A stretch of DNA of 58,215 bases, from the IMG/VR virus record IMGVR_UViG_3300005471_000017, positions 1 through 58,215 of that record; one strand, written 5' to 3'. This DNA is from a virus. The stretch's first letter is position 1. Every line of letters begins with the position of its first letter. The notes under the pieces were generated by a model. That model was not told the origin of the DNA. It did not search any database and saw nothing but the letters and a program-made list of their open reading frames with translations. Shown here piece after piece: positions 1 to 58,215 of this stretch. Position numbers and translations under genes: made by a program.

Positions 1-2514
1 GCCCGCCCTGCGCGGCGCGCCGGATCTTCGCTGGATGGCGCGTAATTCTCCCGGAACGCCGCCTCGCGGTTCTCGTTCGCCTTCGTCTGCGCCGCCTTAA
101 CATCGACATAGAACGGCCGTGGCGCAGAGCGGATGGCCGGCACGCCGTTGGCGTCCTCGTCGATCCACATCAGGTCGTACGACGGCGGCTTGCGGTCGCG
201 CGCCAGGTCGCCGAAGGTCGTCGGCCCCGAGCGGAGGATGATCTTGTCGAGGGGGATTTCCTTACCGGCAAGCTCGCGCACGGTCTGCTTGAGGTCGTCG
301 GTGAAATAATCCATGCTCGGCCTGCCGTCTGCTTTGGAAGCGATGGGCTTGTAATATGTCTCCGGCGGCTCGCGCATCAGGACTTGGCGCCCGGTGATGG
401 TGGACGTGCCATAGGTCTGCGAAAGCTGGTTCAGCGCGGCTTCCCTGGCCCATTTCTCGTTGCCGGTCTCGATGTAATGCATCCGGAACGCTTCGCGGTA
501 GGCTTCCTGCACCTCCGCGCGCTGACGATCAGAGGCAAAGCCGGGCGTCTGGAAATCGAACCACTTGTCGTGCTTGGCGACCACATCATCCACGCTCAGC
601 GTCTTGGCGAGCTTTTCGCCCTCGTCGGACAGCGCCTTCTTGGCCTTCTGGAATTCCGGGGTCTTGGTCTTCTCCACCTCGGCGATGGCGGTTTCGGGGG
701 AATAGCCCAGGTCCAGCACCAGCGTGTTGTAGCGGGTGGTGTCCTTCTTGAAGTCGTCGTCGATGCCGGCGGCGCCCGGCTGCTCGCGCATGATCCGGCC
801 GACCACCTGATAGGCGTAGGATTTCTGGCCGGGATTGCCATTCACGGCCATGCCGCGCAGTGTTTGCATGGCAGGCTGGGGGATGTAGGAGGTCTTGTCC
901 ACCAACTGCACGACGCCCTCGGCCGCCTCTGGCGTGGCGTTCTGGAGCGACGCGGCGAGCGGTATCGCGGTGTAGAGCCCATCGACCAGCTTCCGGTCCT
1001 CGCTGGAGCCGGGATCGACGGGGATGGCGCCGGAGAAGAGCGCATTGGCGCGGCGCTGTTTCTCCGCTTCCTCCTCCGCCTTGGCGAGGCGCGTCCTGGC
1101 CGAGTGAATCAGTTCCAGACGATCCGCGCCGCTGAGGTTCTTGTAGGGGCCGGCATAGGTCTCAGCCTTGCCGGGGAGCGTAGCGCCGCCGCCCTCGCCC
1201 GCCAGCGCGAGATTGAGCCGACCATAGGTGCGGGTGTCGTGCCCCTTCTGGCTGTAGACGCCCGAGCGGAGCGCGGAGCGGAAGTCGGTGCGCAGGTTGT
1301 CCCGGTCCGCTTCGGTCATATTGCGCAGGAACTTCGCCACGTCGCCGCCGGAAGCTTCGAAAGCCTGGGCGACACGCGCTTCATGGAGTCCGATGGAAGC
1401 GGGGCCGTATTGCACGAGCCGGTCGGCGAAATAGGCTTGCACGCGCGGATCGGTCGCGATCTCGTCGGAGACTCCGGCGTGCGTCAGATCCACGGTGACG
1501 CGCGGCAGCACGGTCTTGCCGTACCAGTCCATCTCAGCCTGATGCAGGCCCTCCGGGTCGGCGCGGGCGACTTCCTTCCAGCTTCGGTCGAATTCGGGGG
1601 TGCCCGGCTCGCCTTTGAGGCCGAGCGCCGCGCCATAGTCGCGGACAAACTCCTGCGCTGAGCCTCGGCCGCTGTTGAGCCCGAAATTGCCGTAGGAGCG
1701 CGATCCGTCTGTATCGTTTGCGATGCTGGAGACGCCCTTCATGGGATCGGTCTGGCCGGTCTCCAGGCGCCAGGAGATGGGGCGCGGCGCCTGGCTTCCT
1801 GTCGGGGCGCTGCTGCTCGGCTCAGCCTGGCCCTGGGGCGGCGAGCCGCTTTCAAGATCGCGGATGACGGTGCCCAGGTCCGCGCCGCGCTCGATCAGTC
1901 CCTTGACGTGTAGGTCTTCCAGCCGGCGGAGACCCTTGCGGCGCACCTCGTCCTTCTCGACGGGCGAGAGCCAGGGGTTCTGGGCGAGCATCGTGTCGAA
2001 CTCTTCCCGGCCGCGCTCGATGTTGCCGCTTTTGGCGAGATAGTTGTCGATATAGTCGTTGAGCTTGCCCGTGGCCTGGCGCTTCTGCTCCGTCCTGGCG
2101 AACACGGCGGCCGGCCAGTAAAGCTCCCGCTCAGCCTCCTGGACCTTGAGCTGGTATTTGCCGCGCAGATTCTGCGGCACGCCCTTCAGGAACTCGCCCG
2201 AGCGCTCCTGGTAGCCGGTGCGCCAGTCGTCGTCGAAGGTAACGGCCCTGTCCGGCGTCACCGACTGCATCTGGTCGTCGCGGTCGCGCTCCTGGTCGAA
2301 TTTGAATTGGCGGAAGCGCAGTTCGGCGTCATAATCCTGGGCGGCCTCCTGATGCTGGGCATAGGCGAGGCCCGATTCGCCCAGGTTCTGGATGCCCTTG
2401 CCGAACTGGATGACGCCCTTGGCGACGGCGGAGGTGTCAACGGAGGCGATGGGGCGGCCCGAGCGGGCCGACGGCATGGCTCCAAGGTCTTCTCGGCTCG
2501 GTAGTTTGGCCATT
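1..2514 (-). CDS. Internal virion protein with hydrolase-like domain (partial, C-terminus off the window)
   Basis: The frame is open from an ATG at 2514 to the first base, giving at least 838 residues; the C-terminus is missing. The N-terminal half is charged and rich in Gln, Glu and Arg (about residues 35-200), like podovirus internal or ejection proteins. Around residues 270-330 a SYGNFGLNS motif followed by a Trp- and Tyr-containing helical stretch resembles the peptidoglycan-cleaving or chitosanase-like module of some ejected proteins. That is family resemblance, and no catalytic residue is proven. It is the first of a leftward run with short gaps (4 bp to the next gene). It contains no D-T-G tripeptide, unlike several neighbouring tail proteins. 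A long antisense frame opposite it is a GC artefact. Confidence 0.75.
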
Positions 2515-2518
2515 CAGA

Positions 2519-3025
2519 TCACCCGTAATATGAGCCAGACGGCGCGTAGCTGGGCCTGCGGTACTTATCCGCCATCGAGGAAATGCCCCCCAGGATCGTC
2601 CCTGCGGCGCTGTAGGCAGCGCCCTGGCGGGCTGCCTTGCCTTCCATCCTCCGGCCCGCCGCCTGGGCCTCCAGGCCCTCTCTGCGCGATGCGCCGCCAT
2701 ACATGGCCATCTGCTCCTGCACCGTGCCGTATTTCGTGATCTCGTCGGCCAGGGCGAGGGCGGTCGGGTCGGTCGCGGAGAAACCGGACGCGGCGGAATT
2801 CGCTTGCAGCTCGGAGAGCGTGAGGTCTTTCTTGTGGCGTAGTTCGAGAGCGTCGCGCTGGGCGGCGGCTTGCTCCTCTTTCGCCTTAAGGTCCAGTTGT
2901 TGGGCCTCATAGTTCGCGCTCTGCTGCGCCGCCTTGCCAGCGGCGATCGTGCCCTGCGCCTGCACGGCGGCACCGAGGCCGCCGACCCCCATGCTGATCA
3001 GGGCAAGCGTTTCCAGTCCAGACAT
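2519..3025 (-). CDS. Small internal virion protein-like, 168 aa
   Basis: The ATG at 3025 follows a GGAGGG ribosome site; a longer frame exists upstream but overlaps the acetyltransferase-like gene. The N-terminus has a short hydrophobic Gly/Ala segment (residues 5-28). A long Gln/Ala/Glu-rich helix (30-75) follows, then a second Ala/Gly-rich stretch and a Tyr/Ser-rich tail. This is the usual make-up of the first internal or ejection protein of podoviruses, and it sits directly before the large ejection protein. The function is inferred from composition and position; I recognise no catalytic motif. Confidence 0.7.
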   Translation of the reverse strand: MSGLETLALISMGVGGLGAAVQAQGTIAAGKAAQQSANYEAQQLDLKAKEEQAAAQRDALELRHKKDLTLSELQANSAASGFSATDPTALALADEITKYGTVQEQMAMYGGASRREGLEAQAAGRRMEGKAARQGAAYSAAGTILGGISSMADKYRRPSYAPSGSYYG

Positions 3026-3029
3026 GCTG

Positions 3030-3392
3030 TCATGCCCTCCAGCGGAGAAGGTGCGGTGTTCGGGGATCGGTCTCGAAGCCGAGCGAGGCCAACCAGATGC
3101 CGGCTCTGGGTTCGGCTTCGTCTCGTTGGACGTAAATGAAGCGGACGCCATCGCGGCGCAGTTCGGCAAGGAACCGGATCGCGGCGCGGGCGATAGTGGT
3201 CTTGTATTGGCGGGCTTCGTCTTTAAGATCGACAAAGCCGAGCCACCGGGACTGCATGAACGCCACGCCGCCGAGGCCGAGGACTTCGCCGTCGATAACC
3301 AGCGCCATCGCGCGGATCGACGGCTTGCCCGGCATATTCGAGAAAGCGGCGATGTCGTCGGCGGACGCGGGCCTGACGAGGATGTTCGGCAT
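3030..3392 (-). CDS. GNAT-like acetyltransferase-fold phage protein, 120 aa
   Basis: The start is the ATG at 3392, which begins MPNILVRPAS and opens 12 bases after the tail gene stops. The pattern fits a compact GNAT fold: N-terminal beta strand, ASADDIAAF helix, IDGEVLGLGGVAF strands, then an AAIRFLAELRRDG helix and a strand with VQRD. Small GNAT-like proteins are common between the tail and ejection genes of podovirus-type prophages; their substrate is unknown. The canonical Q/RxxGxG/A acetyl-CoA loop is not clear, so an inactive or structural role is possible. Confidence 0.65.
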   Translation of the reverse strand: MPNILVRPASADDIAAFSNMPGKPSIRAMALVIDGEVLGLGGVAFMQSRWLGFVDLKDEARQYKTTIARAAIRFLAELRRDGVRFIYVQRDEAEPRAGIWLASLGFETDPRTPHLLRWRA

Positions 3393-3403
3393 TGCCGCGC
3401 GGG

Positions 3404-6400
3404 CTATTTTTCGCTGGTCACGATCGTCGGGACGGCGGCGAGCGCCGTCGCAGGCCGAGGTGATTTCCCAAACAAGACAAGCCTGGGATCGGTTTTCCAC
3501 GTGCTCGGCATCGGCACTGCGACCATATCAAGGGTCTCGAAGATATGGTCAGTGTCCACCGTCGCCCCGTCGATCTTCCTTGGCAGAGGATCAAGCGTGC
3601 CGGTGTCGCTCCCGAAGAAAATTCCCCGGCAATGAGTTTTGTATAAGATGAGCGAGACCTGCGGCGGTCTCTTCACCTGACCAAGCGCCGAGCCAAGTTC
3701 CGCCGCGTAAGCCATCTTGCTGCTGACCCATCTTGCGGTATAAGGAAGTCCGGCCACGGCGTGATGCACCGGCGCGGATAACGAAATGTCGCCGCCAGTG
3801 TCAACGGTGTACCGCGTCTGAACTCCGTTCACATCCGGCGACCGGTCCACCCCCGGAATAGACCCGGTGTCGTCGCTCCACACGACCAGGGATTCCCCGA
3901 CGAGATGCGTGGCGATGTCGGTGAGATTGGCCGTTCGCCCGGTATCCGTGAAGGCCCTCGCGCTGTCCATTAGGAAGCACAGCCCGCTGTCCCCGGTGCA
4001 CTCGCTCTCCAACGCCCATTTCTCAAGATAGCGGACATGATCGGTGCCATAGGCGCGTGATGGCGGCTGGAAGTTCGCCGTCCAGCGGGCAATGCCGACC
4101 GAGAGGCGGAATTCGTCGATCCAGCCAACCCATGGCGCGTTGGACGCGTCACCGCGACGGCCGATTGTAGGCGATCCGGACGCATTCGGGATGCTAGCGC
4201 TGAAGGACGTTGAACCTTCCAGAACCCCATCGACAAACAGCAGCAAAGTGTTCCCCGAGCGAACGGCAGCCATGTGATGCCAGCCGGTATTCAGAACATC
4301 AGTGAACTGGGTCGTGCCGCTGACAACGGTGAGGTTCGTCCCATCGCTGACGAAGAACCGCAGGACATTGCTGGAAGCGCGGTCGAGAAAGAACGATGTG
4401 TTGCTCCAGGGCGTTCCTAACCCATCTGTATGACCGCAGATGTCCGCGTCGGAACCGCCGGCTTTATTGCACCTAACCCAGAGGTCGATCGTGAAATCGC
4501 CGCTGCCGAGTGCGAAATCCGCGTGATCCGGGGTCGAGACCCAATCTCCAGTACCATCAAACAGCCCGGATGCGCCGCCAAACTTGCTCTGCGCCGTGTC
4601 GATCTGCGCATTTCCGGCCGCTGTCCAGGTACGAGCCGAGCCGCCTGCATTGACATCGGTGAAGGTCGTCGCAGCGTCGATGCCGTCGAAGTGCAGCAGC
4701 ACCTTGGTGTAACTGTCATTGCCCAGTGCGATGGTGCGGCGGATGTGGTAGAAAACCGCGTCTTCATTCGCGCCCGGCAGCACCGCGACGCGCTCGACGG
4801 CGGCCTCGGTGCCGGAATCACCTTCCCACATGGTCCAGCAGATGACTTCCTCGCCGGGCTCGTAGGTCAGAATGGCGACCCGGCCGTCTGCCAGAACGCA
4901 GTGGATGCGCGTGTCTGGCTGTCGCTGCACCGCGATCGACACCACGCCGGCCGCCAGCAGGTCCGGCACCAGCAGCGTCAGTTCGAACCCCTCGTAATCC
5001 CCAAAGGTCGCCCCCTGGCTGGACGGCCCGATCATGAACACGCGCTGCCCCGAGCGTTGTACCATGATGGCGCGGGCATCCAGATGCACGGCGCGCAGGT
5101 TGGCCGAGCCCTGCGTGGAGAATGCGCGGGCATTGGAATTGGTCGGCGTGACCGGTTCGTCCAGCGACGAGGAAGTCAGGGCGAGTTCCGCGCCGGCCGT
5201 CCCGATGATCATACGCAGCTTGCTGATCAGGTAGCGGATCGCATCGACCGGGCCCGAGCCGAGTGTGCGAATGATCGGACCGGCATCGCCCTCCGTAGTG
5301 TCGTCGAAGTTCTCGTAGTCGTCGGAGACGGAGAGGAACAAGCTGCCGCCGCTCGCATGGGCCAGACGCCCGCCATGCAGCGATACCGCCGTCGGGAAGC
5401 GCCTGGCGGCTGACCAGTAGCCCTGCTGCCAGTTGTCGGACGGCCCGGTGTCGGAGAAGCGTGACAGCACCTCGATGCCGACGGAGGTGTTGGAATTGTA
5501 ATCGGTGATGCGCGCGATGCCGGTGACGCCGCCGCCGCCATAGGTGGCATCCACGACAGCCACGCCAGAGGTGTAGCCGTTGCTGCCGGTTCCGGTGTCG
5601 GCAATTCGAGCGCGATACCAGACGGCCAGATTGTCGTCCTGATCGTCGATGGTCTTGGTAAACGTGCCTGTGTCAGAGGGGCTGATGAAGGATGTCGGCA
5701 CCGGCTTGAAGCCGATATCTTCGCCATCGATGGAACGCTCAATGGTGATCCGGCCCGCCCAGGCACCGGATACGGAGAACACAATGCGCCGCTCGCTGTT
5801 GGCGTCCGGCGTTCCGGTGTCCGAAATCCCGGTTACTTTGATCGGATCAGTATGCGCGCCGGCAGCGCCAAGCCGCCATTGCCCGCTCTGACCATCATGG
5901 AAAATGCGGATCAGCGCGCCCACATGATCGGACGTGAAGAATGGAACGTCGGATTCGAGCGTGGTGTTGCCGAAGAAGTGGCTCACCATCATCTTTGCGG
6001 AGGACGATGCCGCTGGCAGAAATGGCCCATTGTCGGGCGCATAATCCACGACAGACCACGACCGGCCGGTGCCGCGGCGCTCGATCTTCTGCTGCCTCAC
6101 GCCGTCGCAGTTTGCGTAGACCACATCAGCGGACTGATCATAGCGGACATTGCCAAGATCGCTCGATTGCCAGGGCGAGGCGACCTCCACCGTGCCGCTG
6201 TCGCCGATGGAGAGCACAGAGACGATCCGGTCCACCAGCGCATCGGATTGCAAGGTGATCCAGAAATTGCCGACCGGCGTCAGGGCAAGATTGTGATAGC
6301 CGGTGCCGAGCGCGGTCTCGGAGATGTAATCATCAGCCCCGTTGGTCGATCCGACGCGCAGCGTAACTGGTCCCCGTTCCACCGTGATGGCCAGCGAATG

Positions 6401-7447
6401 CTCCGTGCCGGTGTCGCTGATCATCACGCGTTTCACGGCCTTGGCGCGGGAACCGATCGCCGTCGAGTTGAGAATTCGCCGACCGCCCTGCAGCTTGACC
6501 TGCTGTGCCGCGGCGGCGGTGAACATCTCAATTTCGTTGATGATCAGTTCGCCAGATGCATCGCCGGCGCCGGTATCGACAGCGGTGAAAAACAGCCGCC
6601 AATGGCGCCGCGCCTCAATCGTGCCGGTATCAGCCGCGGGAAGTTCATAGCTGCGCTTTTCCGAGATGGCCCAATCCTGCTGGGCGCTGCGCTGATCCTC
6701 CAGCGTCCATTTGCCGGTGTCAGTGGCAAATGTCCCGGTGTCGAAATTTCCCGTGATCAAGCGCCAACTCTTCGGGGCGTTGTCGAGCCTGCTCCCGGAG
6801 GTATCGACGCGGATGGAATAGGATGTGATTGCGCGCCTGGCACCAGTGTCACCCCCGCCAGTGTCGAAATTGACATTCCACCAGCTCGGCAAGGTTCCGC
6901 CTTCAAACGAGCCAGTGTCTATCCACCGCGTGACAATGTTGTCATCAGCCGCCAGCCACCCGTACCCACCGTTTGCGATGCCAGCAACGTTCTCGGATGA
7001 TACCGTGATCTTCACGCCATTGGTGGTCTGACCCGTCATTGTCGGGATGACATCGACCGCCGCCGTGGCGAACGCGCCGCCGGTGGAGGCGTTCGACCAG
7101 CCCGTGTCGGTAATGCTGACCGTGGTGTCGACCGGCGGGCGCTCCAGCAGTTCCAGCGCGTGCGCGTCATCTCCCAGCCAGACGCGCATTTTCTCATGCG
7201 TCAGTTCGAGGAGGGCGACGTCGTCGGTGGAGGCGACAAATTCGATCCATTCGGCACCGGTGTCGTTGAGTGATGAGCCGAAATATTTCGTGCCGGGGCG
7301 GATCGACATACTTCCCTGGGTCGAGGCGATCCAGTTCGTCATGACCTCGGCGGACAAGCGCGTGCGGTCTAGATCGACACGCGCGAGCGCCTTGGGCGAC
7401 AACAATCCCCGATTGAAACTAACGAATGGTACGTTCTGGCGGGCCAA
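3404..7447 (-). CDS. Large tail/stabilisation protein with LamG domain and D-T/S-G repeats, 1347 aa
   Basis: The N-terminus (FNRGLLSPKA, then IRPGTKYFG) is typical of podovirus tail or stabilisation proteins that follow the tail-tube gene. A discoidin-like beta region lies at about 150-300. A concanavalin/LamG-type domain lies at about 900-1130 (SGDFTIDLWVR, then WHHMAAVRSGNTLLLFVDG), a likely surface-binding module inserted in the loop region. The C-terminal 200 residues return to the family core (VGLPYTA-like segment; PRPATALAAV near the end). I count 18 D-T-G and 3 D-S-G tripeptides, none inside the LamG domain or the stretch before it. Codons vary between copies. The start is the only ATG near the upstream stop, 6 bp away. 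Confidence 0.85.
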   Translation of the reverse strand: MARQNVPFVSFNRGLLSPKALARVDLDRTRLSAEVMTNWIASTQGSMSIRPGTKYFGSSLNDTGAEWIEFVASTDDVALLELTHEKMRVWLGDDAHALELLERPPVDTTVSITDTGWSNASTGGAFATAAVDVIPTMTGQTTNGVKITVSSENVAGIANGGYGWLAADDNIVTRWIDTGSFEGGTLPSWWNVNFDTGGGDTGARRAITSYSIRVDTSGSRLDNAPKSWRLITGNFDTGTFATDTGKWTLEDQRSAQQDWAISEKRSYELPAADTGTIEARRHWRLFFTAVDTGAGDASGELIINEIEMFTAAAAQQVKLQGGRRILNSTAIGSRAKAVKRVMISDTGTEHSLAITVERGPVTLRVGSTNGADDYISETALGTGYHNLALTPVGNFWITLQSDALVDRIVSVLSIGDSGTVEVASPWQSSDLGNVRYDQSADVVYANCDGVRQQKIERRGTGRSWSVVDYAPDNGPFLPAASSSAKMMVSHFFGNTTLESDVPFFTSDHVGALIRIFHDGQSGQWRLGAAGAHTDPIKVTGISDTGTPDANSERRIVFSVSGAWAGRITIERSIDGEDIGFKPVPTSFISPSDTGTFTKTIDDQDDNLAVWYRARIADTGTGSNGYTSGVAVVDATYGGGGVTGIARITDYNSNTSVGIEVLSRFSDTGPSDNWQQGYWSAARRFPTAVSLHGGRLAHASGGSLFLSVSDDYENFDDTTEGDAGPIIRTLGSGPVDAIRYLISKLRMIIGTAGAELALTSSSLDEPVTPTNSNARAFSTQGSANLRAVHLDARAIMVQRSGQRVFMIGPSSQGATFGDYEGFELTLLVPDLLAAGVVSIAVQRQPDTRIHCVLADGRVAILTYEPGEEVICWTMWEGDSGTEAAVERVAVLPGANEDAVFYHIRRTIALGNDSYTKVLLHFDGIDAATTFTDVNAGGSARTWTAAGNAQIDTAQSKFGGASGLFDGTGDWVSTPDHADFALGSGDFTIDLWVRCNKAGGSDADICGHTDGLGTPWSNTSFFLDRASSNVLRFFVSDGTNLTVVSGTTQFTDVLNTGWHHMAAVRSGNTLLLFVDGVLEGSTSFSASIPNASGSPTIGRRGDASNAPWVGWIDEFRLSVGIARWTANFQPPSRAYGTDHVRYLEKWALESECTGDSGLCFLMDSARAFTDTGRTANLTDIATHLVGESLVVWSDDTGSIPGVDRSPDVNGVQTRYTVDTGGDISLSAPVHHAVAGLPYTARWVSSKMAYAAELGSALGQVKRPPQVSLILYKTHCRGIFFGSDTGTLDPLPRKIDGATVDTDHIFETLDMVAVPMPSTWKTDPRLVLFGKSPRPATALAAVPTIVTSEK

Positions 7448-7453
7448 GGTCGA

Positions 7454-8098
7454 TCACCCTGTGAGAGAGCCGCGTGAACCGCGATCGCCGCGGCCGAGCC
7501 TTCCGCCGCGCGCCATCGTCCATGAGCCGGGGGGAGGAAATTTCGTCCCCTCGTTCATGGCGTCCTTGTTCTTGGCATTCTTGCGGGCCGCGTCGCGCTT
7601 CTTGCGGATCTCATCCCTCAGGGAAGAGTTCTGCGTGATGCGCATGCAGCACCGCTCAGCAAGCTCAAGCTCAACATAGCGCGTGAACAACGCCGTCCAC
7701 CGGCCGAGATCCAGCCCCATCCCGGTGTCATTGCTGACATATTTGACGTAGATGGGACTCCTGTCGGTAGACCAGTAGCCGACGACATCCTCGTAATCGA
7801 GGAGCGGGAACTCAAAATGATCATCCTCGGAGAGGAATATCGTGTTCACCCAGTCGGACGGCTTGGCGAAGACCTTCGAATATCCGAAGGCGACATTTGC
7901 GGAAACGCCCGTGTCCGCATCTGCCCGGATGGTTTCCGTGGCAAAATTCCATGAGGCTTCCGCGAGGCAATCCGCGACCGTGCGGTCCCAGCGCTGTTTG
8001 AGAGTGCGGGCAGCCTCTACGGCTTCCCCGGTGTCCTCAATCGGCCCGTTACCGAGTTCGGCCAGAGATTCGTTGAAGACGCTGAGTTTGGTCGCCAT
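7454..8098 (-). CDS. Tail tubular protein A-like (head-tail adaptor), 214 aa
   Basis: Length and pattern match the T7 gp11-type tail tube family: LSVFNESLAELG at the start, WDRTVADCLAEASWNFA near residue 40, FGYSKVFAKPSDWV near 80, and RYVELELAERCCMRIT near 145. A basic Gly/Arg-rich tail (RGGRLGRGDRGSRGS) ends the protein. It would form the ring between portal and distal tail. It carries three D-T-G tripeptides. The next gene starts 6 bp downstream, so the two are probably co-translated. Confidence 0.85.
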   Translation of the reverse strand: MATKLSVFNESLAELGNGPIEDTGEAVEAARTLKQRWDRTVADCLAEASWNFATETIRADADTGVSANVAFGYSKVFAKPSDWVNTIFLSEDDHFEFPLLDYEDVVGYWSTDRSPIYVKYVSNDTGMGLDLGRWTALFTRYVELELAERCCMRITQNSSLRDEIRKKRDAARKNAKNKDAMNEGTKFPPPGSWTMARGGRLGRGDRGSRGSLTG

Positions 8099-8113
8099 GA
8101 CGATCCTCGCTGA

Positions 8114-8605
8114 TCAGTCTTCCTTGGCCGGGGCGGGCACCGGATCGACCCAGGCCTTCTTCGTCTTCAGATCGATCGGACGGGCCTCGCCGGTCTTCAG
8201 GTCAATGCTCGGGCCGATGCAGTCGAGTTCGAGGCCGCAGGGATTGTTGACCTTGTCGCGGACCACCTTCCGGATGCGCAGATGCGCCAGATAGGAGCTA
8301 TCCTCAGTATCGAGGATGATCAGCGAGCCGACGCCGTCCTTGAGGTTGCGCGTGTTCAGCGCATCCCTGGCGACGATGCCCGCCACATTGTTCCAGGCGA
8401 TCGGCGCCATGACTTCGGCGAAGGTCATGCCGGCGGGCGCGGTAAGAGTCATGATTTCCCGGTCGCCATAGCCGAGGGATTTCAGGGCGCTGGGGCCGAA
8501 TTTCTTGACCTGCACCTCGCGAAGGGGCTGGGAGGGCTTGGCATTCGCGGCGGCGGGCGCAGCGGGGGACTTCGCGGCCTTTTGGGCAACTGCGGCTTCG
8601 GACAT
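8114..8605 (-). CDS. Phage structural-region protein of unknown function, 163 aa
   Basis: The ATG at 8605 starts an Ala/Pro/Lys-rich N-terminus of about 30 residues, which looks disordered. A folded part follows (KFGPSALKSLGYGDREIMTL onward) with alternating strands and helices. The C-terminus is again Pro- and Lys-rich. I do not recognise the family. Its place between capsid and tail-tube genes suggests a head decoration or connector role, which is inference only. A longer frame reaching back to 8815 overlaps the preceding gene and has no credible start. Confidence 0.6.
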   Translation of the reverse strand: MSEAAVAQKAAKSPAAPAAANAKPSQPLREVQVKKFGPSALKSLGYGDREIMTLTAPAGMTFAEVMAPIAWNNVAGIVARDALNTRNLKDGVGSLIILDTEDSSYLAHLRIRKVVRDKVNNPCGLELDCIGPSIDLKTGEARPIDLKTKKAWVDPVPAPAKED

Positions 8606-8666
8606 ATGGATTTCCTTGATTGAGGTGGGAGGGGCGGCCCGGAAGCCGCCCCATGATACACTACGC

Positions 8667-8954
8667 CTAGCCGGTATCGCCGAGCACGGTCTGCGGACCG
8701 ACAGTGCCCTGAGTGGCACCCGTATCCTGGACCGAAGCGAACGCCGCGCCCCACACCATGTGGTTGGTGTAGCCGTTATTGGCGGAGATGAAGATGAAAT
8801 CTCCGGTGTCCACACCCATCAGCGAGGCGTCGGTGAAGAACCCGGCCACATCGGCCACATCGGCGATGGCGCCGGTGTCGTGATAGTGCCACGTCTTCCC
8901 GCCGGTGATGCCCTGGGCGATGAGCTTCAGGCGATCTTTGCTATAGGACGTCAT
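8667..8954 (-). CDS. Small structural protein, 95 aa, ending in D-T-G
   Basis: A strong ribosome site (AAGGAGGG) precedes the ATG at 8954. The protein is beta-rich: LIAQGITGGKTWHYHDTG at the N-terminus, then GDFIFISANNG, then VQDTGATQG. This is the layout of small podovirus head or decoration proteins found next to the capsid gene. Four of its 95 residue positions begin D-T-G, and the last three residues are D-T-G. It lies 13 bp after the capsid stop. Confidence 0.75.
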   Translation of the reverse strand: MTSYSKDRLKLIAQGITGGKTWHYHDTGAIADVADVAGFFTDASLMGVDTGDFIFISANNGYTNHMVWGAAFASVQDTGATQGTVGPQTVLGDTG

Positions 8955-8967
8955 GGTTCAGCCCTCC

Positions 8968-9801
8968 TTAGATAGCCGAAGCGTCATGCAGGAACTGCAC
9001 GAGGCCCGATTGCTGGAGGAGTTTCGCACCGGTGAACGACGACGCGCGGGCATAGGAATAATCCTGCTCGTCATTGTAGCCGATGGCCGTGTTGAGGCCC
9101 TCGCCGGAGTCGAATGCACTTCCGATCGCATCCTGGTGATAGAAGTAGCACTTCTCCGAGGCGGTCCCGACGCCGGTCAGGTTGGGGTGAAAGATCCAGT
9201 TGAACCCTGCCCAACGCATCACGCGGCGGGCTGGACCAACCAGCATCTTCATGTCGACATAGTCGATCTTGGTGGCCTCCGGGATCTGCATGATGTAGCC
9301 GCGAATGGCCGGGCTGGCGACAGCCCACATCTTTTCGATCTCGTCGAACGGCACCTCATTCTCGCCCAAGGTCGTGATCGCTTTCGCGGCAACCCCGAGA
9401 GAGAAGGTCGCGGCCGCGCCGAGGTTGTTGGTCGCCGTATCGAGCTGTTCGATAATGTCAGCATCGATGCGGCGATTGAGAACCTTGCGGGTCGTCTCCT
9501 GCATCAGGCGCTTTTGATCGCCCTGAGACTGGAAGATGTTGAACCGAGTCTTACGAACGAGATCGTGCCACTCGGTTAGGGTTGCGGTCGGCTGAGCCAT
9601 GCTGTCGGCGCGAGCCGGGATCAGACCGTTGATACCGCGAGTGACGGCGGCAGCGCCGCCGGAACCGGCGACCAGGAACGTCGCCTGGTTGCCACGAATG
9701 ACGGCCTCAGTAACCGTCGTCTGCCGCAGCCAGCTCATACCTTCTTCGAAGGTCTCCACAAGCTGACTGCGGTATTGAATCTGAGGAGCAGATTCGGCCA
9801 T
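8968..9801 (-). CDS. Major capsid protein, 277 aa
   Basis: A strong AAGAGGTG ribosome site precedes the ATG at 9801. The protein follows the scaffold gene and precedes small structural genes, as in podovirus capsid modules. Visible family features are a helical N-terminus, a DLVRKTRFNIFQSQG segment near residue 85, a RIDADIIEQLDTATNN helix near 115, MRWAGFNWIFHPNLTGVG near 195, and a C-terminal QQSGLVQFLHDA. HK97-fold capsid identity rests on order and resemblance; a search would be decisive. The 195-base gap upstream (9802-9996) holds a small stem (GTCCA/TGGAC at its right end) and no gene; a capsid promoter there is possible but not seen clearly. Confidence 0.85.
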   Translation of the reverse strand: MAESAPQIQYRSQLVETFEEGMSWLRQTTVTEAVIRGNQATFLVAGSGGAAAVTRGINGLIPARADSMAQPTATLTEWHDLVRKTRFNIFQSQGDQKRLMQETTRKVLNRRIDADIIEQLDTATNNLGAAATFSLGVAAKAITTLGENEVPFDEIEKMWAVASPAIRGYIMQIPEATKIDYVDMKMLVGPARRVMRWAGFNWIFHPNLTGVGTASEKCYFYHQDAIGSAFDSGEGLNTAIGYNDEQDYSYARASSFTGAKLLQQSGLVQFLHDASAI

Positions 9802-9996
9802 GTAATTGGCACCTCTTGTTAAATTGCGAGATGCCGTCCGTTCCGGTTGTCTCCTTCCGATGCAGCCGCGGGTTGTCCCATTGCGAGAACGGGCGCCGTT
9901 CCTACATCCAAGAGCGCGTCAGTGACGGTGGGTTTGGGTGACTGCCTACTCGGCGCCGGCGAACCGGGTTGTCCAAGCCTGGACAGTCATGAAGAC

Positions 9997-11067
9997 TCAG
10001 GCTCTCGCCCGAGACTTTTCTTTTTCGAGAGCGGCGATCAGTTCCGCCTCTTCTCTCTGAATTGGCTCGCTCCAGTAAGCCTTCGAATTGGTCTTCCGGA
10101 GCGCTTTGAGTTCGGCCAGTCGCGTCTCGGCTCCCTTCGAGCCGACGCCGTCCTCGACGACCGTCGCGACGGGATTGATTTCATGAGCGAGCCCGACGAG
10201 GAAGCGCACCATATCGGGGTCATTGCCGATCAGCTTGCCGTCGGCGGTGCGGCCACCCATCAGCCGGGCATACAGACCCTTCTCGTTGGCGACATCTGTG
10301 CCGCCGGGCGCCGTGGCGAACACGCTGGCGATGGCATTGGTCTTGCGCTTGAAGGTCGGGCCGAACTCGTCCTTGAGGGCGCGCTCGCTCTCGCGGCGGA
10401 AGGTGTCGTCCGCCTCGTCCATAGCGGCCGCCTGCTGCTCCTGCTGGCCGTAATACCAGTTCAGCGCGGCATTGACGAAGGCGGGCGTGGCGCCAGATTT
10501 GTGAACGGCCTGGGCGAACCCGTCAACAAGAGGCTTGTCGGCCTCGCCGATGACGGCCCCGTTGTCCAGCTTGATGTCCTTGAAATAGTCCTCCGGCTTC
10601 TCCGGAACGCCCATGGCCTTGTGATATTCGGCGATCTCTTCCGGCTTGGCGTCCTTGCCGGGGATCTTGATCAGCCCGCCCGAGGTCAGTTTGCCTTCCG
10701 CCTCGCGGAAAACGCCATAGACGCTCGCCGGATCGGTGATGCGCTGCAAGCGGCGAAGCTCCTTGTCATAGAGCTTCTTGTCGCCGGCGGAATAGTGCTC
10801 CGCCATCTTCTCGCGCCAGTTGTCCGGCCAGTAGGGCTTGGCCTTTTCCGGCTCCTTCGCCTTGTCCTCGGCCTCGGTGTCGCCGCCGGTGGCGATGGAG
10901 GGCTTCTGGCCGCCCTTCGGCGCGGGAGTCTCTTCAGTCTTCGCGGCGGGCGCGGGCTTGGCCTCGGGGGCCTTGACTTCGGTTTCCGCCGCCTTGGCCG
11001 GAGTCTCGACCGTCTCAGTGGCCGGGGCTGCCGGCGTTTCGATCTCGGCCGCATTCAAGTCGGTCAT
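9997..11067 (-). CDS. Scaffolding protein, 356 aa
   Basis: The first 95 residues are almost entirely Ala, Pro, Glu, Thr and Lys, a disordered acidic leader. The rest is helical and charged: WPDNWREKMAEHY near 105, PEEIAEYHKAMGVPEKPEDYF near 165, and a run of Gln/Ala/Asp helices to a basic C-terminus (EKEKSRARA). This matches the capsid assembly scaffold of many podovirus prophages, usually found between portal and capsid genes as here. The start overlaps the upstream gene by 4 bases (ATGA), which points to translational coupling. Confidence 0.85.
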   Translation of the reverse strand: MTDLNAAEIETPAAPATETVETPAKAAETEVKAPEAKPAPAAKTEETPAPKGGQKPSIATGGDTEAEDKAKEPEKAKPYWPDNWREKMAEHYSAGDKKLYDKELRRLQRITDPASVYGVFREAEGKLTSGGLIKIPGKDAKPEEIAEYHKAMGVPEKPEDYFKDIKLDNGAVIGEADKPLVDGFAQAVHKSGATPAFVNAALNWYYGQQEQQAAAMDEADDTFRRESERALKDEFGPTFKRKTNAIASVFATAPGGTDVANEKGLYARLMGGRTADGKLIGNDPDMVRFLVGLAHEINPVATVVEDGVGSKGAETRLAELKALRKTNSKAYWSEPIQREEAELIAALEKEKSRARA

Positions 11068-11348
11068 TTCTCGAATACCTTGTGCGTCAGTTTGATAAGC
11101 TTCACGATCTGCTGGCCGACGGACTGACGCCCGTCGATGAATGCGCCGATGTGGCCGCCGGGGTCATGAGCGACGAACCCGTTGTCGTAGGTCGCCGCCG
11201 CTTTCAGGATGATCCAGTCGAGCGCGCGCCGGCACTGCGCCGGGGATACGGCCTCGCCGCTGCCGTCGGCGTATTGGGCAAGCGCCTGGATGGCGCGGAC
11301 ATCCTCCTGATCGTACTCAGCGGGATGCCATATCTCTCGCTTCGCCAT
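11064..11348 (-). CDS. Hypothetical head-module protein, 94 aa
   Basis: A small mixed-charge protein lies between portal and scaffold. Motifs that can be seen are REIWHPAEYDQEDVRAIQAL at the start and CRRALDWIILKAAATYDNGF in the middle, then an amphipathic C-terminal helix. There is no recognised domain. The gap to the portal stop is 3 bp and it overlaps the scaffold start by 4 bases, so it belongs to the same operon. Confidence 0.6.
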   Translation of the reverse strand: MAKREIWHPAEYDQEDVRAIQALAQYADGSGEAVSPAQCRRALDWIILKAAATYDNGFVAHDPGGHIGAFIDGRQSVGQQIVKLIKLTHKVFEK

Positions 11349-11351
11349 GAG

Positions 11352-13022
11352 CTACCGGACGCCCGCCTGCTGCTGAGCGCCCGCGCCAGCGTTCACCAGC
11401 GCATCGATGCCCTTGCCGCCCTGTTCCGCGACCTGGCCGGCCGTGGCCAGCTCCTGGGCCATCTGCTGGGCTTCCTGCTCCTGGGCGATCTGGGCGCGGC
11501 GCTCTTCGACAGCTTCCTTCGGCTTGAACCATTTGGCCTTCCAGCCTGCGGACCGCATGGCGTCACGCGTAGCGGCCGCGAGATCGGCCGTTTCGATCAC
11601 GGAGGGGTCGATCTGCGCTGTCGGCATTAAGATGCGGTCGCGAATGTCGACGAACGTATCGGCCTCGTTCTGCTCGGCAAGATCATCAAGCGGCGAACGG
11701 AACTTGAATTTGATGTCTCGCCCTTGCAGACTTTCCGGCATCTGCTCCATGGGGAACGCGCCGTTATCAAGTAGCACTTTGAAGGTGCCGTCGCAGAGCG
11801 GATGATTGTATTCTTTCTGGATCGGCTTGGAGATTGGGGCCGCCGCTCGAATGTGCTCCTGAATGATGCGCCGCACTTGCGTTGCGGTCATCTGGTAGTT
11901 GGTCTCAGGCAGCTTGATCTTGTCGAGAAACAAGCCCTTACTCAGATCGTCCTTCAATGCCGTGGCGATCTCGAAGCCGATCGGGAAGCCGCCGCGGTCC
12001 TTGGTGATCGGGCGCAGCACCTCGCCTAGGCGTTCGTCATATTCGATATCCGCCGTGGTCACGCCGCCGGCATAGAGTGCGATGTCGCCGCGGATCGCGT
12101 CCGACACCGCAATCATCGGCGGGTTGACATAGGTCTCGCCCGCCTCGCGCAGCGTACGCATCACCACCTGGAGCGTTCTGCTGTCGGGCAGCAGAATACT
12201 GGTGGCCATCGATGTGGCGTAAACCGACCCGGAGACCACCTGCCATCGCGGGATGATGTAGCAGAAATAATTGAGGCCGATTTCCTCAAGAACCGTCTCG
12301 CTCTCCCGCTCGACATAGAGCGAGACGAACGGGAATGTCTTGCCGCCTCGGCTTTTGTACTCGTACAGCCGGGATGGCATGACGACATGGCGACATGGGA
12401 AGGTCTTCTCGGGGTCTTTCTCGCAGGCTTTCTTGACCTCGGTGCTTACTTTGTCGCGGAAGTGCCATTTGAGTTGGCGCGCCGTCGGATTCCAGTTGCG
12501 GTGATTGCAGTCAACCCGACCTTCGGCATTCTCTGACCAGGCATTGTCGCGCAGGTGATAATTCCGATAGTGCAGACCGTCGCCCGCAAGATTTAGCCCA
12601 AATTTCAGGACGGCATCGCCAAAGGCGGCAATGTCATGGTTGGCCTGAGACCTCGCCGTGATGAGGTTCGCCGAGGCATCCGTCATTGCCCGCCATTGGA
12701 TGTCGGTGAGCATTTCCAGATATTGCCGCTCTTGCTCAGACTCATCTAGCCCATCATCATCCACGTGGATGGAGAAAAATTTGTCTGGAAACAAGAACTC
12801 ATCAAGCATATTTCCAAGCTCTCGGCGAGCAAGCACTGGGTACGATGAGAATAGATGATCTGCGAATTCTTCACCTTCGTTGCGTTTATAAGTAAAATCT
12901 GCTCTTTCCGGATAGAAATTGAGCGCAATTTCCTGTCGAAGGCTGTCGACGGTTCTCTTTGCGCCGAAGGCAGCATCGCCCATGCGCAGAACATCCTTCG
13001 CGCGCGAATCCGCCGTGATCAT
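11352..13022 (-). CDS. Portal (head-tail connector) protein, 556 aa
   Basis: Length and motifs fit the T7-like head-to-tail connector family: LRQEIALNFYPERADFTY near residue 25, FSSYPVLARRELGNMLDEFL near 58, DAVLKFGLN near 135, then a long central body and a Gln/Ala-rich C-terminus (QEQEAQQMAQELA). Twelve copies would form the portal ring through which DNA is packaged. Order terminase-portal-scaffold-capsid supports this. The segment encoding about residues 1-110 (12,690-13,020) is visibly richer in A and T than its surroundings, a possible recombination mosaic. Confidence 0.9.
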   Translation of the reverse strand: MITADSRAKDVLRMGDAAFGAKRTVDSLRQEIALNFYPERADFTYKRNEGEEFADHLFSSYPVLARRELGNMLDEFLFPDKFFSIHVDDDGLDESEQERQYLEMLTDIQWRAMTDASANLITARSQANHDIAAFGDAVLKFGLNLAGDGLHYRNYHLRDNAWSENAEGRVDCNHRNWNPTARQLKWHFRDKVSTEVKKACEKDPEKTFPCRHVVMPSRLYEYKSRGGKTFPFVSLYVERESETVLEEIGLNYFCYIIPRWQVVSGSVYATSMATSILLPDSRTLQVVMRTLREAGETYVNPPMIAVSDAIRGDIALYAGGVTTADIEYDERLGEVLRPITKDRGGFPIGFEIATALKDDLSKGLFLDKIKLPETNYQMTATQVRRIIQEHIRAAAPISKPIQKEYNHPLCDGTFKVLLDNGAFPMEQMPESLQGRDIKFKFRSPLDDLAEQNEADTFVDIRDRILMPTAQIDPSVIETADLAAATRDAMRSAGWKAKWFKPKEAVEERRAQIAQEQEAQQMAQELATAGQVAEQGGKGIDALVNAGAGAQQQAGVR

Positions 13023-13027
13023 CTAGG

Positions 13028-13237
13028 CTAAGCCCCCAGCTTCTGCCCAGAGGAGCCGGTCGTCGCCTTGGTCTGGTCCGTCATGATGGTGGACAGCCGG
13101 CCTTGGCGCATCAGTGCGGCACTCCGCGTGCGCTGAGCGGCCTGCATCACGGCCGGATCGGTCTCGACCGGCATGCGGACGGGCTTGGGCGCCTCGGGTG
13201 CCTGTACCTTTGGAGCGCCACCAAACAGTTTTGCCAT
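13028..13237 (-). CDS. Small hypothetical head-module protein, 69 aa
   Basis: The ATG at 13237 begins MAKLFGGAPKVQAPEAPKPV, a Pro/Ala-rich start, followed by a helix with QAAQRTRSAALMRQGRLSTI. Short proteins of this type are often found between terminase and portal in podovirus prophages. An upstream start at 13285 is possible but lacks a better ribosome site. The function is unknown. Confidence 0.6.
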   Translation of the reverse strand: MAKLFGGAPKVQAPEAPKPVRMPVETDPAVMQAAQRTRSAALMRQGRLSTIMTDQTKATTGSSGQKLGA

Positions 13238-13324
13238 GGTATCCCCCTGGTTGAGACAGCAGTGATTGCCCGGCGTGCGGAGCAAACCGGGTTCGATGCT
13301 GGTGAGGTGTGTGAGTTCTGTCTG

Positions 13325-14776
13325 CTAGCGGCCTCGGCCGCGTTTGGCGGCCGCGTAACCCAATATGACCCTCGGCGGCTGGCGCGCGGCCCGCGCCTCG
13401 CGCGTCATCGCCGGAAACAGCGCCGTCAGGCCCCAGACCATGGCATCCGCCCGATCCGGCGAGCGGTCGCCACGCCAGCCGCCCGTCGTCATGGCGCAGA
13501 GCTGATACTCAAGCTCCTGAAACCGGCCTACCAGCGAGACCTTGCCCTGCTGGAACAGTGCCGCGATCGGTTCAGCCCGGACATTCTTGCCCCGCGAAGC
13601 GTGCATTTCCCGGAACGGCAGCGGCAGCCCATCCGCGGTCGATGCGGTGCGCATCACCTCGCGCACCATCGCGCCGCCGTAATTGGTCTCCGCGACCACC
13701 GCATCGGCGCGGTGCCGTTCGAAGGCCGACGCGACGATGGTCTTCCAGCGGTCGGGCCCGAACCGGCCGGAGAGATCCTCCAGCACATAGCCGCGGCCGT
13801 CGTCGCCGAGGCCGACCACGATGATGCCCACCTCATCGGAGCGCAGGTCCTCGGGCCCAGAGCAGCCCGACGGATCGACCGCGATCATGATGCGCTGCAT
13901 CTCGGGCGGGTCTTTGTCGAGCAGACGCCCGTTGTCGAGCATCTCGGGCGTCCACAGCGCGGTGTCGTCATCGTCGCTGAACACACCAAGCAGGAAGCGC
14001 CGCCGCTTGCGCTCGTCGAGATTCTCAAGCTCTTCGAGGTAGCCCGCCTTCAGATTGGCCGCGTTGTGCGTCGGGTTGATCTGAAGGGCGGCGAAGTTGC
14101 CCGGCGCCGTCAGCGGCTGATGGCGAGCCGGGTCGATCTTGTCGATGAAGAACAGGTGCGTCCAATGCCGCTTCGAGGGCGGGTTGCAGTCGTAGAACAT
14201 CTTGTTCGCCAGGCCCGGCACGTTCTGCGCCAGGCGGGTGACGGCGATGTCGCGCGACGAAAGCGGGATCTGCGAACACTCGTTCAGGTACAGGGTCGCA
14301 TATTCCTGGCCGAGGATCTTCTCGGTGCGCTCCTTCTCGTCCAGACCGCCGAACCAGATCTCCGAGCCATTCGGCAGGATGAAGCGCCAAAGCTGCTTAT
14401 CGAGTTTGCTGCCGGCCCGCGCGCCGGGGAAGCAGATCTCCATCACCTTCGGCAGCGTGTCCATGGCGATGGACGCGATGACATGGTTGAACCTGAAGCG
14501 CAGGATTGCGTGACGGCTCGGTGCCTTCAGCGCTCGCGCCACGATCTTGCGCACGATCAGGAACGTCTTGCCGGACCGAGAGCCTCCGAAGAGCATGCAA
14601 TGCGTGGCCTCGGAGTCCAGCATCTCCTCGGCTTCGATCTGGCGTTCCGTCAGTTCGCAGGTCGCGCCGATCCGCTCTCTGACGCCCGGCATGTTGGCCA
14701 GGGCTTTGCGTTTGCCGGGGGGCAGCGCGCCGATGAGACGCTCCAGCGCGTCCAGATCAGCCGTTGTGGCCGTCAT
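13325..14776 (-). CDS. terL: Terminase large subunit (packaging ATPase-nuclease), 483 aa
   Basis: The N-terminal ATPase has a Walker A FGGSRSGKT near residue 62 and a Walker B-like ATLYLNECSQ near 165. A C-terminal RNase H-like nuclease follows, with an acidic VDPSG near 285 and DAMVWGL near 445. The enzyme cuts concatemeric DNA and drives it through the portal. The length is normal for the family. It has no D-T-G tripeptide. The small subunit candidate is far away at 31.3-31.9 kb, with the cargo block inserted between them. The start overlaps the ParB-like gene by 20 bases. Confidence 0.95.
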   Translation of the reverse strand: MTATTADLDALERLIGALPPGKRKALANMPGVRERIGATCELTERQIEAEEMLDSEATHCMLFGGSRSGKTFLIVRKIVARALKAPSRHAILRFRFNHVIASIAMDTLPKVMEICFPGARAGSKLDKQLWRFILPNGSEIWFGGLDEKERTEKILGQEYATLYLNECSQIPLSSRDIAVTRLAQNVPGLANKMFYDCNPPSKRHWTHLFFIDKIDPARHQPLTAPGNFAALQINPTHNAANLKAGYLEELENLDERKRRRFLLGVFSDDDDTALWTPEMLDNGRLLDKDPPEMQRIMIAVDPSGCSGPEDLRSDEVGIIVVGLGDDGRGYVLEDLSGRFGPDRWKTIVASAFERHRADAVVAETNYGGAMVREVMRTASTADGLPLPFREMHASRGKNVRAEPIAALFQQGKVSLVGRFQELEYQLCAMTTGGWRGDRSPDRADAMVWGLTALFPAMTREARAARQPPRVILGYAAAKRGRGR

Positions 14777-15176
14777 TCAGCGCTTTCCAGTCCTGGCAGA
14801 GCCGCGCCAGATCATCATGTGACATGCCGTTCTGGACGAACCACTCGTAATTCCACGAGGGTGCCCAGGCTCGCCGCGCCTCCCGTCTCACCGTGATCTC
14901 GTCCGTGCCCAGCGCCAGCGCACAGGCGACCCGGTGACTGCCGTCCAGCAGCTCCCCGTTGGGATCGATCGGCACCGCTCCCTCTGGGAGGAATCCGCGA
15001 CAGGCCATAGAGGCGCATAGGGAGGCCGCTGAGGCCACGTAGTCGTCGAGGCTCCGTTTCCATCGGTCAGTCGTCAAGCCAGCCTGTATGCGCGCACCTG
15101 AGCGCTTGGCGATGTGCCAGCGGTAGATACGAACGGCGTCAGGGTCATTGCCTCCACCAGGGAGGAGGTGCAGCAT
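14757..15176 (-). CDS. ParB/sulfiredoxin-fold-like protein, 139 aa
   Basis: A LLDGSHRVACALALGTDEI motif near residue 85 resembles the conserved strand-helix of ParB-like N-terminal domains (D-G-x-H-R-x-x-A). The start at 15176 gives MLHLLPGGGN and overlaps the end of the kinase gene by 32 bases; a longer frame to 15314 is possible. First gene before the terminase, at the edge of the cargo block. Whether it binds DNA or nucleotide is unknown. Confidence 0.6.
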   Translation of the reverse strand: MLHLLPGGGNDPDAVRIYRWHIAKRSGARIQAGLTTDRWKRSLDDYVASAASLCASMACRGFLPEGAVPIDPNGELLDGSHRVACALALGTDEITVRREARRAWAPSWNYEWFVQNGMSHDDLARLCQDWKALNDGHNG

Positions 15177-15822
15177 AAGCCGCCACTTGATCGCAATGTC
15201 CCATCTGCGCGACGTCACAAGGCTCCTGGTCGGCAAACGCAATAAGCTGGGCGCGGGCGTCGTCGATGGGTTGATGCTGGACGTCGATGTCCATGACTGG
15301 AACGCCTCGTTCACGAAGCACCTCTTTGGCGAGAGCGATGGACGGAAGCATCAGTGGCACCTGCGCACTGCGATTTTCGTGCGCCGTGGCCGGGTTCTTC
15401 TCCCGGTCGCGGTTGCGCTGGAGGATGGTCTCTACATCCGCCTCAAGGAACGCCACGCCGACGCTGACCGGCGTCACCCACAGGGCACGACGGATCAGAT
15501 TGATGTCGCCGCCCATGTCCTGGATGCGCCAGCCGAAGCCGAGCACGCGCTGAACGAAGCCGGTCTGCACGAAAGTGCGATCATCCTGCATGCGAGTGAC
15601 CGCCGCCATCTTCTTGGCGGAGCGGTCGTTCATGCGCAGGACAGCCTGGAAACTGGCGTGGTCCTTGACCAAGGTGCAGAGCGTGGTGATCTCGTCGAGG
15701 AACAGGCGCCATGATGCCGGGGGCGGCAGCCCGTCCCAAACGATGCTCTTATCCCCGAAGATCGGATAACAGAGGCTGGACTTTCCAGCGCCAGGCGGGC
15801 CGGATACGTCGCAAAATCTCAT
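15145..15822 (-). CDS. P-loop kinase-like protein, 225 aa
   Basis: A Walker A GPPGAGKSS lies at residues 8-16, directly after a first beta strand, as in small-molecule and nucleotide kinases. Later features are FLEADVETILQRNRDREKN near 125, which reads like a lid with paired Arg residues, and VPVMDIDVQ near 175. The substrate is unknown. It overlaps the FkbM methyltransferase start (ATGA), so it belongs to the cargo operon of sugar-modifying enzymes. An adenylate- or guanylate-kinase-like role is only one option. Confidence 0.7.
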   Translation of the reverse strand: MRFCDVSGPPGAGKSSLCYPIFGDKSIVWDGLPPPASWRLFLDEITTLCTLVKDHASFQAVLRMNDRSAKKMAAVTRMQDDRTFVQTGFVQRVLGFGWRIQDMGGDINLIRRALWVTPVSVGVAFLEADVETILQRNRDREKNPATAHENRSAQVPLMLPSIALAKEVLRERGVPVMDIDVQHQPIDDARAQLIAFADQEPCDVAQMGHCDQVAAYAAPPPWWRQ

Positions 15823-16643
15823 GGCACGAACACCATCAGCGAAAGCCGCTCCTGCTCATCCCCCATACTGGTGACGGGAATGAACCGCGCATCCTTGTCC
15901 CGGAAGTTGCCGCACCAGAAGGCTTGGTAGCCGCAATCGAACAGCGGCTGGACGGTCTGCTTGTTGGTAACGCCGAAGCGCGCCAACTTCTCTGGATCGT
16001 GCATCTCAAGGATAATCGCCGGCCTGTGCTTCCGGATGGTCCCCATCGCGCCGGCGATCGCCTTGGCCTGGTAGCCCTCCACGTCGATCTTGATCAGGTC
16101 CGGGGCCTCTTCCACGGCGCAGTAGTCGTCCAGCGTGATGAAATCCACGATGGCATAGCCGCGCCCACGATTGCCCTCGCCGCGCTGTTTCATGGCGCCG
16201 GGAATGCCGTCGAGATGGCCCCAGCCACCCTCGGGCTCCTCGTAGATGTTGAAGCCGGAGATCCAGATGCGCTGCTGGGGCTTGGACACATCGGAAACGA
16301 CGGCATGCACACATCTGGCCCAGGGCACGACATTCGCCGCTAAACCCGGCAGGCAGCCGGGATGCATCTCGAAGGCCGTCACCTGGGCATCGTCGGCGAA
16401 GGCCTGGAGCGCGAACAGCGTGAAATACCCGTAGAGCGCGCCGAGGTCGAAGATGTTGCGGCTGTCGTAGCGCTTGCGGATGGCGAAGAGCGCGGCGAGC
16501 GTTGCGGGCTCATGGACCGCGCCACCGGCATGCTTGCGCTTCAGCCAGTTCTCGGCGTCGGCGCCCGCCTCGGCGTCGAACCGGACGCGCGGCACGCGCT
16601 GGGCGAGACCGACGGCTTCGTTGAGTTCGTCGAGGAAGGTCAC
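15819..16643 (-). CDS. FkbM family methyltransferase, 274 aa
   Basis: The SAM-binding fold is visible as IFDLGALYGYFTLFALQAF near residue 65, with FEMHPGC as the second strand acid about 25 residues on. The typical FkbM signature DLIKIDVEGYQAKAIAGA lies near 180 with PAIILEMH after it. FkbM enzymes usually O-methylate sugars or amino groups in glycans and natural products. Neighbours on both sides are a kinase and a glycosyltransferase-like gene, joined by ATGA overlaps. The target is unknown; a glycan attached to virion or cell surface is the natural guess. Confidence 0.8.
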   Translation of the reverse strand: MTFLDELNEAVGLAQRVPRVRFDAEAGADAENWLKRKHAGGAVHEPATLAALFAIRKRYDSRNIFDLGALYGYFTLFALQAFADDAQVTAFEMHPGCLPGLAANVVPWARCVHAVVSDVSKPQQRIWISGFNIYEEPEGGWGHLDGIPGAMKQRGEGNRGRGYAIVDFITLDDYCAVEEAPDLIKIDVEGYQAKAIAGAMGTIRKHRPAIILEMHDPEKLARFGVTNKQTVQPLFDCGYQAFWCGNFRDKDARFIPVTSMGDEQERLSLMVFVP

Positions 16644-17362
16644 CGGCGATGCTCCTCAACCCATGGCACTCGAGCCAAGACCTGCGGATCGCTGAGCTTT
16701 CCGGCCGAGCCGGGGAACGTCACGATGCGCGCATTCTCGGGTAGGACAGCATCAACTCCGCTGCCGGGCGTATCTTCGCGCGCCAACCTGTAAACCCCGT
16801 CGCTGCCATCCACATAAGGCGTGCCCGGCCCCAGCACATCCGACAGATACCACTGGTCATCCCGATAGCGGGGATTGGATGGATCGAACTTCTCCCAGAT
16901 CTCCGTCCGCGTGCCGCAACGATGCAGCAGCAAGCTGGTGTTGTAAAACGGCCGGCCCGCGCCGATCTGCGGACGCTCCCACGGCACCCGGCCAGGGTTG
17001 CGCCACATCACCAGATCCGCGGTGCGCGACGCGATGCTGTCGGGGCTGCCGACGATCACGGTGTCCAGGTCGATCTGCAGAACGCGCTCGCCGATCGCTT
17101 CCCGCGCAGCCGGGCTGAAGGTCATCAGGCGCACGAAGCAGGTGCCGGGGACATGTTTCGTCCAGTCGATCTGCACCGCGCGGATATGCTCGTCGCCGGC
17201 GAATAGCTCGGGCCGGTCGGTGATGACGACGAACTCATGCGGCGTCGTCATGTGGCGGGAGACCATGCGCTGGAGCAGGCGAACGTCGTCCGGGGTGTAT
17301 TGGTGGTAGCCGGTCCCGGCGCGGTCTTGTGGCGACCACCAGTAGGTCGTGACTGAGAGCAT
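16640..17362 (-). CDS. Glycosyltransferase-like protein A, 240 aa
   Basis: The ATG at 17362 begins MLSVTTYWW. A DLDT motif in LQIDLDTVIVGSPD (about residues 90-103) matches the D-x-D metal and nucleotide-sugar site of GT-A fold enzymes such as GT8-like proteins. It is clearly paralogous to the protein at 18.7-19.4 kb: both share KHVPGTC near residue 65, a D-x-D strand after a helix, a P-x-NARIV segment and a closing W-containing tail. It probably transfers a sugar. The acceptor is not known; virion proteins or host envelope are candidates. It couples to the FkbM gene by ATGA. Confidence 0.7.
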   Translation of the reverse strand: MLSVTTYWWSPQDRAGTGYHQYTPDDVRLLQRMVSRHMTTPHEFVVITDRPELFAGDEHIRAVQIDWTKHVPGTCFVRLMTFSPAAREAIGERVLQIDLDTVIVGSPDSIASRTADLVMWRNPGRVPWERPQIGAGRPFYNTSLLLHRCGTRTEIWEKFDPSNPRYRDDQWYLSDVLGPGTPYVDGSDGVYRLAREDTPGSGVDAVLPENARIVTFPGSAGKLSDPQVLARVPWVEEHRR

Positions 17363-17364
17363 CT

Positions 17365-17577
17365 TTAGTGCTCCGTGATCCCTGAGTGAAGCGCTTCGAC
17401 AACCGCTGGAGAGGTCGAAACGAACACCTTTCCCCAACTATCGCGAGCCGCAAAGACGACAATCCCAGTCCCGGACTTGGCCACTTCAAGCAACCCATCC
17501 TGTATCTTCTGGAATGCGGTCCTGACGAATTGTTCGATCTCCGCATCCGTTGATGTGGCTATGGGGATGGGGATCAT
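17365..17577 (-). CDS. Hypothetical protein, 70 aa
   Basis: A small single-domain protein with an N-terminal helix (IEQFVRTAFQKIQDGLLEVAKSG) and two hydrophobic strands (GIVVFAAR, VFVST). It overlaps the methyltransferase stop by 4 bases (ATGA) and lies 2 bases before the next gene, so it is part of the cargo operon. There is no recognisable family. Confidence 0.55.
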   Translation of the reverse strand: MIPIPIATSTDAEIEQFVRTAFQKIQDGLLEVAKSGTGIVVFAARDSWGKVFVSTSPAVVEALHSGITEH

Positions 17578-18203
17578 TTTGGCTCCAGCATCAGAATGCG
17601 ATACGCAAGCTCGTAGCCTGCCTGATTTCGCGTGAGCGCCCAGCCATCCAGAGCGCTCTCGATCAGATCCGTGGTCACTGCCCAGCGATGACCTTCCACA
17701 CGCGCCGTGAGGATGATGCGGCCACGTGACACCCGCTGCAACTCGCGGAGCAGCCGCTGAATGCCCTCCGGCCCATGCTCCTCGATCATCCAGCGGGTGA
17801 GGCGGATGCAGGTGACGCAGTCCACGCTCTTGTCAGGCAAGCCGGTTTCGAGGACATTGCCGACCTTGAACTTGAAGTCGTAGCCGAGGGCCTTGGCCTT
17901 CTTCACAGCCTGTTGGAGCATGTCGCCCTGGCGGTCGAGGCCGAAGAGCTGGAACTTCTTCCTGGCGCAGATCTCCATGAAGCGGCCGGTGCCCATGGGG
18001 GCATCCAGGACCGCAGCACCGTCAGGGAGTTCGCTCAGCCATTTCTCGATGATGATCTGCTCGCAGATCCACTTGTCAGAGGTCTCGCGCTTGGCGTCGT
18101 AATTGGCGGCGACCGCGCCGTGATATTTGCCCGCGCCGTGCTGGGGAAGCTGCGGCTGGGGGACGGTCACCGGGGGGAGATACTCCATAAGGCTGTTGGT
18201 CAC
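17574..18203 (-). CDS. Class I SAM-dependent methyltransferase, 209 aa
   Basis: Motif I is VLDAPMGTGRFMEI near residue 65, motif post-I FGLDRQGDML about 20 on, and a CVTCIRLTRWM helix near 125 corresponds to motif IV. A GTG at 18203 overlaps the upstream stop (GTGA) and has AAGGAAAGAAG upstream, so I prefer it to the longer frame that starts inside the previous gene. It is a Methyltransf_11-like small-molecule or glycan methyltransferase by fold. The substrate is unknown. Confidence 0.75.
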   Translation of the reverse strand: MTNSLMEYLPPVTVPQPQLPQHGAGKYHGAVAANYDAKRETSDKWICEQIIIEKWLSELPDGAAVLDAPMGTGRFMEICARKKFQLFGLDRQGDMLQQAVKKAKALGYDFKFKVGNVLETGLPDKSVDCVTCIRLTRWMIEEHGPEGIQRLLRELQRVSRGRIILTARVEGHRWAVTTDLIESALDGWALTRNQAGYELAYRILMLEPK

Positions 18204-18688
18204 GCGGCTTCTTTCCTTGCCTCGATTTTCTGCGATGTCCTTCTCGCCCAAAGCAGATCGGACGCGCCATGTGGACGATCTTCCTTCTTGGGCCTGAAAC
18301 GTTCCCGCTCGATGATCAGCGCCGACGTCAACGCCTTCCAGTGTTCAGGCGCTAATGCCCCAGCCATGGCCCAACTCGGAACAATCTCCATGCGGATTTC
18401 GTCCATCTCGGCGCAATACCACCTGACAAACAACTTCGGGCTCAATGGTGGGCGCACGCCATCACGCTTTTGGCGGCGCGTCCGCCCGTCGCGCCAATAG
18501 ATCAGCACTAGCGGGTCGGCATGGAAGACGATGGGCTGATGCAAAGGCTCTTGGAAGCCATTCCCTTCGCAAGGGAAGTCTTCAAAACCGGCAAGATCAG
18601 GCCCAGCCCAATGCGGCTTCCAACTGTTCGGCTCTTTACCAAAAACCTGCATGAAGCGTTTCACGGGAATGCGCTTTACCTTGATCAC
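18200..18688 (-). CDS. Hypothetical protein in the cargo block, 162 aa
   Basis: A GTG at 18688 overlaps the stop of the glycosyltransferase-like gene (GTGA), giving VIKVKRIPVKRF at the start; a GTG 21 bases upstream is also open. The protein is rich in Trp and Arg, with LIYWRDGRTRRQKRDGVRPP in the middle and a basic C-terminus. I do not recognise it. Coupling on both sides ties it to the sugar and methyl transfer genes. Confidence 0.55.
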   Translation of the reverse strand: MIKVKRIPVKRFMQVFGKEPNSWKPHWAGPDLAGFEDFPCEGNGFQEPLHQPIVFHADPLVLIYWRDGRTRRQKRDGVRPPLSPKLFVRWYCAEMDEIRMEIVPSWAMAGALAPEHWKALTSALIIERERFRPKKEDRPHGASDLLWARRTSQKIEARKEAA

Positions 18689-19425
18689 CGCCAGAAATCC
18701 CTGATCCACGGGTGCCTCGCCTGCATCTCGGGCTGACTCGGGCTACGATCCCCTGGGCAGAAAACGATCCGCGCGTTCGCCGGCAACTCTGACTGCACGC
18801 CCTCACCCATCTTGCCGTTGACGAGGCGGCCGGCGCCGTAGACACCGTGACTTTCGTCCCAAGTTGCGACATCCCACTCCCACCCCGGCTCGGGATAGTT
18901 CAAGTTCATCCGCTCGGAGATCCAGGCTTGCTCGCCGCCGCCGAACCTGCGATTGAGCCATCCAGGGGTCCGCTTGGGGTCGAACTCGCGCCAGAGGTGC
19001 GCGGTCTCGCCGACGGTGAAGAGTTGCATCGAGCCCTGTATGAAGCCGCGCTTGCCGCCGACGGCGAAGTTCGGATTGAGCCAGAACCGGTAAGGATCGC
19101 CGGTGATCAGTGGATCCAGATTGCCAGTCACGACACAGTCGATATCCATGAGGAGTACGCGATCGCCTTCTTTGGCTACCCCTCCAATCTTGTGAGCCTG
19201 CAATTTTACAAGGCATGTTCCTGGAACATGCTTCTCCAAATCCAACGGAATAGTCGAAATGAAGTCGCCGACGAGGTCGGGGCGATGAGTCACGCACAGT
19301 CGATGGTGGGGCACGGTGACATTCCTCGCCACCATGCTGTCCCAAACGCGCACGTCTTCCGGAGATATCTGATATGACCGCCTTCTAGCTGAATCCACCC
19401 AGAAGAAACAAATGATATGGATCAT
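18685..19425 (-). CDS. Glycosyltransferase-like protein B (paralogue of A), 246 aa
   Basis: The fold markers match protein A at 16.6 kb: HHRLCVTHRPDL near residue 40, KHVPGTCLV near 67, and a D-x-D in LLMDIDCVVTGNLDP near 92-106. An acceptor-like GGEQAWISERM segment lies near 165, and a closing LPANARIVFCPGDRSP leads to a Trp-rich end. Two copies of one enzyme in a single operon suggest successive sugar additions or divergent specificities. The start ATG at 19425 overlaps the stop of the HNH-like gene by 4 bases. Confidence 0.7.
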   Translation of the reverse strand: MIHIICFFWVDSARRRSYQISPEDVRVWDSMVARNVTVPHHRLCVTHRPDLVGDFISTIPLDLEKHVPGTCLVKLQAHKIGGVAKEGDRVLLMDIDCVVTGNLDPLITGDPYRFWLNPNFAVGGKRGFIQGSMQLFTVGETAHLWREFDPKRTPGWLNRRFGGGEQAWISERMNLNYPEPGWEWDVATWDESHGVYGAGRLVNGKMGEGVQSELPANARIVFCPGDRSPSQPEMQARHPWIRDFWR

Positions 19426-20024
19426 GCCGCCAAAGCCCTATCAACGGGCCAGCCTTTTTTCAGTCTAGCCTGCGCAACCGAGTACTTCACGCCCGTTAGC
19501 TTCACGGCATCCACTAGGCATAGACTCTGCCCGCGAAATTCGACGATGACATTGCGGCTCGTGTTTCGACATTGCTCGGCTTTCGTCGCCCACCGACAGT
19601 TGCCGGGCTCGTAGCCCTTGTCGTTGTCCTTGCGGTCGATGGAATGCGTTTTACTCGGACGCTCCCCCATGTCTTTCAAGAAATTTGCAAATTCCCGCCA
19701 TCGTTCGCAAAGGGTTATGCCTTTGCCTTTGTAATATTTCGCCTTCCATTCCTCTGGATAATCAACTCGCGATATCATCGACAGCCAGGCTTTATAGGTG
19801 AGAGTGTGGTTGTTCCTGACCGCATTGCCATGCTTCGTGCTGCGAGCTATCGTGACTTCTTTCCTGAGGCAGCCACATGATCGCGTTAAGCCGCGCTTCA
19901 TTGTGTATCCCCAGATCACTTTTTCATTGCCGCAATCGCAACGGCACAGCCATTTCCTTGACGCGGCCGCAGATTGAACGACTAGACGGCCATATCGCTC
20001 TCCAATCACGCTACTTACCCCCAT
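19422..20024 (-). CDS. HNH-like homing endonuclease / AP2-type phage DNA-binding protein, 200 aa
   Basis: A zinc ribbon (CRCDCGN, then SCGCL) lies at residues 28-52. A phage-typical block follows at about 95-140: a GKGITLCERW segment, then SIDRKDNDKGYEPGNCRWAT. This block is common in free-standing phage endonucleases with an HNH-like fold. The C-terminal 45 residues resemble a NUMOD-type helix-turn-helix (LVDAVKLTGVKYSVAQARL). It probably is a selfish gene parked in the cargo block. Base composition is visibly more A/T-rich than its neighbours. It overlaps the genes on both sides. Confidence 0.7.
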   Translation of the reverse strand: MGVSSVIGERYGRLVVQSAAASRKWLCRCDCGNEKVIWGYTMKRGLTRSCGCLRKEVTIARSTKHGNAVRNNHTLTYKAWLSMISRVDYPEEWKAKYYKGKGITLCERWREFANFLKDMGERPSKTHSIDRKDNDKGYEPGNCRWATKAEQCRNTSRNVIVEFRGQSLCLVDAVKLTGVKYSVAQARLKKGWPVDRALAA

Positions 20025-20586
20025 TCATGCGTATCACTGTGCCCGTCGTGTAGCCCTCGTCGACGTAGAGGAGATGATGAACCATGCGGGCCACCTCGAT
20101 TGCGCGCAAGAAGCGCCGTTTCGGATGCTTTGCTCGACGCATCTCCAGATTTTCTACGTCGGTTCTGCGCGTTGTCATGGACGCGTCGCCGATAATCGAC
20201 GGCGCGACGCACACGAGTTGCTGCCCGGGCTTCAGCTTCTTGGTCTCGACATAGCGGTGCAGCGCGGCTTTTGCTGCTGCATATGCTCCGTCATAAGACC
20301 AGGAGAAGCCGGACTCTGAGCCGACAATGCAGATGCGGGCGTTGTCTTGCAGGCCGAAGATGTTTTCGCACAGTTTCATCGGCCAGATGCAATTCGCATG
20401 CATACTCTCGGCGATCTCTTCGGGGCTCTGCTCCAGAATATGCTTCGGCCTCAGGAGTCCTGCGCAGAGAAGATAGCGGTCTGCTGCCGGTATAACCTCG
20501 TCAATCCTGGCGATCTCCTCCCCCTCAGGGAGAAGCGTCTTCAGTTCCTGGACGATGCGGGAGTTATAGCCTGTGACGGCGAGCAT
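20011..20586 (-). CDS. Short-chain dehydrogenase/reductase-like protein, 191 aa
   Basis: A Rossmann-type N-terminus (MLAVTGYNSRIVQEL) carries a degenerate dinucleotide loop. The active-site block is intact: Ser in IVGSESGFSW near residue 90 and YAAAK near 101-105. Substrate-loop-like PSIIGDASMTT follows near 130, and the C-terminus ends with a YTTGTVIRMNGG strand typical of SDRs. It probably modifies a sugar or a small metabolite made by this operon. The ATG at 20586 is used; a TTG 12 bases upstream would overlap the upstream stop. It is shorter than the usual 250 residues because segments of the fold are trimmed. Confidence 0.75.
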   Translation of the reverse strand: MLAVTGYNSRIVQELKTLLPEGEEIARIDEVIPAADRYLLCAGLLRPKHILEQSPEEIAESMHANCIWPMKLCENIFGLQDNARICIVGSESGFSWSYDGAYAAAKAALHRYVETKKLKPGQQLVCVAPSIIGDASMTTRRTDVENLEMRRAKHPKRRFLRAIEVARMVHHLLYVDEGYTTGTVIRMNGGK

Positions 20587-20594
20587 TTGGCTAC

Positions 20595-20792
20595 TCAATC
20601 TCTCGGCAGGATACTCTGAATGCTTGCCCGGACGCAGGCATCATGGGTCCGCCGAACTTCGTCCGCTGTCGGTTTGCGGTCAAATGACATGACGGGTCTC
20701 TGGCCGCGCGAGATCAGCGCCATAGCGCCGTCTGGTATATCCTTGTCGACGACCATCTTCATGCCGAGAAAGGTCAAGCTTCTATCATGCAT
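20595..20792 (-). CDS. Hypothetical protein, 65 aa
   Basis: A small protein between FAD and SDR enzyme genes, 2 bases after the first and close to the second. Visible motifs: LTFLGMKMVVDKDIPDG at the start and SFDRKPTADEVRRTHDACV near the end. The family is unknown. Tight spacing argues for a real gene in the operon. Confidence 0.5.
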   Translation of the reverse strand: MHDRSLTFLGMKMVVDKDIPDGAMALISRGQRPVMSFDRKPTADEVRRTHDACVRASIQSILPRD

Positions 20793-20794
20793 GA

Positions 20795-21832
20795 CTACGC
20801 GGCCTCTCTCTGCTCAACCTTGAGAGAATCGCTGATTTGCATAGCGACTGTCACGCAAGTTCCGAGTTTTCCAGAGAATATTGAGCAAACTTGCTCGTCG
20901 TGACGCGTCAAAACACTCGGTCGTTTGTCTGTGGACTCTACCCCAGCCAGAATCGACCTGATAACGAAGCTCGACCCCACATGCCGAGCCTCTTCCACCC
21001 CAGGAACATACCGTGCGAGATCCTCGACGATCTCCTTCACCCGCGTATGCCGGGTTGACAGGTTGCCCATATCCAGCAGATTGGCGAGATGCTCCGGAAC
21101 CTCCGCCCGATACCCCACATTCTCAGCATGGATGCTCTTCCGCACATGCCCCAGCACATGATAGGGCGTGTCATCCAGGGGATCGAGGCAGCCGAACGGG
21201 CCGTCGATCACCACGATGGAGGTGTCGCGGAAGCGCTCCGGCAGCAGGACGACCGGCTTCTCGACCACCTGGAACTTGTATTCCTGCGTCTCGCAGCCCA
21301 GATCGGCGAGGACCTGGTTCAGCCTGGCGTAGGTCGCCACGACGATCCGGTCGAACTTGCGCAGGTGCGTGCGCGAACTGCGCCGGCAGCCGAGATGCAC
21401 GGTCACGCCAGCCTCGGCGACCTTGAGGCGGACAAGCTTCTGCAGCGTGCCGAGGTTGATGCGCGGCTCCTCCACGGTGAAGACGTTGCCGTCTTCGGAG
21501 AAGGAAAGGCCCTCGTCGTCGAGGAATTGCCGGTACTCATCCGCCGAGACGAGGCTGCCCTCGGCGGGGATGACGTATTGCTGCGTGCCGCCGTCGATAA
21601 CGGCCGGGCCGTATTCTGCCCGGAACGAGGCTTCGGCGCGGCGGCTTTCCCGGCCGGTGGCCGCAGAGCGCGGATAGTGCGCGCCGCGGTGCAGGCGCCC
21701 AAAGGTTCCGACCGATGCGCCCAGCATGATCTGGCTCTTGGCCTCGAACAGATGGACGTCGTGGCCGGCGCGGGCGGCGTGGATTGCGGCGGTGCTGCCG
21801 AATAATCCCGCCCCAATGATCGCGACCCGCAT
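20795..21832 (-). CDS. FAD-dependent oxidoreductase (DAO-like), 345 aa
   Basis: The N-terminal FAD site is VAIIGAGLFGSTAAIHAARAG with the acidic end of the second strand at VHLFEAK. The middle contains RLHRGAHYPRS near residue 48, as in DAO-type amine or hydroxy-acid oxidases. A second FAD-contacting segment, KFDRIVVATYA, lies near 160. The C-terminus includes FSGKLGTCVTVA, the usual closing FAD loop. The substrate is unknown; a sugar or amino-sugar intermediate is likely from the neighbours. The ATG at 21832 overlaps the upstream TGA (TGATG). Confidence 0.8.
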   Translation of the reverse strand: MRVAIIGAGLFGSTAAIHAARAGHDVHLFEAKSQIMLGASVGTFGRLHRGAHYPRSAATGRESRRAEASFRAEYGPAVIDGGTQQYVIPAEGSLVSADEYRQFLDDEGLSFSEDGNVFTVEEPRINLGTLQKLVRLKVAEAGVTVHLGCRRSSRTHLRKFDRIVVATYARLNQVLADLGCETQEYKFQVVEKPVVLLPERFRDTSIVVIDGPFGCLDPLDDTPYHVLGHVRKSIHAENVGYRAEVPEHLANLLDMGNLSTRHTRVKEIVEDLARYVPGVEEARHVGSSFVIRSILAGVESTDKRPSVLTRHDEQVCSIFSGKLGTCVTVAMQISDSLKVEQREAA

Positions 21833-22536
21833 CACCAGTTTCCGTCAGGACCTTCGAGCAGGCCACTCTCGGTCGCGACCGCTGTCTTGATGCCCCGCTG
21901 GCGGGCATGCCAGAGCATGACCTTCGTGCCGGTGCGGTGCTTCTCGTATTCCTGCTTGCCGCGCTGGAGGATGCCGTACAGGGCGATCTCGGGAATGCCC
22001 AGCGTCTGGCAATCGACGATGGCTTTCGCGATGATGTAGCCTATGGAAGAGCTGAATCCCTCAGGGCAGAACTCGCCGTCGCCGGTCGGAACGACGCTGC
22101 CGTTCGGGAGCTTCGTCAGCGTGCCAAACAACTGCCGTTCCGGATACGGGCGAGCACCTTTGAACAGCCCGGATTTCAGCGCGCGCGCGTCGCGCATCCA
22201 GACGAAGGGCTGGGCTGCGACCCAGTTCAGATACGCGTAGGGCCTCGACGGGTCTTCGAGAGGCGCATGAAGCTCGAAAAATTGATCGACCCTCGGAAGC
22301 GGGCCACATTCGCCGTTCATGCCATAAGGGCTGTTGTCGGGCGAACAGGCATAGATCAGCCAGCCTGGATCATTGAACGGCGCCCCCATCTTCGTCACGG
22401 GCTGACTGCCGCAGATGGCGATGCCGCGGAGTTTCACCTGAGGAACCGTCGGCGCATCAGCGCTGCCGGCGGCGTCAACAAAAGCGGCCGGCGAGGGGCT
22501 CTCACCAGCCGCGTCTTCAAGCGATTTTTCGAGCAT
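21832..22536 (-). CDS. Hypothetical Rossmann-like cargo protein, 234 aa
   Basis: After a Pro/Ala-rich 35-residue leader comes LRGIAICGSQPVTKMGAPF, then WLIYACSPDNSPYG, a strand-loop-strand opening like nucleotide-binding proteins. Further on are Trp-rich stretches, then SSSIGYIIAKAIVDCQTLGI and EIALYGILQ, which look like a second alpha/beta lobe. It resembles phage proteins of unknown role and distantly the MptE/DUF115 type of glycan-linked proteins; that assignment is weak. It forms a TGATG coupling with the FAD gene. Confidence 0.55.
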   Translation of the reverse strand: MLEKSLEDAAGESPSPAAFVDAAGSADAPTVPQVKLRGIAICGSQPVTKMGAPFNDPGWLIYACSPDNSPYGMNGECGPLPRVDQFFELHAPLEDPSRPYAYLNWVAAQPFVWMRDARALKSGLFKGARPYPERQLFGTLTKLPNGSVVPTGDGEFCPEGFSSSIGYIIAKAIVDCQTLGIPEIALYGILQRGKQEYEKHRTGTKVMLWHARQRGIKTAVATESGLLEGPDGNW

Positions 22537-22556
22537 TAAGTTCGTGGCGCCTTAGG

Positions 22557-23429
22557 TTATTCGCCCGTGTCGCGCGGGCTGCTGATGGCGACGTAGTCGA
22601 TGTCGAGCTGGGTGGCGATGCCGGTATCCTGCACCCATGCCCCAATCCACGGCGTGAGGGCGATGCCCGAGCCGACTGGAGAATTGATGGTGCCGATCTT
22701 GCGGCCGTTGACCCAAAAATGCGCGGTTCCTCCTGAGTCGGAGTTCCCACTGCGCACCTCAACTTCAAGCGCGTCGTATACGTTCGAAACTGGTGTGGCC
22801 ACTGCGGACGGGATAACCTGCTGGTCGCCGCTGTCGCCAGCGGTAGATTTCACGGCAACGCCGGTCCAAGTGGTGGATGCGCTGGCGCTGCTTGGCGAAT
22901 AGAGCAAACCGACCATATCGGCGGCCGGGCTGATCACGCCAGCGCCGGTGTCATACGCGGGAAATTCCGCGCCGCCCGTGTCGGAAAACCCGACGAACAT
23001 GTGGACGCGCCCCGCTTCGGCGACCGCAGATACGACGCTATGCTTGATCCGCGCCGACATGCGCAGGCGGCCATTCTTGCGGCCGCCCATGTCCGCCTTC
23101 CACTGCTTGAACAGGCCCTGGGTCAGCGCGATAGCGCCTTCCGACGTGGCGGGCTGCGTCTCGGAGCCGGACAGGCGGAATACGCCATTAGTGATGTTGG
23201 CGATGGCGCCGCCGGTGATGCCGGTGTCGGATTTCACGACGGCCCACTCGTCAGCGATCAGGTCGCCGAGGAAGTCGTCGAAATACGCCACGGTATCCGG
23301 ATTGCCGGGCAGAACGATCGCCGGGCGGTCCTCGCCGCCGGAAACGAAACCTGAGCGGGCGATGACCTCATCGCGCACGCCGATGCCGAGCATCCTGCGG
23401 TGGATGCCCTTGAGCATGCTCATGGACAT
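22557..23429 (-). CDS. Tail/virion-associated beta-rich protein with D-T/S-G motifs, 290 aa
   Basis: AGGAGA precedes the ATG at 23429. The protein opens with an MSMSMLKGIHRRMLGIG head, then forms a jelly-roll-like beta region: VAYFDDFLGD near 47, HFWVNGRKIGTI near 245, LDIDYVAI at the end. Similar proteins with a lectin-like fold are found beside phage tail genes. Five D-T-G and two D-S-G tripeptides occur in 290 residues, the last one two residues from the C-terminus. The role is unknown. Confidence 0.65.
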   Translation of the reverse strand: MSMSMLKGIHRRMLGIGVRDEVIARSGFVSGGEDRPAIVLPGNPDTVAYFDDFLGDLIADEWAVVKSDTGITGGAIANITNGVFRLSGSETQPATSEGAIALTQGLFKQWKADMGGRKNGRLRMSARIKHSVVSAVAEAGRVHMFVGFSDTGGAEFPAYDTGAGVISPAADMVGLLYSPSSASASTTWTGVAVKSTAGDSGDQQVIPSAVATPVSNVYDALEVEVRSGNSDSGGTAHFWVNGRKIGTINSPVGSGIALTPWIGAWVQDTGIATQLDIDYVAISSPRDTGE

Positions 23430-23453
23430 GTTGGATTCTCCTAAAATGCGTGC

Positions 23454-24107
23454 TTATTGCCGATTATTGAGAAACACACCCAGCGTCGGGCCATAGCACC
23501 CGAACTCCGCCTCATGCTTTGGCCCGACGGGGCCGCCTGCTTCGAGAATACCCGCATCCATCCAGGAGACGGCCTGGACGAGGCGGGGATCGTCGGAGAA
23601 GGCATGGCTCGGCAGCCGCGCTATTGCATCGGCCCGGTGCGGTGACGGGCCTCCGTGGTCCAGCCTGCGCATGTCGTGGATGAAGCCGACGAGGACATGC
23701 GGAAGCTTGAAGCACTCCCGCAAAATGCTGACTGCCGCCGCGCCCTTCGGCCCGTCGCAAAGCACCGCCGTCGCCTTACCCTCCGATGCAATGGCGAGCG
23801 CCGGCACGAGGTCATTGCCGTTGCCGTTCCAGAGACGCGCGTTGCCGAATGGTACGAGACGGTCGCGAGCGATCTGCTCATCCGGATGGTCGCGCAGTTC
23901 GACCGAATGCACCTCCACATCCGGCAGATACTTCGCCAGCATGTAGGTGCTCTGCCCGCGCGCCCGGCCGCTCTCGATGATCACCTGGATGCCGAGCCGC
24001 CGGCAGGTGTGGATGACCAGCGCCATTTCCGAATGCAAGATGCCGCGGGCTTCATAGGGCTCTGCGGCGATGGCCTGCATCTCGGCAAGCGTCAGGCGAT
24101 CAAGCAA
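23454..24107 (-). CDS. Class I SAM methyltransferase-like protein, 217 aa
   Basis: A glycine-rich motif, VIIESGRARGQSTYMLA near residue 42, is followed by VEVHSVELRDHPDE as the acidic second strand and TAVLCDGPKGAAAV near 112. This is the pattern of Methyltransf_24-type proteins. A TTG at 24107 fits the overlap with the upstream stop (TGA at 24102-24100); an ATG at 24080 is an alternative start. It forms the end of the enzyme block beside the repeat-rich tail gene. Confidence 0.65.
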   Translation of the reverse strand: MLDRLTLAEMQAIAAEPYEARGILHSEMALVIHTCRRLGIQVIIESGRARGQSTYMLAKYLPDVEVHSVELRDHPDEQIARDRLVPFGNARLWNGNGNDLVPALAIASEGKATAVLCDGPKGAAAVSILRECFKLPHVLVGFIHDMRRLDHGGPSPHRADAIARLPSHAFSDDPRLVQAVSWMDAGILEAGGPVGPKHEAEFGCYGPTLGVFLNNRQ

Positions 24108-24432
24108 GCGTCACTCGTTTCGTGGTGTTGGCCGACGGCGATGAACCGACACGCTGCGTGGCATCGACGGCCGGCGAGGCCGCAACCCCGGCAATGGCGG
24201 CGCTCACGGAATACCAAGTCCGCCCCCAGCTTCCGCCCCAGCACCGTCTCCAGAGATCCGTGACCAGGCTGGCGGGCACGGCCACGATGGCGCCGACGGT
24301 AGCGACGCGCGGTGTATTGTCCGGCGCCGCAGAGGATGACACGCGCTTTGTGGCGGACGCCTCGGCGAGTTCGGCAACCCGGGCGGTGATATCGGCCGCA
24401 GGGCTCGATGCTACCCGGCGGGTGACGCTCAC
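24100..24432 (-). CDS. Small repeat protein coupled to the tail-fibre gene, 110 aa
   Basis: The ATG overlaps the stop of the 656-residue tail protein (ATGA). Three imperfect repeats of about 18 residues are visible: T-R/K-R-V-A/S-S-S-P/A at residues 4, 28 and about 89. Between them lies a hydrophobic segment around GAIVAVPASLV and a Trp-rich WRRCWGGSWGRTWY stretch. Possibly a small membrane or tail accessory protein. There is no known family. Confidence 0.5.
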   Translation of the reverse strand: MSVTRRVASSPAADITARVAELAEASATKRVSSSAAPDNTPRVATVGAIVAVPASLVTDLWRRCWGGSWGRTWYSVSAAIAGVAASPAVDATQRVGSSPSANTTKRVTLA

Positions 24433-26399
24433 GCAGGCCTCCAGGTGTCGGCTGTACCGGTATCGCCAGTGCCCTGCACCGTGACCTGATTGACCTTGCG
24501 AATGTCGGCGAGGATTTCATTGCCGGTGTCGAAGGTCAGCCTGTCGGTCTTGGTCTGCATCGCGGTCAGCCGGCTGTTGATGCCGGTGTCGCTCTCGCCG
24601 AACGAGCCCGCCCCCGTGTGCGCCGAGCGCAGGGAGTTCCAGACCGAGTTCGAGACCTGCCCGGTGTCCACGTTCGCCGTGACCGCGACGTTGAAGGTGT
24701 TCGTCGTCTGGCCGGTGCCGGTGTCGAAGGTACCGTCGGCCTTGAGCTGCGAGCCGGTGAGCTTCAGGAGCCGGTCGGCTGCGCCCGTGTCGCCGCGGAT
24801 CGTCGTAAGGTTGACTGAGGACTGAATGCCGGTGTCGGTGTCGGCGAGAATCTTGGCCAGACGATCGTTGATGCCGGTGTCCGACGACGCGGTGATGCTG
24901 CGCGCGGCAAAGTTCCACACCGCGTTGGCGACGGCGCCGGTATCCTGCAGCGCCAAGATGGCCCGAACGCCCGTATCGTAATCCGCCAGCGTGTCGTGAA
25001 TGCCCGTGTCCAGATCGGAGATCTGCGCCCGCAGACCGGTGTCCACGTCCGCTTGGATGCGATCAAAGCGCTGTTCGATGCCCGTGTCGGCGATCGACGC
25101 CACATTGACGCCTAAGCTCAGTTCCAGGACCGCACCAAGTGCATACAGATTGGTCTGGGATAGCGAGCCGCCCATGGTGGGAAGCCCGGTATCCGCATGC
25201 TGATTCTGGTCCGCATCCCAGACCGCATTAACGAGGACACCAGTATCGACGACGGCCGAAGCGCTGACGCCCAGCCTGCCAGCATCAAGATGCGCGGCGC
25301 CGGTGTCGGCCAGTACTGCGACGAGGTTCGAATTGACATACTGGCCAAAAGTGCCAGCGGAGGTGTGCGCCGTGCGCGCGCCGTTCCAGACGGCATTGTT
25401 GACTTGGCCCGTATCGACGGAGGCCGAGACCGTCGCATCGCCGCCGGTGTCGAGCTTCTGCGTATAGCGATAGAAGCGATCGGCGCCGCCGGTGTCGCCA
25501 CGAAGCTGCGTCATGTTGACGGCAAGCCCGGCGAGATTGGTGTTCGCCGTCAGGACACGCGTTGCATTGCCCTGCCAGACCGCCTGGTTGACGACGCCCG
25601 TATCGACTACGGCGGTGCCGAGCGATCCGCCCAGATGCTCGCCGAACGTGCCGGTGTCGGTGGTGTAGCTGGAGCGGGTCTGCATCCACACCTGGTCAGC
25701 AATCCCGGTGTCGACCAGCAGTTTGCGCCCGCCGTAGCTCCAGATGGCGGCTGCGATCAATCCGGTGTCAACCGTGGCCTGCGGGACCGAGAGGTCGCCG
25801 CCGGTGTCCAGCTTCTCCAAGAAGCGGAACAGGCGCTGGCCGGCGCCTGTGTCGCCGCGCACGCGCAGAATGTCGCTGTTCTGCAGTCCCGTGTCCACAT
25901 CGGTCTGGATCTTGTCCAGCCTGTTATTGATACCCGTATCAGCAAAGCCGTTGGCGAAGGTTGCGCGCAGATAGTTCGCCGCGCCGGTGTCGCCGCCGAC
26001 CTGCACGATGTTGGCGCGGGTTTCGCCGATCTCGAATGTGCCAAGCCAGAAGCGGACCGTCCGGCTATCGACGGTAATCGAGTCAATGAAAACTTGGTAG
26101 GAAGACCCAACCGCATAGAAATTCGCGTCGTCGGCTGTGTTGAACAGTTGTATCCGAACCCTGTGCAACCCCAATCGATCACCAACTTGCCCAGTATCGC
26201 TGATCAGCGAATAGCCGCTATCTGTCGCTCTTACTGTGGCCGCACCATCTTTCAGTACTTCAATATCTGAAATAGCTAGCGTTCCGCCAATACCGATAGA
26301 GGCTCCGCTGTCATTATACGTGGAAAACGGAAATATTAAAGTGTCGCCAGGGGATGCGGCTGTTAGATTCCCTGGGTTTCTCTTGCCTAGGTACAGCAT
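24429..26399 (-). CDS. Repeat-rich tail fibre/baseplate-like protein with 29 D-T-G tripeptides, 656 aa
   Basis: The N-terminus (about 1-130) is a beta domain; the first half of it resembles phage baseplate upper proteins. Residues 135-640 consist of alternating modules: RGDTGxxxR, KLDTGGD, VDTGxxxxAVW and DTGIxxRLxxIQxDxDTG. I count 29 D-T-G and 2 D-S-G. Asp, Thr and Gly codons vary freely between copies (GAC/GAT; ACC/ACG/ACT/ACA; GGC/GGT/GGG/GGA), so the conservation is at protein level. Parallel positions without it exist (HTSAGTFG versus YTTDTGTFG). It is likely an elongated trimeric fibre; this is inferred from the repeats. The divergent HNH gene starts 21 bp away. Confidence 0.8.
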   Translation of the reverse strand: MLYLGKRNPGNLTAASPGDTLIFPFSTYNDSGASIGIGGTLAISDIEVLKDGAATVRATDSGYSLISDTGQVGDRLGLHRVRIQLFNTADDANFYAVGSSYQVFIDSITVDSRTVRFWLGTFEIGETRANIVQVGGDTGAANYLRATFANGFADTGINNRLDKIQTDVDTGLQNSDILRVRGDTGAGQRLFRFLEKLDTGGDLSVPQATVDTGLIAAAIWSYGGRKLLVDTGIADQVWMQTRSSYTTDTGTFGEHLGGSLGTAVVDTGVVNQAVWQGNATRVLTANTNLAGLAVNMTQLRGDTGGADRFYRYTQKLDTGGDATVSASVDTGQVNNAVWNGARTAHTSAGTFGQYVNSNLVAVLADTGAAHLDAGRLGVSASAVVDTGVLVNAVWDADQNQHADTGLPTMGGSLSQTNLYALGAVLELSLGVNVASIADTGIEQRFDRIQADVDTGLRAQISDLDTGIHDTLADYDTGVRAILALQDTGAVANAVWNFAARSITASSDTGINDRLAKILADTDTGIQSSVNLTTIRGDTGAADRLLKLTGSQLKADGTFDTGTGQTTNTFNVAVTANVDTGQVSNSVWNSLRSAHTGAGSFGESDTGINSRLTAMQTKTDRLTFDTGNEILADIRKVNQVTVQGTGDTGTADTWRPA

Positions 26400-26420
26400 T
26401 ATTCACCAGGAGCCTTATGC

Positions 26421-27023
26421 ATGGCAAAGGACATTCCTATTTCCGATGAAGGGCGCGCGTCTATTGAGGCTCGTTTCTGGAGCAAGGTCAATAAAACGGG
26501 CGAGTGTTGGTTGTGGACTGCTGCCCTAAGCAATACGGGGTATGGCGTGTTCATGCTGCATGATCGAAACCTCATGCTGGCCCATCGGGTCGCCTATACC
26601 TTGTCTAAGGGTGCCATTCCCAAAGGCAAGGTTCTGGATCATCTGTGCCGCAATCCGGCCTGCGTAAACCCGGATCATGCCGAGGTGGTCGAACAGGGCG
26701 AAAACATTCGTCGTGGCGTGATGATTCAGCGTGCGCTTGAGGCGTGCGCAGCAAAAACTCACTGCCCGCAAGGGCATCCCTACAACGAGGAAAACACCTA
26801 CCTGTGGCGCGGTCGTCGCCAATGCAGGGCATGCAGCGCCGCCAAAATGCGCCGCCGCACTGCCGCATCTCGGGAAGTCAAACTTGCATCTCGACCAGCG
26901 CGATTCTGTATTCAGTGCTCTGCGCCGCTTCCTGTTGAAGGAAGGGCGGACAAGAAGTTCTGTTCACAAAGCTGCTTTAAGAAGGCCAAGGGCTACAACA
27001 GGCGGCCGAGGCTTAGCGCCTGA
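26421..27023 (+). CDS. HNH homing endonuclease, 200 aa
   Basis: A plus-strand gene wedged between two minus-strand tail genes. An HNH motif is clear at residues 58-85 (AHRVAYTLSKG, VLDHLCRNPACVNPDHAEVV). It continues with a zinc-type C-x2-H region (THCPQGHPYNEENTY) and two C-terminal CxxC pairs (CIQCSAPLP, FCSQSC). Free-standing HNH enzymes spread by cutting and repair at phage loci. Orientation and composition differ from the flanks, which supports horizontal arrival. The target site is unknown. Confidence 0.85.
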   Translation: MAKDIPISDEGRASIEARFWSKVNKTGECWLWTAALSNTGYGVFMLHDRNLMLAHRVAYTLSKGAIPKGKVLDHLCRNPACVNPDHAEVVEQGENIRRGVMIQRALEACAAKTHCPQGHPYNEENTYLWRGRRQCRACSAAKMRRRTAASREVKLASRPARFCIQCSAPLPVEGRADKKFCSQSCFKKAKGYNRRPRLSA

Positions 27024-27032
27024 CGAGCGCCC

Positions 27033-27731
27033 CTATGTCAGTTCCAGATAGAAGCTGGTCAGCGCGTTGTCGTTCGACGAACTGTCAGGCATATCGCCGG
27101 TGACATCGGCGGGCGATGAGTTGTAGATCTTGTATTTGACAAAGCCCTGGTTGGGGGCCGTGAAGATTTCTGCATCTTCGGCCGGCGTGAAATCGCGGGC
27201 CGTGATGTTGGCCGTTGCGCGGTAACCCGCGAAAACAATGAGTGGGACAACGCCGCCCGAAGCATTGACCACCTGCGCGGCAGGATCACCATCGGTGATC
27301 TGGCTGCCGATGTCCTGCACTGTGACAGAGGAGATCGGCGCATCGCCACGGAACTGAAGTATAGCCTTGCGATCGGTATTTGCGCCGTCCATGCCGGTGA
27401 TGGACGTGCCATCCTCATTTCCGACTGCGATCTTGTAGGACCAGATATTCCTGGCGCTGCCACCATCGTTCAGCTCAAGGATCTGCGTGAATCCGGTCGG
27501 CACAACGGAGGTCGGCACTGGGCCGGCATTGGTGATGGCCCCGTCAAACATCACCAGCAGATCGCCTGCATTGATACTGGCTGGAGCGGTGATCGACGCC
27601 GCCGTCGCCGTGGTGCTAGCAATGAAGGAGACCGTGGTCAGCACAGCAGGCGGCGCGATGACGCTCCGGGTGAATATAGGCGCGATGAGTCCGCTGCGGA
27701 TGAACCGAGACTGGACAAATCGCGATTGCAT
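27033..27731 (-). CDS. Tail fibre/appendage protein, 232 aa
   Basis: A hydrophobic N-terminal stretch (about residues 10-45) leads into a beta-sandwich-like body: ITAPASINAGDLLVMFDGAI near 48, NIWSYKIAVGNEDGT near 95, and AILQFRGDAP near 122. The C-terminal NDNALTSFYLEL resembles the closing strand of phage tail-fibre beta domains seen in Rhizobiales prophages. There are no D-T-G tripeptides. It lies 3 bases after a 36-residue peptide gene. Confidence 0.6.
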   Translation of the reverse strand: MQSRFVQSRFIRSGLIAPIFTRSVIAPPAVLTTVSFIASTTATAASITAPASINAGDLLVMFDGAITNAGPVPTSVVPTGFTQILELNDGGSARNIWSYKIAVGNEDGTSITGMDGANTDRKAILQFRGDAPISSVTVQDIGSQITDGDPAAQVVNASGGVVPLIVFAGYRATANITARDFTPAEDAEIFTAPNQGFVKYKIYNSSPADVTGDMPDSSSNDNALTSFYLELT

Positions 27732-27734
27732 GGC

Positions 27735-27845
27735 TTAGTCGCCAGTCCAGACATACAGCTTGCCGGCGACGGCGGCGGCAATGCCGCCGCCGAGAGTCCC
27801 AGCGCGTGAAGCGCGCCAGTCTTTGGCACTTGATCCAACCGCCAT
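27735..27845 (-). CDS. Tiny tail-operon peptide, 36 aa
   Basis: The reading frame from an ATG at 27845 encodes MAVGSSAKDWRASRAGTLGG followed by an Ala/Gly segment and KLYVWTGD. An AAGAGAA ribosome site lies 8 bases before the start, and the stop is 3 bases before the next gene. The ending is strikingly like that of the 125-residue protein at 30.6 kb (GTLFVWTYSG), so the two may share a beta motif at the fibre tip. Could be a remnant of a longer protein. Confidence 0.5.
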   Translation of the reverse strand: MAVGSSAKDWRASRAGTLGGGIAAAVAGKLYVWTGD

Positions 27846-27875
27846 TGTGGGTTCTCTTGGTTATGGGGTGGTGAA

Positions 27876-29324
27876 CTAAGGCCCGTCGATCAAATCTGCG
27901 GTGCAATTCGTCACCGAGCCGTTCTCGACGGAGATATTCGCGTAGCCATTGCCAGATGCGCCAACAACTGTAAGGCCGTCCACATTGGTGTTTAGTCCGG
28001 TAGACAACAGCCCAACCGATCCGCCCTGACCTGACGGCGCGGCATAATCCGGGGCCGTACAGATGCCGCCCTGAACGGTGATATTTGGATTGCCCACATT
28101 GATGACGATACCGCGCAGGCTGTCATTTTGAGCGTTGACATAGCCCTCTTGGAGCATTGTCAGATTGTCAATCGTGCCGCCAGCCGCGACGTGATCATCG
28201 CCGATATTTGTATTGATGTTGATGATCGGATTTGCGGCATTGAAAGCGGCGCTGAACTGACTGTCCGCTTCGATGGTGATTTCAGCATCCTCGATCAGCC
28301 ATCCACCAGCATCGTTCATCGACATCACGGCATTGATCAAGGTGGGGCGAATGAATTCTATGCCGTCTGACTTAAAGGCTTCCATGCCCGCTGTCAGATA
28401 AGCGCTGTCCACGGAACAATCGAATATGCCGCCACCGACACTATCCGACCATTGAAACATCCATTGGATATACGCCAACAGTGGCTCTGTCACGACGCAC
28501 TGGCAGTTGTATGCATTCACGTCATCGCTGAACGCTGCACCGTAAGCGCGCTGAAAAACATCCTCTACGCGACAATTCTCAATGCGACCATCAGATGAAT
28601 TCAGGAATGATATTCCTGACGAATAGGATGCCCCACCCGGAAAACTTGTTTGCGTTACTATAACCCCGAGACCAAATCCTTGATTCCTGGCATTTCCCAC
28701 ACATGCCAAGTCTTGAACGACAACTCTGTTCGATCGGTAGACATCGACAATGTAGCTATGGAAAATGCCCTTCGGCACGAAGAGCGAAGACTCCGTAACA
28801 CCCTGTCCAACAATTTTCCATCCATGGCAACTATCAAATAAGACTGCTTCGGATATCGCAAAATCGCTCGCGGGGATCGTCACGATGATTTCTTGGCCCC
28901 CTTGCGCTATTGCATCGCTTATCGCAGGGGAATTATCAAAATAAACAGCGGCGGCAACTGTGGCGACCTCCGCTGTCTTGTCAATCGTTATCTGATTGCC
29001 AACCACATTGGTTATGTTGGCGACCAACGACAACGGAATAGCCTTCTCGCGATAGTAATTGACCGCATCCTGCATCCACGTTCCGGAGACGTAGCGATAG
29101 ACATCTCCGCTCGTTTCCAGCCAGGAAAACGTGCCATCCGTTTGAGTGTGATCCGCCAGCATGGTTGCTTCGTCGGCATAACTTAACGCTGGCCAAGTTC
29201 CGCCCACTCCACGCGTGCCGCGCTGTCCGTTGCCAGTCTCACCTCCAATTTCGACGATCAGCCGGTCTCCAACCGTGAAGCCGGTTGCGCTGGCGACGGT
29301 AAGTGTATTGGAGCCCTGGAGCAT
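27876..29324 (-). CDS. Right-handed beta-helix tailspike domain, 482 aa from ATG (frame open upstream)
   Basis: Short rungs typical of pectate-lyase-like parallel beta-helices run from about 160 to 470 (SNRVVVQDLACVGNARNQGF, ISFLNSSDGRIENCRVEDV, IDNLTMLQEG). The start at 29324 has no ribosome site. The same frame is open upstream to 29492 with no ATG, GTG or TTG, and it reads RSIGDYGAAAIATTGS just before this Met. R-S-x-x-D-Y/F-G-A is a usual entry to phage beta-helix tailspikes. This points to production as a +1 frameshift fusion with the gene ending at 29386. It would bind or degrade host surface polysaccharide. Confidence 0.8.
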   Translation of the reverse strand: MLQGSNTLTVASATGFTVGDRLIVEIGGETGNGQRGTRGVGGTWPALSYADEATMLADHTQTDGTFSWLETSGDVYRYVSGTWMQDAVNYYREKAIPLSLVANITNVVGNQITIDKTAEVATVAAAVYFDNSPAISDAIAQGGQEIIVTIPASDFAISEAVLFDSCHGWKIVGQGVTESSLFVPKGIFHSYIVDVYRSNRVVVQDLACVGNARNQGFGLGVIVTQTSFPGGASYSSGISFLNSSDGRIENCRVEDVFQRAYGAAFSDDVNAYNCQCVVTEPLLAYIQWMFQWSDSVGGGIFDCSVDSAYLTAGMEAFKSDGIEFIRPTLINAVMSMNDAGGWLIEDAEITIEADSQFSAAFNAANPIININTNIGDDHVAAGGTIDNLTMLQEGYVNAQNDSLRGIVINVGNPNITVQGGICTAPDYAAPSGQGGSVGLLSTGLNTNVDGLTVVGASGNGYANISVENGSVTNCTADLIDGP

Positions 29325-29379
29325 TGAGCCCGTCGTTGCTATAGCTGCCGCACCGTAATCGCCAATGCTGCGAGGGTAC

Positions 29380-29400
29380 GCCTCGTTAAAGAAACACCTG
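29380..29400 (-). promoter_or_regulatory. Candidate RF2-like programmed +1 frameshift site
   Basis: Reading the minus strand: CAGGTGTTTCTTTAACGAGG. The upstream tail-fibre frame ends GTG TTT CTT TAA. A slip of +1 from CTT to TTT continues AAC GAG into the beta-helix frame. This matches the bacterial prfB (RF2) arrangement of an SD-like element, 3-nt spacer, CTT, stop, C: here AGGTG, TTT, CTT, TAA, C. AGGTG is complementary to the 16S anti-SD. The predicted fusion is about 922 residues (419 + 503). The identity of the signal is read directly; its use is inference. Confidence 0.6.
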
Positions 29401-30645
29401 TAGTTCGCCGTTTGACATGAGATAGTTTTTCCACGCGGTGGCGCGACGGATATAACCGTTGATGAAATTGCCGTCCGCCAGATCGCATCCTAACCTCGAC
29501 GCGGTGAGGCCGCCCGGCGCTGTAGCGGAGGTATCGCTTGCAACTGTTCCGCCGCCCATGCACAGAGCAATATCATTGGCGGCAACGCGAGCCGCCGCTT
29601 TTACCGTAGTTCCGGCCGATGCCGTATTCGCGACCGTAACGGCATATGTCGCGTCAGCATCAGCAATTCTTGCAGACATGCCCGTCTGCTCAAGGATGCT
29701 GAGATTATCCGTGGCGTCAAATGCCCAGACCACCGCATTATTTACATTCTTAGCCGTCCACTCAGCGACAATGCTGTCTTGGCTACCATCGAACCACGTT
29801 AAGTCGGAAAACGTAACGACATCAGCAGCGCGCGAGGCAGATGAAGCCCCGGTCGGAATATATGACGAGGCCGAGCCCACAGCTTCAAGCTGCGCACCCC
29901 AAAGATAGTAACCAGAGGCACCATCTCCTGCATAGGAAGTAATGTTGTTACCTGTCGCGGAATAAAGCTCCAGAAAGTGCGTGCCAACACCCAAAGTTGC
30001 CGTGAGCGTGCAGCGATACCATCCGTCAGCGAGCGCTTCGATGCTCGCCGTTCCATTCGCCACGGTGCCTATCGATCCAGAACCAGAGAGATTAAACCAT
30101 GCCCGATAGGTAGCAACGCCTTCGAACCATATTAAAAACCACGTTCTTTCCGCTGGTTTTACATAAACCGAAGCGGTGTGGACCCCCGATATTGCAAAAC
30201 CACTGTTATGATAAACGCCGTGAGTTGCTGTAATGGCAGTCTCGGTAATCCGATCGGCTGTAAGCGTACCATCTGGCGCGGTAATGGCATTTGCCGTGCG
30301 CGTGGCGTTCTGGGCTGCCCAGGCTGCCGATGCAAAATCTTGGCTTTGCGTTGCCAGATTGGTCCTGGCTTCTTCGACCAGAAGCCCCCGATCTCCACGC
30401 CGCAGAGTGTTGTTCCCAAAGCTCTGCAACACCCCAGAGGATGTCGTGTAATATGCAGACGAAGCTCGTGCGCAACTTAGCAGGGAGGCGATTGTCACTT
30501 CTGCCCCATCATTCCAGGCGCGATCATTGATCAAATCGACGTCCATCGTCGCCAACGCCGCGCCCGACTGCAACACCCAGCTCGGGACACCACCCCCACC
30601 CAGCGCCGCCTGCCAAAGTCCTATCCATGGTCCAAGCAATCCCAT
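29386..30645 (-). CDS. Tail fibre protein, 419 aa (probable N-terminal part of a fusion)
   Basis: The ATG at 30645 follows the previous stop by 4 bases; an earlier start overlaps that gene. Opening GLLGPWIGLWQAALGG, then a WxLQSGA-type region, and repeated beta segments (GLLVEEARTNLATQSQDF near 87, SVYVKPAERTWFL near 155, GYYLWGAQLEAVGSASSYIP near 245) typify phage tail fibres with carbohydrate-binding jelly rolls. The end, GYIRRATAWKNYLMSNGELQ, is the usual LamG-like terminus. The last codons before the stop form the frameshift cassette described separately. No D-T-G. Confidence 0.75.
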   Translation of the reverse strand: MGLLGPWIGLWQAALGGGGVPSWVLQSGAALATMDVDLINDRAWNDGAEVTIASLLSCARASSAYYTTSSGVLQSFGNNTLRRGDRGLLVEEARTNLATQSQDFASAAWAAQNATRTANAITAPDGTLTADRITETAITATHGVYHNSGFAISGVHTASVYVKPAERTWFLIWFEGVATYRAWFNLSGSGSIGTVANGTASIEALADGWYRCTLTATLGVGTHFLELYSATGNNITSYAGDGASGYYLWGAQLEAVGSASSYIPTGASSASRAADVVTFSDLTWFDGSQDSIVAEWTAKNVNNAVVWAFDATDNLSILEQTGMSARIADADATYAVTVANTASAGTTVKAAARVAANDIALCMGGGTVASDTSATAPGGLTASRLGCDLADGNFINGYIRRATAWKNYLMSNGELQVFL

Positions 30646-30649
30646 TGGA

Positions 30650-31027
30650 TTAGCCGCTATATGTCCAGACGAATAACGTGCCGACAACGGCGGATCCACC
30701 TGGCGTCACTTTAACTCTCAGCCTGTCGCCGGCCGCCACGATGGGATTATACTGATCAACCCCCGTATCAAAGCCGTCTGAGGAATGGCTCGGTTGCACC
30801 GGCACATTTGTGAAGTCCGCGCCGAGGCAATCGTTGTTGTCGTAGAAGACCCAACCGTTGCCCGTATCGGCGGCGCCCTCGCTCAGCAAACTGAGTTGGA
30901 GGTCGCCTCCCGTGTCGCCCGTTATGGCATCCCACCGCATTTGTTGGACGGCGCCAGTGAAAGGCGGCCCGGTATCGGTCCAGACCCCAGAACCTGTGGA
31001 GACATCAAATCTCTGCCGTGTCAGCAT
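30650..31027 (-). CDS. Small tail protein with four D-T-G motifs, 125 aa
   Basis: The protein is a single beta domain: MLTRQRFDVSTGSGVW at the start, DLQLSLLSEG near 43, a WVFYDNNDCLGADF motif near 58, GDRLRVKVTPGG near 100 and GTLFVWTYSG at the end. Homologous small proteins recur in tail regions of alphaproteobacterial prophages. Four D-T-G tripeptides occur; some may be native to this family, which matters for the repeat question. It is followed closely by the fibre gene. Confidence 0.65.
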   Translation of the reverse strand: MLTRQRFDVSTGSGVWTDTGPPFTGAVQQMRWDAITGDTGGDLQLSLLSEGAADTGNGWVFYDNNDCLGADFTNVPVQPSHSSDGFDTGVDQYNPIVAAGDRLRVKVTPGGSAVVGTLFVWTYSG

Positions 31028-31046
31028 TGGATTTTCCTGTCCTGCA

Positions 31047-31286
31047 TCATGGGTGCTTCTCCGCGGCGCGCTTCTTGCGCATTCCGTTGCGAGCGCGCTC
31101 GCGATTGGTGTCGGGGTTGTCAGCGCGCCATTTGGCCTGGCGCTGAGCGTTGGACTTGCCGCCCGTCCGCTTGCTGGTCGCTGGCGTGGAGTTAATAATG
31201 TTATTAACTGGCTTGGCAGGCTTCTGGCTGTTATCGAACCGGCGCTCGCGAAGGGCGCGAATCTGATCCAGCTTACTGATCGCCAT
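31047..31286 (-). CDS. Small basic protein, 79 aa
   Basis: Strongly basic and polar: MAISKLDQIRALRERRFDNS, then a Ser/Lys-rich middle and NAQRQAKWRADNPDTNRERA near the end. The latter resembles helices found in DNA-binding or resolvase-type phage proteins. It overlaps the small terminase gene by 14 bases. The function is unknown. Confidence 0.5.
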   Translation of the reverse strand: MAISKLDQIRALRERRFDNSQKPAKPVNNIINSTPATSKRTGGKSNAQRQAKWRADNPDTNRERARNGMRKKRAAEKHP

Positions 31287-31866
31287 CGACCTTGGCTTCG
31301 CGCAGCACTTCGATGATAGCGCGGGCGAGATCTCTCGTCGGAGCCTCAGGGATAAGCGGCGCGCCCCCCTCGCCAGTCACCGCGACCTTATCGCCGTAGA
31401 CCTTGGGCAGCGCCTTGGACAAGATCCACTTGCGGGTCTCGACGCGGAGTTTGGAGCGCTGGACATGCTCGCCATTGACGACCCAGGTCGATTCCTTGTC
31501 GTCGCCGTGACGGCGCTCCATCCAGTCATTCGAGCCATCGTCGCTGATTTCGAGCAGTTCATCGGCCATTTTCATATAGCCGACTTCACGCGCAGCGCGA
31601 TATTTCGCAGAAATCGGATGATCGGGATTGACGGCCCAACTGCGCACTGTGCTCTCTGCGGGCAGGTTATCGCCAGCGCAGATGGCATTCAGACTTTCGC
31701 CCTCGGCCAGACGAGCGCAGATCAGATCGGCAATCTCTTCGGTGTAGATAGTCGGGCGCCCGGCGCTTTCCTGCTTCGGCTTCTTCGGCTTCACCTCTTT
31801 GGGCTGGAGGGATGTAGCCGATTTCGAGGAAGTTCGCTTTTTGTTAGGTGACGGGGACTTGGCCAT
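31273..31866 (-). CDS. terS: Terminase small subunit-like protein, 197 aa
   Basis: After a Lys/Ser/Pro-rich tail of 35 residues the family block is clear: GRPTIYTEEIADLICARLAE near 37 and STVRSWAVNP near 70, a helix-turn-helix that recognises pac sites. It continues with KYRAAREVGYMKMADELLEI, then a charged ERRHGDDKES region and IKK-like conserved WILSKALPKVYGDK near 145. It would deliver phage DNA to the large subunit, which lies 17 kb away on the same strand. The separation is unusual and reflects the inserted fibre and cargo genes. Confidence 0.85.
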   Translation of the reverse strand: MAKSPSPNKKRTSSKSATSLQPKEVKPKKPKQESAGRPTIYTEEIADLICARLAEGESLNAICAGDNLPAESTVRSWAVNPDHPISAKYRAAREVGYMKMADELLEISDDGSNDWMERRHGDDKESTWVVNGEHVQRSKLRVETRKWILSKALPKVYGDKVAVTGEGGAPLIPEAPTRDLARAIIEVLREAKVDGDQ

Positions 31867-32122
31867 GCGCCTGCGGCTCTAGAAGAGCGAAGGTCTTGGA
31901 CTCGCTCCATGTGTTGACGAAAGTGATGCCTGCGACGGTGGCGCACAGAAAGTTCTGCTTGCCCCATTTGAAGATGCGAGACGGGCCGTCGATTGCCGGG
32001 TTGAAGCCAAGTTTCTCGAAATCGTCTCCGTCAAGCAGGACGGCGACATGGCTGAAGGCGTTCACGCCGCACTCTCTCATAGCATCAGAGAAAGCCATGA
32101 TCGCCTCGCGGTCCAGTGTCAC
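31844..32122 (-). CDS. Hypothetical protein, 92 aa
   Basis: Alpha/beta pattern: REAIMAFSDAMRECG helix, HVAVLLDGDDFEKLGF strand-helix, FLCATVAGITFVNTW strands. It overlaps terS by 23 bases and the upstream gene by 4, so it belongs to the operon. I see no domain. Confidence 0.5.
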   Translation of the reverse strand: MTLDREAIMAFSDAMRECGVNAFSHVAVLLDGDDFEKLGFNPAIDGPSRIFKWGKQNFLCATVAGITFVNTWSESKTFALLEPQAHGQVPVT

Positions 32123-32508
32123 GAAAACGCCCCGCCTTCACCCAAAGGCGCATCCGCGTCCCTGAACTTCAGCCCGCCGTTTTCCATCATGTTGCGGGTC
32201 TCCTCCTCGAACTGTTCGGCGGAGAGCTTGCGAAAGGGCGCGGGAGGAGGCGCTGGGGGCTGAATGGCTTCGGCCGGCTGCTCCGGGGCCTTCACTGTCT
32301 TTGCGGGCTGCACGGGCTCTCCTGAGGCTTTGACGACGCCCTCGCATGATGGGACTTCGACGAGGTGCGCGATGATGCCGCCGCCGAGAATGCCTGCGAG
32401 GCGGTCATGCATGATCTTGGCTTCGTTTTCCGTGTGATGAGCCGAGAACACGTCGAGCTTGCCGTCCTGGCCGGTGATGATGATGAGATAGCCGGGGAGG
32501 TCGGACAT
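32119..32508 (-). CDS. Hypothetical protein with Pro-rich linker, 129 aa
   Basis: The first 55 residues form a compact fold (YLIIITGQDGKLDVFSAHHT). A Pro/Ala-rich linker follows at about 70-92, and a C-terminal helix (KLSAEQFEEETRNMMENGG) closes the protein. It couples to the next gene by ATGA. The family is unknown. Confidence 0.5.
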   Translation of the reverse strand: MSDLPGYLIIITGQDGKLDVFSAHHTENEAKIMHDRLAGILGGGIIAHLVEVPSCEGVVKASGEPVQPAKTVKAPEQPAEAIQPPAPPPAPFRKLSAEQFEEETRNMMENGGLKFRDADAPLGEGGAFS

Positions 32509-32513
32509 CGGGC

Positions 32514-32909
32514 TCAGTGCTCGTAGTGCTTCTGCTTCGTGGTAGCGAGCAGGGATTTGATAACGGCTGGAGGCAGGTCATAGTCCCGCGTGACGAAGCG
32601 CTCTGTGCCAGCAACGGTGCGCATGACGATCACGGCGACCTTGTTCTCCTTGGGATAGACCTGGACCAGGACGCCGGATTCATCGAGGACGATGGGGTGG
32701 AGCGCGCCGGCTTCAGCGAAGCGCTGCTGGGCGATGGCCATGGCGTCGTCGAAGAGCGGGCGATGCTTTTTGATCGCGCGGAACTTGCCGGGCGCTTCGT
32801 ATTCGACCAGCAGATTGTTCATGGCCGCCAGATGACGGTGATCGATGACGACGTGCATTGAGGCCGGAAGGCCGTCGAGGACTTCGCCGTTTTTGCGGTC
32901 AAGAGGCAT
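32514..32909 (-). CDS. Hypothetical phage protein, 131 aa
   Basis: A beta-rich protein: MHVVIDHRHLAAMNNLLVEY near residue 18, VLVQVYPKENKVAVIVMRTV near 82, then a C-terminal helix AVIKSLLATTKQKH. Neither motif is diagnostic. It sits in the small-gene cluster between terminase small subunit and a ribbon-helix-helix gene. Confidence 0.5.
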   Translation of the reverse strand: MPLDRKNGEVLDGLPASMHVVIDHRHLAAMNNLLVEYEAPGKFRAIKKHRPLFDDAMAIAQQRFAEAGALHPIVLDESGVLVQVYPKENKVAVIVMRTVAGTERFVTRDYDLPPAVIKSLLATTKQKHYEH

Positions 32910-32912
32910 CCT

Positions 32913-33074
32913 CTACTTCGCTCCTTCGGCAATCGTGCGCTTGCGCTGCGCTCCGGATTTGCGGGCGACCGAGTAGGCGATGGCGACCGCCTGCTTTGGA
33001 TCACGGCCCGAACGCACCTCTGTGGCAATATTCGCCGCGATGGTCGCCTTGGATGTTCCGGATTTCAGCGGCAT
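32913..33074 (-). CDS. Small basic phage protein, 53 aa
   Basis: An ATG at 33074 opens a 53-residue frame, MPLKSGTSKATIAANIATEV and on, with RSGRDPKQAVAIAYSVARKS in the middle and a basic end. This pattern (PLKxGxSxxxIxxNIxxxxxxGxPxxQAVAIA) is a widely conserved small phage protein of unknown role. It stops 3 bases before the next gene and starts 2 bases after the RHH gene stop. Confidence 0.75.
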   Translation of the reverse strand: MPLKSGTSKATIAANIATEVRSGRDPKQAVAIAYSVARKSGAQRKRTIAEGAK

Positions 33075-33076
33075 TT

Positions 33077-33328
33077 CTACTGGCTCATCTCGCCTTCGGA
33101 TGGTTTATCTGCGGTTTCATCTCGCGCAGCTGCGCGTTCTCGGCTTTTTCTGATGCTTCGCTCCGCGTAATCCGGGCTAAGGCATTCTTCTTCTACAAGA
33201 AGCTTCTTCACCGCGTAGCGAAGAAGGGCTCCATAACTTGTATCCGCAGGCTGCTTTTTAAGCCAAAGCTCCATCGCTTCGCGCATTTCTGCATCGATGC
33301 GGACATTGAGGGTGAGGTCTTTTCTCAT
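33077..33328 (-). CDS. Ribbon-helix-helix-like DNA-binding protein, 83 aa
   Basis: RKDLTLNVRIDAEMREAMEL is a CopG/Arc-type strand plus first helix; SYGALLRYAVKKLLVEEECL is the second helix. The C-terminus is charged and basic. A perfect 16-bp palindrome, a likely operator, lies 41 bp upstream of the start, so autoregulation is a reasonable guess. It is the first gene of the leftward cluster here. Confidence 0.7.
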   Translation of the reverse strand: MRKDLTLNVRIDAEMREAMELWLKKQPADTSYGALLRYAVKKLLVEEECLSPDYAERSIRKSRERAAARDETADKPSEGEMSQ

Positions 33329-33368
33329 GACCTCAATGTATCACGTCGTATCTACTATGCAACTTCGT

Positions 33369-33384
33369 GTTAATAAGTATTAAC
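33369..33384. promoter_or_regulatory. Palindromic operator GTTAATA-AG-TATTAAC
   Basis: A perfect 7+2+7 inverted repeat in an A/T-rich stretch between the ribbon-helix-helix gene (leftward) and the moron gene (rightward). It ends 6 bases before the -35 element of the rightward promoter. It is a fitting site for a dimeric RHH protein; binding is inference. Confidence 0.6.
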
Positions 33385-33390
33385 GAGATG

Positions 33391-33419
33391 TTGTGTGTTA
33401 CAATGTGTTCGGCTATTAT
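33391..33419 (+). promoter_or_regulatory. Sigma70-like promoter of the moron gene
   Basis: The -35 element TTGTGT, a 17-base spacer and the -10 element TATTAT (five of six consensus bases) point rightward. The predicted start lies about 175 bases before the ATG at 33602. Confidence 0.5.
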
Positions 33420-33520
33420 GCATTTGCTACAGCATAAGCGACGAACTGGCACCGATAGCTACTGGCGGACTTGCCACAGAGCTCACAGGAACCAGGGAGG
33501 ACCGGAAAAGTCCCCGTCAG

Positions 33521-33562
33521 CAAACAAAAAGCCCGACGACGAGTTCGTACCTCGCGCCGGGC
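33521..33562 (-). terminator. Rho-independent-type hairpin with T tract on the minus strand
   Basis: A GC-rich imperfect stem (GCCCG and CGAG arms pairing with CTCG and CGGGC) is followed on the minus strand by TTTTTGTTTG. It would stop leftward transcription entering the RHH cluster. On the plus strand it lies in the leader of the moron gene and could act as a leader structure. Confidence 0.45.
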
Positions 33563-33601
33563 CATGCATGTGATCAACCACTTCGAAAAGGCAAATCACA
33601 C

Positions 33602-34435
33602 ATGACCGAGAATATCAGAACCCGGCCGCATGACAAGATCGCGGCTGTCATTGCGGCCGTTCCGCTGATCGTCGCCGAGACGGCGCTCAATGCGGAGCAC
33701 CTCGCCCAGGCGGAAGGATGGATGTCCACCCTTGTGCTGGGCGCTGTCGGCGCGACACTCGCGGCGGCCGCGGCGCTGCCGATCGCGGAACGGGCGGCGG
33801 TGCGCGGATACTGGCTCAAGGCCATCGGCCTCGGGCTGTTCTTCGCGACCATGCTCGCCTTCTCCTTCACGACCAGCGTGAGCCGGGTCGGATCGAAGAT
33901 GGATGGCGAGATCGCCGAGGCCGGCAGCCATAACGGCAAGCTGATCCTGGCGGGCGATGCTTACCACGCCGCGCAGGAGGCCCAGAAGACCGAATGCGCG
34001 ACTGGGCGCGGCAGCAGATGTCGGGACGCCGAGAAGGCCACTGGCGCAGCCAGGCTTGCCCTCGCGGCCGCACCGGCGCCTAAGACTGAGGATGCCATGA
34101 CGCGGCGTCTCGCCTCCGTCACCGGCCTCAGCAAGGAGACGGTGCAGCTCTACCAGCCGCTGCTGTTCCCGCTGGCGCTGCAGTGGGGCGGCTTCATGTT
34201 CCTCGCCTATGGCCTGGCGCCTCGGCGGAAAGAGAAATTCGCCGTCGCTGTCGAGCCCATTACGATCGAGCCCGAACCGACCAAGAAGGCCAAGCCGAAG
34301 ACGGTCCGGAAGAAGAAGCTGAAGCAGATCACCTACCAGCCTGCCATATCCGCAAAGGTGGATGGCAGAACCATCGCCGGAAGACGACGGAAGCTGGCGA
34401 ATGATGATGCGGACTTCGTTCCCGCTTTCGCATGA
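33602..34435 (+). CDS. Membrane-protein moron, 277 aa
   Basis: A plus-strand gene among minus-strand genes, with its own promoter upstream and an intrinsic terminator 7 bases after the stop. The ATG at 33602 is preceded by GAAAAGG. Hydrophobic segments lie at about 10-28, 41-62, 68-90 and 190-212. A polar segment with CATGRGSRC (about 130-180) lies between the third and fourth, and the last 60 residues are Lys-rich and probably cytoplasmic. There is no known family. Such autonomous units are usually expressed in the lysogen, so a host-altering or superinfection role is plausible. Confidence 0.7.
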   Translation: MTENIRTRPHDKIAAVIAAVPLIVAETALNAEHLAQAEGWMSTLVLGAVGATLAAAAALPIAERAAVRGYWLKAIGLGLFFATMLAFSFTTSVSRVGSKMDGEIAEAGSHNGKLILAGDAYHAAQEAQKTECATGRGSRCRDAEKATGAARLALAAAPAPKTEDAMTRRLASVTGLSKETVQLYQPLLFPLALQWGGFMFLAYGLAPRRKEKFAVAVEPITIEPEPTKKAKPKTVRKKKLKQITYQPAISAKVDGRTIAGRRRKLANDDADFVPAFA

Positions 34436-34438
34436 AAC

Positions 34439-34672
34439 TCAGAAACCAGCCAATTTGGCTGGTTTTTTTATGCCGTTTGCACAAGAAGCCAGAGCCAAAC
34501 GGCAACGCCGGCCAGATCGATCAGCATCGCCAACCCGAAGGCGGGCGTTAATATCGCCTTCGTCATCGAGGAAATCGACCACGGAAAGAGCCCATCTTTG
34601 CCAGATCGGGTCCGCGATGACGACGCCGAGGATGATGGCGAACATCAGAATAGCGATGGCCCAGCCGAGCAT
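34439..34672 (-). CDS. Small single-span membrane protein, 77 aa
   Basis: One hydrophobic segment at residues 3-22 (GWAIAILMFAIILGVVIADP) is followed by a polar, acidic then basic tail. Its last residues are encoded inside the terminator of the opposing gene, so the true C-terminus may differ or the frame may be fortuitous. A holin-like role is possible from the shape alone; no endolysin is nearby. Confidence 0.4.
   Translation of the reverse strand: MLGWAIAILMFAIILGVVIADPIWQRWALSVVDFLDDEGDINARLRVGDADRSGRRCRLALASCANGIKKPAKLAGF
34443..34469 (+). terminator. Intrinsic terminator of the moron gene
   Basis: The stem AAACCAGCC / GGCTGGTTT (9 bp, perfect) with an AATTT loop is followed by a T run. 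It sits directly after the stop codon at 34435. Confidence 0.85.
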
Positions 34673-34679
34673 TTGGCAT

Positions 34680-34883
34680 CTACCTCTCGGTGATTTTCCA
34701 GAGCGTTGCTTCCGGCAAAAGCCGCCGCATCTCCACCCATCTTTGGAGCCTCTGCCATGTCAGATGGCGATCCTCAGCGTGGCCGTGGATCTTCTCGAAG
34801 GACTCCAGGGTGAGCGGAGTATGTTCTGCGATGTAGGCGGATAGGGCTTCTCGGTCTACCGATGATAATCTGGCGGGCGGCAT
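34680..34883 (-). CDS. Hypothetical protein, 67 aa
   Basis: Helical and charged: LSSVDREALSAYIAEHTPLT, then HLTWQRLQRWVEMRRLLPE. It could be a small helix-turn-helix or packing protein. It lies 7 bases before the next small gene. There is no recognised family. Confidence 0.45.
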   Translation of the reverse strand: MPPARLSSVDREALSAYIAEHTPLTLESFEKIHGHAEDRHLTWQRLQRWVEMRRLLPEATLWKITER

Positions 34884-35640
34884 CGTGCTCCCAGTTACCG
34901 AGCGTCCGGACGCTTGTCGGTAGCCGCCGGCTCCTGCTTCTGCCGCGCTGTGCGCCGCCAGATGCCACAGATTGGGTTTGCGGCAACGGCTCCGTGGTCA
35001 GCCGCTTAGCCTGTTCTTTCTATCGCAGCTACCGAACAGGACCAAGTCTTGCTGCGAAACTCTGGCGGGCCGGTCGTCACCTCCGGCTTCAGGCGAGGGA
35101 AATGGAGCCGCCCGATACCCCTCCCGTGTGGTTGCATTCCCACAGAGCCACGATTTGGGAGCGCGTGTAGCCGAAACGATTTGTTATCGGCGTCCGCCAG
35201 AACTGTTGCGCCATCCCTCCATGGCCACCAAAGGGTGGCATGTGGAACGCCTTTCGGCGTGGAGGGGTAGGCGACTTGCTCCAATCCGCAGCGCTCCGAG
35301 CCAGCTTTGCATAGAGGATTGCCGTAACTGCCAGCCCAGAAACCCGACAGGGCGCGACCCTCTAGCTGCGAAATCCTGCCCGCCCTGGTGGATGGGTCTA
35401 AGCTACCACCCACCCGCATTGGCAAATCAGATTCTACTGCGCGTCGCTGCAAACGCAAAGCTTTCGCCATCGGCGGACCAGTAATCCACTGTTCAAATCG
35501 GTTCGATTTTATGAGGATTGTCGTCCGGTTGACGGTAAGCGCCGCGTTCAAGGCGCAATTTTCACCATTACTGAATTCGTTAGATCAGAAATTTCCACTT
35601 GACAATGTTTCACAGAGGTAAATCGCGCCGACTCCCCTAG
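34884..35640. other. 757-base stretch with no certain gene
   Basis: Both strands carry overlapping open frames (plus 34,972-35,484; minus 35,006-35,551), and composition does not decide between them. The minus frame from an ATG at 35470 contains LHALPNRGSVGMQPHGRGIG, which has the look of a conserved phage peptide. No tRNA-like cloverleaf or strong terminator was found. A TTGACA lies near 35,599 but has no matching -10. Confidence 0.5.
35006..35470 (-). CDS. Possible protein, 154 aa (uncertain)
   Basis: The frame begins MAKALRLQRRAVESDLPMRV at 35470 and contains a Gly/Cys-rich middle (GSYGNPLCKAGSERCGL), then SFRLHALPNRGSVGMQPHGR and GRLHFPRLKPEVTTGP. The Gly-Met-Gln-Pro-His-Gly-Arg motif is the only conserved-looking part. 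The ribosome site is poor and the opposite strand is also open. Treat as tentative. Confidence 0.3.
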   Translation of the reverse strand: MAKALRLQRRAVESDLPMRVGGSLDPSTRAGRISQLEGRALSGFWAGSYGNPLCKAGSERCGLEQVAYPSTPKGVPHATLWWPWRDGATVLADADNKSFRLHALPNRGSVGMQPHGRGIGRLHFPRLKPEVTTGPPEFRSKTWSCSVAAIERTG

Positions 35641-36339
35641 TTATCCACAGGTACGAAGCACCGTCTCCTGCAATTCGACCGTCACGCGCATGGTTCGGAT
35701 GGCGATTTCGATGTCCACGGCGCTGAAGCGATGCGAGATGCCATAGTGCTGGGCAAGCATTGCCAGGGCGAAATGCAGGACCACGGGAGCCTTGGCGCTC
35801 TGCTGAGGACGAGACAGGGCTGGATAATACATCTCGCCTAGCCTCCACAGCGGCAGCTCGTCTTCGGCGGCCTTCTCCAGCCATCGCAGGCACGGGCGGA
35901 AGAATGGATGCACAGCGGTCTCGGCGATCGCGCGGGCTTGGCCGAATGCCATGGCCCGCTCATACGGGTCGAGATCCTGGAAGCCGCGATCGTATGCCGG
36001 CAGGAATCTCGCCGTCGCTGGTCCTTTGTGCCGAGATCCAGCGTAATGGCGCATGTACCGCACGGCCGCCGCCCATTCCTCCTGCGAGATGGTGCCGCGC
36101 TTTTGCAACTCGTCCACAACTGGGGTGATCTGCCAGTTGAAATGGCCGGTCGGGTTGCCCTTCTCCGTTAGGATGATGTTGGGCTTGATGGGGCGACCAG
36201 CCTCCTTCGCGCGATCGACGCGCTGGGGCGTTGGGGCGTGCCACTCGTCGCCTGGGCCACGCCGCTCCAGATAGCGCGACAGTTCTTCGACGTGGCGCTC
36301 GTTGTCGGCCTTGCGCGATTTGGTTTTGATCTTCGCCAT
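35641..36339 (-). CDS. DUF6456-like phage protein, 232 aa
   Basis: The C-terminal half resembles the alphaproteobacterial DUF6456 region: ERAMAFGQARAIAETAVHPF near 130, LPLWRLGEMYYPALS near 165 and KAPVVLHFALAMLAQHYGIS near 190. The N-terminus is basic. Proteins of this type are thought to be regulatory in alphaproteobacteria, but that is not shown here. It stops at TAG on the edge of the unassigned stretch. Confidence 0.55.
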   Translation of the reverse strand: MAKIKTKSRKADNERHVEELSRYLERRGPGDEWHAPTPQRVDRAKEAGRPIKPNIILTEKGNPTGHFNWQITPVVDELQKRGTISQEEWAAAVRYMRHYAGSRHKGPATARFLPAYDRGFQDLDPYERAMAFGQARAIAETAVHPFFRPCLRWLEKAAEDELPLWRLGEMYYPALSRPQQSAKAPVVLHFALAMLAQHYGISHRFSAVDIEIAIRTMRVTVELQETVLRTCG

Positions 36340-36446
36340 TCTTCCCCCGAAAAGGCCCTGTACTCAACGGTTGCGGGTGCTATAATTCGCCCTGCTTTCG
36401 ATGTTGTGTGGTCATACCATCGCGGGCTGTTAACGGTTGTGGTTCG

Positions 36447-36477
36447 GCCCGGCAGGGAGGTGCAACTCCCGCCGGGC
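36447..36477. terminator. Long GC-rich hairpin downstream of a small gene
   Basis: The stem GCCCGGC, A, GGGAG with loop and CTCCC, GCCGGGC pairs over 12 bp. It ends exactly at the stop of the leftward gene at 36477. There is no T run after it on the minus strand; on the plus strand TATCTTTCT follows. It is similar in design to the hairpin at 33,531-33,562. Termination or RNA protection is possible. Confidence 0.5.
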
Positions 36478-36659
36478 TATCTTTCTCCCTCCCGCTTCAG
36501 GGATTCGCCTCGTTTCAATGCGTTGAGCATCTTCGCCTGATCCTCCCGCGATATCCGGGGAACCTTCACGATGGTGACGCGGCATCGGCTTCTGTCGCCC
36601 TTGGCGTAGGCGAGGGCGTCTTCGAGGCCCCTGATAATTTTGCTGCCTGCCGTGGTCAC
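36477..36659 (-). CDS. Small basic phage protein, 60 aa
   Basis: The frame begins MTTAGSKIIRGLEDALAYAK, then CRVTIVKVPRISREDQAKML. The GL-x-x-A-x-A-Y-A-x-G-D motif recalls the opening of small phage or toxin-antitoxin-linked transcription factors. It overlaps the upstream gene by 4 bases. The function is unknown. Confidence 0.55.
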   Translation of the reverse strand: MTTAGSKIIRGLEDALAYAKGDRSRCRVTIVKVPRISREDQAKMLNALKRGESLKREGER

Positions 36660-36940
36660 TTGCGCCTCCTTGGCTTCGCCTCACGAGCCTCCTGCCGGAT
36701 CATCTCGGCGATATCGGTTCCGGCGTGGTATCGTTCGGCATGGGCAAAACCGTCCCCGGCCAGATTCTCCGAGACCATCATTGCCGCATCGAGCATGGCC
36801 TGGTTTCGGATCTGCGCCCGCTTCGCCCGATTGAGGATCGGATCCAGGGCGACGCTGTCGTCGGCCATCCGCATGTTCTCGTCCGCATAGAGTTCGGCGA
36901 TCTGTGCTGCCCGTCGCATGCCGCGCTGAAATTCGGTCAT
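36656..36940 (-). CDS. Hypothetical helical protein, 94 aa
   Basis: Mostly helical: MRRAAQIAELYADENMRMAD at the start, AKRAQIRNQAMLDAAMMVSE in the middle, and a basic C-terminus with EAKPRRRK. The composition suggests a DNA- or RNA-associated protein. It overlaps the small downstream gene (ATGA). It is an accessory gene of the early leftward region. Confidence 0.5.
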   Translation of the reverse strand: MTEFQRGMRRAAQIAELYADENMRMADDSVALDPILNRAKRAQIRNQAMLDAAMMVSENLAGDGFAHAERYHAGTDIAEMIRQEAREAKPRRRK

Positions 36941-37078
36941 CACAACCCTCGGTATATGCCTCTGTATGACTCCACGTTTCGCCAGGACGGCCGAAGCGAG
37001 TCCCGGCTACGCTGATGAGGTTTTCCCCTCTTCCTGCCGCTGGCGCGCTGCGGGCGAGTCCCTGGTTTCAATCTGCGC

Positions 37079-37672
37079 TCACCCCCTGATCTCGCGCATC
37101 ACGCCGAAGTCGCTCTTCACGGCGCGGAGTTCCTTGACGACAGTTGGGGGATCGCGGTCGTATTCCTGGACGCCAGCGTCCCAGTTCTGCGTGTCGAGGA
37201 AGCGGATCGGGCCGCCGGTGCCGGTATCGCCGCGGGGACCGCAGGCGATGGCGACGGCTTCAGGCGCGGACTTGCCGGCGAGCATGGCGCCGAGCGCGAG
37301 GTCACCGCCGCTGCCCCAGGCGTCCGGCGCCTCCGCCACGTCCACGAGGTATGGCGTTGCGAGCGAGCAAACGCGGAGCGAAGGGCAATCGCCTTCCCGG
37401 AGCACGATGAACCAGCCGCCGAGATCGCTCGTATCCGGGGCGTGCGGCAGGTCGTCCTTGCCCTGGCCGTTCAGGTACCAGGCGATCCATTGCTCCCGGT
37501 GAGCGGGGAAACCGGTGAGGGCGAAGGCCAGGCGGCGGCCGTCTTCCTCGTCGTAGAATTCGCCATCTGCTGTCTTGGCGTGGATCTTCGGGTAGTGGCC
37601 CATGCGGGTGCCGTTGCGGGAGCGCAGGCTGTCTGCGGCCAGATAGCGGCCGCACCAGGCAATGGTGGTCAT
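37079..37672 (-). CDS. Proteasome/HslV-like Ntn-hydrolase, 197 aa
   Basis: The N-terminus MTTIAWCGRYLAADS matches the HslV-type opening, with Thr2 as the likely catalytic nucleophile after Met removal. The family signature of a glycine loop and helix is seen at GSGGDLALGAMLAGKSAPEA near residue 125, then VAIACGPRGDTGTGGPI, the position where HslV-like proteins carry D-x-x-T/S-G-G. The matching ATPase partner (HslU) is absent. Phage forms are known but their role is unclear. The start at 37672 overlaps the next gene (ATGA). Confidence 0.7.
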   Translation of the reverse strand: MTTIAWCGRYLAADSLRSRNGTRMGHYPKIHAKTADGEFYDEEDGRRLAFALTGFPAHREQWIAWYLNGQGKDDLPHAPDTSDLGGWFIVLREGDCPSLRVCSLATPYLVDVAEAPDAWGSGGDLALGAMLAGKSAPEAVAIACGPRGDTGTGGPIRFLDTQNWDAGVQEYDRDPPTVVKELRAVKSDFGVMREIRG

Positions 37673-37899
37673 GCCTTCCCCCTCCGGTTGATCTGCTGCT
37701 TCGCCAGTTGGGCCGTGGTCTTTGAGCAACCGGTCGCCATCATGATCTGTTCGGTGGTCGCCTTCGGATGATGCCGGGCGTATTCTTCGGCCTTGAGCGT
37801 GGTAGGGCTGCTCTTCCGGTCGCCGTCTTCCCAGGCTAAGTCGATCAGCGTCATAATGCGGCGGATCTGGGCTTCCACGGGTGGATCGATCGTGGTCAT
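37669..37899 (-). CDS. Small helical protein, 76 aa
   Basis: The sequence PVEAQIRRIMTLIDLAWEDG, then ATTEQIMMATGCSKTTAQLA, contains a helix-turn-helix-like unit near residues 45-65. It overlaps the hydrolase start (ATGA) and the upstream gene by 4 bases. A regulatory role is possible; no family. Confidence 0.5.
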   Translation of the reverse strand: MTTIDPPVEAQIRRIMTLIDLAWEDGDRKSSPTTLKAEEYARHHPKATTEQIMMATGCSKTTAQLAKQQINRRGKA

Positions 37900-38180
37900 G
37901 GCGCGATGCCCTCGTCCCAGTAGTAGGTCTCCGGCCCGTCCTCACCGTCCTTGGTGCCCGTCACCCAGTCGCGATACTCCTGGCTCTCGCCCCGGTCCTC
38001 GTAGGTGTAGGTCTTGCCGGCCGGATCCTTCGCCGTCTTCTCGACCATCGGGCACCCGGTAAGCGCGCGGACCATCTGATCTATGACCCAAGCCTTGTGA
38101 TGCGCCCCGTCTGTGCCGCCGTACTGACGGGCCATATCGAGGGCTTCCTCGATGCGTTTCGTCGGTTCGTCGATGGTCAT
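37896..38180 (-). CDS. Hypothetical protein, 94 aa
   Basis: The N-terminal helix ALDMARQYGGTDGAHHKAWV is followed by a charged DPAGKTYTYEDRGE segment and a Tyr/Trp-rich acidic end (ETYYWDEGIAP). Helix residues HHKAWVIDQMVRALTGCP recall small phage proteins of Rhizobiales with this layout. It couples with its downstream neighbour. Confidence 0.5.
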   Translation of the reverse strand: MTIDEPTKRIEEALDMARQYGGTDGAHHKAWVIDQMVRALTGCPMVEKTAKDPAGKTYTYEDRGESQEYRDWVTGTKDGEDGPETYYWDEGIAP

Positions 38181-38223
38181 GGTCTCCCTCCCCGCGCCAG
38201 CCGGCGCATTGATGCGATTGCGT

Positions 38224-38844
38224 TCATTTCTCGTTTTCCTTCATGGCCTTACGGGCATTGTTCAGCATTCGTGTCGCCGACATTCCGACCGGCTCCCAGT
38301 TAGCGTCGACCTCGCGGACGCGGCCGGTGACGACGCGGAGGCGCTTGCCGATGACGCGCATGGCCTGCTCAGCCGCGGCGAAGACCTCTCGCGCCCGGCT
38401 CGCGCAGACTTCGTGCGGCCGGTTGTTCGTGGCGGTGATGAACGAGGCGATCTCGTGCGGTGCGAACGAGAAATCCTTCGGGGCGCCGACGATCCGCTTG
38501 GCCTCGGCCTCGGCGAGATTACAGTCTTCGCAAACGAGCGTCGGCGCGAAGCGGATGAAGCTATTCTCGATCGCACAGACGGCGTGCCACTCTGCCTCGC
38601 GCCGGCGGGCATCCATCATGTCGCGGACGCAATTTTCGAAATGATCGTGATGGAAGACCAGCCGGCAGAGGAGATTGTCGGACCTGTCCAGACGCGCAAA
38701 CTCTTCCTTCGCCCGAAAGCAGCAAGGGCACCGCCACCGCGGCTCGACCTCGAAGAAATTGCAGATCTTTCCGAATCCGACGGCGTTCAAATCCGCCTTC
38801 AGCCGGTAGAGCAGATGCGCATTGTCTTCCGCTATTGACGCCAT
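38224..38844 (-). CDS. Zinc-binding HNH-like protein, 206 aa
   Basis: The ATG at 38844 begins MASIAEDNAHLLYRL. CPCC near residue 40, HHDHFENC near 65 and CEDC near 107 form a likely zinc and HNH-like site. A central AEWHAVCAIENSFIRFAP and an EHVC-like DNA-contact helix follow. The gene opens 13 bases after the primase-polymerase stop. It could be a nuclease acting in replication or a zinc-ribbon protein; I cannot assign it further. Confidence 0.6.
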   Translation of the reverse strand: MASIAEDNAHLLYRLKADLNAVGFGKICNFFEVEPRWRCPCCFRAKEEFARLDRSDNLLCRLVFHHDHFENCVRDMMDARRREAEWHAVCAIENSFIRFAPTLVCEDCNLAEAEAKRIVGAPKDFSFAPHEIASFITATNNRPHEVCASRAREVFAAAEQAMRVIGKRLRVVTGRVREVDANWEPVGMSATRMLNNARKAMKENEK

Positions 38845-38857
38845 GCTACAATCCTCT

Positions 38858-39637
38858 CTACGCAAGTCTTCCGCGCTTCAAAGCGCTCTTGATCGTCTTG
38901 TCCGCACTCATCTTGTCGAGTCCCACCGCAATTGCCGCGTTGAGGAGCGCCGCCTCGCCGCCGAGGTCGAGTTGACCGGCTTCCGCAGCGCGACAGGCGG
39001 CCCAGAAGAGCGCCTTGTTGCGCTCGCCCTCTTTCGCCCGGGCGACGAAGTCCACCAGCGGGCCGATATTCTGGGGGGCGTCTTTGCGGTTGAACGCGAC
39101 GACCGGCTGGGGTTTGGGCTTCAGGGCCTCCAGTGACCAGCGCGGCAAACGCGGCAGGGCGCCGCCGAGCGGGGAATTCACCCAGCGATAGGAGCGGCCG
39201 CCATCCAGCACGCTCGGCGGCGCGACGACATAGCCGCCAGTGGTCTTCACGTCGATGCCAGGAGCCAGAGCGGATTTGGAATTCTTCAGCGGCACTTCGA
39301 ACGCGAAGTAGAGATGGGTGCCGCCGTTGGCCGTCTTCGCCGTGACGGTAGGCGGGAAGGTCTGTTTGTTCGCCTTCAGCCGGGCGATGGACTCGTCGGA
39401 TCCGTTGCGCGGGTCGAGGTCGATCACGACGATGTTCGACGCCAGGCCGCAGGCGAGGCCGATATTGGCGCGGGGATAGCGGCGGGACCATGCGCCGATC
39501 TGCTCCTCGTCATCGGTGGCGTCGAGACATCCTCGGCCGCCCTCGGACTTCGGGACGGCTGGTATCTTCTGCCCCGCCATGAGTGGGAACACCTTCCAGC
39601 CGAACTGCGTGAGATGGAAAGCCGCATCAAGAAACAT
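38858..39637 (-). CDS. Bifunctional primase-polymerase (prim-pol), 259 aa
   Basis: The primase-polymerase fold is clear: KVFPLMAGQKIPAVPKSEGG near 14, NIGLACGLASNIVVIDLDP near 58 with the catalytic D-x-D, THLYFAFE near 107 and GIDVKTTGGYVVAPPSVLDG near 125. Residues after about 175 are a helical tail. It would prime phage DNA synthesis and lies beside the helicase-like ATPase, a common prophage replication pair. Confidence 0.85.
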   Translation of the reverse strand: MFLDAAFHLTQFGWKVFPLMAGQKIPAVPKSEGGRGCLDATDDEEQIGAWSRRYPRANIGLACGLASNIVVIDLDPRNGSDESIARLKANKQTFPPTVTAKTANGGTHLYFAFEVPLKNSKSALAPGIDVKTTGGYVVAPPSVLDGGRSYRWVNSPLGGALPRLPRWSLEALKPKPQPVVAFNRKDAPQNIGPLVDFVARAKEGERNKALFWAACRAAEAGQLDLGGEAALLNAAIAVGLDKMSADKTIKSALKRGRLA

Positions 39638-39640
39638 GGG

Positions 39641-40741
39641 CTAGTCCTTCCAGATTTCTTGGGCGGCTAGCGTCGCGTGGCCGTCGTATTCGAGGCAGAA
39701 CCTCTCGGTGTCGAGGCGGGCGGCGACGGTGCCCTTGCGGCCCATCTTGCGTTCCACCTTCGACTTATCGAGCCGGATGACCGCGTGGCCGTGGGCGCCG
39801 CCGAATTTCTTGGTGCGGGCGAGGCAGATGCCGCGGTCCGCCTTGTTGCCGAAGTTCGACGACCCGAAGGCGTGGCCGATCTTGAAAGGCTCGATGCTGC
39901 CGTCGCCGCGGATGAACTTGCCGGGAATGTGCGTGGCGATGATCAGGATGATCTGCTCTTCGTCCACGAGGTCACGGAACACCCGCATGATGTCCTTGAC
40001 GTAGTCGGTCTCGAGCTGGCGCGGATCGCGCTTGTGGTCCATCTCATTCCAGGGGTCGAGGAAGAAAAACCGCGTCCCGTAACGCCGCTTGTGGTAGCGG
40101 ACGAGGTCCATGTACCAGGACACGAGGCGCTCCTCGGAGGCTCGGCGGCGAACGAAGTGGATCTTGTCCAGCAGGTCTGGTGCATCATGGGCGCTGGCGA
40201 AGTTGCGCACATTGCGGGCTACCTCGCTTTCGAGGTCTTCCCACGAGCACAGCATCGCCCCGCTGCCGAGGGCGCGGCCGGCTTCCCGGTCGTTCACAAA
40301 GCACGTTGCCAGGATTTGCCCGAGCGTGGACTTGCCGCAGCCGTAGGGGCCACACATGATGACCAGCTCCGGCAGGCGCCAGAACCAGCCGAGGTTCTTC
40401 TGCAGGAACCCGAGGCCGGTCGGATAGACGGCGAAGTCCTCTTCCGCATTCAGCGCGGAAATCGGCACGACGTCGTCCCAGAACAGGTGCTTCGGCGTGC
40501 CGATCCGGGTGAAGAAATCATCCCCCGGCTGGAGGTCGACATAGCTCAGCCTGGTTGCATCGATCCCGCGAGCCACAAGCTCCAGAGCCTTGTCCTTGGC
40601 CTCGCTGGCATGGCCGACAACGATGATTTCCTCGGCCGAGAGATCGGCCTGCTCCGCCTCGGCGTAGAGCCAGCATGACTCGTTCACCTCGTGCAGGGAG
40701 GCGCGGCTTTGCGGGGCAAGGGCTAGCCAGGTGCGCTTCAT
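39641..40741 (-). CDS. DnaB/RepA-type replicative ATPase, 366 aa
   Basis: Walker A is GPYGCGKST near residue 135, and Walker B-like FFFLDPWNEMDH lies near 220. A helicase-typical ILIIATHIPGK motif is near 260 and an arginine-rich KSKVERKMGRKG segment near 322. The N-terminal 125 residues may be a primase-interaction or toprim-like region (EEIIVVGHASEAKD near 38). It pairs with the primase-polymerase, 3 bp away, and couples to the initiator by ATGA. It most likely unwinds phage DNA. Confidence 0.8.
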   Translation of the reverse strand: MKRTWLALAPQSRASLHEVNESCWLYAEAEQADLSAEEIIVVGHASEAKDKALELVARGIDATRLSYVDLQPGDDFFTRIGTPKHLFWDDVVPISALNAEEDFAVYPTGLGFLQKNLGWFWRLPELVIMCGPYGCGKSTLGQILATCFVNDREAGRALGSGAMLCSWEDLESEVARNVRNFASAHDAPDLLDKIHFVRRRASEERLVSWYMDLVRYHKRRYGTRFFFLDPWNEMDHKRDPRQLETDYVKDIMRVFRDLVDEEQIILIIATHIPGKFIRGDGSIEPFKIGHAFGSSNFGNKADRGICLARTKKFGGAHGHAVIRLDKSKVERKMGRKGTVAARLDTERFCLEYDGHATLAAQEIWKD

Positions 40742-41709
40742 AGCGTTTCCCCGCTGTAATGGCCGCTCAGGCTGTAATTGTTGCCATTCGCCCGCTGCCA
40801 GCCGCCCTTCTTCGGCGGGGCCTCGGCATTGCGCCCCTCACGGGTCAGCGTGTTCCGGCACCAGTTCTGCCAGGTTGAGCGCCAGTTTTTCTTGAAGCCC
40901 TTGCTGTCGGGGACGGAGAGCCAGTAGTCCTTGAAGCGCCGAGCAGCCTCGATGACCCAGTCCCGATCGCGCTTGCAACTGTGCATGGCCCACTGCCCCC
41001 ATTCGTTCGGCAGGCGCCAGTCGTCGGGGAGGCGTGTTCCATCGCTGTACGCGGGCGCCCCCTCTCTCTCTAGGTTGTTTCTATTGTTACTATTTTCTGG
41101 CCCTTTATCTGGCCCTTGAACTGGCCGTTCATCTGGCCCTTGAGGCGTTATCAGCTTCAAAATAGTGGCTGATTTTAAGGGTTTTTCGGCATTTTCATCT
41201 GGCCCTTGAACTGGCCGTTCATCTGGCCCTTTATCTGGCCCTGATCTGGCCCTTTCAGCCTCCTCGGACAGCTTCATAAGCTCGTAAACCGTCTGATAAA
41301 TGTCGTAATTACAGATAGTTAGGATGCTGTTGAAGCGGCCGTTCATCTGGCCCTTGCCCGAAGCGGAATCTGAGCGGAGCATCAGCTCCTCTTCGAGCCT
41401 GGAAATGAACACCCGGACGGTCTTTTCAGACCAGTTCCAGCGAGCCGCGAGCCACGATCTGGCGGCCATAAGCTGGCCCCGCTTCAGGGAGACGACCTTG
41501 CCGCGGTTAAGCACCTCGAAGGGCTTGTACGCGGCCTCCATGAGAAGATCCTGCCAAGCCTCATACCGGGAATATGATCCGCGGGATGGATCTGCGGGCG
41601 CCACCGGTTGTCCCATGCCGACGATCGGGTGATCGCGCATGTCGCGGCTGACCGCGATCCAGTTGCCAGGATTTGCCCCGCTGTTGTGCCCAATAGCCCC
41701 GTGCATCAT
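40738..41709 (-). CDS. Phage replication initiator with internal iteron-like repeats, 323 aa
   Basis: The ATG at 41709 overlaps the upstream stop (ATGATG). The N-terminal part (residues 20-140) has a winged-helix pattern (LKRGQLMAARSWLAARWNW, then TVRVFISRLEEELML), as in phage replication organisers. It continues to FNSILTICNYDIYQ. The Gly-Pro-Asp-rich linker at about 155-210 is encoded by 12-bp tandem repeats. The C-terminal part (WRLPNEWGQWAMHSCKRDRD) resembles DnaD/DnaT-like helicase-loading regions. The layout is analogous to lambda O, in which the origin lies inside the gene. Confidence 0.75.
   Translation of the reverse strand: MMHGAIGHNSGANPGNWIAVSRDMRDHPIVGMGQPVAPADPSRGSYSRYEAWQDLLMEAAYKPFEVLNRGKVVSLKRGQLMAARSWLAARWNWSEKTVRVFISRLEEELMLRSDSASGKGQMNGRFNSILTICNYDIYQTVYELMKLSEEAERARSGPDKGPDERPVQGPDENAEKPLKSATILKLITPQGPDERPVQGPDKGPENSNNRNNLEREGAPAYSDGTRLPDDWRLPNEWGQWAMHSCKRDRDWVIEAARRFKDYWLSVPDSKGFKKNWRSTWQNWCRNTLTREGRNAEAPPKKGGWQRANGNNYSLSGHYSGETL
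41097..41256. repeat. 12-bp iteron-like repeats inside the initiator gene
   Basis: The core CTGGCC appears at 41097, 41109, 41121, 41133, then at 41199, 41211, 41223, 41235, 41246 and once more at 41347. Spacing is 12 bp within each cluster, except 11 bp before 41246. Flanks vary between CTT and GTT. On the coding strand they encode a Gly-Pro-Asp tetrapeptide series. They could be a replication origin, a coding repeat, or both. Confidence 0.6.
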
Positions 41710-42398
41710 GCGGCCTCCGACTCGTTGAACAGCTCCGGAGTGCCGCGCCATTCGTACCAGGCCTTGAGATCTTGCCGGGGCACCATCACGCGCCCTTTCT
41801 CTCGCCCATTGCGAACGTCGGACTCGCATGCCCTAACCGTGAGATCGGCGGTCCCCTTGCTTCCGGGGAAGGAGAAGTGGATGTAGGCGTTGCGGTCGCT
41901 CTTGCGCCAATAGCTGGCATGGCCGGTGACGAGAATCGCGCCGGGGAATTTCCGGCGCAGATAGCGAGGCAGGGCAGCTATCGCGCGCTTCTCCAGCCAC
42001 CGCTTATGGTTCCAGTCGTCCATGCAGCCCTGGCAGCACCAGACATCGCGGCCGGTGAAGACGGGCATGGCCCACGGGCGTCCATACTCCTCCTCAAAAT
42101 CTGCCGCTTCATCGTCGTTCCGCGGAGCGGCCAAACTCTCATCGGTTACGCGCGCATAGCAGCCGGTGCACTCGAACCACCAGCCAGAGTTCACGAGGTC
42201 TTCAACGGGAACCCAGCCCTGCTCAGCGTATTTGTCCCATCCCGGCCGCCGGCTGCAGCTATCGACGCTCTCGAAGTCGATGCCCAGTTCGTTCGCGCCC
42301 TTCCGCCGGGCGATGACGCTATGCTTGGCGAACACGATGACGCTTCCGCTGTCGTCGTACCCGTCCACCTGATAGGCTTTGATTTGGAAGGCTTTCAT
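41706..42398 (-). CDS. Zinc-finger-like phage protein, 230 aa
   Basis: The N-terminal beta region (FQIKAYQVDGYDDSGSVIVF) is followed by CTGCYARVT near 77 and CCQGCMDDWNHKRW near 122, which together form a possible two-zinc site. Later RGDVW-type and FPGSKGTADLTVRACESD stretches suggest a second lobe. Homologues occur beside phage replication genes; function unknown. It stops against the initiator (TGATG). Confidence 0.55.
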   Translation of the reverse strand: MKAFQIKAYQVDGYDDSGSVIVFAKHSVIARRKGANELGIDFESVDSCSRRPGWDKYAEQGWVPVEDLVNSGWWFECTGCYARVTDESLAAPRNDDEAADFEEEYGRPWAMPVFTGRDVWCCQGCMDDWNHKRWLEKRAIAALPRYLRRKFPGAILVTGHASYWRKSDRNAYIHFSFPGSKGTADLTVRACESDVRNGREKGRVMVPRQDLKAWYEWRGTPELFNESEAA

Positions 42399-43171
42399 TA
42401 TGCGGCCCTCCCTTCGGTGAGAGAGGTGGCCGGATAGCCATCATGGACCACGCCATCGAGTTCACGGCCCTTGGCCTTGATGACGGCTTGTGAGGAGCCC
42501 TCCCATTGCTTGAACAGGAACGGGACGCCGGCGCGGGCTGCCTGATCGCGCAGCGACCGGAACCAGTCAGGGTTGGCCGGGCGATAGTTGGCGCCGCTTT
42601 CCCCGCCGGTGATGATCCAATGCAGGCCGCGCATGGTCCCCATGTTCACCGGTCCGAGGAGCGGCTCCATGGACAGGAAGCGAACGCGGGCCGGCATGAG
42701 GTTTAGATGAGGAACGCGCCGATCGAACTCTTCCTGGTTCTCGACGGTCGTCCCCAGCCAGACGTTGTTGGGACAGCCGCGCACATACCAAGACGGCGGC
42801 GCAAAGCGCCGGATATTCTGAGGCCGCTTCGTCAATAGGAGCCAGTCGAGATTGGGCGTTGCCGTGATGAGCGCCCAAAGGTCCTCGCGCCACTGAGGCA
42901 GGATGCTTTTGTGGTTGTCGAAGACATCGGCGAGCGATGCGCAGAACACACGCGGGGGCTCCGCCGCACCTTCGGCCTCACGGTTCCATTTGACCGGATT
43001 GCCCCATGTCTTGGTCCGGCGCCGCTCAGCGTGAGGCCCCCATTCGACCTGACCAAAGCGCTCCGCCCATGTCTCGGCATAGCAGCCATCGCATGCCGGA
43101 CTTACCTTGGTGCACCCAACCCAGGGATTGAACGTATGGGTGGTCCATTCGATCTTGGAGTTCTCGCCCAT
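42398..43171 (-). CDS. DUF5131 (phage Gp37/Gp68) family protein, 257 aa
   Basis: The start at 43171 gives MGENSKIEWTTHTFNPWVGC. The diagnostic block is SKIEWTxHTFNPWxGC and then CTKVSPACDGCYAETWAERF with three Cys residues in a radical-SAM-like CxxxxxxCxxCY spacing. Other signature parts are VFCASLADVFD near 90, WLLLTKRPQN near 117, WLGTTVENQEEFDRRVPHL near 142, and WIITGGESGANYRPANPDWF near 187. Phage members are widespread; the substrate is not known. Confidence 0.85.
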   Translation of the reverse strand: MGENSKIEWTTHTFNPWVGCTKVSPACDGCYAETWAERFGQVEWGPHAERRRTKTWGNPVKWNREAEGAAEPPRVFCASLADVFDNHKSILPQWREDLWALITATPNLDWLLLTKRPQNIRRFAPPSWYVRGCPNNVWLGTTVENQEEFDRRVPHLNLMPARVRFLSMEPLLGPVNMGTMRGLHWIITGGESGANYRPANPDWFRSLRDQAARAGVPFLFKQWEGSSQAVIKAKGRELDGVVHDGYPATSLTEGRAA

Positions 43172-43545
43172 CAGACAGCCCTCCCCACACTCGCAGGAAG
43201 CTCCACAGGCGACATCAACCCGTCGCATGCAAGCGCATGGTCGCTGAGGAGCTGCGCCGCGGTCTCGTAATCGAGGGCGTCGTACTGGATGAGCGCATAG
43301 ATGGTTTCGACCGAGCCCATGGCTCCGATACGCCATCCGTGGAGGATAGCGTTCCTGGTCATCCGCTCTTCGAAGCGCTCGGCCCTGTCGTGCCAGAAGG
43401 GATGATCGACGGTCAGATCCTCCGGCGCCGGCTCGAAGAAATCATCCGGCAGGAGGGGATGGATCATCTCTGCATGTGGGGGGACAAGATGCAGGGGGGC
43501 ATCAAATCCTTGCGCATCGGGTGCGAATTGGTTACTTATTGTCAT
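43171..43545 (-). CDS. Hypothetical protein, 124 aa
   Basis: A GGAGGA ribosome site lies 8 bases before the ATG at 43545. The acidic, Pro-rich first 55 residues are followed by a helical end (ETAAQLLSDHALACDGLMSP). There is no domain I recognise. The 157-base gap upstream (43546-43702) holds a short minus-strand open frame with no credible start. Confidence 0.5.
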   Translation of the reverse strand: MTISNQFAPDAQGFDAPLHLVPPHAEMIHPLLPDDFFEPAPEDLTVDHPFWHDRAERFEERMTRNAILHGWRIGAMGSVETIYALIQYDALDYETAAQLLSDHALACDGLMSPVELPASVGRAV

Positions 43546-43702
43546 CTTTCACGGTCCTCCTGACCGATGATCGGAAGTTTGTGTTTGCTCAAACCGCTTC
43601 AGACCTTGGCCGGCTCAGAAACTGGTTTGACACTCTCGGGCAGAGACAGAAGCCCCACCGTTTTCTTGGCTGGTCGGCGCGGGAACGCCGGCCACCAAAC
43701 CT

Positions 43703-44071
43703 TCAGCCGGCGACCTCGATCACCGTCGACAGGCTCTTGTGCTCGGGCACATACGGAAAGCTTCCGTCCCAAGCCGGATTGTCGATGTCGTAGGTCTTGC
43801 CGCCCTCGATCTTGAAGACCGTGCCGCAGCGGATGTTCTGGCACATGCCCGGTTCGGCATGACCGCAGATCCATTCCTCATCCGCGCCAGTCAAGGCAGA
43901 CAGCGGCAGGCCGCGCAGGAGGCGATCCATCACCGGGATCATCACGCTCACCGCGCCGCCGCTATCCCACTGGGCGAAGAAGCGCTGCATGATGTCGATG
44001 ATGACGTCCTGGTCGTCCTGGGCGAAACTGCTCTTGGCCAGTTCAGCCTTTGCGCTTTCGATGATGCTCAT
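43703..44071 (-). CDS. Hypothetical protein, 122 aa
   Basis: AGGAGA lies before the ATG at 44071. The N-terminal half is helical (DDQDVIIDIMQRFFAQWDSG). The C-terminal half holds an EEWICGHAEPGMCQNIRCGT segment with three Cys and a His that could bind metal. The function is unknown. Confidence 0.5.
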   Translation of the reverse strand: MSIIESAKAELAKSSFAQDDQDVIIDIMQRFFAQWDSGGAVSVMIPVMDRLLRGLPLSALTGADEEWICGHAEPGMCQNIRCGTVFKIEGGKTYDIDNPAWDGSFPYVPEHKSLSTVIEVAG

Positions 44072-44130
44072 GGTCTTCTCCTATGCTCTCGCTCTCATTG
44101 GTTCTGCCTCAGGCGTGGGGATAGGAAGGC

Positions 44131-44985
44131 TCATGCCACCTCCCCGAACAGATCGAAGGTCTCTGGCGCGGGTGCAGCCTTGGGCTTGGGAGCCTTATGC
44201 GCGCGCACGAATCCGAGACGATCAGCTTGCTGATTGACGCAGCGCTGGAAGGCGTCGAAGCCTCCGAAGCCGCCGTCCTCCAGGATCCGGCAGAACTTGT
44301 CGATGACCGGAATGCCCTCCGGGGTCACCATCTTGGCGATCTCGGGGACGTTCTCCATGCACATGGACTTCGGCCGCATCTCCACGATGAAGCGCGCGAA
44401 ATCCCACATCATGGAGTTGCGCTCGTCGTAGATGTCCTGCTTGCCGGCCCTGCTGAAGCCCTGGCAGGGCGGTCCGCCCGCGATGAGATCCAGTTCGCCA
44501 GGTTGCATCCCGAGGGCGCTGAGCACGGTGGCGCTGGTGAGTTTCCGGATGTCGCCGAAGAAGATGTGGCTCACGCCAGGGAAGTCGGGTCCCTGCTGGG
44601 AAATGTAGCCATCTCCGGCCGTCGAGACGTGTTTTAGTTGCATTTCGCCATCAACGACGATGGCGCCGTCTTTGATCTGGAGGCCGGCGCGGGTATATTC
44701 TCGGGCGAGATAGCGTTCGAGCCGGTCACGATCCTCGTTCGTGACGAAGTGGAGGGTGAAGTGCCCCCACCGGCAGAGGTTCGACATGTAGGTGAGCGTG
44801 GCGGCGCAATCCCACTCTGCGGCCGCCACGACCTCCATGCCGCTCTGGATGAGGCCGAGGCTCATGCCGCCGGCGCCGGCGAAGAAGTCCATGGCCTTCG
44901 GCCGGCGCGCGCGGCGTATTTCAGCTTCTGCCGTGGCGCGAGGCAGGATAAGACCGGAAGGCATCGAGACGAACTCGCCCATCAT
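44131..44985 (-). CDS. C5-cytosine DNA methyltransferase, apparently short at the C-terminus, 284 aa
   Basis: Motif I DFFAGAGGMSLGLIQSGMEV near 33, motif IV GGPPCQGFSRAGKQD near 170 and motif VI MCMENVPEIAKM near 205 are intact, including the catalytic Pro-Cys. After a normal catalytic half the protein ends soon after a NQQADRLGFVRAHK segment, which occupies the place of motif VIII. The usual target-recognition domain and motifs IX and X are not visible. It may be a compact enzyme, inactive, or a decoy for restriction. The ATG at 44985 overlaps the upstream stop (ATGA). Confidence 0.8.
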   Translation of the reverse strand: MMGEFVSMPSGLILPRATAEAEIRRARRPKAMDFFAGAGGMSLGLIQSGMEVVAAAEWDCAATLTYMSNLCRWGHFTLHFVTNEDRDRLERYLAREYTRAGLQIKDGAIVVDGEMQLKHVSTAGDGYISQQGPDFPGVSHIFFGDIRKLTSATVLSALGMQPGELDLIAGGPPCQGFSRAGKQDIYDERNSMMWDFARFIVEMRPKSMCMENVPEIAKMVTPEGIPVIDKFCRILEDGGFGGFDAFQRCVNQQADRLGFVRAHKAPKPKAAPAPETFDLFGEVA

Positions 44986-45143
44986 GGCCGGCCCCGCTTG
45001 GCCACCACGCGGACGCGCTTGCTATTCTGAGCCGCGATGCGCTTGTTCACTGGGAGCTTGGCAAGACGGGCGCCGTGATCAGCGACGACTTTGCCGTTGG
45101 TGTCGAGTTTGAAGCCGGGAAGGGCGATACCGGAGCGCTTCAT
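44982..45143 (-). CDS. Small basic protein, 53 aa
   Basis: MKRSGIALPGFKLDTNGKVV and then a run of Lys and Arg ending KRVRVVAKRGRP. It overlaps the methyltransferase start (ATGATG) and, by 4 bases, the next upstream gene. The role is unknown. Confidence 0.5.
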   Translation of the reverse strand: MKRSGIALPGFKLDTNGKVVADHGARLAKLPVNKRIAAQNSKRVRVVAKRGRP

Positions 45144-45241
45144 TGCACGCTCCACATCGTTGCGGCCAGCACTGCGAAGAGCCCGGCCAGCCCGATAAGA
45201 TGGGCGGCGAAAAAGATGATCTCGTCAGTGGAGAGGGTCAT
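45140..45241 (-). CDS. Single-span membrane peptide, 33 aa
   Basis: MTLSTDEIIFFAAHLIGLAG plus a second hydrophobic stretch (LFAVLAATMW) forms one membrane helix. It is coupled by ATGA overlaps to both neighbours, so it is likely a real micro-gene in this chain. No function can be read. Confidence 0.5.
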   Translation of the reverse strand: MTLSTDEIIFFAAHLIGLAGLFAVLAATMWSVQ

Positions 45242-45432
45242 GCCGCGCGCTCCTCAGAAACGCCTCGGATGAGGTCCATGTTGTTCCAGATGGCGAATTC
45301 GGGCAGGTTGAGCCTTCTGGCGATGACCATCGTGTCGAAGCCGCTGGACCAGAGATCCCATGCGATCTCAAGCTGAGACGCGGTGAAGACCGTCTTGGCG
45401 TTGACGAAGATGAGGCGGGGTTGCTGGGTCAT
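45238..45432 (-). CDS. Small helix-turn-helix-like protein, 64 aa
   Basis: The start at 45432 gives MTQQPRLIFVNAKTVFTASQ. LEIAWDLWSSGFDTMVIARR has the spacing of a resolvase- or GcrA-type recognition helix. It overlaps the genes on both sides by 4 bases. Regulatory function is a guess. Confidence 0.5.
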   Translation of the reverse strand: MTQQPRLIFVNAKTVFTASQLEIAWDLWSSGFDTMVIARRLNLPEFAIWNNMDLIRGVSEERAA

Positions 45433-45785
45433 GCCGCGCGCTCCCGAAGAACGTAGGCGCGCAAACAGCCGCAACTCTGCGAACCGCCGCGACGGAGATG
45501 GCGAGACCAGATGGCCCTGACCGTTCCGCAGTCGCACCGGCAACGCCAGAATGTATCGCCGCGCGGCGAATTCTCGGCTCGGTCCAGCACCAGCCACCGT
45601 CCAAAGCGACGGCCAGTCAGATCGAGGAGCGGACGTCGCTTGCCCTCGCGTTTTGGAGCATCAAGCCGGAAGAGCTTCCCCGAGACTTGGCCTCGGGTCA
45701 TAAATAGCGCTTCTGCGATGCGCCCCTTGGACCAACCGCATTCCCAGAGCTTGAGGATCGTTTGGTCGTATGTCTTGTCGGCCAT
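45429..45785 (-). CDS. GcrA-like helix-turn-helix with zinc ribbon, 118 aa
   Basis: The N-terminal DQTILKLWECGWSKGRIAEA, then TRGQVSGKLFRL, has the pattern of GcrA-type DNA-binding domains. The C-terminal part has CRCDCGT near 83 and SCGCL near 103, a zinc ribbon also seen in the HNH-like gene at 19.4 kb. The combination suggests a phage DNA-binding protein. It is the first gene of the ATGA-coupled chain running left. Confidence 0.6.
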   Translation of the reverse strand: MADKTYDQTILKLWECGWSKGRIAEALFMTRGQVSGKLFRLDAPKREGKRRPLLDLTGRRFGRWLVLDRAENSPRGDTFWRCRCDCGTVRAIWSRHLRRGGSQSCGCLRAYVLRERAA

Positions 45786-45804
45786 TGCCCATCGCCCCTA
45801 TGGG

Positions 45805-45835
45805 CGTGCCGGGGCAAGAAACGCACCCCAGCACG
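45805..45835 (-). terminator. Hairpin after the outer-membrane protein gene
   Basis: CGTGC-x-GGGG pairs with CCCC-x-GCACG around a short loop, 15 bases after the stop of the barrel gene at 45850. There is no T run, so factor-independent termination is uncertain. Confidence 0.4.
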
Positions 45836-45849
45836 CAGAAAACGCGGTA

Positions 45850-46572
45850 CTAGTTCAGGCCCGGCAGAGGACCGCCGAGCTTGTAGAAGATGCCGGTCTT
45901 GACGACGTCCTGGTCGAGGCTATCCGTGATGCGAATGCCACCCTGGTTCACCCAGTCCTGGTCTTCGAAGAAATCGTGGGTGTACTGGGCCTTGGCGAAG
46001 AGGCCGTAATCCAGGGCGTATTCGACGCCGCCGCCGGCGCGGACGCCCGCATAGGTCTGGCTGGGCTTCTCGGTCATGCCGGAGCAGCCGAGTTCATATT
46101 CGGCCTCGGTATAGGCCAGCAGGCCGTAGAGCATGACGCGGGAGGAGATGACCTTGCCGACGCGGCCGCCGAGATACCACTGCCCCTCGTTCTTGAAGGA
46201 GCAGCCGAGCGCGCCGTTGAACACGGAAACCTGCGTCTCCATGTCGGACCAGTCATAGCCGCCGATGAGGCCGAACACCCAGCCGTTGCGGGAGATGTCC
46301 GCACCGCCCTCGACGCCGTAGACCGCGCCGTGGCTGTTGATGCCGTCGAAGTTCAGCAGGTTGAAGCCGCCTGCATCGACGTCGATCTCATGGTTGGCGT
46401 TGCCCCAGCCGATGTTGCCGCCGGCCCAGATGCCGGACCATTCGATGACCTTGTCGCTGGAGACAGCGAGATCGGCGGTCTTGGAGCCCTTCAGGTCGGT
46501 CGCCGAAGCAGGTGTCGCGGCCAAAAAAAGAGCCGCAATCGCGGAGGTGATGATTGAGGAATTCCTGTTCAT
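45850..46572 (-). CDS. Omp25/OmpA-like outer-membrane beta-barrel protein, 240 aa
   Basis: A signal peptide is visible: MNRN-SSIITSAIAALFLAATPASA with a cleavage-like ASA after about residue 24. WSGIWAGGNIGWG near 45 is the first strand motif of Rhizobiales 25-kDa outer-membrane proteins. Alternating Gly/aromatic strands follow (GWVFGLIGGYDWSD, VMLYGLLAYTEAEYEL, GVEYALDYGLFAKAQYTHDF) to a short C-terminus. It sits beside the immunity region, so it may be expressed in the lysogen. A change of phage receptor or envelope is plausible. Confidence 0.85.
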   Translation of the reverse strand: MNRNSSIITSAIAALFLAATPASATDLKGSKTADLAVSSDKVIEWSGIWAGGNIGWGNANHEIDVDAGGFNLLNFDGINSHGAVYGVEGGADISRNGWVFGLIGGYDWSDMETQVSVFNGALGCSFKNEGQWYLGGRVGKVISSRVMLYGLLAYTEAEYELGCSGMTEKPSQTYAGVRAGGGVEYALDYGLFAKAQYTHDFFEDQDWVNQGGIRITDSLDQDVVKTGIFYKLGGPLPGLN

Positions 46573-46659
46573 TTGCTATAGTTTCCTAGTGCTTTGAACT
46601 AGCCCCTTGACGTCTTCGCCAGGGGCTGCCCCGAAACCCCTCCGGGGCTTCCCCTTGAA

Positions 46660-46692
46660 GGCCAGGACCGGCATGTGCTTCCGATCCTGGCC
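46660..46692. other. Hairpin in the 244-base gap upstream of the barrel gene
   Basis: GGCCAGGA pairs exactly with TCCTGGCC across 17 bases. The surrounding gap (46573-46816) also holds shorter GGGG/CCCC stems. The barrel gene has an AGGAAA ribosome site near its start. No gene is visible in the gap. Confidence 0.4.
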
Positions 46693-46816
46693 AGTGGGGA
46701 CTCATGAAATTGACGCAACAAAACTCCCGGCCGGACGCGCCGCTGCCCAGCCCACACAACTAAACGCACGCTACTGGAACGCGCCGCGCCGTTCGGAAGG
46801 ACCGCGCGGTATTCGG

Positions 46817-47164
46817 TTAGGCGACTGGCTGCGATAATTTCCGCAGTCGGCGGCTCAGAGCGCCTTTGCGCCCTGCTTCAGCAGCCAGTTCGCGGTTTTG
46901 AGAGAAGGCACGCTTCTCGCCCGGCGTGCGCAATCCGCCCCTGCGGCCAGCGTTCGCCGCAGCCTCGCGGTCCTGAGAGAAGGATCGCGCTTCGGCTGGC
47001 ACGTTCTGACCGCCCTTGCGGCCCGACTCGGAGGCGAGGCTGCGGTCCTGGGAGAAGGACCGCTTTCCAGCCTGAACGGCCTTGCCGCCCAGAGCTGCGA
47101 TCTCGCGGACGCGCTCGGGGGACATGGAGGCGAAGCCTTGGCGGCCTTTGGGTTTGTTCAGCAT
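46817..47164 (-). CDS. KGG-repeat (stress-induced acidophilic repeat) protein, 115 aa
   Basis: Four tandem copies of about 24 residues share a GG-K/R-x5-SFSQDR pattern: GGKAVQAGKRSFSQDR, GGQNVPAEARSFSQDR, GGLRTPGEKRAFSQNR, then GRKGAL. The first is preceded by GRQGFASMSPERVREIAALG. This is the KGG-type repeat found in small stress proteins and in prophages. Its position directly downstream of the Cro-like gene suggests early leftward expression. The ATG at 47164 is used; a GTG 6 bases upstream is also in frame. Confidence 0.8.
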   Translation of the reverse strand: MLNKPKGRQGFASMSPERVREIAALGGKAVQAGKRSFSQDRSLASESGRKGGQNVPAEARSFSQDREAAANAGRRGGLRTPGEKRAFSQNRELAAEAGRKGALSRRLRKLSQPVA

Positions 47165-47187
47165 GCGCACAATCCGTTTACGTCCGT

Positions 47188-47409
47188 TCAGGCAGTTGCT
47201 CTATCATCGGCGGGGTAGATGTCCGGCCGGAGGACCGTGCGGTGCACGCCAGTTGCGCGCTCGACCTGAATGACCCTCAGCGGCGGCACGCGCCGCCAGT
47301 TCGCGACGGACTGAACGGTGATGTCCAGCTTGGAGCTAAGCTCGGTCAGGGTCCCAACGGCGTTGATCGCGGCCATCAGGCCCGGCTCACGGGGGTGTTT
47401 CAGTTTCAT
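47188..47409 (-). CDS. Cro/YdaS-like transcriptional regulator, 73 aa
   Basis: The helix-turn-helix LTELSSKLDITVQSVANWRR at 22-41 is followed by VPPLRVIQVERATGVHRTVL and RPDIYP, a near-exact YdaS-type ending. It is divergent from the CI-like gene across a 77-base promoter region. The ATG lies only 7 bases after the -10, so the mRNA may be leaderless; no ribosome site is present. It should act as the lytic partner of the switch. Confidence 0.85.
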   Translation of the reverse strand: MKLKHPREPGLMAAINAVGTLTELSSKLDITVQSVANWRRVPPLRVIQVERATGVHRTVLRPDIYPADDRATA

Positions 47410-47416
47410 GAGCCGA

Positions 47417-47445
47417 ATTTAAGTCACGAACTGAATGTCTGTCAA
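47417..47445 (-). promoter_or_regulatory. Leftward early promoter of the cro-like gene
   Basis: The -35 element TTGACA (perfect), a 17-base spacer and TTAAAT as -10 are read on the minus strand. The predicted start lies at or within two bases of the ATG at 47409. AACTGA half-sites of the repressor overlap the spacer. Confidence 0.7.
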
Positions 47446-47478
47446 CTGTAACTTCAATGGCGATTTCAGTCGCAGGCT

Positions 47479-47484
47479 TATAAA
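47479..47484 (+). promoter_or_regulatory. Putative -10 of the repressor promoter
   Basis: TATAAA lies 2 bases before the first in-frame ATG (47487) and 8 before the second (47493). No good -35 is present, as is usual for a promoter that needs activation. A start near 47491 would give a leaderless mRNA beginning close to the second ATG. Confidence 0.4.
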
Positions 47485-47486
47485 AC

Positions 47487-48215
47487 ATGCTCATGACAGA
47501 GGCATCCACCTTCGCCGCCCGCTTGATCCTTGCGATGGACGCGCGGAAAATCACCCAATCGAAATTCACCCAATCGGATCTTGCCAGGGCCGTAGGCCTT
47601 AGGCCTCAGTCCGTTCATCAGTGGATGATTGGCAAATCTCTGCCCAAGACCCGATATTGGAAGGTGATCGCTGAAGCCCTGGGAGTGTCCGAGCGCTGGC
47701 TCTTCTGGGGGGAGGGCTCAATGTATGAGCCTCAACGTGCCCAAAATGGCACACCCAAAATTCCGGATTACGAGAATTCTGTGGCACCAATTGACAGACA
47801 TTTAGGCGGGGAAGTACCTCTGGTAGAATTGGAGGGCATTTCCGTGACTAAAAGTAGTGTCCACCCAGTTAAAATACCGACGTCCGATATTAAGGTTCAG
47901 CCAAAATTTCCGAGTGGAGATCGCTCAGTTGCCTTTGTAATGCGTGATCGGAGCATGGAGCCCGAAATTTACCAGGGCGACATCGTCATAATAGATCAGG
48001 ATCTTGATCCGTCCCCTGAGGACTCCGTAGTTGTACTGATAAAGGCGCGCAACAAGAACGTATTCCGTAAATTCACTTACGGAACCAACGGCGAAGTGCT
48101 GCTGACCCCAATCAATCCAAGCTACGAGCGCTTTCACTTTTCCGCAGAAGACTGGGCGGAAAAGTGTGTTTTGCTCGGCGTGATGACCGAATTCACCCGA
48201 CGTCGCCGCACTTGA
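47487..48215 (+). CDS. CI-like repressor with S24 peptidase domain, 242 aa
   Basis: The N-terminal helix-turn-helix is at residues 26-50 (QSDLARAVGLRPQSVHQWMI). The C-terminal S24-type domain carries the catalytic Ser in MRDRSMEPEIYQGDIVIIDQ near 155 and the partner Lys in KNVFRKFTYG near 193. The linker lacks the usual Ala-Gly or Cys-Gly cleavage dipeptide, so RecA-stimulated self-cleavage is doubtful. It should maintain lysogeny by binding the AACTGA/TCAGTT operators on both sides. Another ATG lies two codons on; there is no ribosome site. Confidence 0.9.
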   Translation: MLMTEASTFAARLILAMDARKITQSKFTQSDLARAVGLRPQSVHQWMIGKSLPKTRYWKVIAEALGVSERWLFWGEGSMYEPQRAQNGTPKIPDYENSVAPIDRHLGGEVPLVELEGISVTKSSVHPVKIPTSDIKVQPKFPSGDRSVAFVMRDRSMEPEIYQGDIVIIDQDLDPSPEDSVVVLIKARNKNVFRKFTYGTNGEVLLTPINPSYERFHFSAEDWAEKCVLLGVMTEFTRRRRT

Positions 48216-48225
48216 GAAAAACACC

Positions 48226-48253
48226 AAACTGAAACATATCAGTTTGTAACTGA
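48226..48253. promoter_or_regulatory. Repressor operator: three AACTGA/TCAGTT half-sites
   Basis: AAACTGA-AACATA-TCAGTTT is a perfect 7+6+7 palindrome (48226-48245). TCAGTT-TGT-AACTGA (48239-48253) is a second palindrome sharing its right arm. They lie just upstream of the rightward promoter. The same half-site AACTGA occurs at 47429 in the divergent switch. Confidence 0.65.
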
Positions 48254-48261
48254 AAAAGCCC

Positions 48262-48290
48262 TTGACCCGCCTTTCAGTTGGTGATTTAAA
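48262..48290 (+). promoter_or_regulatory. Rightward early promoter
   Basis: TTGACC, 17 bases, TTTAAA. It mirrors the leftward promoter in spacing and near-consensus -35. It would drive the operon from 48435 to the integrase. Confidence 0.65.
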
Positions 48291-48292
48291 TT

Positions 48293-48323
48293 CCCCTGTC
48301 GCCGGACGATACCGGGACAGGGG
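48293..48323 (+). promoter_or_regulatory. Leader hairpin directly after the rightward promoter
   Basis: CCCCTGTC pairs with GACAGGGG, and CCGG pairs with CCGG inside, giving a stem of about 12 bp at the predicted transcript start. It could be an mRNA 5' stabiliser, an attenuator or an antiterminator site. The rest of the leader runs to the ATG at 48435. Confidence 0.4.
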
Positions 48324-48434
48324 TTCAGCCTTCTCCTCCCGTTCTCCCTGTCCCGTTTCGCCCGGTGACGTCTCAGTCACTTCCCCGGCTCGCACCCCAA
48401 TGCGGCCGGGGCTCTCCACCAGGAAGGGCGAGAG

Positions 48435-48773
48435 ATGCCTGTTTGGCCAAAACACCCAGACGGTAGCAACAAGGCCCTCGGCGAGATGTCGCCCGAGGAG
48501 CACCACCAATGGCGCAACGTCGAGATGATCCGCGCCGGAGCTACTCGCGTGGTTCGTGGCAGCATCCCGGCAGCCGTCCGCAAGGAGCTGATGGCGGCAG
48601 TCAAAGCCGGTACGCTTGGCCGCCTGAAGAAGGATGGCCTGAAGCCGGAGATCTTCTTTCACCCCGACCATAAGCACGGGGCGGTCGATCGCCAGAAGCG
48701 CGAGGCTGAGTATTCTGTCAGTTGCATTGCGAAGGTGATGCTGCTTCCGCCGCTGCCTCGGGGGCGGAAATGA
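48435..48773 (+). CDS. First gene of the rightward operon, 112 aa
   Basis: AGGAAGGGCGAG precedes the ATG. The protein has a HPDGSNKALGEMSPEEHHQW opening, a basic AVRKELMAAVKAGTLGRLKK helix near 50 and a His-rich FFHPDHKHGAV near 75. I cannot name it. It is early by position; it could be a small regulatory or anti-host protein. Confidence 0.6.
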   Translation: MPVWPKHPDGSNKALGEMSPEEHHQWRNVEMIRAGATRVVRGSIPAAVRKELMAAVKAGTLGRLKKDGLKPEIFFHPDHKHGAVDRQKREAEYSVSCIAKVMLLPPLPRGRK

Positions 48774-48973
48774 GAGCCAAGCGCACCAGCGACGCCGGTC
48801 GCGAGAACTCCTCCCGCAAGGACAAGGGCACGAAGAGGAGCAACTACGTCCTCAAGACGAAGGGTGCTGACGACACCGAGATCGAACACGCGCCGCCGCA
48901 CAAGGCTGCGCCGGTCTCGCTGCCGCCTCTGCGGTTCCTACAGACGAAGATGGTGGCCGGGGAGGAGATCTAA
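48770..48973 (+). CDS. Hypothetical protein, 67 aa
   Basis: The ATG at 48770 overlaps the previous stop (ATGA). Strongly charged start (MRAKRTSDAGRENSSRKDKG) and a Pro-rich middle; likely disordered. A 128-base gap follows (48974-49101) with weak hairpins and a T5 run but no gene. Confidence 0.5.
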   Translation: MRAKRTSDAGRENSSRKDKGTKRSNYVLKTKGADDTEIEHAPPHKAAPVSLPPLRFLQTKMVAGEEI

Positions 48974-49101
48974 GGCCGCCTCCCCTGGTCCTTCCGCAAG
49001 GGCCACGGCGGGCGGTTCGCCGTTCGGCACTGAGATAGGGGCGGCCCAGGCTGGGGCCGGAGGTCGCCTCTCTTTTTGAACCAGTTTTCTTAGGCGATTT
49101 C

Positions 49102-49671
49102 ATGATTACCAAGTTCCCCTCCACGCCTTCCGCCGCGCCCACTTACCCCTCAGCGGCGGCAAAAATGCCCGGCGTGGCGGGGACGGCGGCCGGCTTCTGC
49201 CGCGAGATAGCCGGCCGCCACCTCTCTTTCCTGCCTCAGTCGGAACCGAAGCGGATCCTGCTCAAAGGATGCGTGGGCGCGATCGGCGCGACCCTGCTGA
49301 CGCTGACTGGTGCGTTCGGCCTCTTCGCCAGCACCGATGCAGTGCCGTGGGTGCCCGCCGCCTTCCTGGGGCTCGCATGCGCCACCGTGGGCTGGATCAG
49401 CGGCCTCGCCGCCGACATGGAGGCTTACGAGAGCCGCCAGCGCCGGGCCGTCAACACAATCTCCGACGAGTTCACCATGGAGATCAGCGATCTGCGGATT
49501 GAACTGGCAGCAGCCCGCAGAGGAATTCACGCCGCTGGAGCCCGCCAAGAGCGAGAGGGTGTTCCAGCGGCCAGCGGGGCAGCGGTGAGAGACCGGGGAG
49601 ACTGCATGTCTCTCACCGCTGATGCCCCGAACGTTCTCCGCCCGCAATTCCCGAATTTCAGGAGGCACTAG
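49102..49671 (+). CDS. Membrane protein with two hydrophobic segments, 189 aa
   Basis: Hydrophobic helices are at about 52-75 (LLKGCVGAIGATLLTLTGAF) and 82-103 (VPAAFLGLACATVGWISGLA). The N-terminus is Pro/Ala-rich and the C-terminal 70 residues are polar, with Arg-rich helices. It could be an early membrane-associated phage protein. No family is recognised. Confidence 0.55.
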   Translation: MITKFPSTPSAAPTYPSAAAKMPGVAGTAAGFCREIAGRHLSFLPQSEPKRILLKGCVGAIGATLLTLTGAFGLFASTDAVPWVPAAFLGLACATVGWISGLAADMEAYESRQRRAVNTISDEFTMEISDLRIELAAARRGIHAAGARQEREGVPAASGAAVRDRGDCMSLTADAPNVLRPQFPNFRRH

Positions 49672-49673
49672 CC

Positions 49674-49973
49674 GTGACGAAAACGATGGGCCAGATCGCC
49701 TACGAGGCCGGTTCAACCTTTCTCGCCCGTGAATATCTCGAAGACGCCACGCCCTGGGAGAACGAATTGCCGGGCGTCGTGGGGCTCTGGGAATCCGGCG
49801 CTGACGCCGTTCTGGAGCAGGCCGCGCGGCGGCTGGTCGCTGCCGCCGAAACCGCCGATGTCGTGCGCTGTGAGCGGGCTGGCATCGGAGGCGTCTCCAT
49901 CTCCCCAACCACACTGGAATGGCGGAAAGCCGCCGAGTTCATCCGCTCCCTCAAAAGAACGCAGGAGGTCTGA
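49674..49973 (+). CDS. Hypothetical protein, 99 aa
   Basis: The GTG at 49674 has an AGGAGG ribosome site 9 bases before it. Contents: TMGQIAYEAGSTFLAREYLE at the start, a helix EQAARRLVAAAETADVVRC, and a C-terminal helix. It shares a general layout with the gene at 56.2 kb (both helical, near 99 residues), though no clear identity is visible. Confidence 0.5.
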   Translation: MTKTMGQIAYEAGSTFLAREYLEDATPWENELPGVVGLWESGADAVLEQAARRLVAAAETADVVRCERAGIGGVSISPTTLEWRKAAEFIRSLKRTQEV

Positions 49974-49975
49974 CC

Positions 49976-50329
49976 ATGGCCTACGAACTGCCCCACCTCT
50001 ACCTTGAGGAAATCCCTCTTCGCTTCGACTCCCTCGGCCGCCTGGAGTTCACCAGGATCAACAACGAAGCCGTGCTCGCAAATTTCGCCGTCCACCTCCG
50101 GGCCGATGCTGACGGCGACTGGGAGATTACCGGCCTCTATATGGGCACCCAGCGCCTTATCCAGGGCACCGAGCTATATCGCCGATGCTTCCAGCAGATC
50201 GAGTCGGAGTGCAGCGGGGCCATTCACGATCACGTCCAGGAGCACCTCACGGCCGCCATCGAAGGCGCTGACCTCGGCTACGACAAGACCCGCCCGCGCA
50301 CCCTGGCATTTGAGCTTGAGGTGGCGTGA
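49976..50329 (+). CDS. Hypothetical phage protein, 117 aa
   Basis: GGAGG lies 8 bases before the ATG. The fold looks like a single alpha/beta domain (PHLYLEEIPLRFDSLGRLEF, FAVHLRADADGDWEITGLYM). It overlaps the next start (TGATG). There is no family. Confidence 0.5.
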   Translation: MAYELPHLYLEEIPLRFDSLGRLEFTRINNEAVLANFAVHLRADADGDWEITGLYMGTQRLIQGTELYRRCFQQIESECSGAIHDHVQEHLTAAIEGADLGYDKTRPRTLAFELEVA

Positions 50330-50520
50330 TGGGCGACGTCGGCGATTATTGGCGCGACCATCGCGAGCACAAGAAACAGCAGCGCCGCCAGATGGTCGAA
50401 TGTCAGGGCTCGTGCGCGGGACATTGGTCGAGGCCAAACCCGAACCCGCCCAAGGTCTTTCCCGGTCAGAAATGCCATCGCTGCGGATGGCAGGCTCCGA
50501 AGGCGGAGCGCCGCTCATGA
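50329..50520 (+). CDS. Small zinc-ribbon-like protein, 63 aa
   Basis: A basic protein with a possible metal site: CQGSCAGH near 25 and CHRCGW near 49. It opens at ATG 50329 overlapping the previous TGA. The role is unknown; similar zinc peptides are common in phage early operons. Confidence 0.5.
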   Translation: MGDVGDYWRDHREHKKQQRRQMVECQGSCAGHWSRPNPNPPKVFPGQKCHRCGWQAPKAERRS

Positions 50521-50606
50521 CCGGTAATCCGATCCTGGACCATGTGCTCGGGCACATCGAGCGCGACGAATATTTGCGGCAGCTCGCAGAGGGAGAAGGC
50601 GAATGA
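50517..50606 (+). CDS. Micro-protein, 29 aa
   Basis: An ATG at 50517 overlaps the previous stop, and its TGA overlaps the start of the ATPase gene at 50603. It encodes MTGNPILDHVLGHIERDEYL and a short acidic end. The perfect ATGA coupling on both sides suggests a real peptide or a leader that feeds ribosomes to the ATPase. Confidence 0.55.
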   Translation: MTGNPILDHVLGHIERDEYLRQLAEGEGE

Positions 50607-51889
50607 GCAGGTTCAAAACGGCGACCGCGAAACCGACCCATTTGAAGTCCGCTTTCATGGGATTCCAGGGCGCGGGCAAGACGCTGACTTCTGTGAAACT
50701 GGCGATCGGTCTCATTCAGTTGATGCGCAAGCGCAAGATACCCGACGCCGAAAAGCCGGTGTTCATGGTCGACACCGAGCGCGGCCACCTCTGGATCAAG
50801 CCGCTGTTCGATGCTGCGGGAATTGAACTGCAGGTGGACCAGACGCGCGCGTTCGCAGATTTGCGCGCTGATATGGAGGACGCGATTGAGAATGCGAGCC
50901 TGCTGCTGATCGACAGCATCACGGCCCATTGGATCGAGTTCTGCGAAGCCTACAAGGCCAAGAAGAACCGCAAGCGCGGCCTGGAGTTCCAGGACTGGGG
51001 CTACCTCAAAGAGGAGTGGCGCAAGGGCTTTACCCAGCCGTTCCTGAATTCCCCGCTGCACATCATCTTCTGCGGCAGGGCCGGATTTACCTATGAGCAT
51101 TACACTGACGACGCCGGCAAGAAGCAGATTGAGAAATCCGGGGTGAAGCTCAAGGCGGAGGGCGAGTTGGGCTTCGAGCCGAACCTGCTGGTCTATATGG
51201 ACCGCGAGCAGGACATCGAAACCAACGTTGTCACCCACGTCGCGCATGTGCAGAAGGACCGCCGGCCGGACGCCAAGTCGCTCGACGGCAAATCCTTCCA
51301 GAACCCGACGTTCCAGACCTTCCTGCCGCATATCGAATATCTCGATCTGGGCGGCCAGAACTCAGCCATGGATACCTCGCGCAGTTCGGTGTCGATGATC
51401 CCTGTCGATGCCCGCACCGAAAACAACGAGACGCGCCGTCAGATCGTTCTGGAGGAGATCGGCAACCTGCTGGCATCGACATATGCCGGGCGCACGGACG
51501 CGGCGCAGCAGGCGAAGAAGGATGCCATCGCCAAGTTCCTCGCCCCGACCTGGAAAGAGGTCGAGAGCCTGATGCCGCTCGACGAGATGCGCATCAAGTT
51601 CAACAACATGCATCTGGCGCTGACCGGAAAGCCGTCGCGCTACGGCGAGGTGCTGATCGACGACGGCATTCCCGAAGCCGGCGGCGCGCCTTCCGGCCTT
51701 GCCTTGTTGATCGGCCGCTATGAGAGCGCCGGCGACATGACCGAGTTGAACGAGGTCAACACCAAGTCCCATGCTTTCCTCAACGAACTCAGCGAGGACG
51801 ACCGCGAGAAGGCAAATAATGCCTACGCGACCGCGGCGCGCCGGCTGATCAAGAACGCCAGCGTCAATGGCGAGGCGGTGTTCGCATGA
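50603..51889 (+). CDS. RecA-like phage ATPase (Sak4-type recombination protein), 428 aa
   Basis: Walker A is GFQGAGKT at 20-27 and a Walker B-like SLLLIDSITAHW near 97-108. Between them, VFMVDTERGHLWI fits the second strand. The core resembles phage Sak4 or AAA RecA-fold single-strand annealing proteins. The C-terminal 150 residues (SSVSMIPVDARTENNETRRQ onward) are helical. It would act in phage recombination with other early genes. It is preceded by a 29-residue coupled peptide. Confidence 0.8.
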   Translation: MSRFKTATAKPTHLKSAFMGFQGAGKTLTSVKLAIGLIQLMRKRKIPDAEKPVFMVDTERGHLWIKPLFDAAGIELQVDQTRAFADLRADMEDAIENASLLLIDSITAHWIEFCEAYKAKKNRKRGLEFQDWGYLKEEWRKGFTQPFLNSPLHIIFCGRAGFTYEHYTDDAGKKQIEKSGVKLKAEGELGFEPNLLVYMDREQDIETNVVTHVAHVQKDRRPDAKSLDGKSFQNPTFQTFLPHIEYLDLGGQNSAMDTSRSSVSMIPVDARTENNETRRQIVLEEIGNLLASTYAGRTDAAQQAKKDAIAKFLAPTWKEVESLMPLDEMRIKFNNMHLALTGKPSRYGEVLIDDGIPEAGGAPSGLALLIGRYESAGDMTELNEVNTKSHAFLNELSEDDREKANNAYATAARRLIKNASVNGEAVFA

Positions 51890-52392
51890 TACCGCTGGCC
51901 TTTCGATGGGATGGCGAGGCGATGCAAATTATTCGCCATCACGCCAAACAAGCGGATGCACGCTTCGTGATCGGCGAGGTTTACCATCTCGACGAGATCC
52001 ACGAGAGGTCGTCCAAGTCGCACGCGCAATATTTCGCGGCACTTCGCGAGGCGTGGCTCAGCCTCCCCGATCACCTCGCCCAGCAGTTCCCGACGCCGGA
52101 GTCGCTCCGCAAGCACGCGTTAATTCGCACCGGCTTCCGGGATGAGCGCTCCATCGCGGCCTCCTCCCGCGCGGAGGCCCTGCGGCTCGCCAGCTTCATT
52201 CGGCCGATTGATGACCACGCCATCGTAACCGTCACCGGCTCGCTGGTGGTCGTCTACACGGCGAAATCGCAGTCGTACCGGCAGATGGGCAAAGCCAATT
52301 TTCAGCGTTCAAAGCAAGCCGTTCTCGACTTCGTGGACGACCTTCTCGGCGTAGCCAAGGGCGAAACGGAAAGAGCGGGAGCGCACGCATGA
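51886..52392 (+). CDS. DUF1367/NinB-like phage protein, 168 aa
   Basis: Recognisable parts are GEVYHLDEIHERSSKSHAQY at residues 30-50, then FAALREAWLSLPDHLAQQFP and ESLRKHALIRTGF. In alphaproteobacterial phages this arrangement is often called a recombination-associated or DUF1367-like protein. It overlaps the ATPase stop (ATGA). The name is tentative. Confidence 0.5.
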   Translation: MIPLAFRWDGEAMQIIRHHAKQADARFVIGEVYHLDEIHERSSKSHAQYFAALREAWLSLPDHLAQQFPTPESLRKHALIRTGFRDERSIAASSRAEALRLASFIRPIDDHAIVTVTGSLVVVYTAKSQSYRQMGKANFQRSKQAVLDFVDDLLGVAKGETERAGAHA

Positions 52393-52853
52393 CCAGAGAG
52401 ACAGAGATCAACGAGCGCCCCGAAATCCCTGATGTCGTGAAGGCTCGCCGACCCAGGCCAGAGCGCTGCGCCATCGAGACCTTCAACCTCCCCAATGACT
52501 GGCAAGTCGTGGCTTGGGAAAAGGTGGGGATGGATGAGCGCGGGGATTACCAGCACCTGGAAATGAAGGGCGGCGTCTACCGGCACACGATTGAGAAGGG
52601 CAAGCGCAAGGGCGAGCCGGACTACAAGAGGCCGGAGCCGGGGACCGTCGCCACGATCAGCGTCACTCCTGGCCAGATCGAAGCTTGGCTCGACCGCTGG
52701 GAGATGGAAACGGGCTATTGCCACAAATGCGATGGGACGGGGTTCGAGTGGTCCGGCTGGAGCGCACAGCACGGCCATAGATACCGCAGCTGCGACCGTT
52801 GCAAGCAGACAGGACGCTCGCTCCCCACACCGCCTAGCGGAGGTGAGGGATGA
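52389..52853 (+). CDS. Zinc-finger-containing phage protein, 154 aa
   Basis: A central ATISVTPGQIEAWLDRWEME leads to CHKCDGTG near 116 and CDRCKQTG near 136, a DnaJ-like CxxCxGxG pair that can bind zinc. The N-terminal half contains RCAIETFNLPNDWQVVAW. The function is not known; similar proteins sit in early phage operons. Confidence 0.55.
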   Translation: MTRETEINERPEIPDVVKARRPRPERCAIETFNLPNDWQVVAWEKVGMDERGDYQHLEMKGGVYRHTIEKGKRKGEPDYKRPEPGTVATISVTPGQIEAWLDRWEMETGYCHKCDGTGFEWSGWSAQHGHRYRSCDRCKQTGRSLPTPPSGGEG

Positions 52854-52996
52854 CCCTCGGAGCCGCACTCAGCGTTATCGGCATCGCCCTCCTGCTCTCC
52901 GCGATCTTCGTCACCCTGATGCAGATCAACGGGCACCTGAAGACCATCGTCAAGCTTTGGCAGCCGCGCGATGAGGGCAATGGGGGTGAGGAATGA
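52850..52996 (+). CDS. Single-span membrane protein, 48 aa
   Basis: The ATG at 52850 overlaps the upstream stop. Hydrophobic residues 5-24 (AALSVIGIALLLSAIFVTLM) form one membrane helix, followed by a polar tail. It overlaps the next gene by ATGA. Confidence 0.55.
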   Translation: MTLGAALSVIGIALLLSAIFVTLMQINGHLKTIVKLWQPRDEGNGGEE

Positions 52997-53247
52997 GCAG
53001 CCTCCTCGCCGAAAGGCTTCGCCGATCTCCCCCGCAAAGTCAGGAGGAGTGCGTCGCCATCACCGTCCGCCAATGCCTCGCGGCCTATGGCCCGGCCACA
53101 CGCGGCTGGCAGATGAGAGGCTACTGCCACGGCCTCGTCAAGGGATTGTTCGGCGAGGCTTGGGACCGTGCGGACAAGGCCGAAAAGCTCCGCTGGTACC
53201 GCATGGCCGTGGAGCAATACCAGATTGCTATCGGAGGGCGGCTATGA
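52993..53247 (+). CDS. Hypothetical protein, 84 aa
   Basis: Helical and basic: LAERLRRSPPQSQEECVAIT, then CHGLVKGLFGEAWDRADKAE. No recognised family. It overlaps both neighbours by 4 bases. Confidence 0.5.
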   Translation: MSSLLAERLRRSPPQSQEECVAITVRQCLAAYGPATRGWQMRGYCHGLVKGLFGEAWDRADKAEKLRWYRMAVEQYQIAIGGRL

Positions 53248-53621
53248 CCCGAGTCCTCATCTGCGGCGGCCGCGATCTCGATAGCGCCGATGTCGTCAAT
53301 TACCTGAACAGGTTCGCGCAATGCGACATCACCGAGGTGCTCGGCCACGGCGCATGGCCAGTAAAGGCCGTGATGCACGGCGGCGCGAGCGGCGCAGATG
53401 AAGGCGCCGGCCGTTGGGCTGAGAGCGAGGGCATCAAGCCCCTCGTGTTCCGCGCCGCCTGGAAGCGCTATGGCAAGGCCGCCGGACCGCGCCGCAACGC
53501 CATCATGCTGGACCAGGGCAAGCCTGATCTGGTGATCGCGTTCCCCGGAGGCAAGGGCACACAGAACATGACGGATCTAGCGCGGGCCGCAGGCGTGCCA
53601 GTGATCGAGGTGCGGCCATGA
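53244..53621 (+). CDS. SLOG-domain protein (YspA-type), 125 aa
   Basis: The ATG at 53244 begins MTRVLICGGRDLDSADVVNY. It shows the SLOG signature: MHGGASGADEGAGRWAESEG near 48, GPRRNAIML near 82 and DLVIAFPGGKGTQNMTDLA near 97. SLOG proteins bind nucleotides or nucleotide-derived ligands and appear in immune and stress systems; phage YspA-like forms are common. The ligand is unknown. Confidence 0.8.
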   Translation: MTRVLICGGRDLDSADVVNYLNRFAQCDITEVLGHGAWPVKAVMHGGASGADEGAGRWAESEGIKPLVFRAAWKRYGKAAGPRRNAIMLDQGKPDLVIAFPGGKGTQNMTDLARAAGVPVIEVRP

Positions 53622-54046
53622 AAACCCGCCAGATCGCCCCGCGCAAGCGCGACGAAAAACCCCGTTCCCGCCTCACCGAGCGCAAGGTGATCGGCGTCCT
53701 GATCCAGCAGGGCGCTATCATCCCCTGCGGAATCTGCCGGCTCGCCTTCACCGTCGATGACGTTCCCTACGTCGAGCGTGACCACGAGCGCTGCGAGCAT
53801 TCCATGCACGAGGACGACGTCGCGGCCGGCGAGTGGGAAAAGCTTGAGGCTCATCGCTACGTGCACGGCCGCCTCGACCCGCGCCACCCGTGCCACGCGG
53901 ATAAAACCCGCCAGGACCGCAAGATCAAGGCGAAGTCCGATCGCATTCGCGGCATCACCAAGCAAGGGCCGAAGGCCAAGATCCGCTCCCGACCTTTCCC
54001 GACGCCGGAGCAACGCCAGGCGCTGAGAGATCGATACACCAGATGA
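53618..54046 (+). CDS. HNH endonuclease-like protein, 142 aa
   Basis: CGICRLAF near 38 and YVERDHERCEHSMHEDD near 52 form the first HNH part, and HPCHADKTRQDRKIKAKSDR near 88 the second. It stops 22 bases before the inserted tnpB element's left palindrome. HNH proteins in early operons may cut DNA or aid packaging. Confidence 0.75.
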   Translation: MKTRQIAPRKRDEKPRSRLTERKVIGVLIQQGAIIPCGICRLAFTVDDVPYVERDHERCEHSMHEDDVAAGEWEKLEAHRYVHGRLDPRHPCHADKTRQDRKIKAKSDRIRGITKQGPKAKIRSRPFPTPEQRQALRDRYTR

Positions 54047-54068
54047 CCATGTTTTCGAGACGCGCATG

Positions 54069-54088
54069 CCCCGGCGTTCAGGCCGGGG
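54069..54088 (+). repeat. Left-end palindrome of the tnpB element
   Basis: Seven-base arms CCCCGGC and GCCGGGG with a 6-base loop GTTCAG. It lies 26 bases before the tnpB start codon. Confidence 0.75.
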
Positions 54089-54114
54089 ATAGCGGCTCCG
54101 AGCGGAGCGAGACG

Positions 54115-55158
54115 ATGCGGCTAACGTATAAATTCAGGCTTCGCGATAAGCACGCCGCTGAATTGAATCGGCAGGCGCGCGCGGTGAACGTGGTCTGGAA
54201 CTATTTGAACGAAACGCAGCAGAAAGCCGCCCAGGCTAGGCGCAAATGGCTCACGGCCGTCGATCTGATGCAGCTCACCGCCGGCGCCGGAAAGCTGCTC
54301 GATCTCCATGCGCACACGATCCAGAAGGTCTGCCAGCAATACGACCGCTCGCGCAAGGCAAAACGCAAACCGTGGCTCCGCTGGCGGGGGCGCAAGTCGC
54401 TCGGCTGGGTGCCTTATAATTCCGGCCATGTCACCTTCGACGGTCAGACATTCAAATTCCGCGGCGTTCGCTACGAAACGATGCATCTGCGCGACCTGCC
54501 GGCAGGCGCAAAGATCGGCGCGGGCTCATTCAATCAGGACAGCAAGGGCCGCTGGTACCTCAATTGCCCGGTCGAAGTCGCGACCGCAGACCACGCGCCG
54601 CTGACCCTCGTTGGCATCGATCTTGGCCTGAAAGATCTCGCCACGCTCAGCGATGGCCGCAAGATCGAGACGCCGCGCTTTTACCGGAAATCCGAGGCAG
54701 CGCTGGCGACCGCGCAGCGCGCCAGGAAGACCAAACGCACCCGCGCCATCCACGCCAAGATCGCGGCCCGGCGCAAGGATTTCATGCACAAGGCCAGCGC
54801 GGCGCTGGCGAAGGAATACGGCCTCATCGTCATTGGCGATGTGAGCCCGTCAAAACTGGCTCAGACCAAGATGGCAAAGAGCGTGCTCGATGCCGGATGG
54901 TCGGATCTCAAGCGCAAGCTCTCGTACAAAACGCATTTGCGAGGCGGGGCTTGCCTTGAGGTTTCCGAGCGACTGACCACCCAGACCTGTTCGGCGTGCG
55001 GATCGCTTCCGCCGTCGCGGCCGAGAGGTATCGCAGGTCTGTCTAAGAGGGATTGGGTTTGCGACGACTGCGGAACGGTCCACGACCGCGACGTAAACGC
55101 CGCCATCAATATCCTCCGTGTGGGGCAACACACGCTTGCAGAAGGAGCCCGGCCATGA
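54115..55158 (+). CDS. tnpB: TnpB-like RNA-guided nuclease homologue, 347 aa
   Basis: The ATG at 54115 gives MRLTYKFRLRDK, the normal family start. RuvC-I is GIDLGLKDLATL near 169 (Asp present). RuvC-II, usually V-V-E-D-L, reads LIVIGDVSPSKL near 240, so the canonical Glu is Gly here. A conserved-looking Glu (LEVSERLTTQTCSACG) lies further on. A zinc ribbon CSACG ... CDDCG and RuvC-III VHDRDVNAAINIL (Asp present) close the protein. Either a relocated catalytic Glu is used or the protein is nuclease-dead. It reads through into the right end of the element. Confidence 0.85.
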   Translation: MRLTYKFRLRDKHAAELNRQARAVNVVWNYLNETQQKAAQARRKWLTAVDLMQLTAGAGKLLDLHAHTIQKVCQQYDRSRKAKRKPWLRWRGRKSLGWVPYNSGHVTFDGQTFKFRGVRYETMHLRDLPAGAKIGAGSFNQDSKGRWYLNCPVEVATADHAPLTLVGIDLGLKDLATLSDGRKIETPRFYRKSEAALATAQRARKTKRTRAIHAKIAARRKDFMHKASAALAKEYGLIVIGDVSPSKLAQTKMAKSVLDAGWSDLKRKLSYKTHLRGGACLEVSERLTTQTCSACGSLPPSRPRGIAGLSKRDWVCDDCGTVHDRDVNAAINILRVGQHTLAEGARP

Positions 55159-55409
55159 GTGGACAGGAGCAGAAGCCCCGTCCTTCAGGGCGGGGAGTTG
55201 TCACCCCAGTGAAATTCTCTATCGGCCTCGGCCTCGCCGCCGGCTGGATCACCTTCTCAGGGCTTATGGGCCTTCAGGTGCCGTTCTGGGGATCGATGTT
55301 CTGTGCGTCGGTCGCGGCCGTCCTCGCCTTCCTCCATCTCCTGCCGGGAGAAATCTACAAGCAGGCTGATGCCGAGGAAGATCGGCAGAAGCGCGAGGGG
55401 GTGAGATGA
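55155..55409 (+). CDS. Small membrane protein whose start was replaced by the element, 84 aa
   Basis: The ATG at 55155 overlaps the tnpB stop and its first 18 codons come from the element's right end (MSGQEQKPRPSGRG is translated hairpin sequence). The likely original start is the GTG at 55209, giving VKFSIGLGLAAGWITFSGLM, two hydrophobic helices and a charged tail. It precedes the next gene by ATGA overlap. Confidence 0.55.
   Translation: MSGQEQKPRPSGRGVVTPVKFSIGLGLAAGWITFSGLMGLQVPFWGSMFCASVAAVLAFLHLLPGEIYKQADAEEDRQKREGVR
55176..55195 (+). repeat. Right-end palindrome, likely part of the guide RNA
   Basis: Arms CCCCGTCC and GGGCGGGG with one G-U pair and a TTCA loop. It lies 17 bases after the tnpB stop codon. 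In IS200/IS605 elements the guide (omega) RNA ends at such a structure. Confidence 0.65.
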
Positions 55410-55768
55410 CCAGGATCAGCCCCTTCGTACGCGATCGGGCGATTTCGACGAAGACCGCCGGATCCCATTCTGAGAGAGGCAAGACGATGACCGAAGACAC
55501 CGCCACCGAGATCGCCAGCCTCAAGCAATCCCTCGCTGAGGCAGAGGGACAGATCCAGCATCTGGAGCAGCGCTTGAGCGAGGCGACGGAGATCATCCGC
55601 CCCTTCGCCGCCATCCCGCCCGTCACCCTGTCCGAACTGGACCAGATTCCGCTCTATGCGGCTCATTACTGGGCGGTCGTTGGCCGGCCGGACAAGAGTC
55701 ATTTCACCAGGGAGGATCTCGCCCGCGCCAGAGCCTTCCTCGCCACGATGGGTGATCGCCATGAGTGA
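55406..55768 (+). CDS. Coiled-coil-containing hypothetical protein, 120 aa
   Basis: GAGGGGGTGAG precedes the ATG at 55406, which overlaps the previous stop; an internal ATG at 55487 is an alternative. Residues 33-60 (TEIASLKQSLAEAEGQIQHL and on) form a heptad helix. The C-terminal half contains LSELDQIPLYAAHYWAVVGR. Phage early-operon protein of unknown role. Confidence 0.55.
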   Translation: MTRISPFVRDRAISTKTAGSHSERGKTMTEDTATEIASLKQSLAEAEGQIQHLEQRLSEATEIIRPFAAIPPVTLSELDQIPLYAAHYWAVVGRPDKSHFTREDLARARAFLATMGDRHE

Positions 55769-56246
55769 CGAAACCCTCTTCAGTGTCTGCTATCGCACCG
55801 GCCCGATCACCAAGGCCGATTACGATGAGGCCATAGAGGCGCTTCAGAACGCCCGCGACCTCACTGACGCCACGGGCTGCCCGGTTTGCCATGACAGCCA
55901 TTCGGCGGCGCAGTGTCATCACAATCCGCTCGTGCTTGCGCGCCACTGGGCCGCCGCCACCAATGTGTGGGCCTGCTACCACTGCGGCTTCGTCGCGACG
56001 AACGACCAAGAGGCGCTAGAACATTTTGGACCGGCCAATTCCTCGCTCGACCCGAAATGCCTTCGAGACGCAGAGATTCGCATCTCCAGCCTCGCCGGCA
56101 TGATCATGCGGATGTGCCGCCGCCTGGACCGCTTCGACCCAGACACGAAGGTCCGCAACCAGGCCGTGGATCTGCTGAAGCGCTATGGCCTTTGCTCGCC
56201 GCTGCGGACAGACAGCGCGCCCGACCATAAGGAGCAGCAGGCATGA
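55761..56246 (+). CDS. Zinc-ribbon phage protein, 161 aa
   Basis: The ATG at 55761 lies inside the previous gene's end (8-base overlap). GCPVCHDSHSAAQCHHNPLV near 39-58 and WACYHCGF near 70 form a likely zinc site. A helix-rich region follows, then SLAGMIMRMCRRLDRFD near 110. The function is unknown. Confidence 0.5.
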   Translation: MSDETLFSVCYRTGPITKADYDEAIEALQNARDLTDATGCPVCHDSHSAAQCHHNPLVLARHWAAATNVWACYHCGFVATNDQEALEHFGPANSSLDPKCLRDAEIRISSLAGMIMRMCRRLDRFDPDTKVRNQAVDLLKRYGLCSPLRTDSAPDHKEQQA

Positions 56247-56542
56247 GCGAGAAGACTCCAGGCGAGATTGCATGCGACGCCTTCGCAGCGCACCTGATAT
56301 CGGTGCCATTAGGTGGCGTTATCTGCGGAGGCGGACTGAGCACGTCCTGGTCCCAGTATAGCGAACTGGGAAAGGCGGCTTGGGAGGCTGCGGCCGCCGT
56401 CATCCGCGCGGACGCTATCGAGGAATGCGCGAAGGTCGCCGACGCTTATCTGAAAGACGGCGATTGGGATGCAGACACTTGCGAAGCTATCGCGCGCAAT
56501 CTTCGCGCCATGAAATCCTCCTCCGAGGGAGACGCGTCATGA
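56243..56542 (+). CDS. Hypothetical protein, 99 aa
   Basis: ATGA overlap with the upstream gene. EKTPGEIACDAFAAHLISVP leads to a helical AADAIEECAKVADAYL-type end. Similar small helical proteins are frequent in phage early operons. No assignment. Confidence 0.5.
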   Translation: MSEKTPGEIACDAFAAHLISVPLGGVICGGGLSTSWSQYSELGKAAWEAAAAVIRADAIEECAKVADAYLKDGDWDADTCEAIARNLRAMKSSSEGDAS

Positions 56543-56874
56543 GCCCGATTGAGGTGATGGCGAAGGCCATAGCCAAGGAAGACTGGGGCCACGATCGCGC
56601 CGGCGGGCCTTGGGGCGACGAGCTCTGGGAGCGCCAGCTTAGGGGCTATCGCGAACTCGAAGCCTCAGATGAGCCCTTCTTCATCAAGGAGTCGCACTAT
56701 CTGCACGGCATCTTCCGGAAGGCGCGTGCTGCGCTGCTGGCGCTCGCCGAGGCGGAACTGCCCGAGAGATTTTCCGAAAGATCCGCGCCGGCATTGATGT
56801 TTCGGGCCATGCTCCGCGAAATCGCACAGGACCACCCCAGCACATCTACCAGAGATACGGAGGGGGCAGGATGA
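56539..56874 (+). CDS. Hypothetical protein, 111 aa
   Basis: ATGA overlap with its neighbours on both sides. Begins MSPIEVMAKAIAKEDWGHDR, has a Trp-rich ELWERQLRGYRELEA segment and a helical AALLALAEAELPERFSERSA end. Role unknown. It is the last gene before the excisionase-like gene. Confidence 0.5.
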   Translation: MSPIEVMAKAIAKEDWGHDRAGGPWGDELWERQLRGYRELEASDEPFFIKESHYLHGIFRKARAALLALAEAELPERFSERSAPALMFRAMLREIAQDHPSTSTRDTEGAG

Positions 56875-57269
56875 GTGTCGCCCCGTTGGGTCTGATGACC
56901 CTGGAGGAGGCGCGAGACCTCTTCCCCGGTGATATCAAGCCCTCCAAGCGCTGGATATCGAGTAAAGTGCAAGAGCTTGGGCTTGGCCACAAATTCGGCC
57001 GCAGAATCTACGTCCGCGCCGATTTCCTTGAACAGGTGCTGCAATGCCGAACTGGTATTTCAGAAAGAAGGTCACCAGAGCCGGCAAGGGGATTTGGTAC
57101 GCGCGGGCGCGCCTCCGTTTCCGCAAGTCCGACGGCAGTATCGAGCGCCGCCTGGTTGAGTTCAGTTGTGGAACTAGCTCAAAGCCGGACGCCAGAGAGA
57201 AAGCGCGCGAATTTGAAATCCGACACGAGGAGGAATTCAATCGTCCCGCTCCCCCGCCGGAAAGCCTGA
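56871..57269 (+). CDS. xis: Excisionase-like helix-turn-helix protein, 132 aa
   Basis: The first 58 residues carry a winged helix-turn-helix of the Xis/AlpA type: MTLEEARDLFPGDIKPSKRW, then KVQELGLGHKFGRRIYVRAD. The remainder is Ser/Arg-rich and lies inside the integrase gene (226-base overlap), so the functional part probably ends near residue 60. It is coupled by ATGA. Direction and place suit a recombination directionality factor. Confidence 0.65.
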   Translation: MSVAPLGLMTLEEARDLFPGDIKPSKRWISSKVQELGLGHKFGRRIYVRADFLEQVLQCRTGISERRSPEPARGFGTRGRASVSASPTAVSSAAWLSSVVELAQSRTPERKRANLKSDTRRNSIVPLPRRKA

Positions 57270-58147
57270 ACTTCGCGCAAGCGGCCGAGCAGTATCTGCT
57301 CAACGGCAACTCCGGACGGTTCCTCGCGCCTATCCTGCAGGAGATCGGCTTCAAGCCGACCATGCAGATCGATCAGGGCGTTATGACGGCGTTGCAGCAG
57401 AAGCTGTTCCCGAACGCCAAGCCCTCGACGATCAACCGGCAACTCTTCACGCCTGTCTCGGCAGTGCTGAGGTTCGTCGGCGTGCGCGCGGACCTGAAGC
57501 GGCCGAAGGGCCACGACAAGGCGCGGGTGATCGACCGAAGTGTGCTGCCTCCTGACCAGTGGTTCGCAATGGTCGAACCGCATCTGAGTCCGGCGAAGCG
57601 CGCGGTCCTCCTGCTGATCAACCTGCACGGCATGCGCATCGGCGAGGCGCTGGAGCGCGAGCCCTTGGATCTGGATATGTCGCGTGGCGCCCTCAGCGTG
57701 CCCGACACAAAGACCGGACAGCCTGTCGAACTGAAGCTTTCGGAGCCGGTGCTCGAAGCGATCGGCGAAATGCTCCAGGAGTGGCGCGCCGAGGACGAGC
57801 GCCGGCGACTGAACGGCAAGCCGTCGAAGCAACGGCCATGGCTCTTCGGCACCTCGAACCGCTCGAACTTCGCCCGCGATCTCGCCAAGGCATGCGAGAA
57901 AGCGGGGGTGCCCTACTATTCATCGCATATGGCCGGGCGCCACTCCTTCGCCAGCGACATTCTCGGCGAGGGCAAGTCCCTGCCCTACCTGATGCAGGCC
58001 GGCCGGTGGGCGAGCCTGAAAGCTGTCGGCCGATATGCCCATCTCGCCAAATCGGAAGTAGCAGACGAAGTTCGCAACCTTGGGAAGAGTCGCCACGCCA
58101 AGCGCCAGTCGGGAAAAATTTTGATCATGCCGAAGAAGGGCGCGTGA
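57044..58147 (+). CDS. int: Tyrosine recombinase (phage integrase), 367 aa
   Basis: The N-terminal arm-binding-like part (FRKKVTRAGKGIWYARARLR) is followed by an SAM-like core region from about 75. The catalytic set is visible: Arg in HGMRIGEALEREPLD near 200, then H-x-x-G-R in SSHMAGRHSFASDIL near 305, Trp in QAGRWASLKAV near 327 (His/Trp site) and Tyr in VGRYAHLAKS near 334. It would insert the phage DNA at the attachment site. It lies at the prophage edge. The length is typical. Confidence 0.95.
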   Translation: MPNWYFRKKVTRAGKGIWYARARLRFRKSDGSIERRLVEFSCGTSSKPDAREKAREFEIRHEEEFNRPAPPPESLNFAQAAEQYLLNGNSGRFLAPILQEIGFKPTMQIDQGVMTALQQKLFPNAKPSTINRQLFTPVSAVLRFVGVRADLKRPKGHDKARVIDRSVLPPDQWFAMVEPHLSPAKRAVLLLINLHGMRIGEALEREPLDLDMSRGALSVPDTKTGQPVELKLSEPVLEAIGEMLQEWRAEDERRRLNGKPSKQRPWLFGTSNRSNFARDLAKACEKAGVPYYSSHMAGRHSFASDILGEGKSLPYLMQAGRWASLKAVGRYAHLAKSEVADEVRNLGKSRHAKRQSGKILIMPKKGA

Positions 58148-58162
58148 AAAATTCTCCGAGCA

Positions 58163-58182
58163 GTGTGGGCACGGTGTGGGCA
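58163..58182 (+). repeat. Tandem GTGTGGGCA repeats after the integrase
   Basis: Two identical 9-bp units start at 58163 and 58174, 11 bp apart, about one helix turn. They lie 15 bases after the integrase stop, where phage attachment and arm sites are often found. This is suggestive only; no second prophage end is in the window to compare. Confidence 0.4.
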
Positions 58183-58215
58183 ACGGCAAGAGTAATTTCA
58201 GGGGACGTATTGTTT

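Follow-up and report, generated by a model that had tools for sequence, protein, structure and literature searches.

The motif-rich proteins of the window

The DNA analysed here, referred to throughout as the window, is a whole virus record of 58,215 bases with a G+C content of 61.6%. An integrase-like ORF (57044-58147, + strand) and a repressor-like ORF (47487-48215, +), both recognised by eye, suggest a temperate phage; no cellular copy of this phage was found. A 371-aa ORF at 54043-55158 (+), likewise judged by eye only, resembles the TnpB type of IS200/IS605 elements, and a tandem array of a 12-base repeat (TCTGGCCCTTCA-like) occupies positions 41096-41254.

Six virion-type proteins, all encoded on the minus strand, are rich in the tripeptide D-(T/S)-G. 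The densest target is a 656-aa fibre- or stalk-like protein (24429..26399) with 29 DTG and 2 DSG, which the first-pass annotation had overlooked and which gave no matches when used as a search query. The other five are (i) a 1347-aa tail protein (PHROG 376; 3404..7447) with an inserted LamG-like domain, 18 DTG and 3 DSG, (ii) tail tubular protein A (PHROG 394; 7454..8098) with 3 DTG, (iii) a 95-aa structural protein encoded after the capsid gene (8667..8954) with 4 DTG, the last of which (8670-8678) forms its C-terminus, (iv) a 290-aa virion-type protein (22557..23429) with 5 DTG and 2 DSG, ending in an R-DTG-x tail (DTG at 22563-22571) that is missing in DTG-free homologs, and (v) a 125-aa protein at the start of the operon (30650..31027) with 4 DTG. 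For these five, the recount returned exactly the numbers first reported. Altogether, the six proteins contain 70 D[TS]G, as compared to 4.65 expected from residue shuffling and a maximum of 13 in 1000 shuffles, which rejects chance or composition as the cause of the count. The middle residue of their D-x-G tripeptides is T in 63 cases, S in 7 and another residue in 8, while the third residue of their D-T-x tripeptides (n = 72) is G in 63 and another in 9.

The segment 8968..14776 (-), encoding the capsid, scaffold, portal and large terminase, is spared and contains no DTG. The terminase, portal, scaffold, beta-helix and fibre proteins of the window have no D-(T/S)-G at all, as had been stated at first; the capsid, which had been counted with them, carries a single DSG (9103-9111).

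With the capsid site counted in, the motif is encoded in the window by 24 different 9-mers. Within the six target genes, GAYACNGG is present 63 times in the reading frame and not once in the other frames or on the opposite strand, with 8 occurrences in the remainder of the window, and the Asp, Thr and Gly codons of the motif are highly variable across about 20 related contigs of 50-68% G+C. Since 63/63 of these words are in frame and the wobble bases vary, selection acts on the amino acids. An origin of DTG as the side effect of a repeated DNA sequence or of a mobile nine-base element could be argued for from CCGGTGTC, which is among the commonest 8-mers in the window, and from some DTGs that fall opposite gaps in the alignments of relatives; yet the words in target genes all share frame and strand, and third bases vary within as well as between genomes, so that we give this explanation hardly any credence. 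As the main cause of DTG, a DNA repeat is refuted by the frame and codon data.

Distribution and avoidance of the motif in related phages

Tail-tube relatives in viral contigs with 53-60% identity (L001-L007) belong to phages in which the same proteins are DTG-rich, while those at about 41% identity or less show no DTG enrichment. The contigs L083, L167, L151, L156 and L162 joined the DTG-rich group through an unbiased search for a pattern of three DTG codon triplets; most other matches of this search were collagen-like GDTGxxG repeats, which were set aside, the spacing of D[TS]G in the window targets being irregular instead. By scanning with the 290-aa family, we found homologs holding 4-9 D[TS]G and ending in R-DTG-x in contigs L177-L182, whereas the remaining homologs examined have 0-2 D[TS]G and are devoid of the DTG tail. 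Compilation over all DTG contigs gave 146 D[TS]G seen against 14.6 expected for the large tail protein, 40 against 2.3 for the tail-tube protein, 45 against 3.2 for the 95-aa family, 80 against 5.5 for the 290-aa family, 45 against 2.4 for the 125-aa family and, in eight homologs, 153 against 7.6 for the 656-aa family; the enrichment in the six target families is thus tenfold or more (about 20 contigs). Over all DTG contigs, the scaffold, portal, large terminase, 94-aa, 234-aa and P-loop proteins have no D[TS]G, and the capsid shows 10 against 2.4 expected, with at most one site per genome. Alignments within the clade show most DTG sites to be conserved, the others being replaced or falling opposite gaps. 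In some members, the tag also occurs on further virion-type proteins of this region, namely a 146-aa (PHROG virion structural protein) and a 175-aa protein of L162, a 398-aa and a 101-aa protein of L270, and a 127-aa protein of L271.

In the tail-tube tree, the DTG phages, which are uncultured tailed phages, form one clade arising by one change, with a support of 100/100. Their nearest cultured matches are distant, and no relative of the 217-aa or 234-aa protein alignments (see below) was found in cellular genome contigs or in plasmids. Two DTG phages have a capsid gene split by a 271-aa LAGLIDADG-like ORF, recognised by eye (L002, 1599-2414; L001, 2324-3139), with capsid pieces aligning on either side of it. 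Because of the single origin, motif and cargo genes are not phylogenetically independent, and their co-occurrence represents one event. Independent of this origin are the avoidance of the tag, its spread onto further proteins, and the appearance and disappearance of individual sites among clade members.

This avoidance concerns the other proteins of the DTG phages, counted without the five extra DTG-rich proteins of L162, L270 and L271. In 464 proteins predicted by script, some of them spurious calls which should dilute the effect, 6 DTG were found against 32.8 expected from composition (P = 1.2e-8), 2 of the 6 being in genes directly adjoining target genes. With one protein retained per homology cluster, the counts were 5 against 19.1 expected for DTG (P = 1.5e-4) and 9 against 21.6 for DSG (P = 0.002). 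In contrast, the DTG-free relatives show no avoidance (48 DTG against 51.4 expected).

Asp-Thr/Ser-Gly is suited to tight turns, which, together with the loop-like appearance of DTG sites in alignments and a single origin of both traits that permits coincidence, speaks for a structural or metal-binding turn in beta-rich or coiled tail parts, the sugar genes being unrelated cargo of the lineage. We regard this explanation as quite improbable, as homologs of the target proteins without DTG exist, several families bear the motif, in part as a C-terminal tail, and a turn motif would not be expected to be depleted in the remaining proteins of these phages. Purging makes sense for a tag that is read by an enzyme; for a structural motif, no cause for it is apparent. 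That D-(T/S)-G is recognised by something acting in trans is very probable, and of this we are surer than of glycosylation. More generally, further protein-modification systems, as yet unknown, could be recognised in genomes by such avoidance of a tag in non-targets.

The gene block between target genes and terminase

A constant gene block separates the terminase gene from the target genes, both in the window and in the five DTG contigs that were mapped over this region. It consists of genes for the 217-aa and 234-aa proteins, redox enzymes, 1-3 GT8-like glycosyltransferases, SAM and FkbM methyltransferases, a P-loop protein and a 185-aa protein. Glycosyltransferase cargo beside the motif-bearing genes had already been noticed, and is borne out, but the relation goes beyond proximity, the block being a conserved one within the structural operon.

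All block genes of the window are on the minus strand. Upstream of the 290-aa gene lies that of the 217-aa methyltransferase-like protein (23454..24107; weak PF13578 match), present in 5 DTG contigs with the window counted, and directly downstream is that of the 234-aa 'AICGSxP' protein (21832..22536), a marker of the DTG phages. Genes for a FAD-dependent oxidoreductase (20795..21835; PF01266) and a short-chain dehydrogenase (20011..20598; PF13561) are exchangeable, each being present in 5 DTG contigs. These are followed by genes for a GT8-like glycosyltransferase with a D-x-D motif (18685..19425; PHROG 1962 'glycosyltransferase'), a class I SAM methyltransferase (17574..18251; PF13649) conserved among DTG phages according to the alignment, a second GT8-like glycosyltransferase of the same family (16640..17437), an FkbM-family methyltransferase (15819..16643; PF05050 and TIGR01444 above cut-off), a kinase-like P-loop protein (15145..15822; AAA_18 below cut-off), and a conserved 185-aa protein adjoining the terminase (14757..15314), which is ParB-like by eye only and gave no match in Pfam and PHROG searches. 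Mutually related HNH-type ORFs are located inside the block (19422-20024, -) and at 45429-45785 (-), with relatives in G003, G005 and L006.

The glycosyltransferase family matches PHROG 1962 at 5e-7 and 4.5e-8, and both Asp residues of D-x-D are invariant in the alignment of its 13 members. Against PDB, the family profile matches glycogenin only at E about 0.5, so that a glycosyltransferase is supported while the GT8 class is unsettled. Exchangeable genes of the block include those for a UDP-galactopyranose mutase and a GT25 enzyme in L156, a GT2 enzyme in L151, and an NAD-epimerase together with a radical-SAM gene in G001. The P-loop and methyltransferase genes, taken alone, are not sugar genes.

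No element of the block is more constant than the P-loop protein, found in 13/13 DTG contigs that span its place. The 234-aa family is present in 6/6 contigs spanning its place and missing from four short DTG contigs, none of which spans it, and a glycosyltransferase was found in 11/11 DTG contigs searched. Among 50 DTG-free relatives, in contrast, there were two weak matches to the 234-aa family, one weak match to the glycosyltransferase and none to the P-loop protein. The association was also tested forwards: searching with the 234-aa family and nothing else yielded the new contigs L265, L270, L271, L272, L274 and L276, all six of them DTG-rich. The weakest match, L275, carries two tandem distant paralogs (3667-5483) and shows no DTG enrichment; relatives of the GT8-like enzymes, too, exist in phages without DTG enrichment (virus S20, see below). 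All cargo-bearing relatives are DTG-enriched and the cargo-free ones show no enrichment, findings that, like the avoidance, favour the phage-encoded virion glycosylation with D-(T/S)-G acceptors hypothesised in the first-pass annotation; its Bacteroidetes analogy fared less well, as discussed below.

The 234-aa protein, with a predicted Rossmann-like fold, is a candidate for the tag enzyme. A model built from 19 sequences (mean pLDDT 89) has thiamine pyrophosphokinase as its best match (prob 0.96, E 0.05, TM about 0.4; weak), whereas an earlier, poorer model (pLDDT 76.5) had as best PDB match the sialyltransferase Cst-II (prob 0.80, E 0.015; weak), the two thus disagreeing; viral structure matches are uncharacterised phage proteins. 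The protein has no match in Pfam, including Maf_flag10/MptE-like and CST-I, the latter being reached only at E 0.25 and in a distant paralog; its profile matched neither Cst-II nor, at a significant level, any other PDB sequence, and no sequence link to the 'sialyltransferase' of virus S20 was found. As PF01973 is currently named 'MptE-like' in Pfam, after a pterin diphosphokinase, the Cst-II and pyrophosphokinase matches may reflect one broad Rossmann-like group. The protein likely acts on an activated nucleotide as an enzyme, and it is plausible that it is a glycosyltransferase, though the searches do not place it in GT42 or Maf.

A putative virion glycosylation system and its counterparts

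The best explanation of these data, and one that we hold to be probable, is that D-(T/S)-G serves as an acceptor tag for a phage-encoded modification, most likely O-glycosylation of Thr/Ser. The sugar-type enzymes predicted in the block (UDP-galactopyranose mutase, GT25, GT2, NAD-epimerase, FkbM) favour glycosylation. Alternatively, DTG could be recognised in trans without Thr receiving a sugar. The P-loop protein might, for example, phosphorylate the site, some other covalent change might be made there, or a phage or host protein might dock at DTG non-covalently; the substrates of the glycosyltransferases would in that case be others, such as host surface glycans or DNA. This would suit the P-loop gene as the most constant one of the block and the pyrophosphokinase as top match of the 234-aa model, and avoidance demonstrates recognition rather than chemistry. 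We nevertheless consider it rather unlikely, as glycosyltransferases, sugar-nucleotide enzymes and FkbM-type methyltransferases dominate the block, and the block is inside the structural operon, adjoining the target genes.

Under O-glycosylation, tail-tube, tail, fibre-like and capsid-associated proteins would carry the tag where they are probably exposed, C-termini among these sites, and proteins needing to stay unmodified (terminase, portal, scaffold and replication proteins) would be kept free of it. The first sugar would be covalently attached to Thr by at least one conserved block enzyme, the 234-aa Rossmann-like protein and the GT8-like glycosyltransferases being the candidates, at a stage when the target is soluble in the cytoplasm of the host. 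Products of the variable redox, epimerase and methyltransferase genes would subsequently build a glycan and cap it; this glycan would vary among the phages, and might serve in shielding or adhesion of the particle. The fullest version of this proposal, which to us is evenly balanced between right and wrong, is a self-contained phage O-glycosylation code, in which D-(T/S)-G is written cytoplasmically and without lipid carrier by a new enzyme family, is dense on particle proteins and purged elsewhere, and receives phage-specific glycans through an exchangeable cassette. As the sequence alone yields the tag, its targets, the spared proteins and a shortlist of enzymes, what determines the choice of a phage protein for glycosylation can be tested in a laboratory host with 2-3 genes. 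A D-T-G glycosyltransferase that is compact and cytoplasmic would, if it exists, be a useful tool enzyme.

To our knowledge, virion glycosylation is barely known among phages, and an acceptor sequon encoded by a phage has yet to be defined, let alone one with this density and avoidance. General O-glycosylation in Bacteroidetes is a cellular system that acts on exported proteins at the sequon D-(S/T)-(A/I/L/V/M/T), in which Gly is not included. It resembles DTG in the Asp preceding the acceptor Thr/Ser, but the third-place Gly of DTG is outside its sequon and the carrier of DTG is a phage; no tie of the DTG phages to Bacteroidetes was found. The parallel originally drawn with Bacteroidetes D-(S/T)-x sites is therefore poor, 63/72 of the D-T-x in the targets having Gly.

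Tetraselmis viridis virus S20 (NC_020840, L282; 26950-32533) carries, as do the DTG phages, a same-family glycosyltransferase gene in its structural operon, along with GT-D, 'alpha-2,3-sialyltransferase' and methyltransferase genes. It differs in the absence of DTG enrichment and of a P-loop relative, and in its head genes. Its block is possibly an analogous system with another acceptor; another enriched tripeptide was looked for in S20 proteins and not found.

The flagellin glycosyltransferases of the Maf type (Maf_flag10, pfam01973) O-glycosylate exposed Ser/Thr and have a Cst-II-like central domain, and the available part of their description mentions no motif dependence of the DTG kind (PMC11339370). 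The likeness to them lies in Cst-II, to which the first 234-aa model came closest in PDB; the difference, in the lack of a significant sequence match of that protein and in the better model pointing to thiamine pyrophosphokinase.

Closest in kind are the mycobacteriophages Che8, Rita and their relatives, in which phage glycosyltransferases are proposed to modify the phages' own capsid and tail-tube proteins (PMC11256854, PMC12619734, citing Freeman et al. 2023), with glycans reported at the C-termini of capsid and tail tube subunits (PMC12619734). The DTG phages likewise link glycosyltransferase genes to virion genes and have C-terminal sites. Unlike in the mycobacteriophages, where the capsid itself is modified, their capsid is spared, as judged by the motif only. 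Furthermore, these sources (PMC11256854, PMC12619734) give no short acceptor motif, whereas the DTG phages have a strict tripeptide on at least six other families, at high density and avoided elsewhere. Virion glycosylation as such is thus known already from mycobacteriophages (PMC11256854, PMC12619734); what is new here, as far as known, is a phage-encoded tripeptide sequon that is both dense and avoided.
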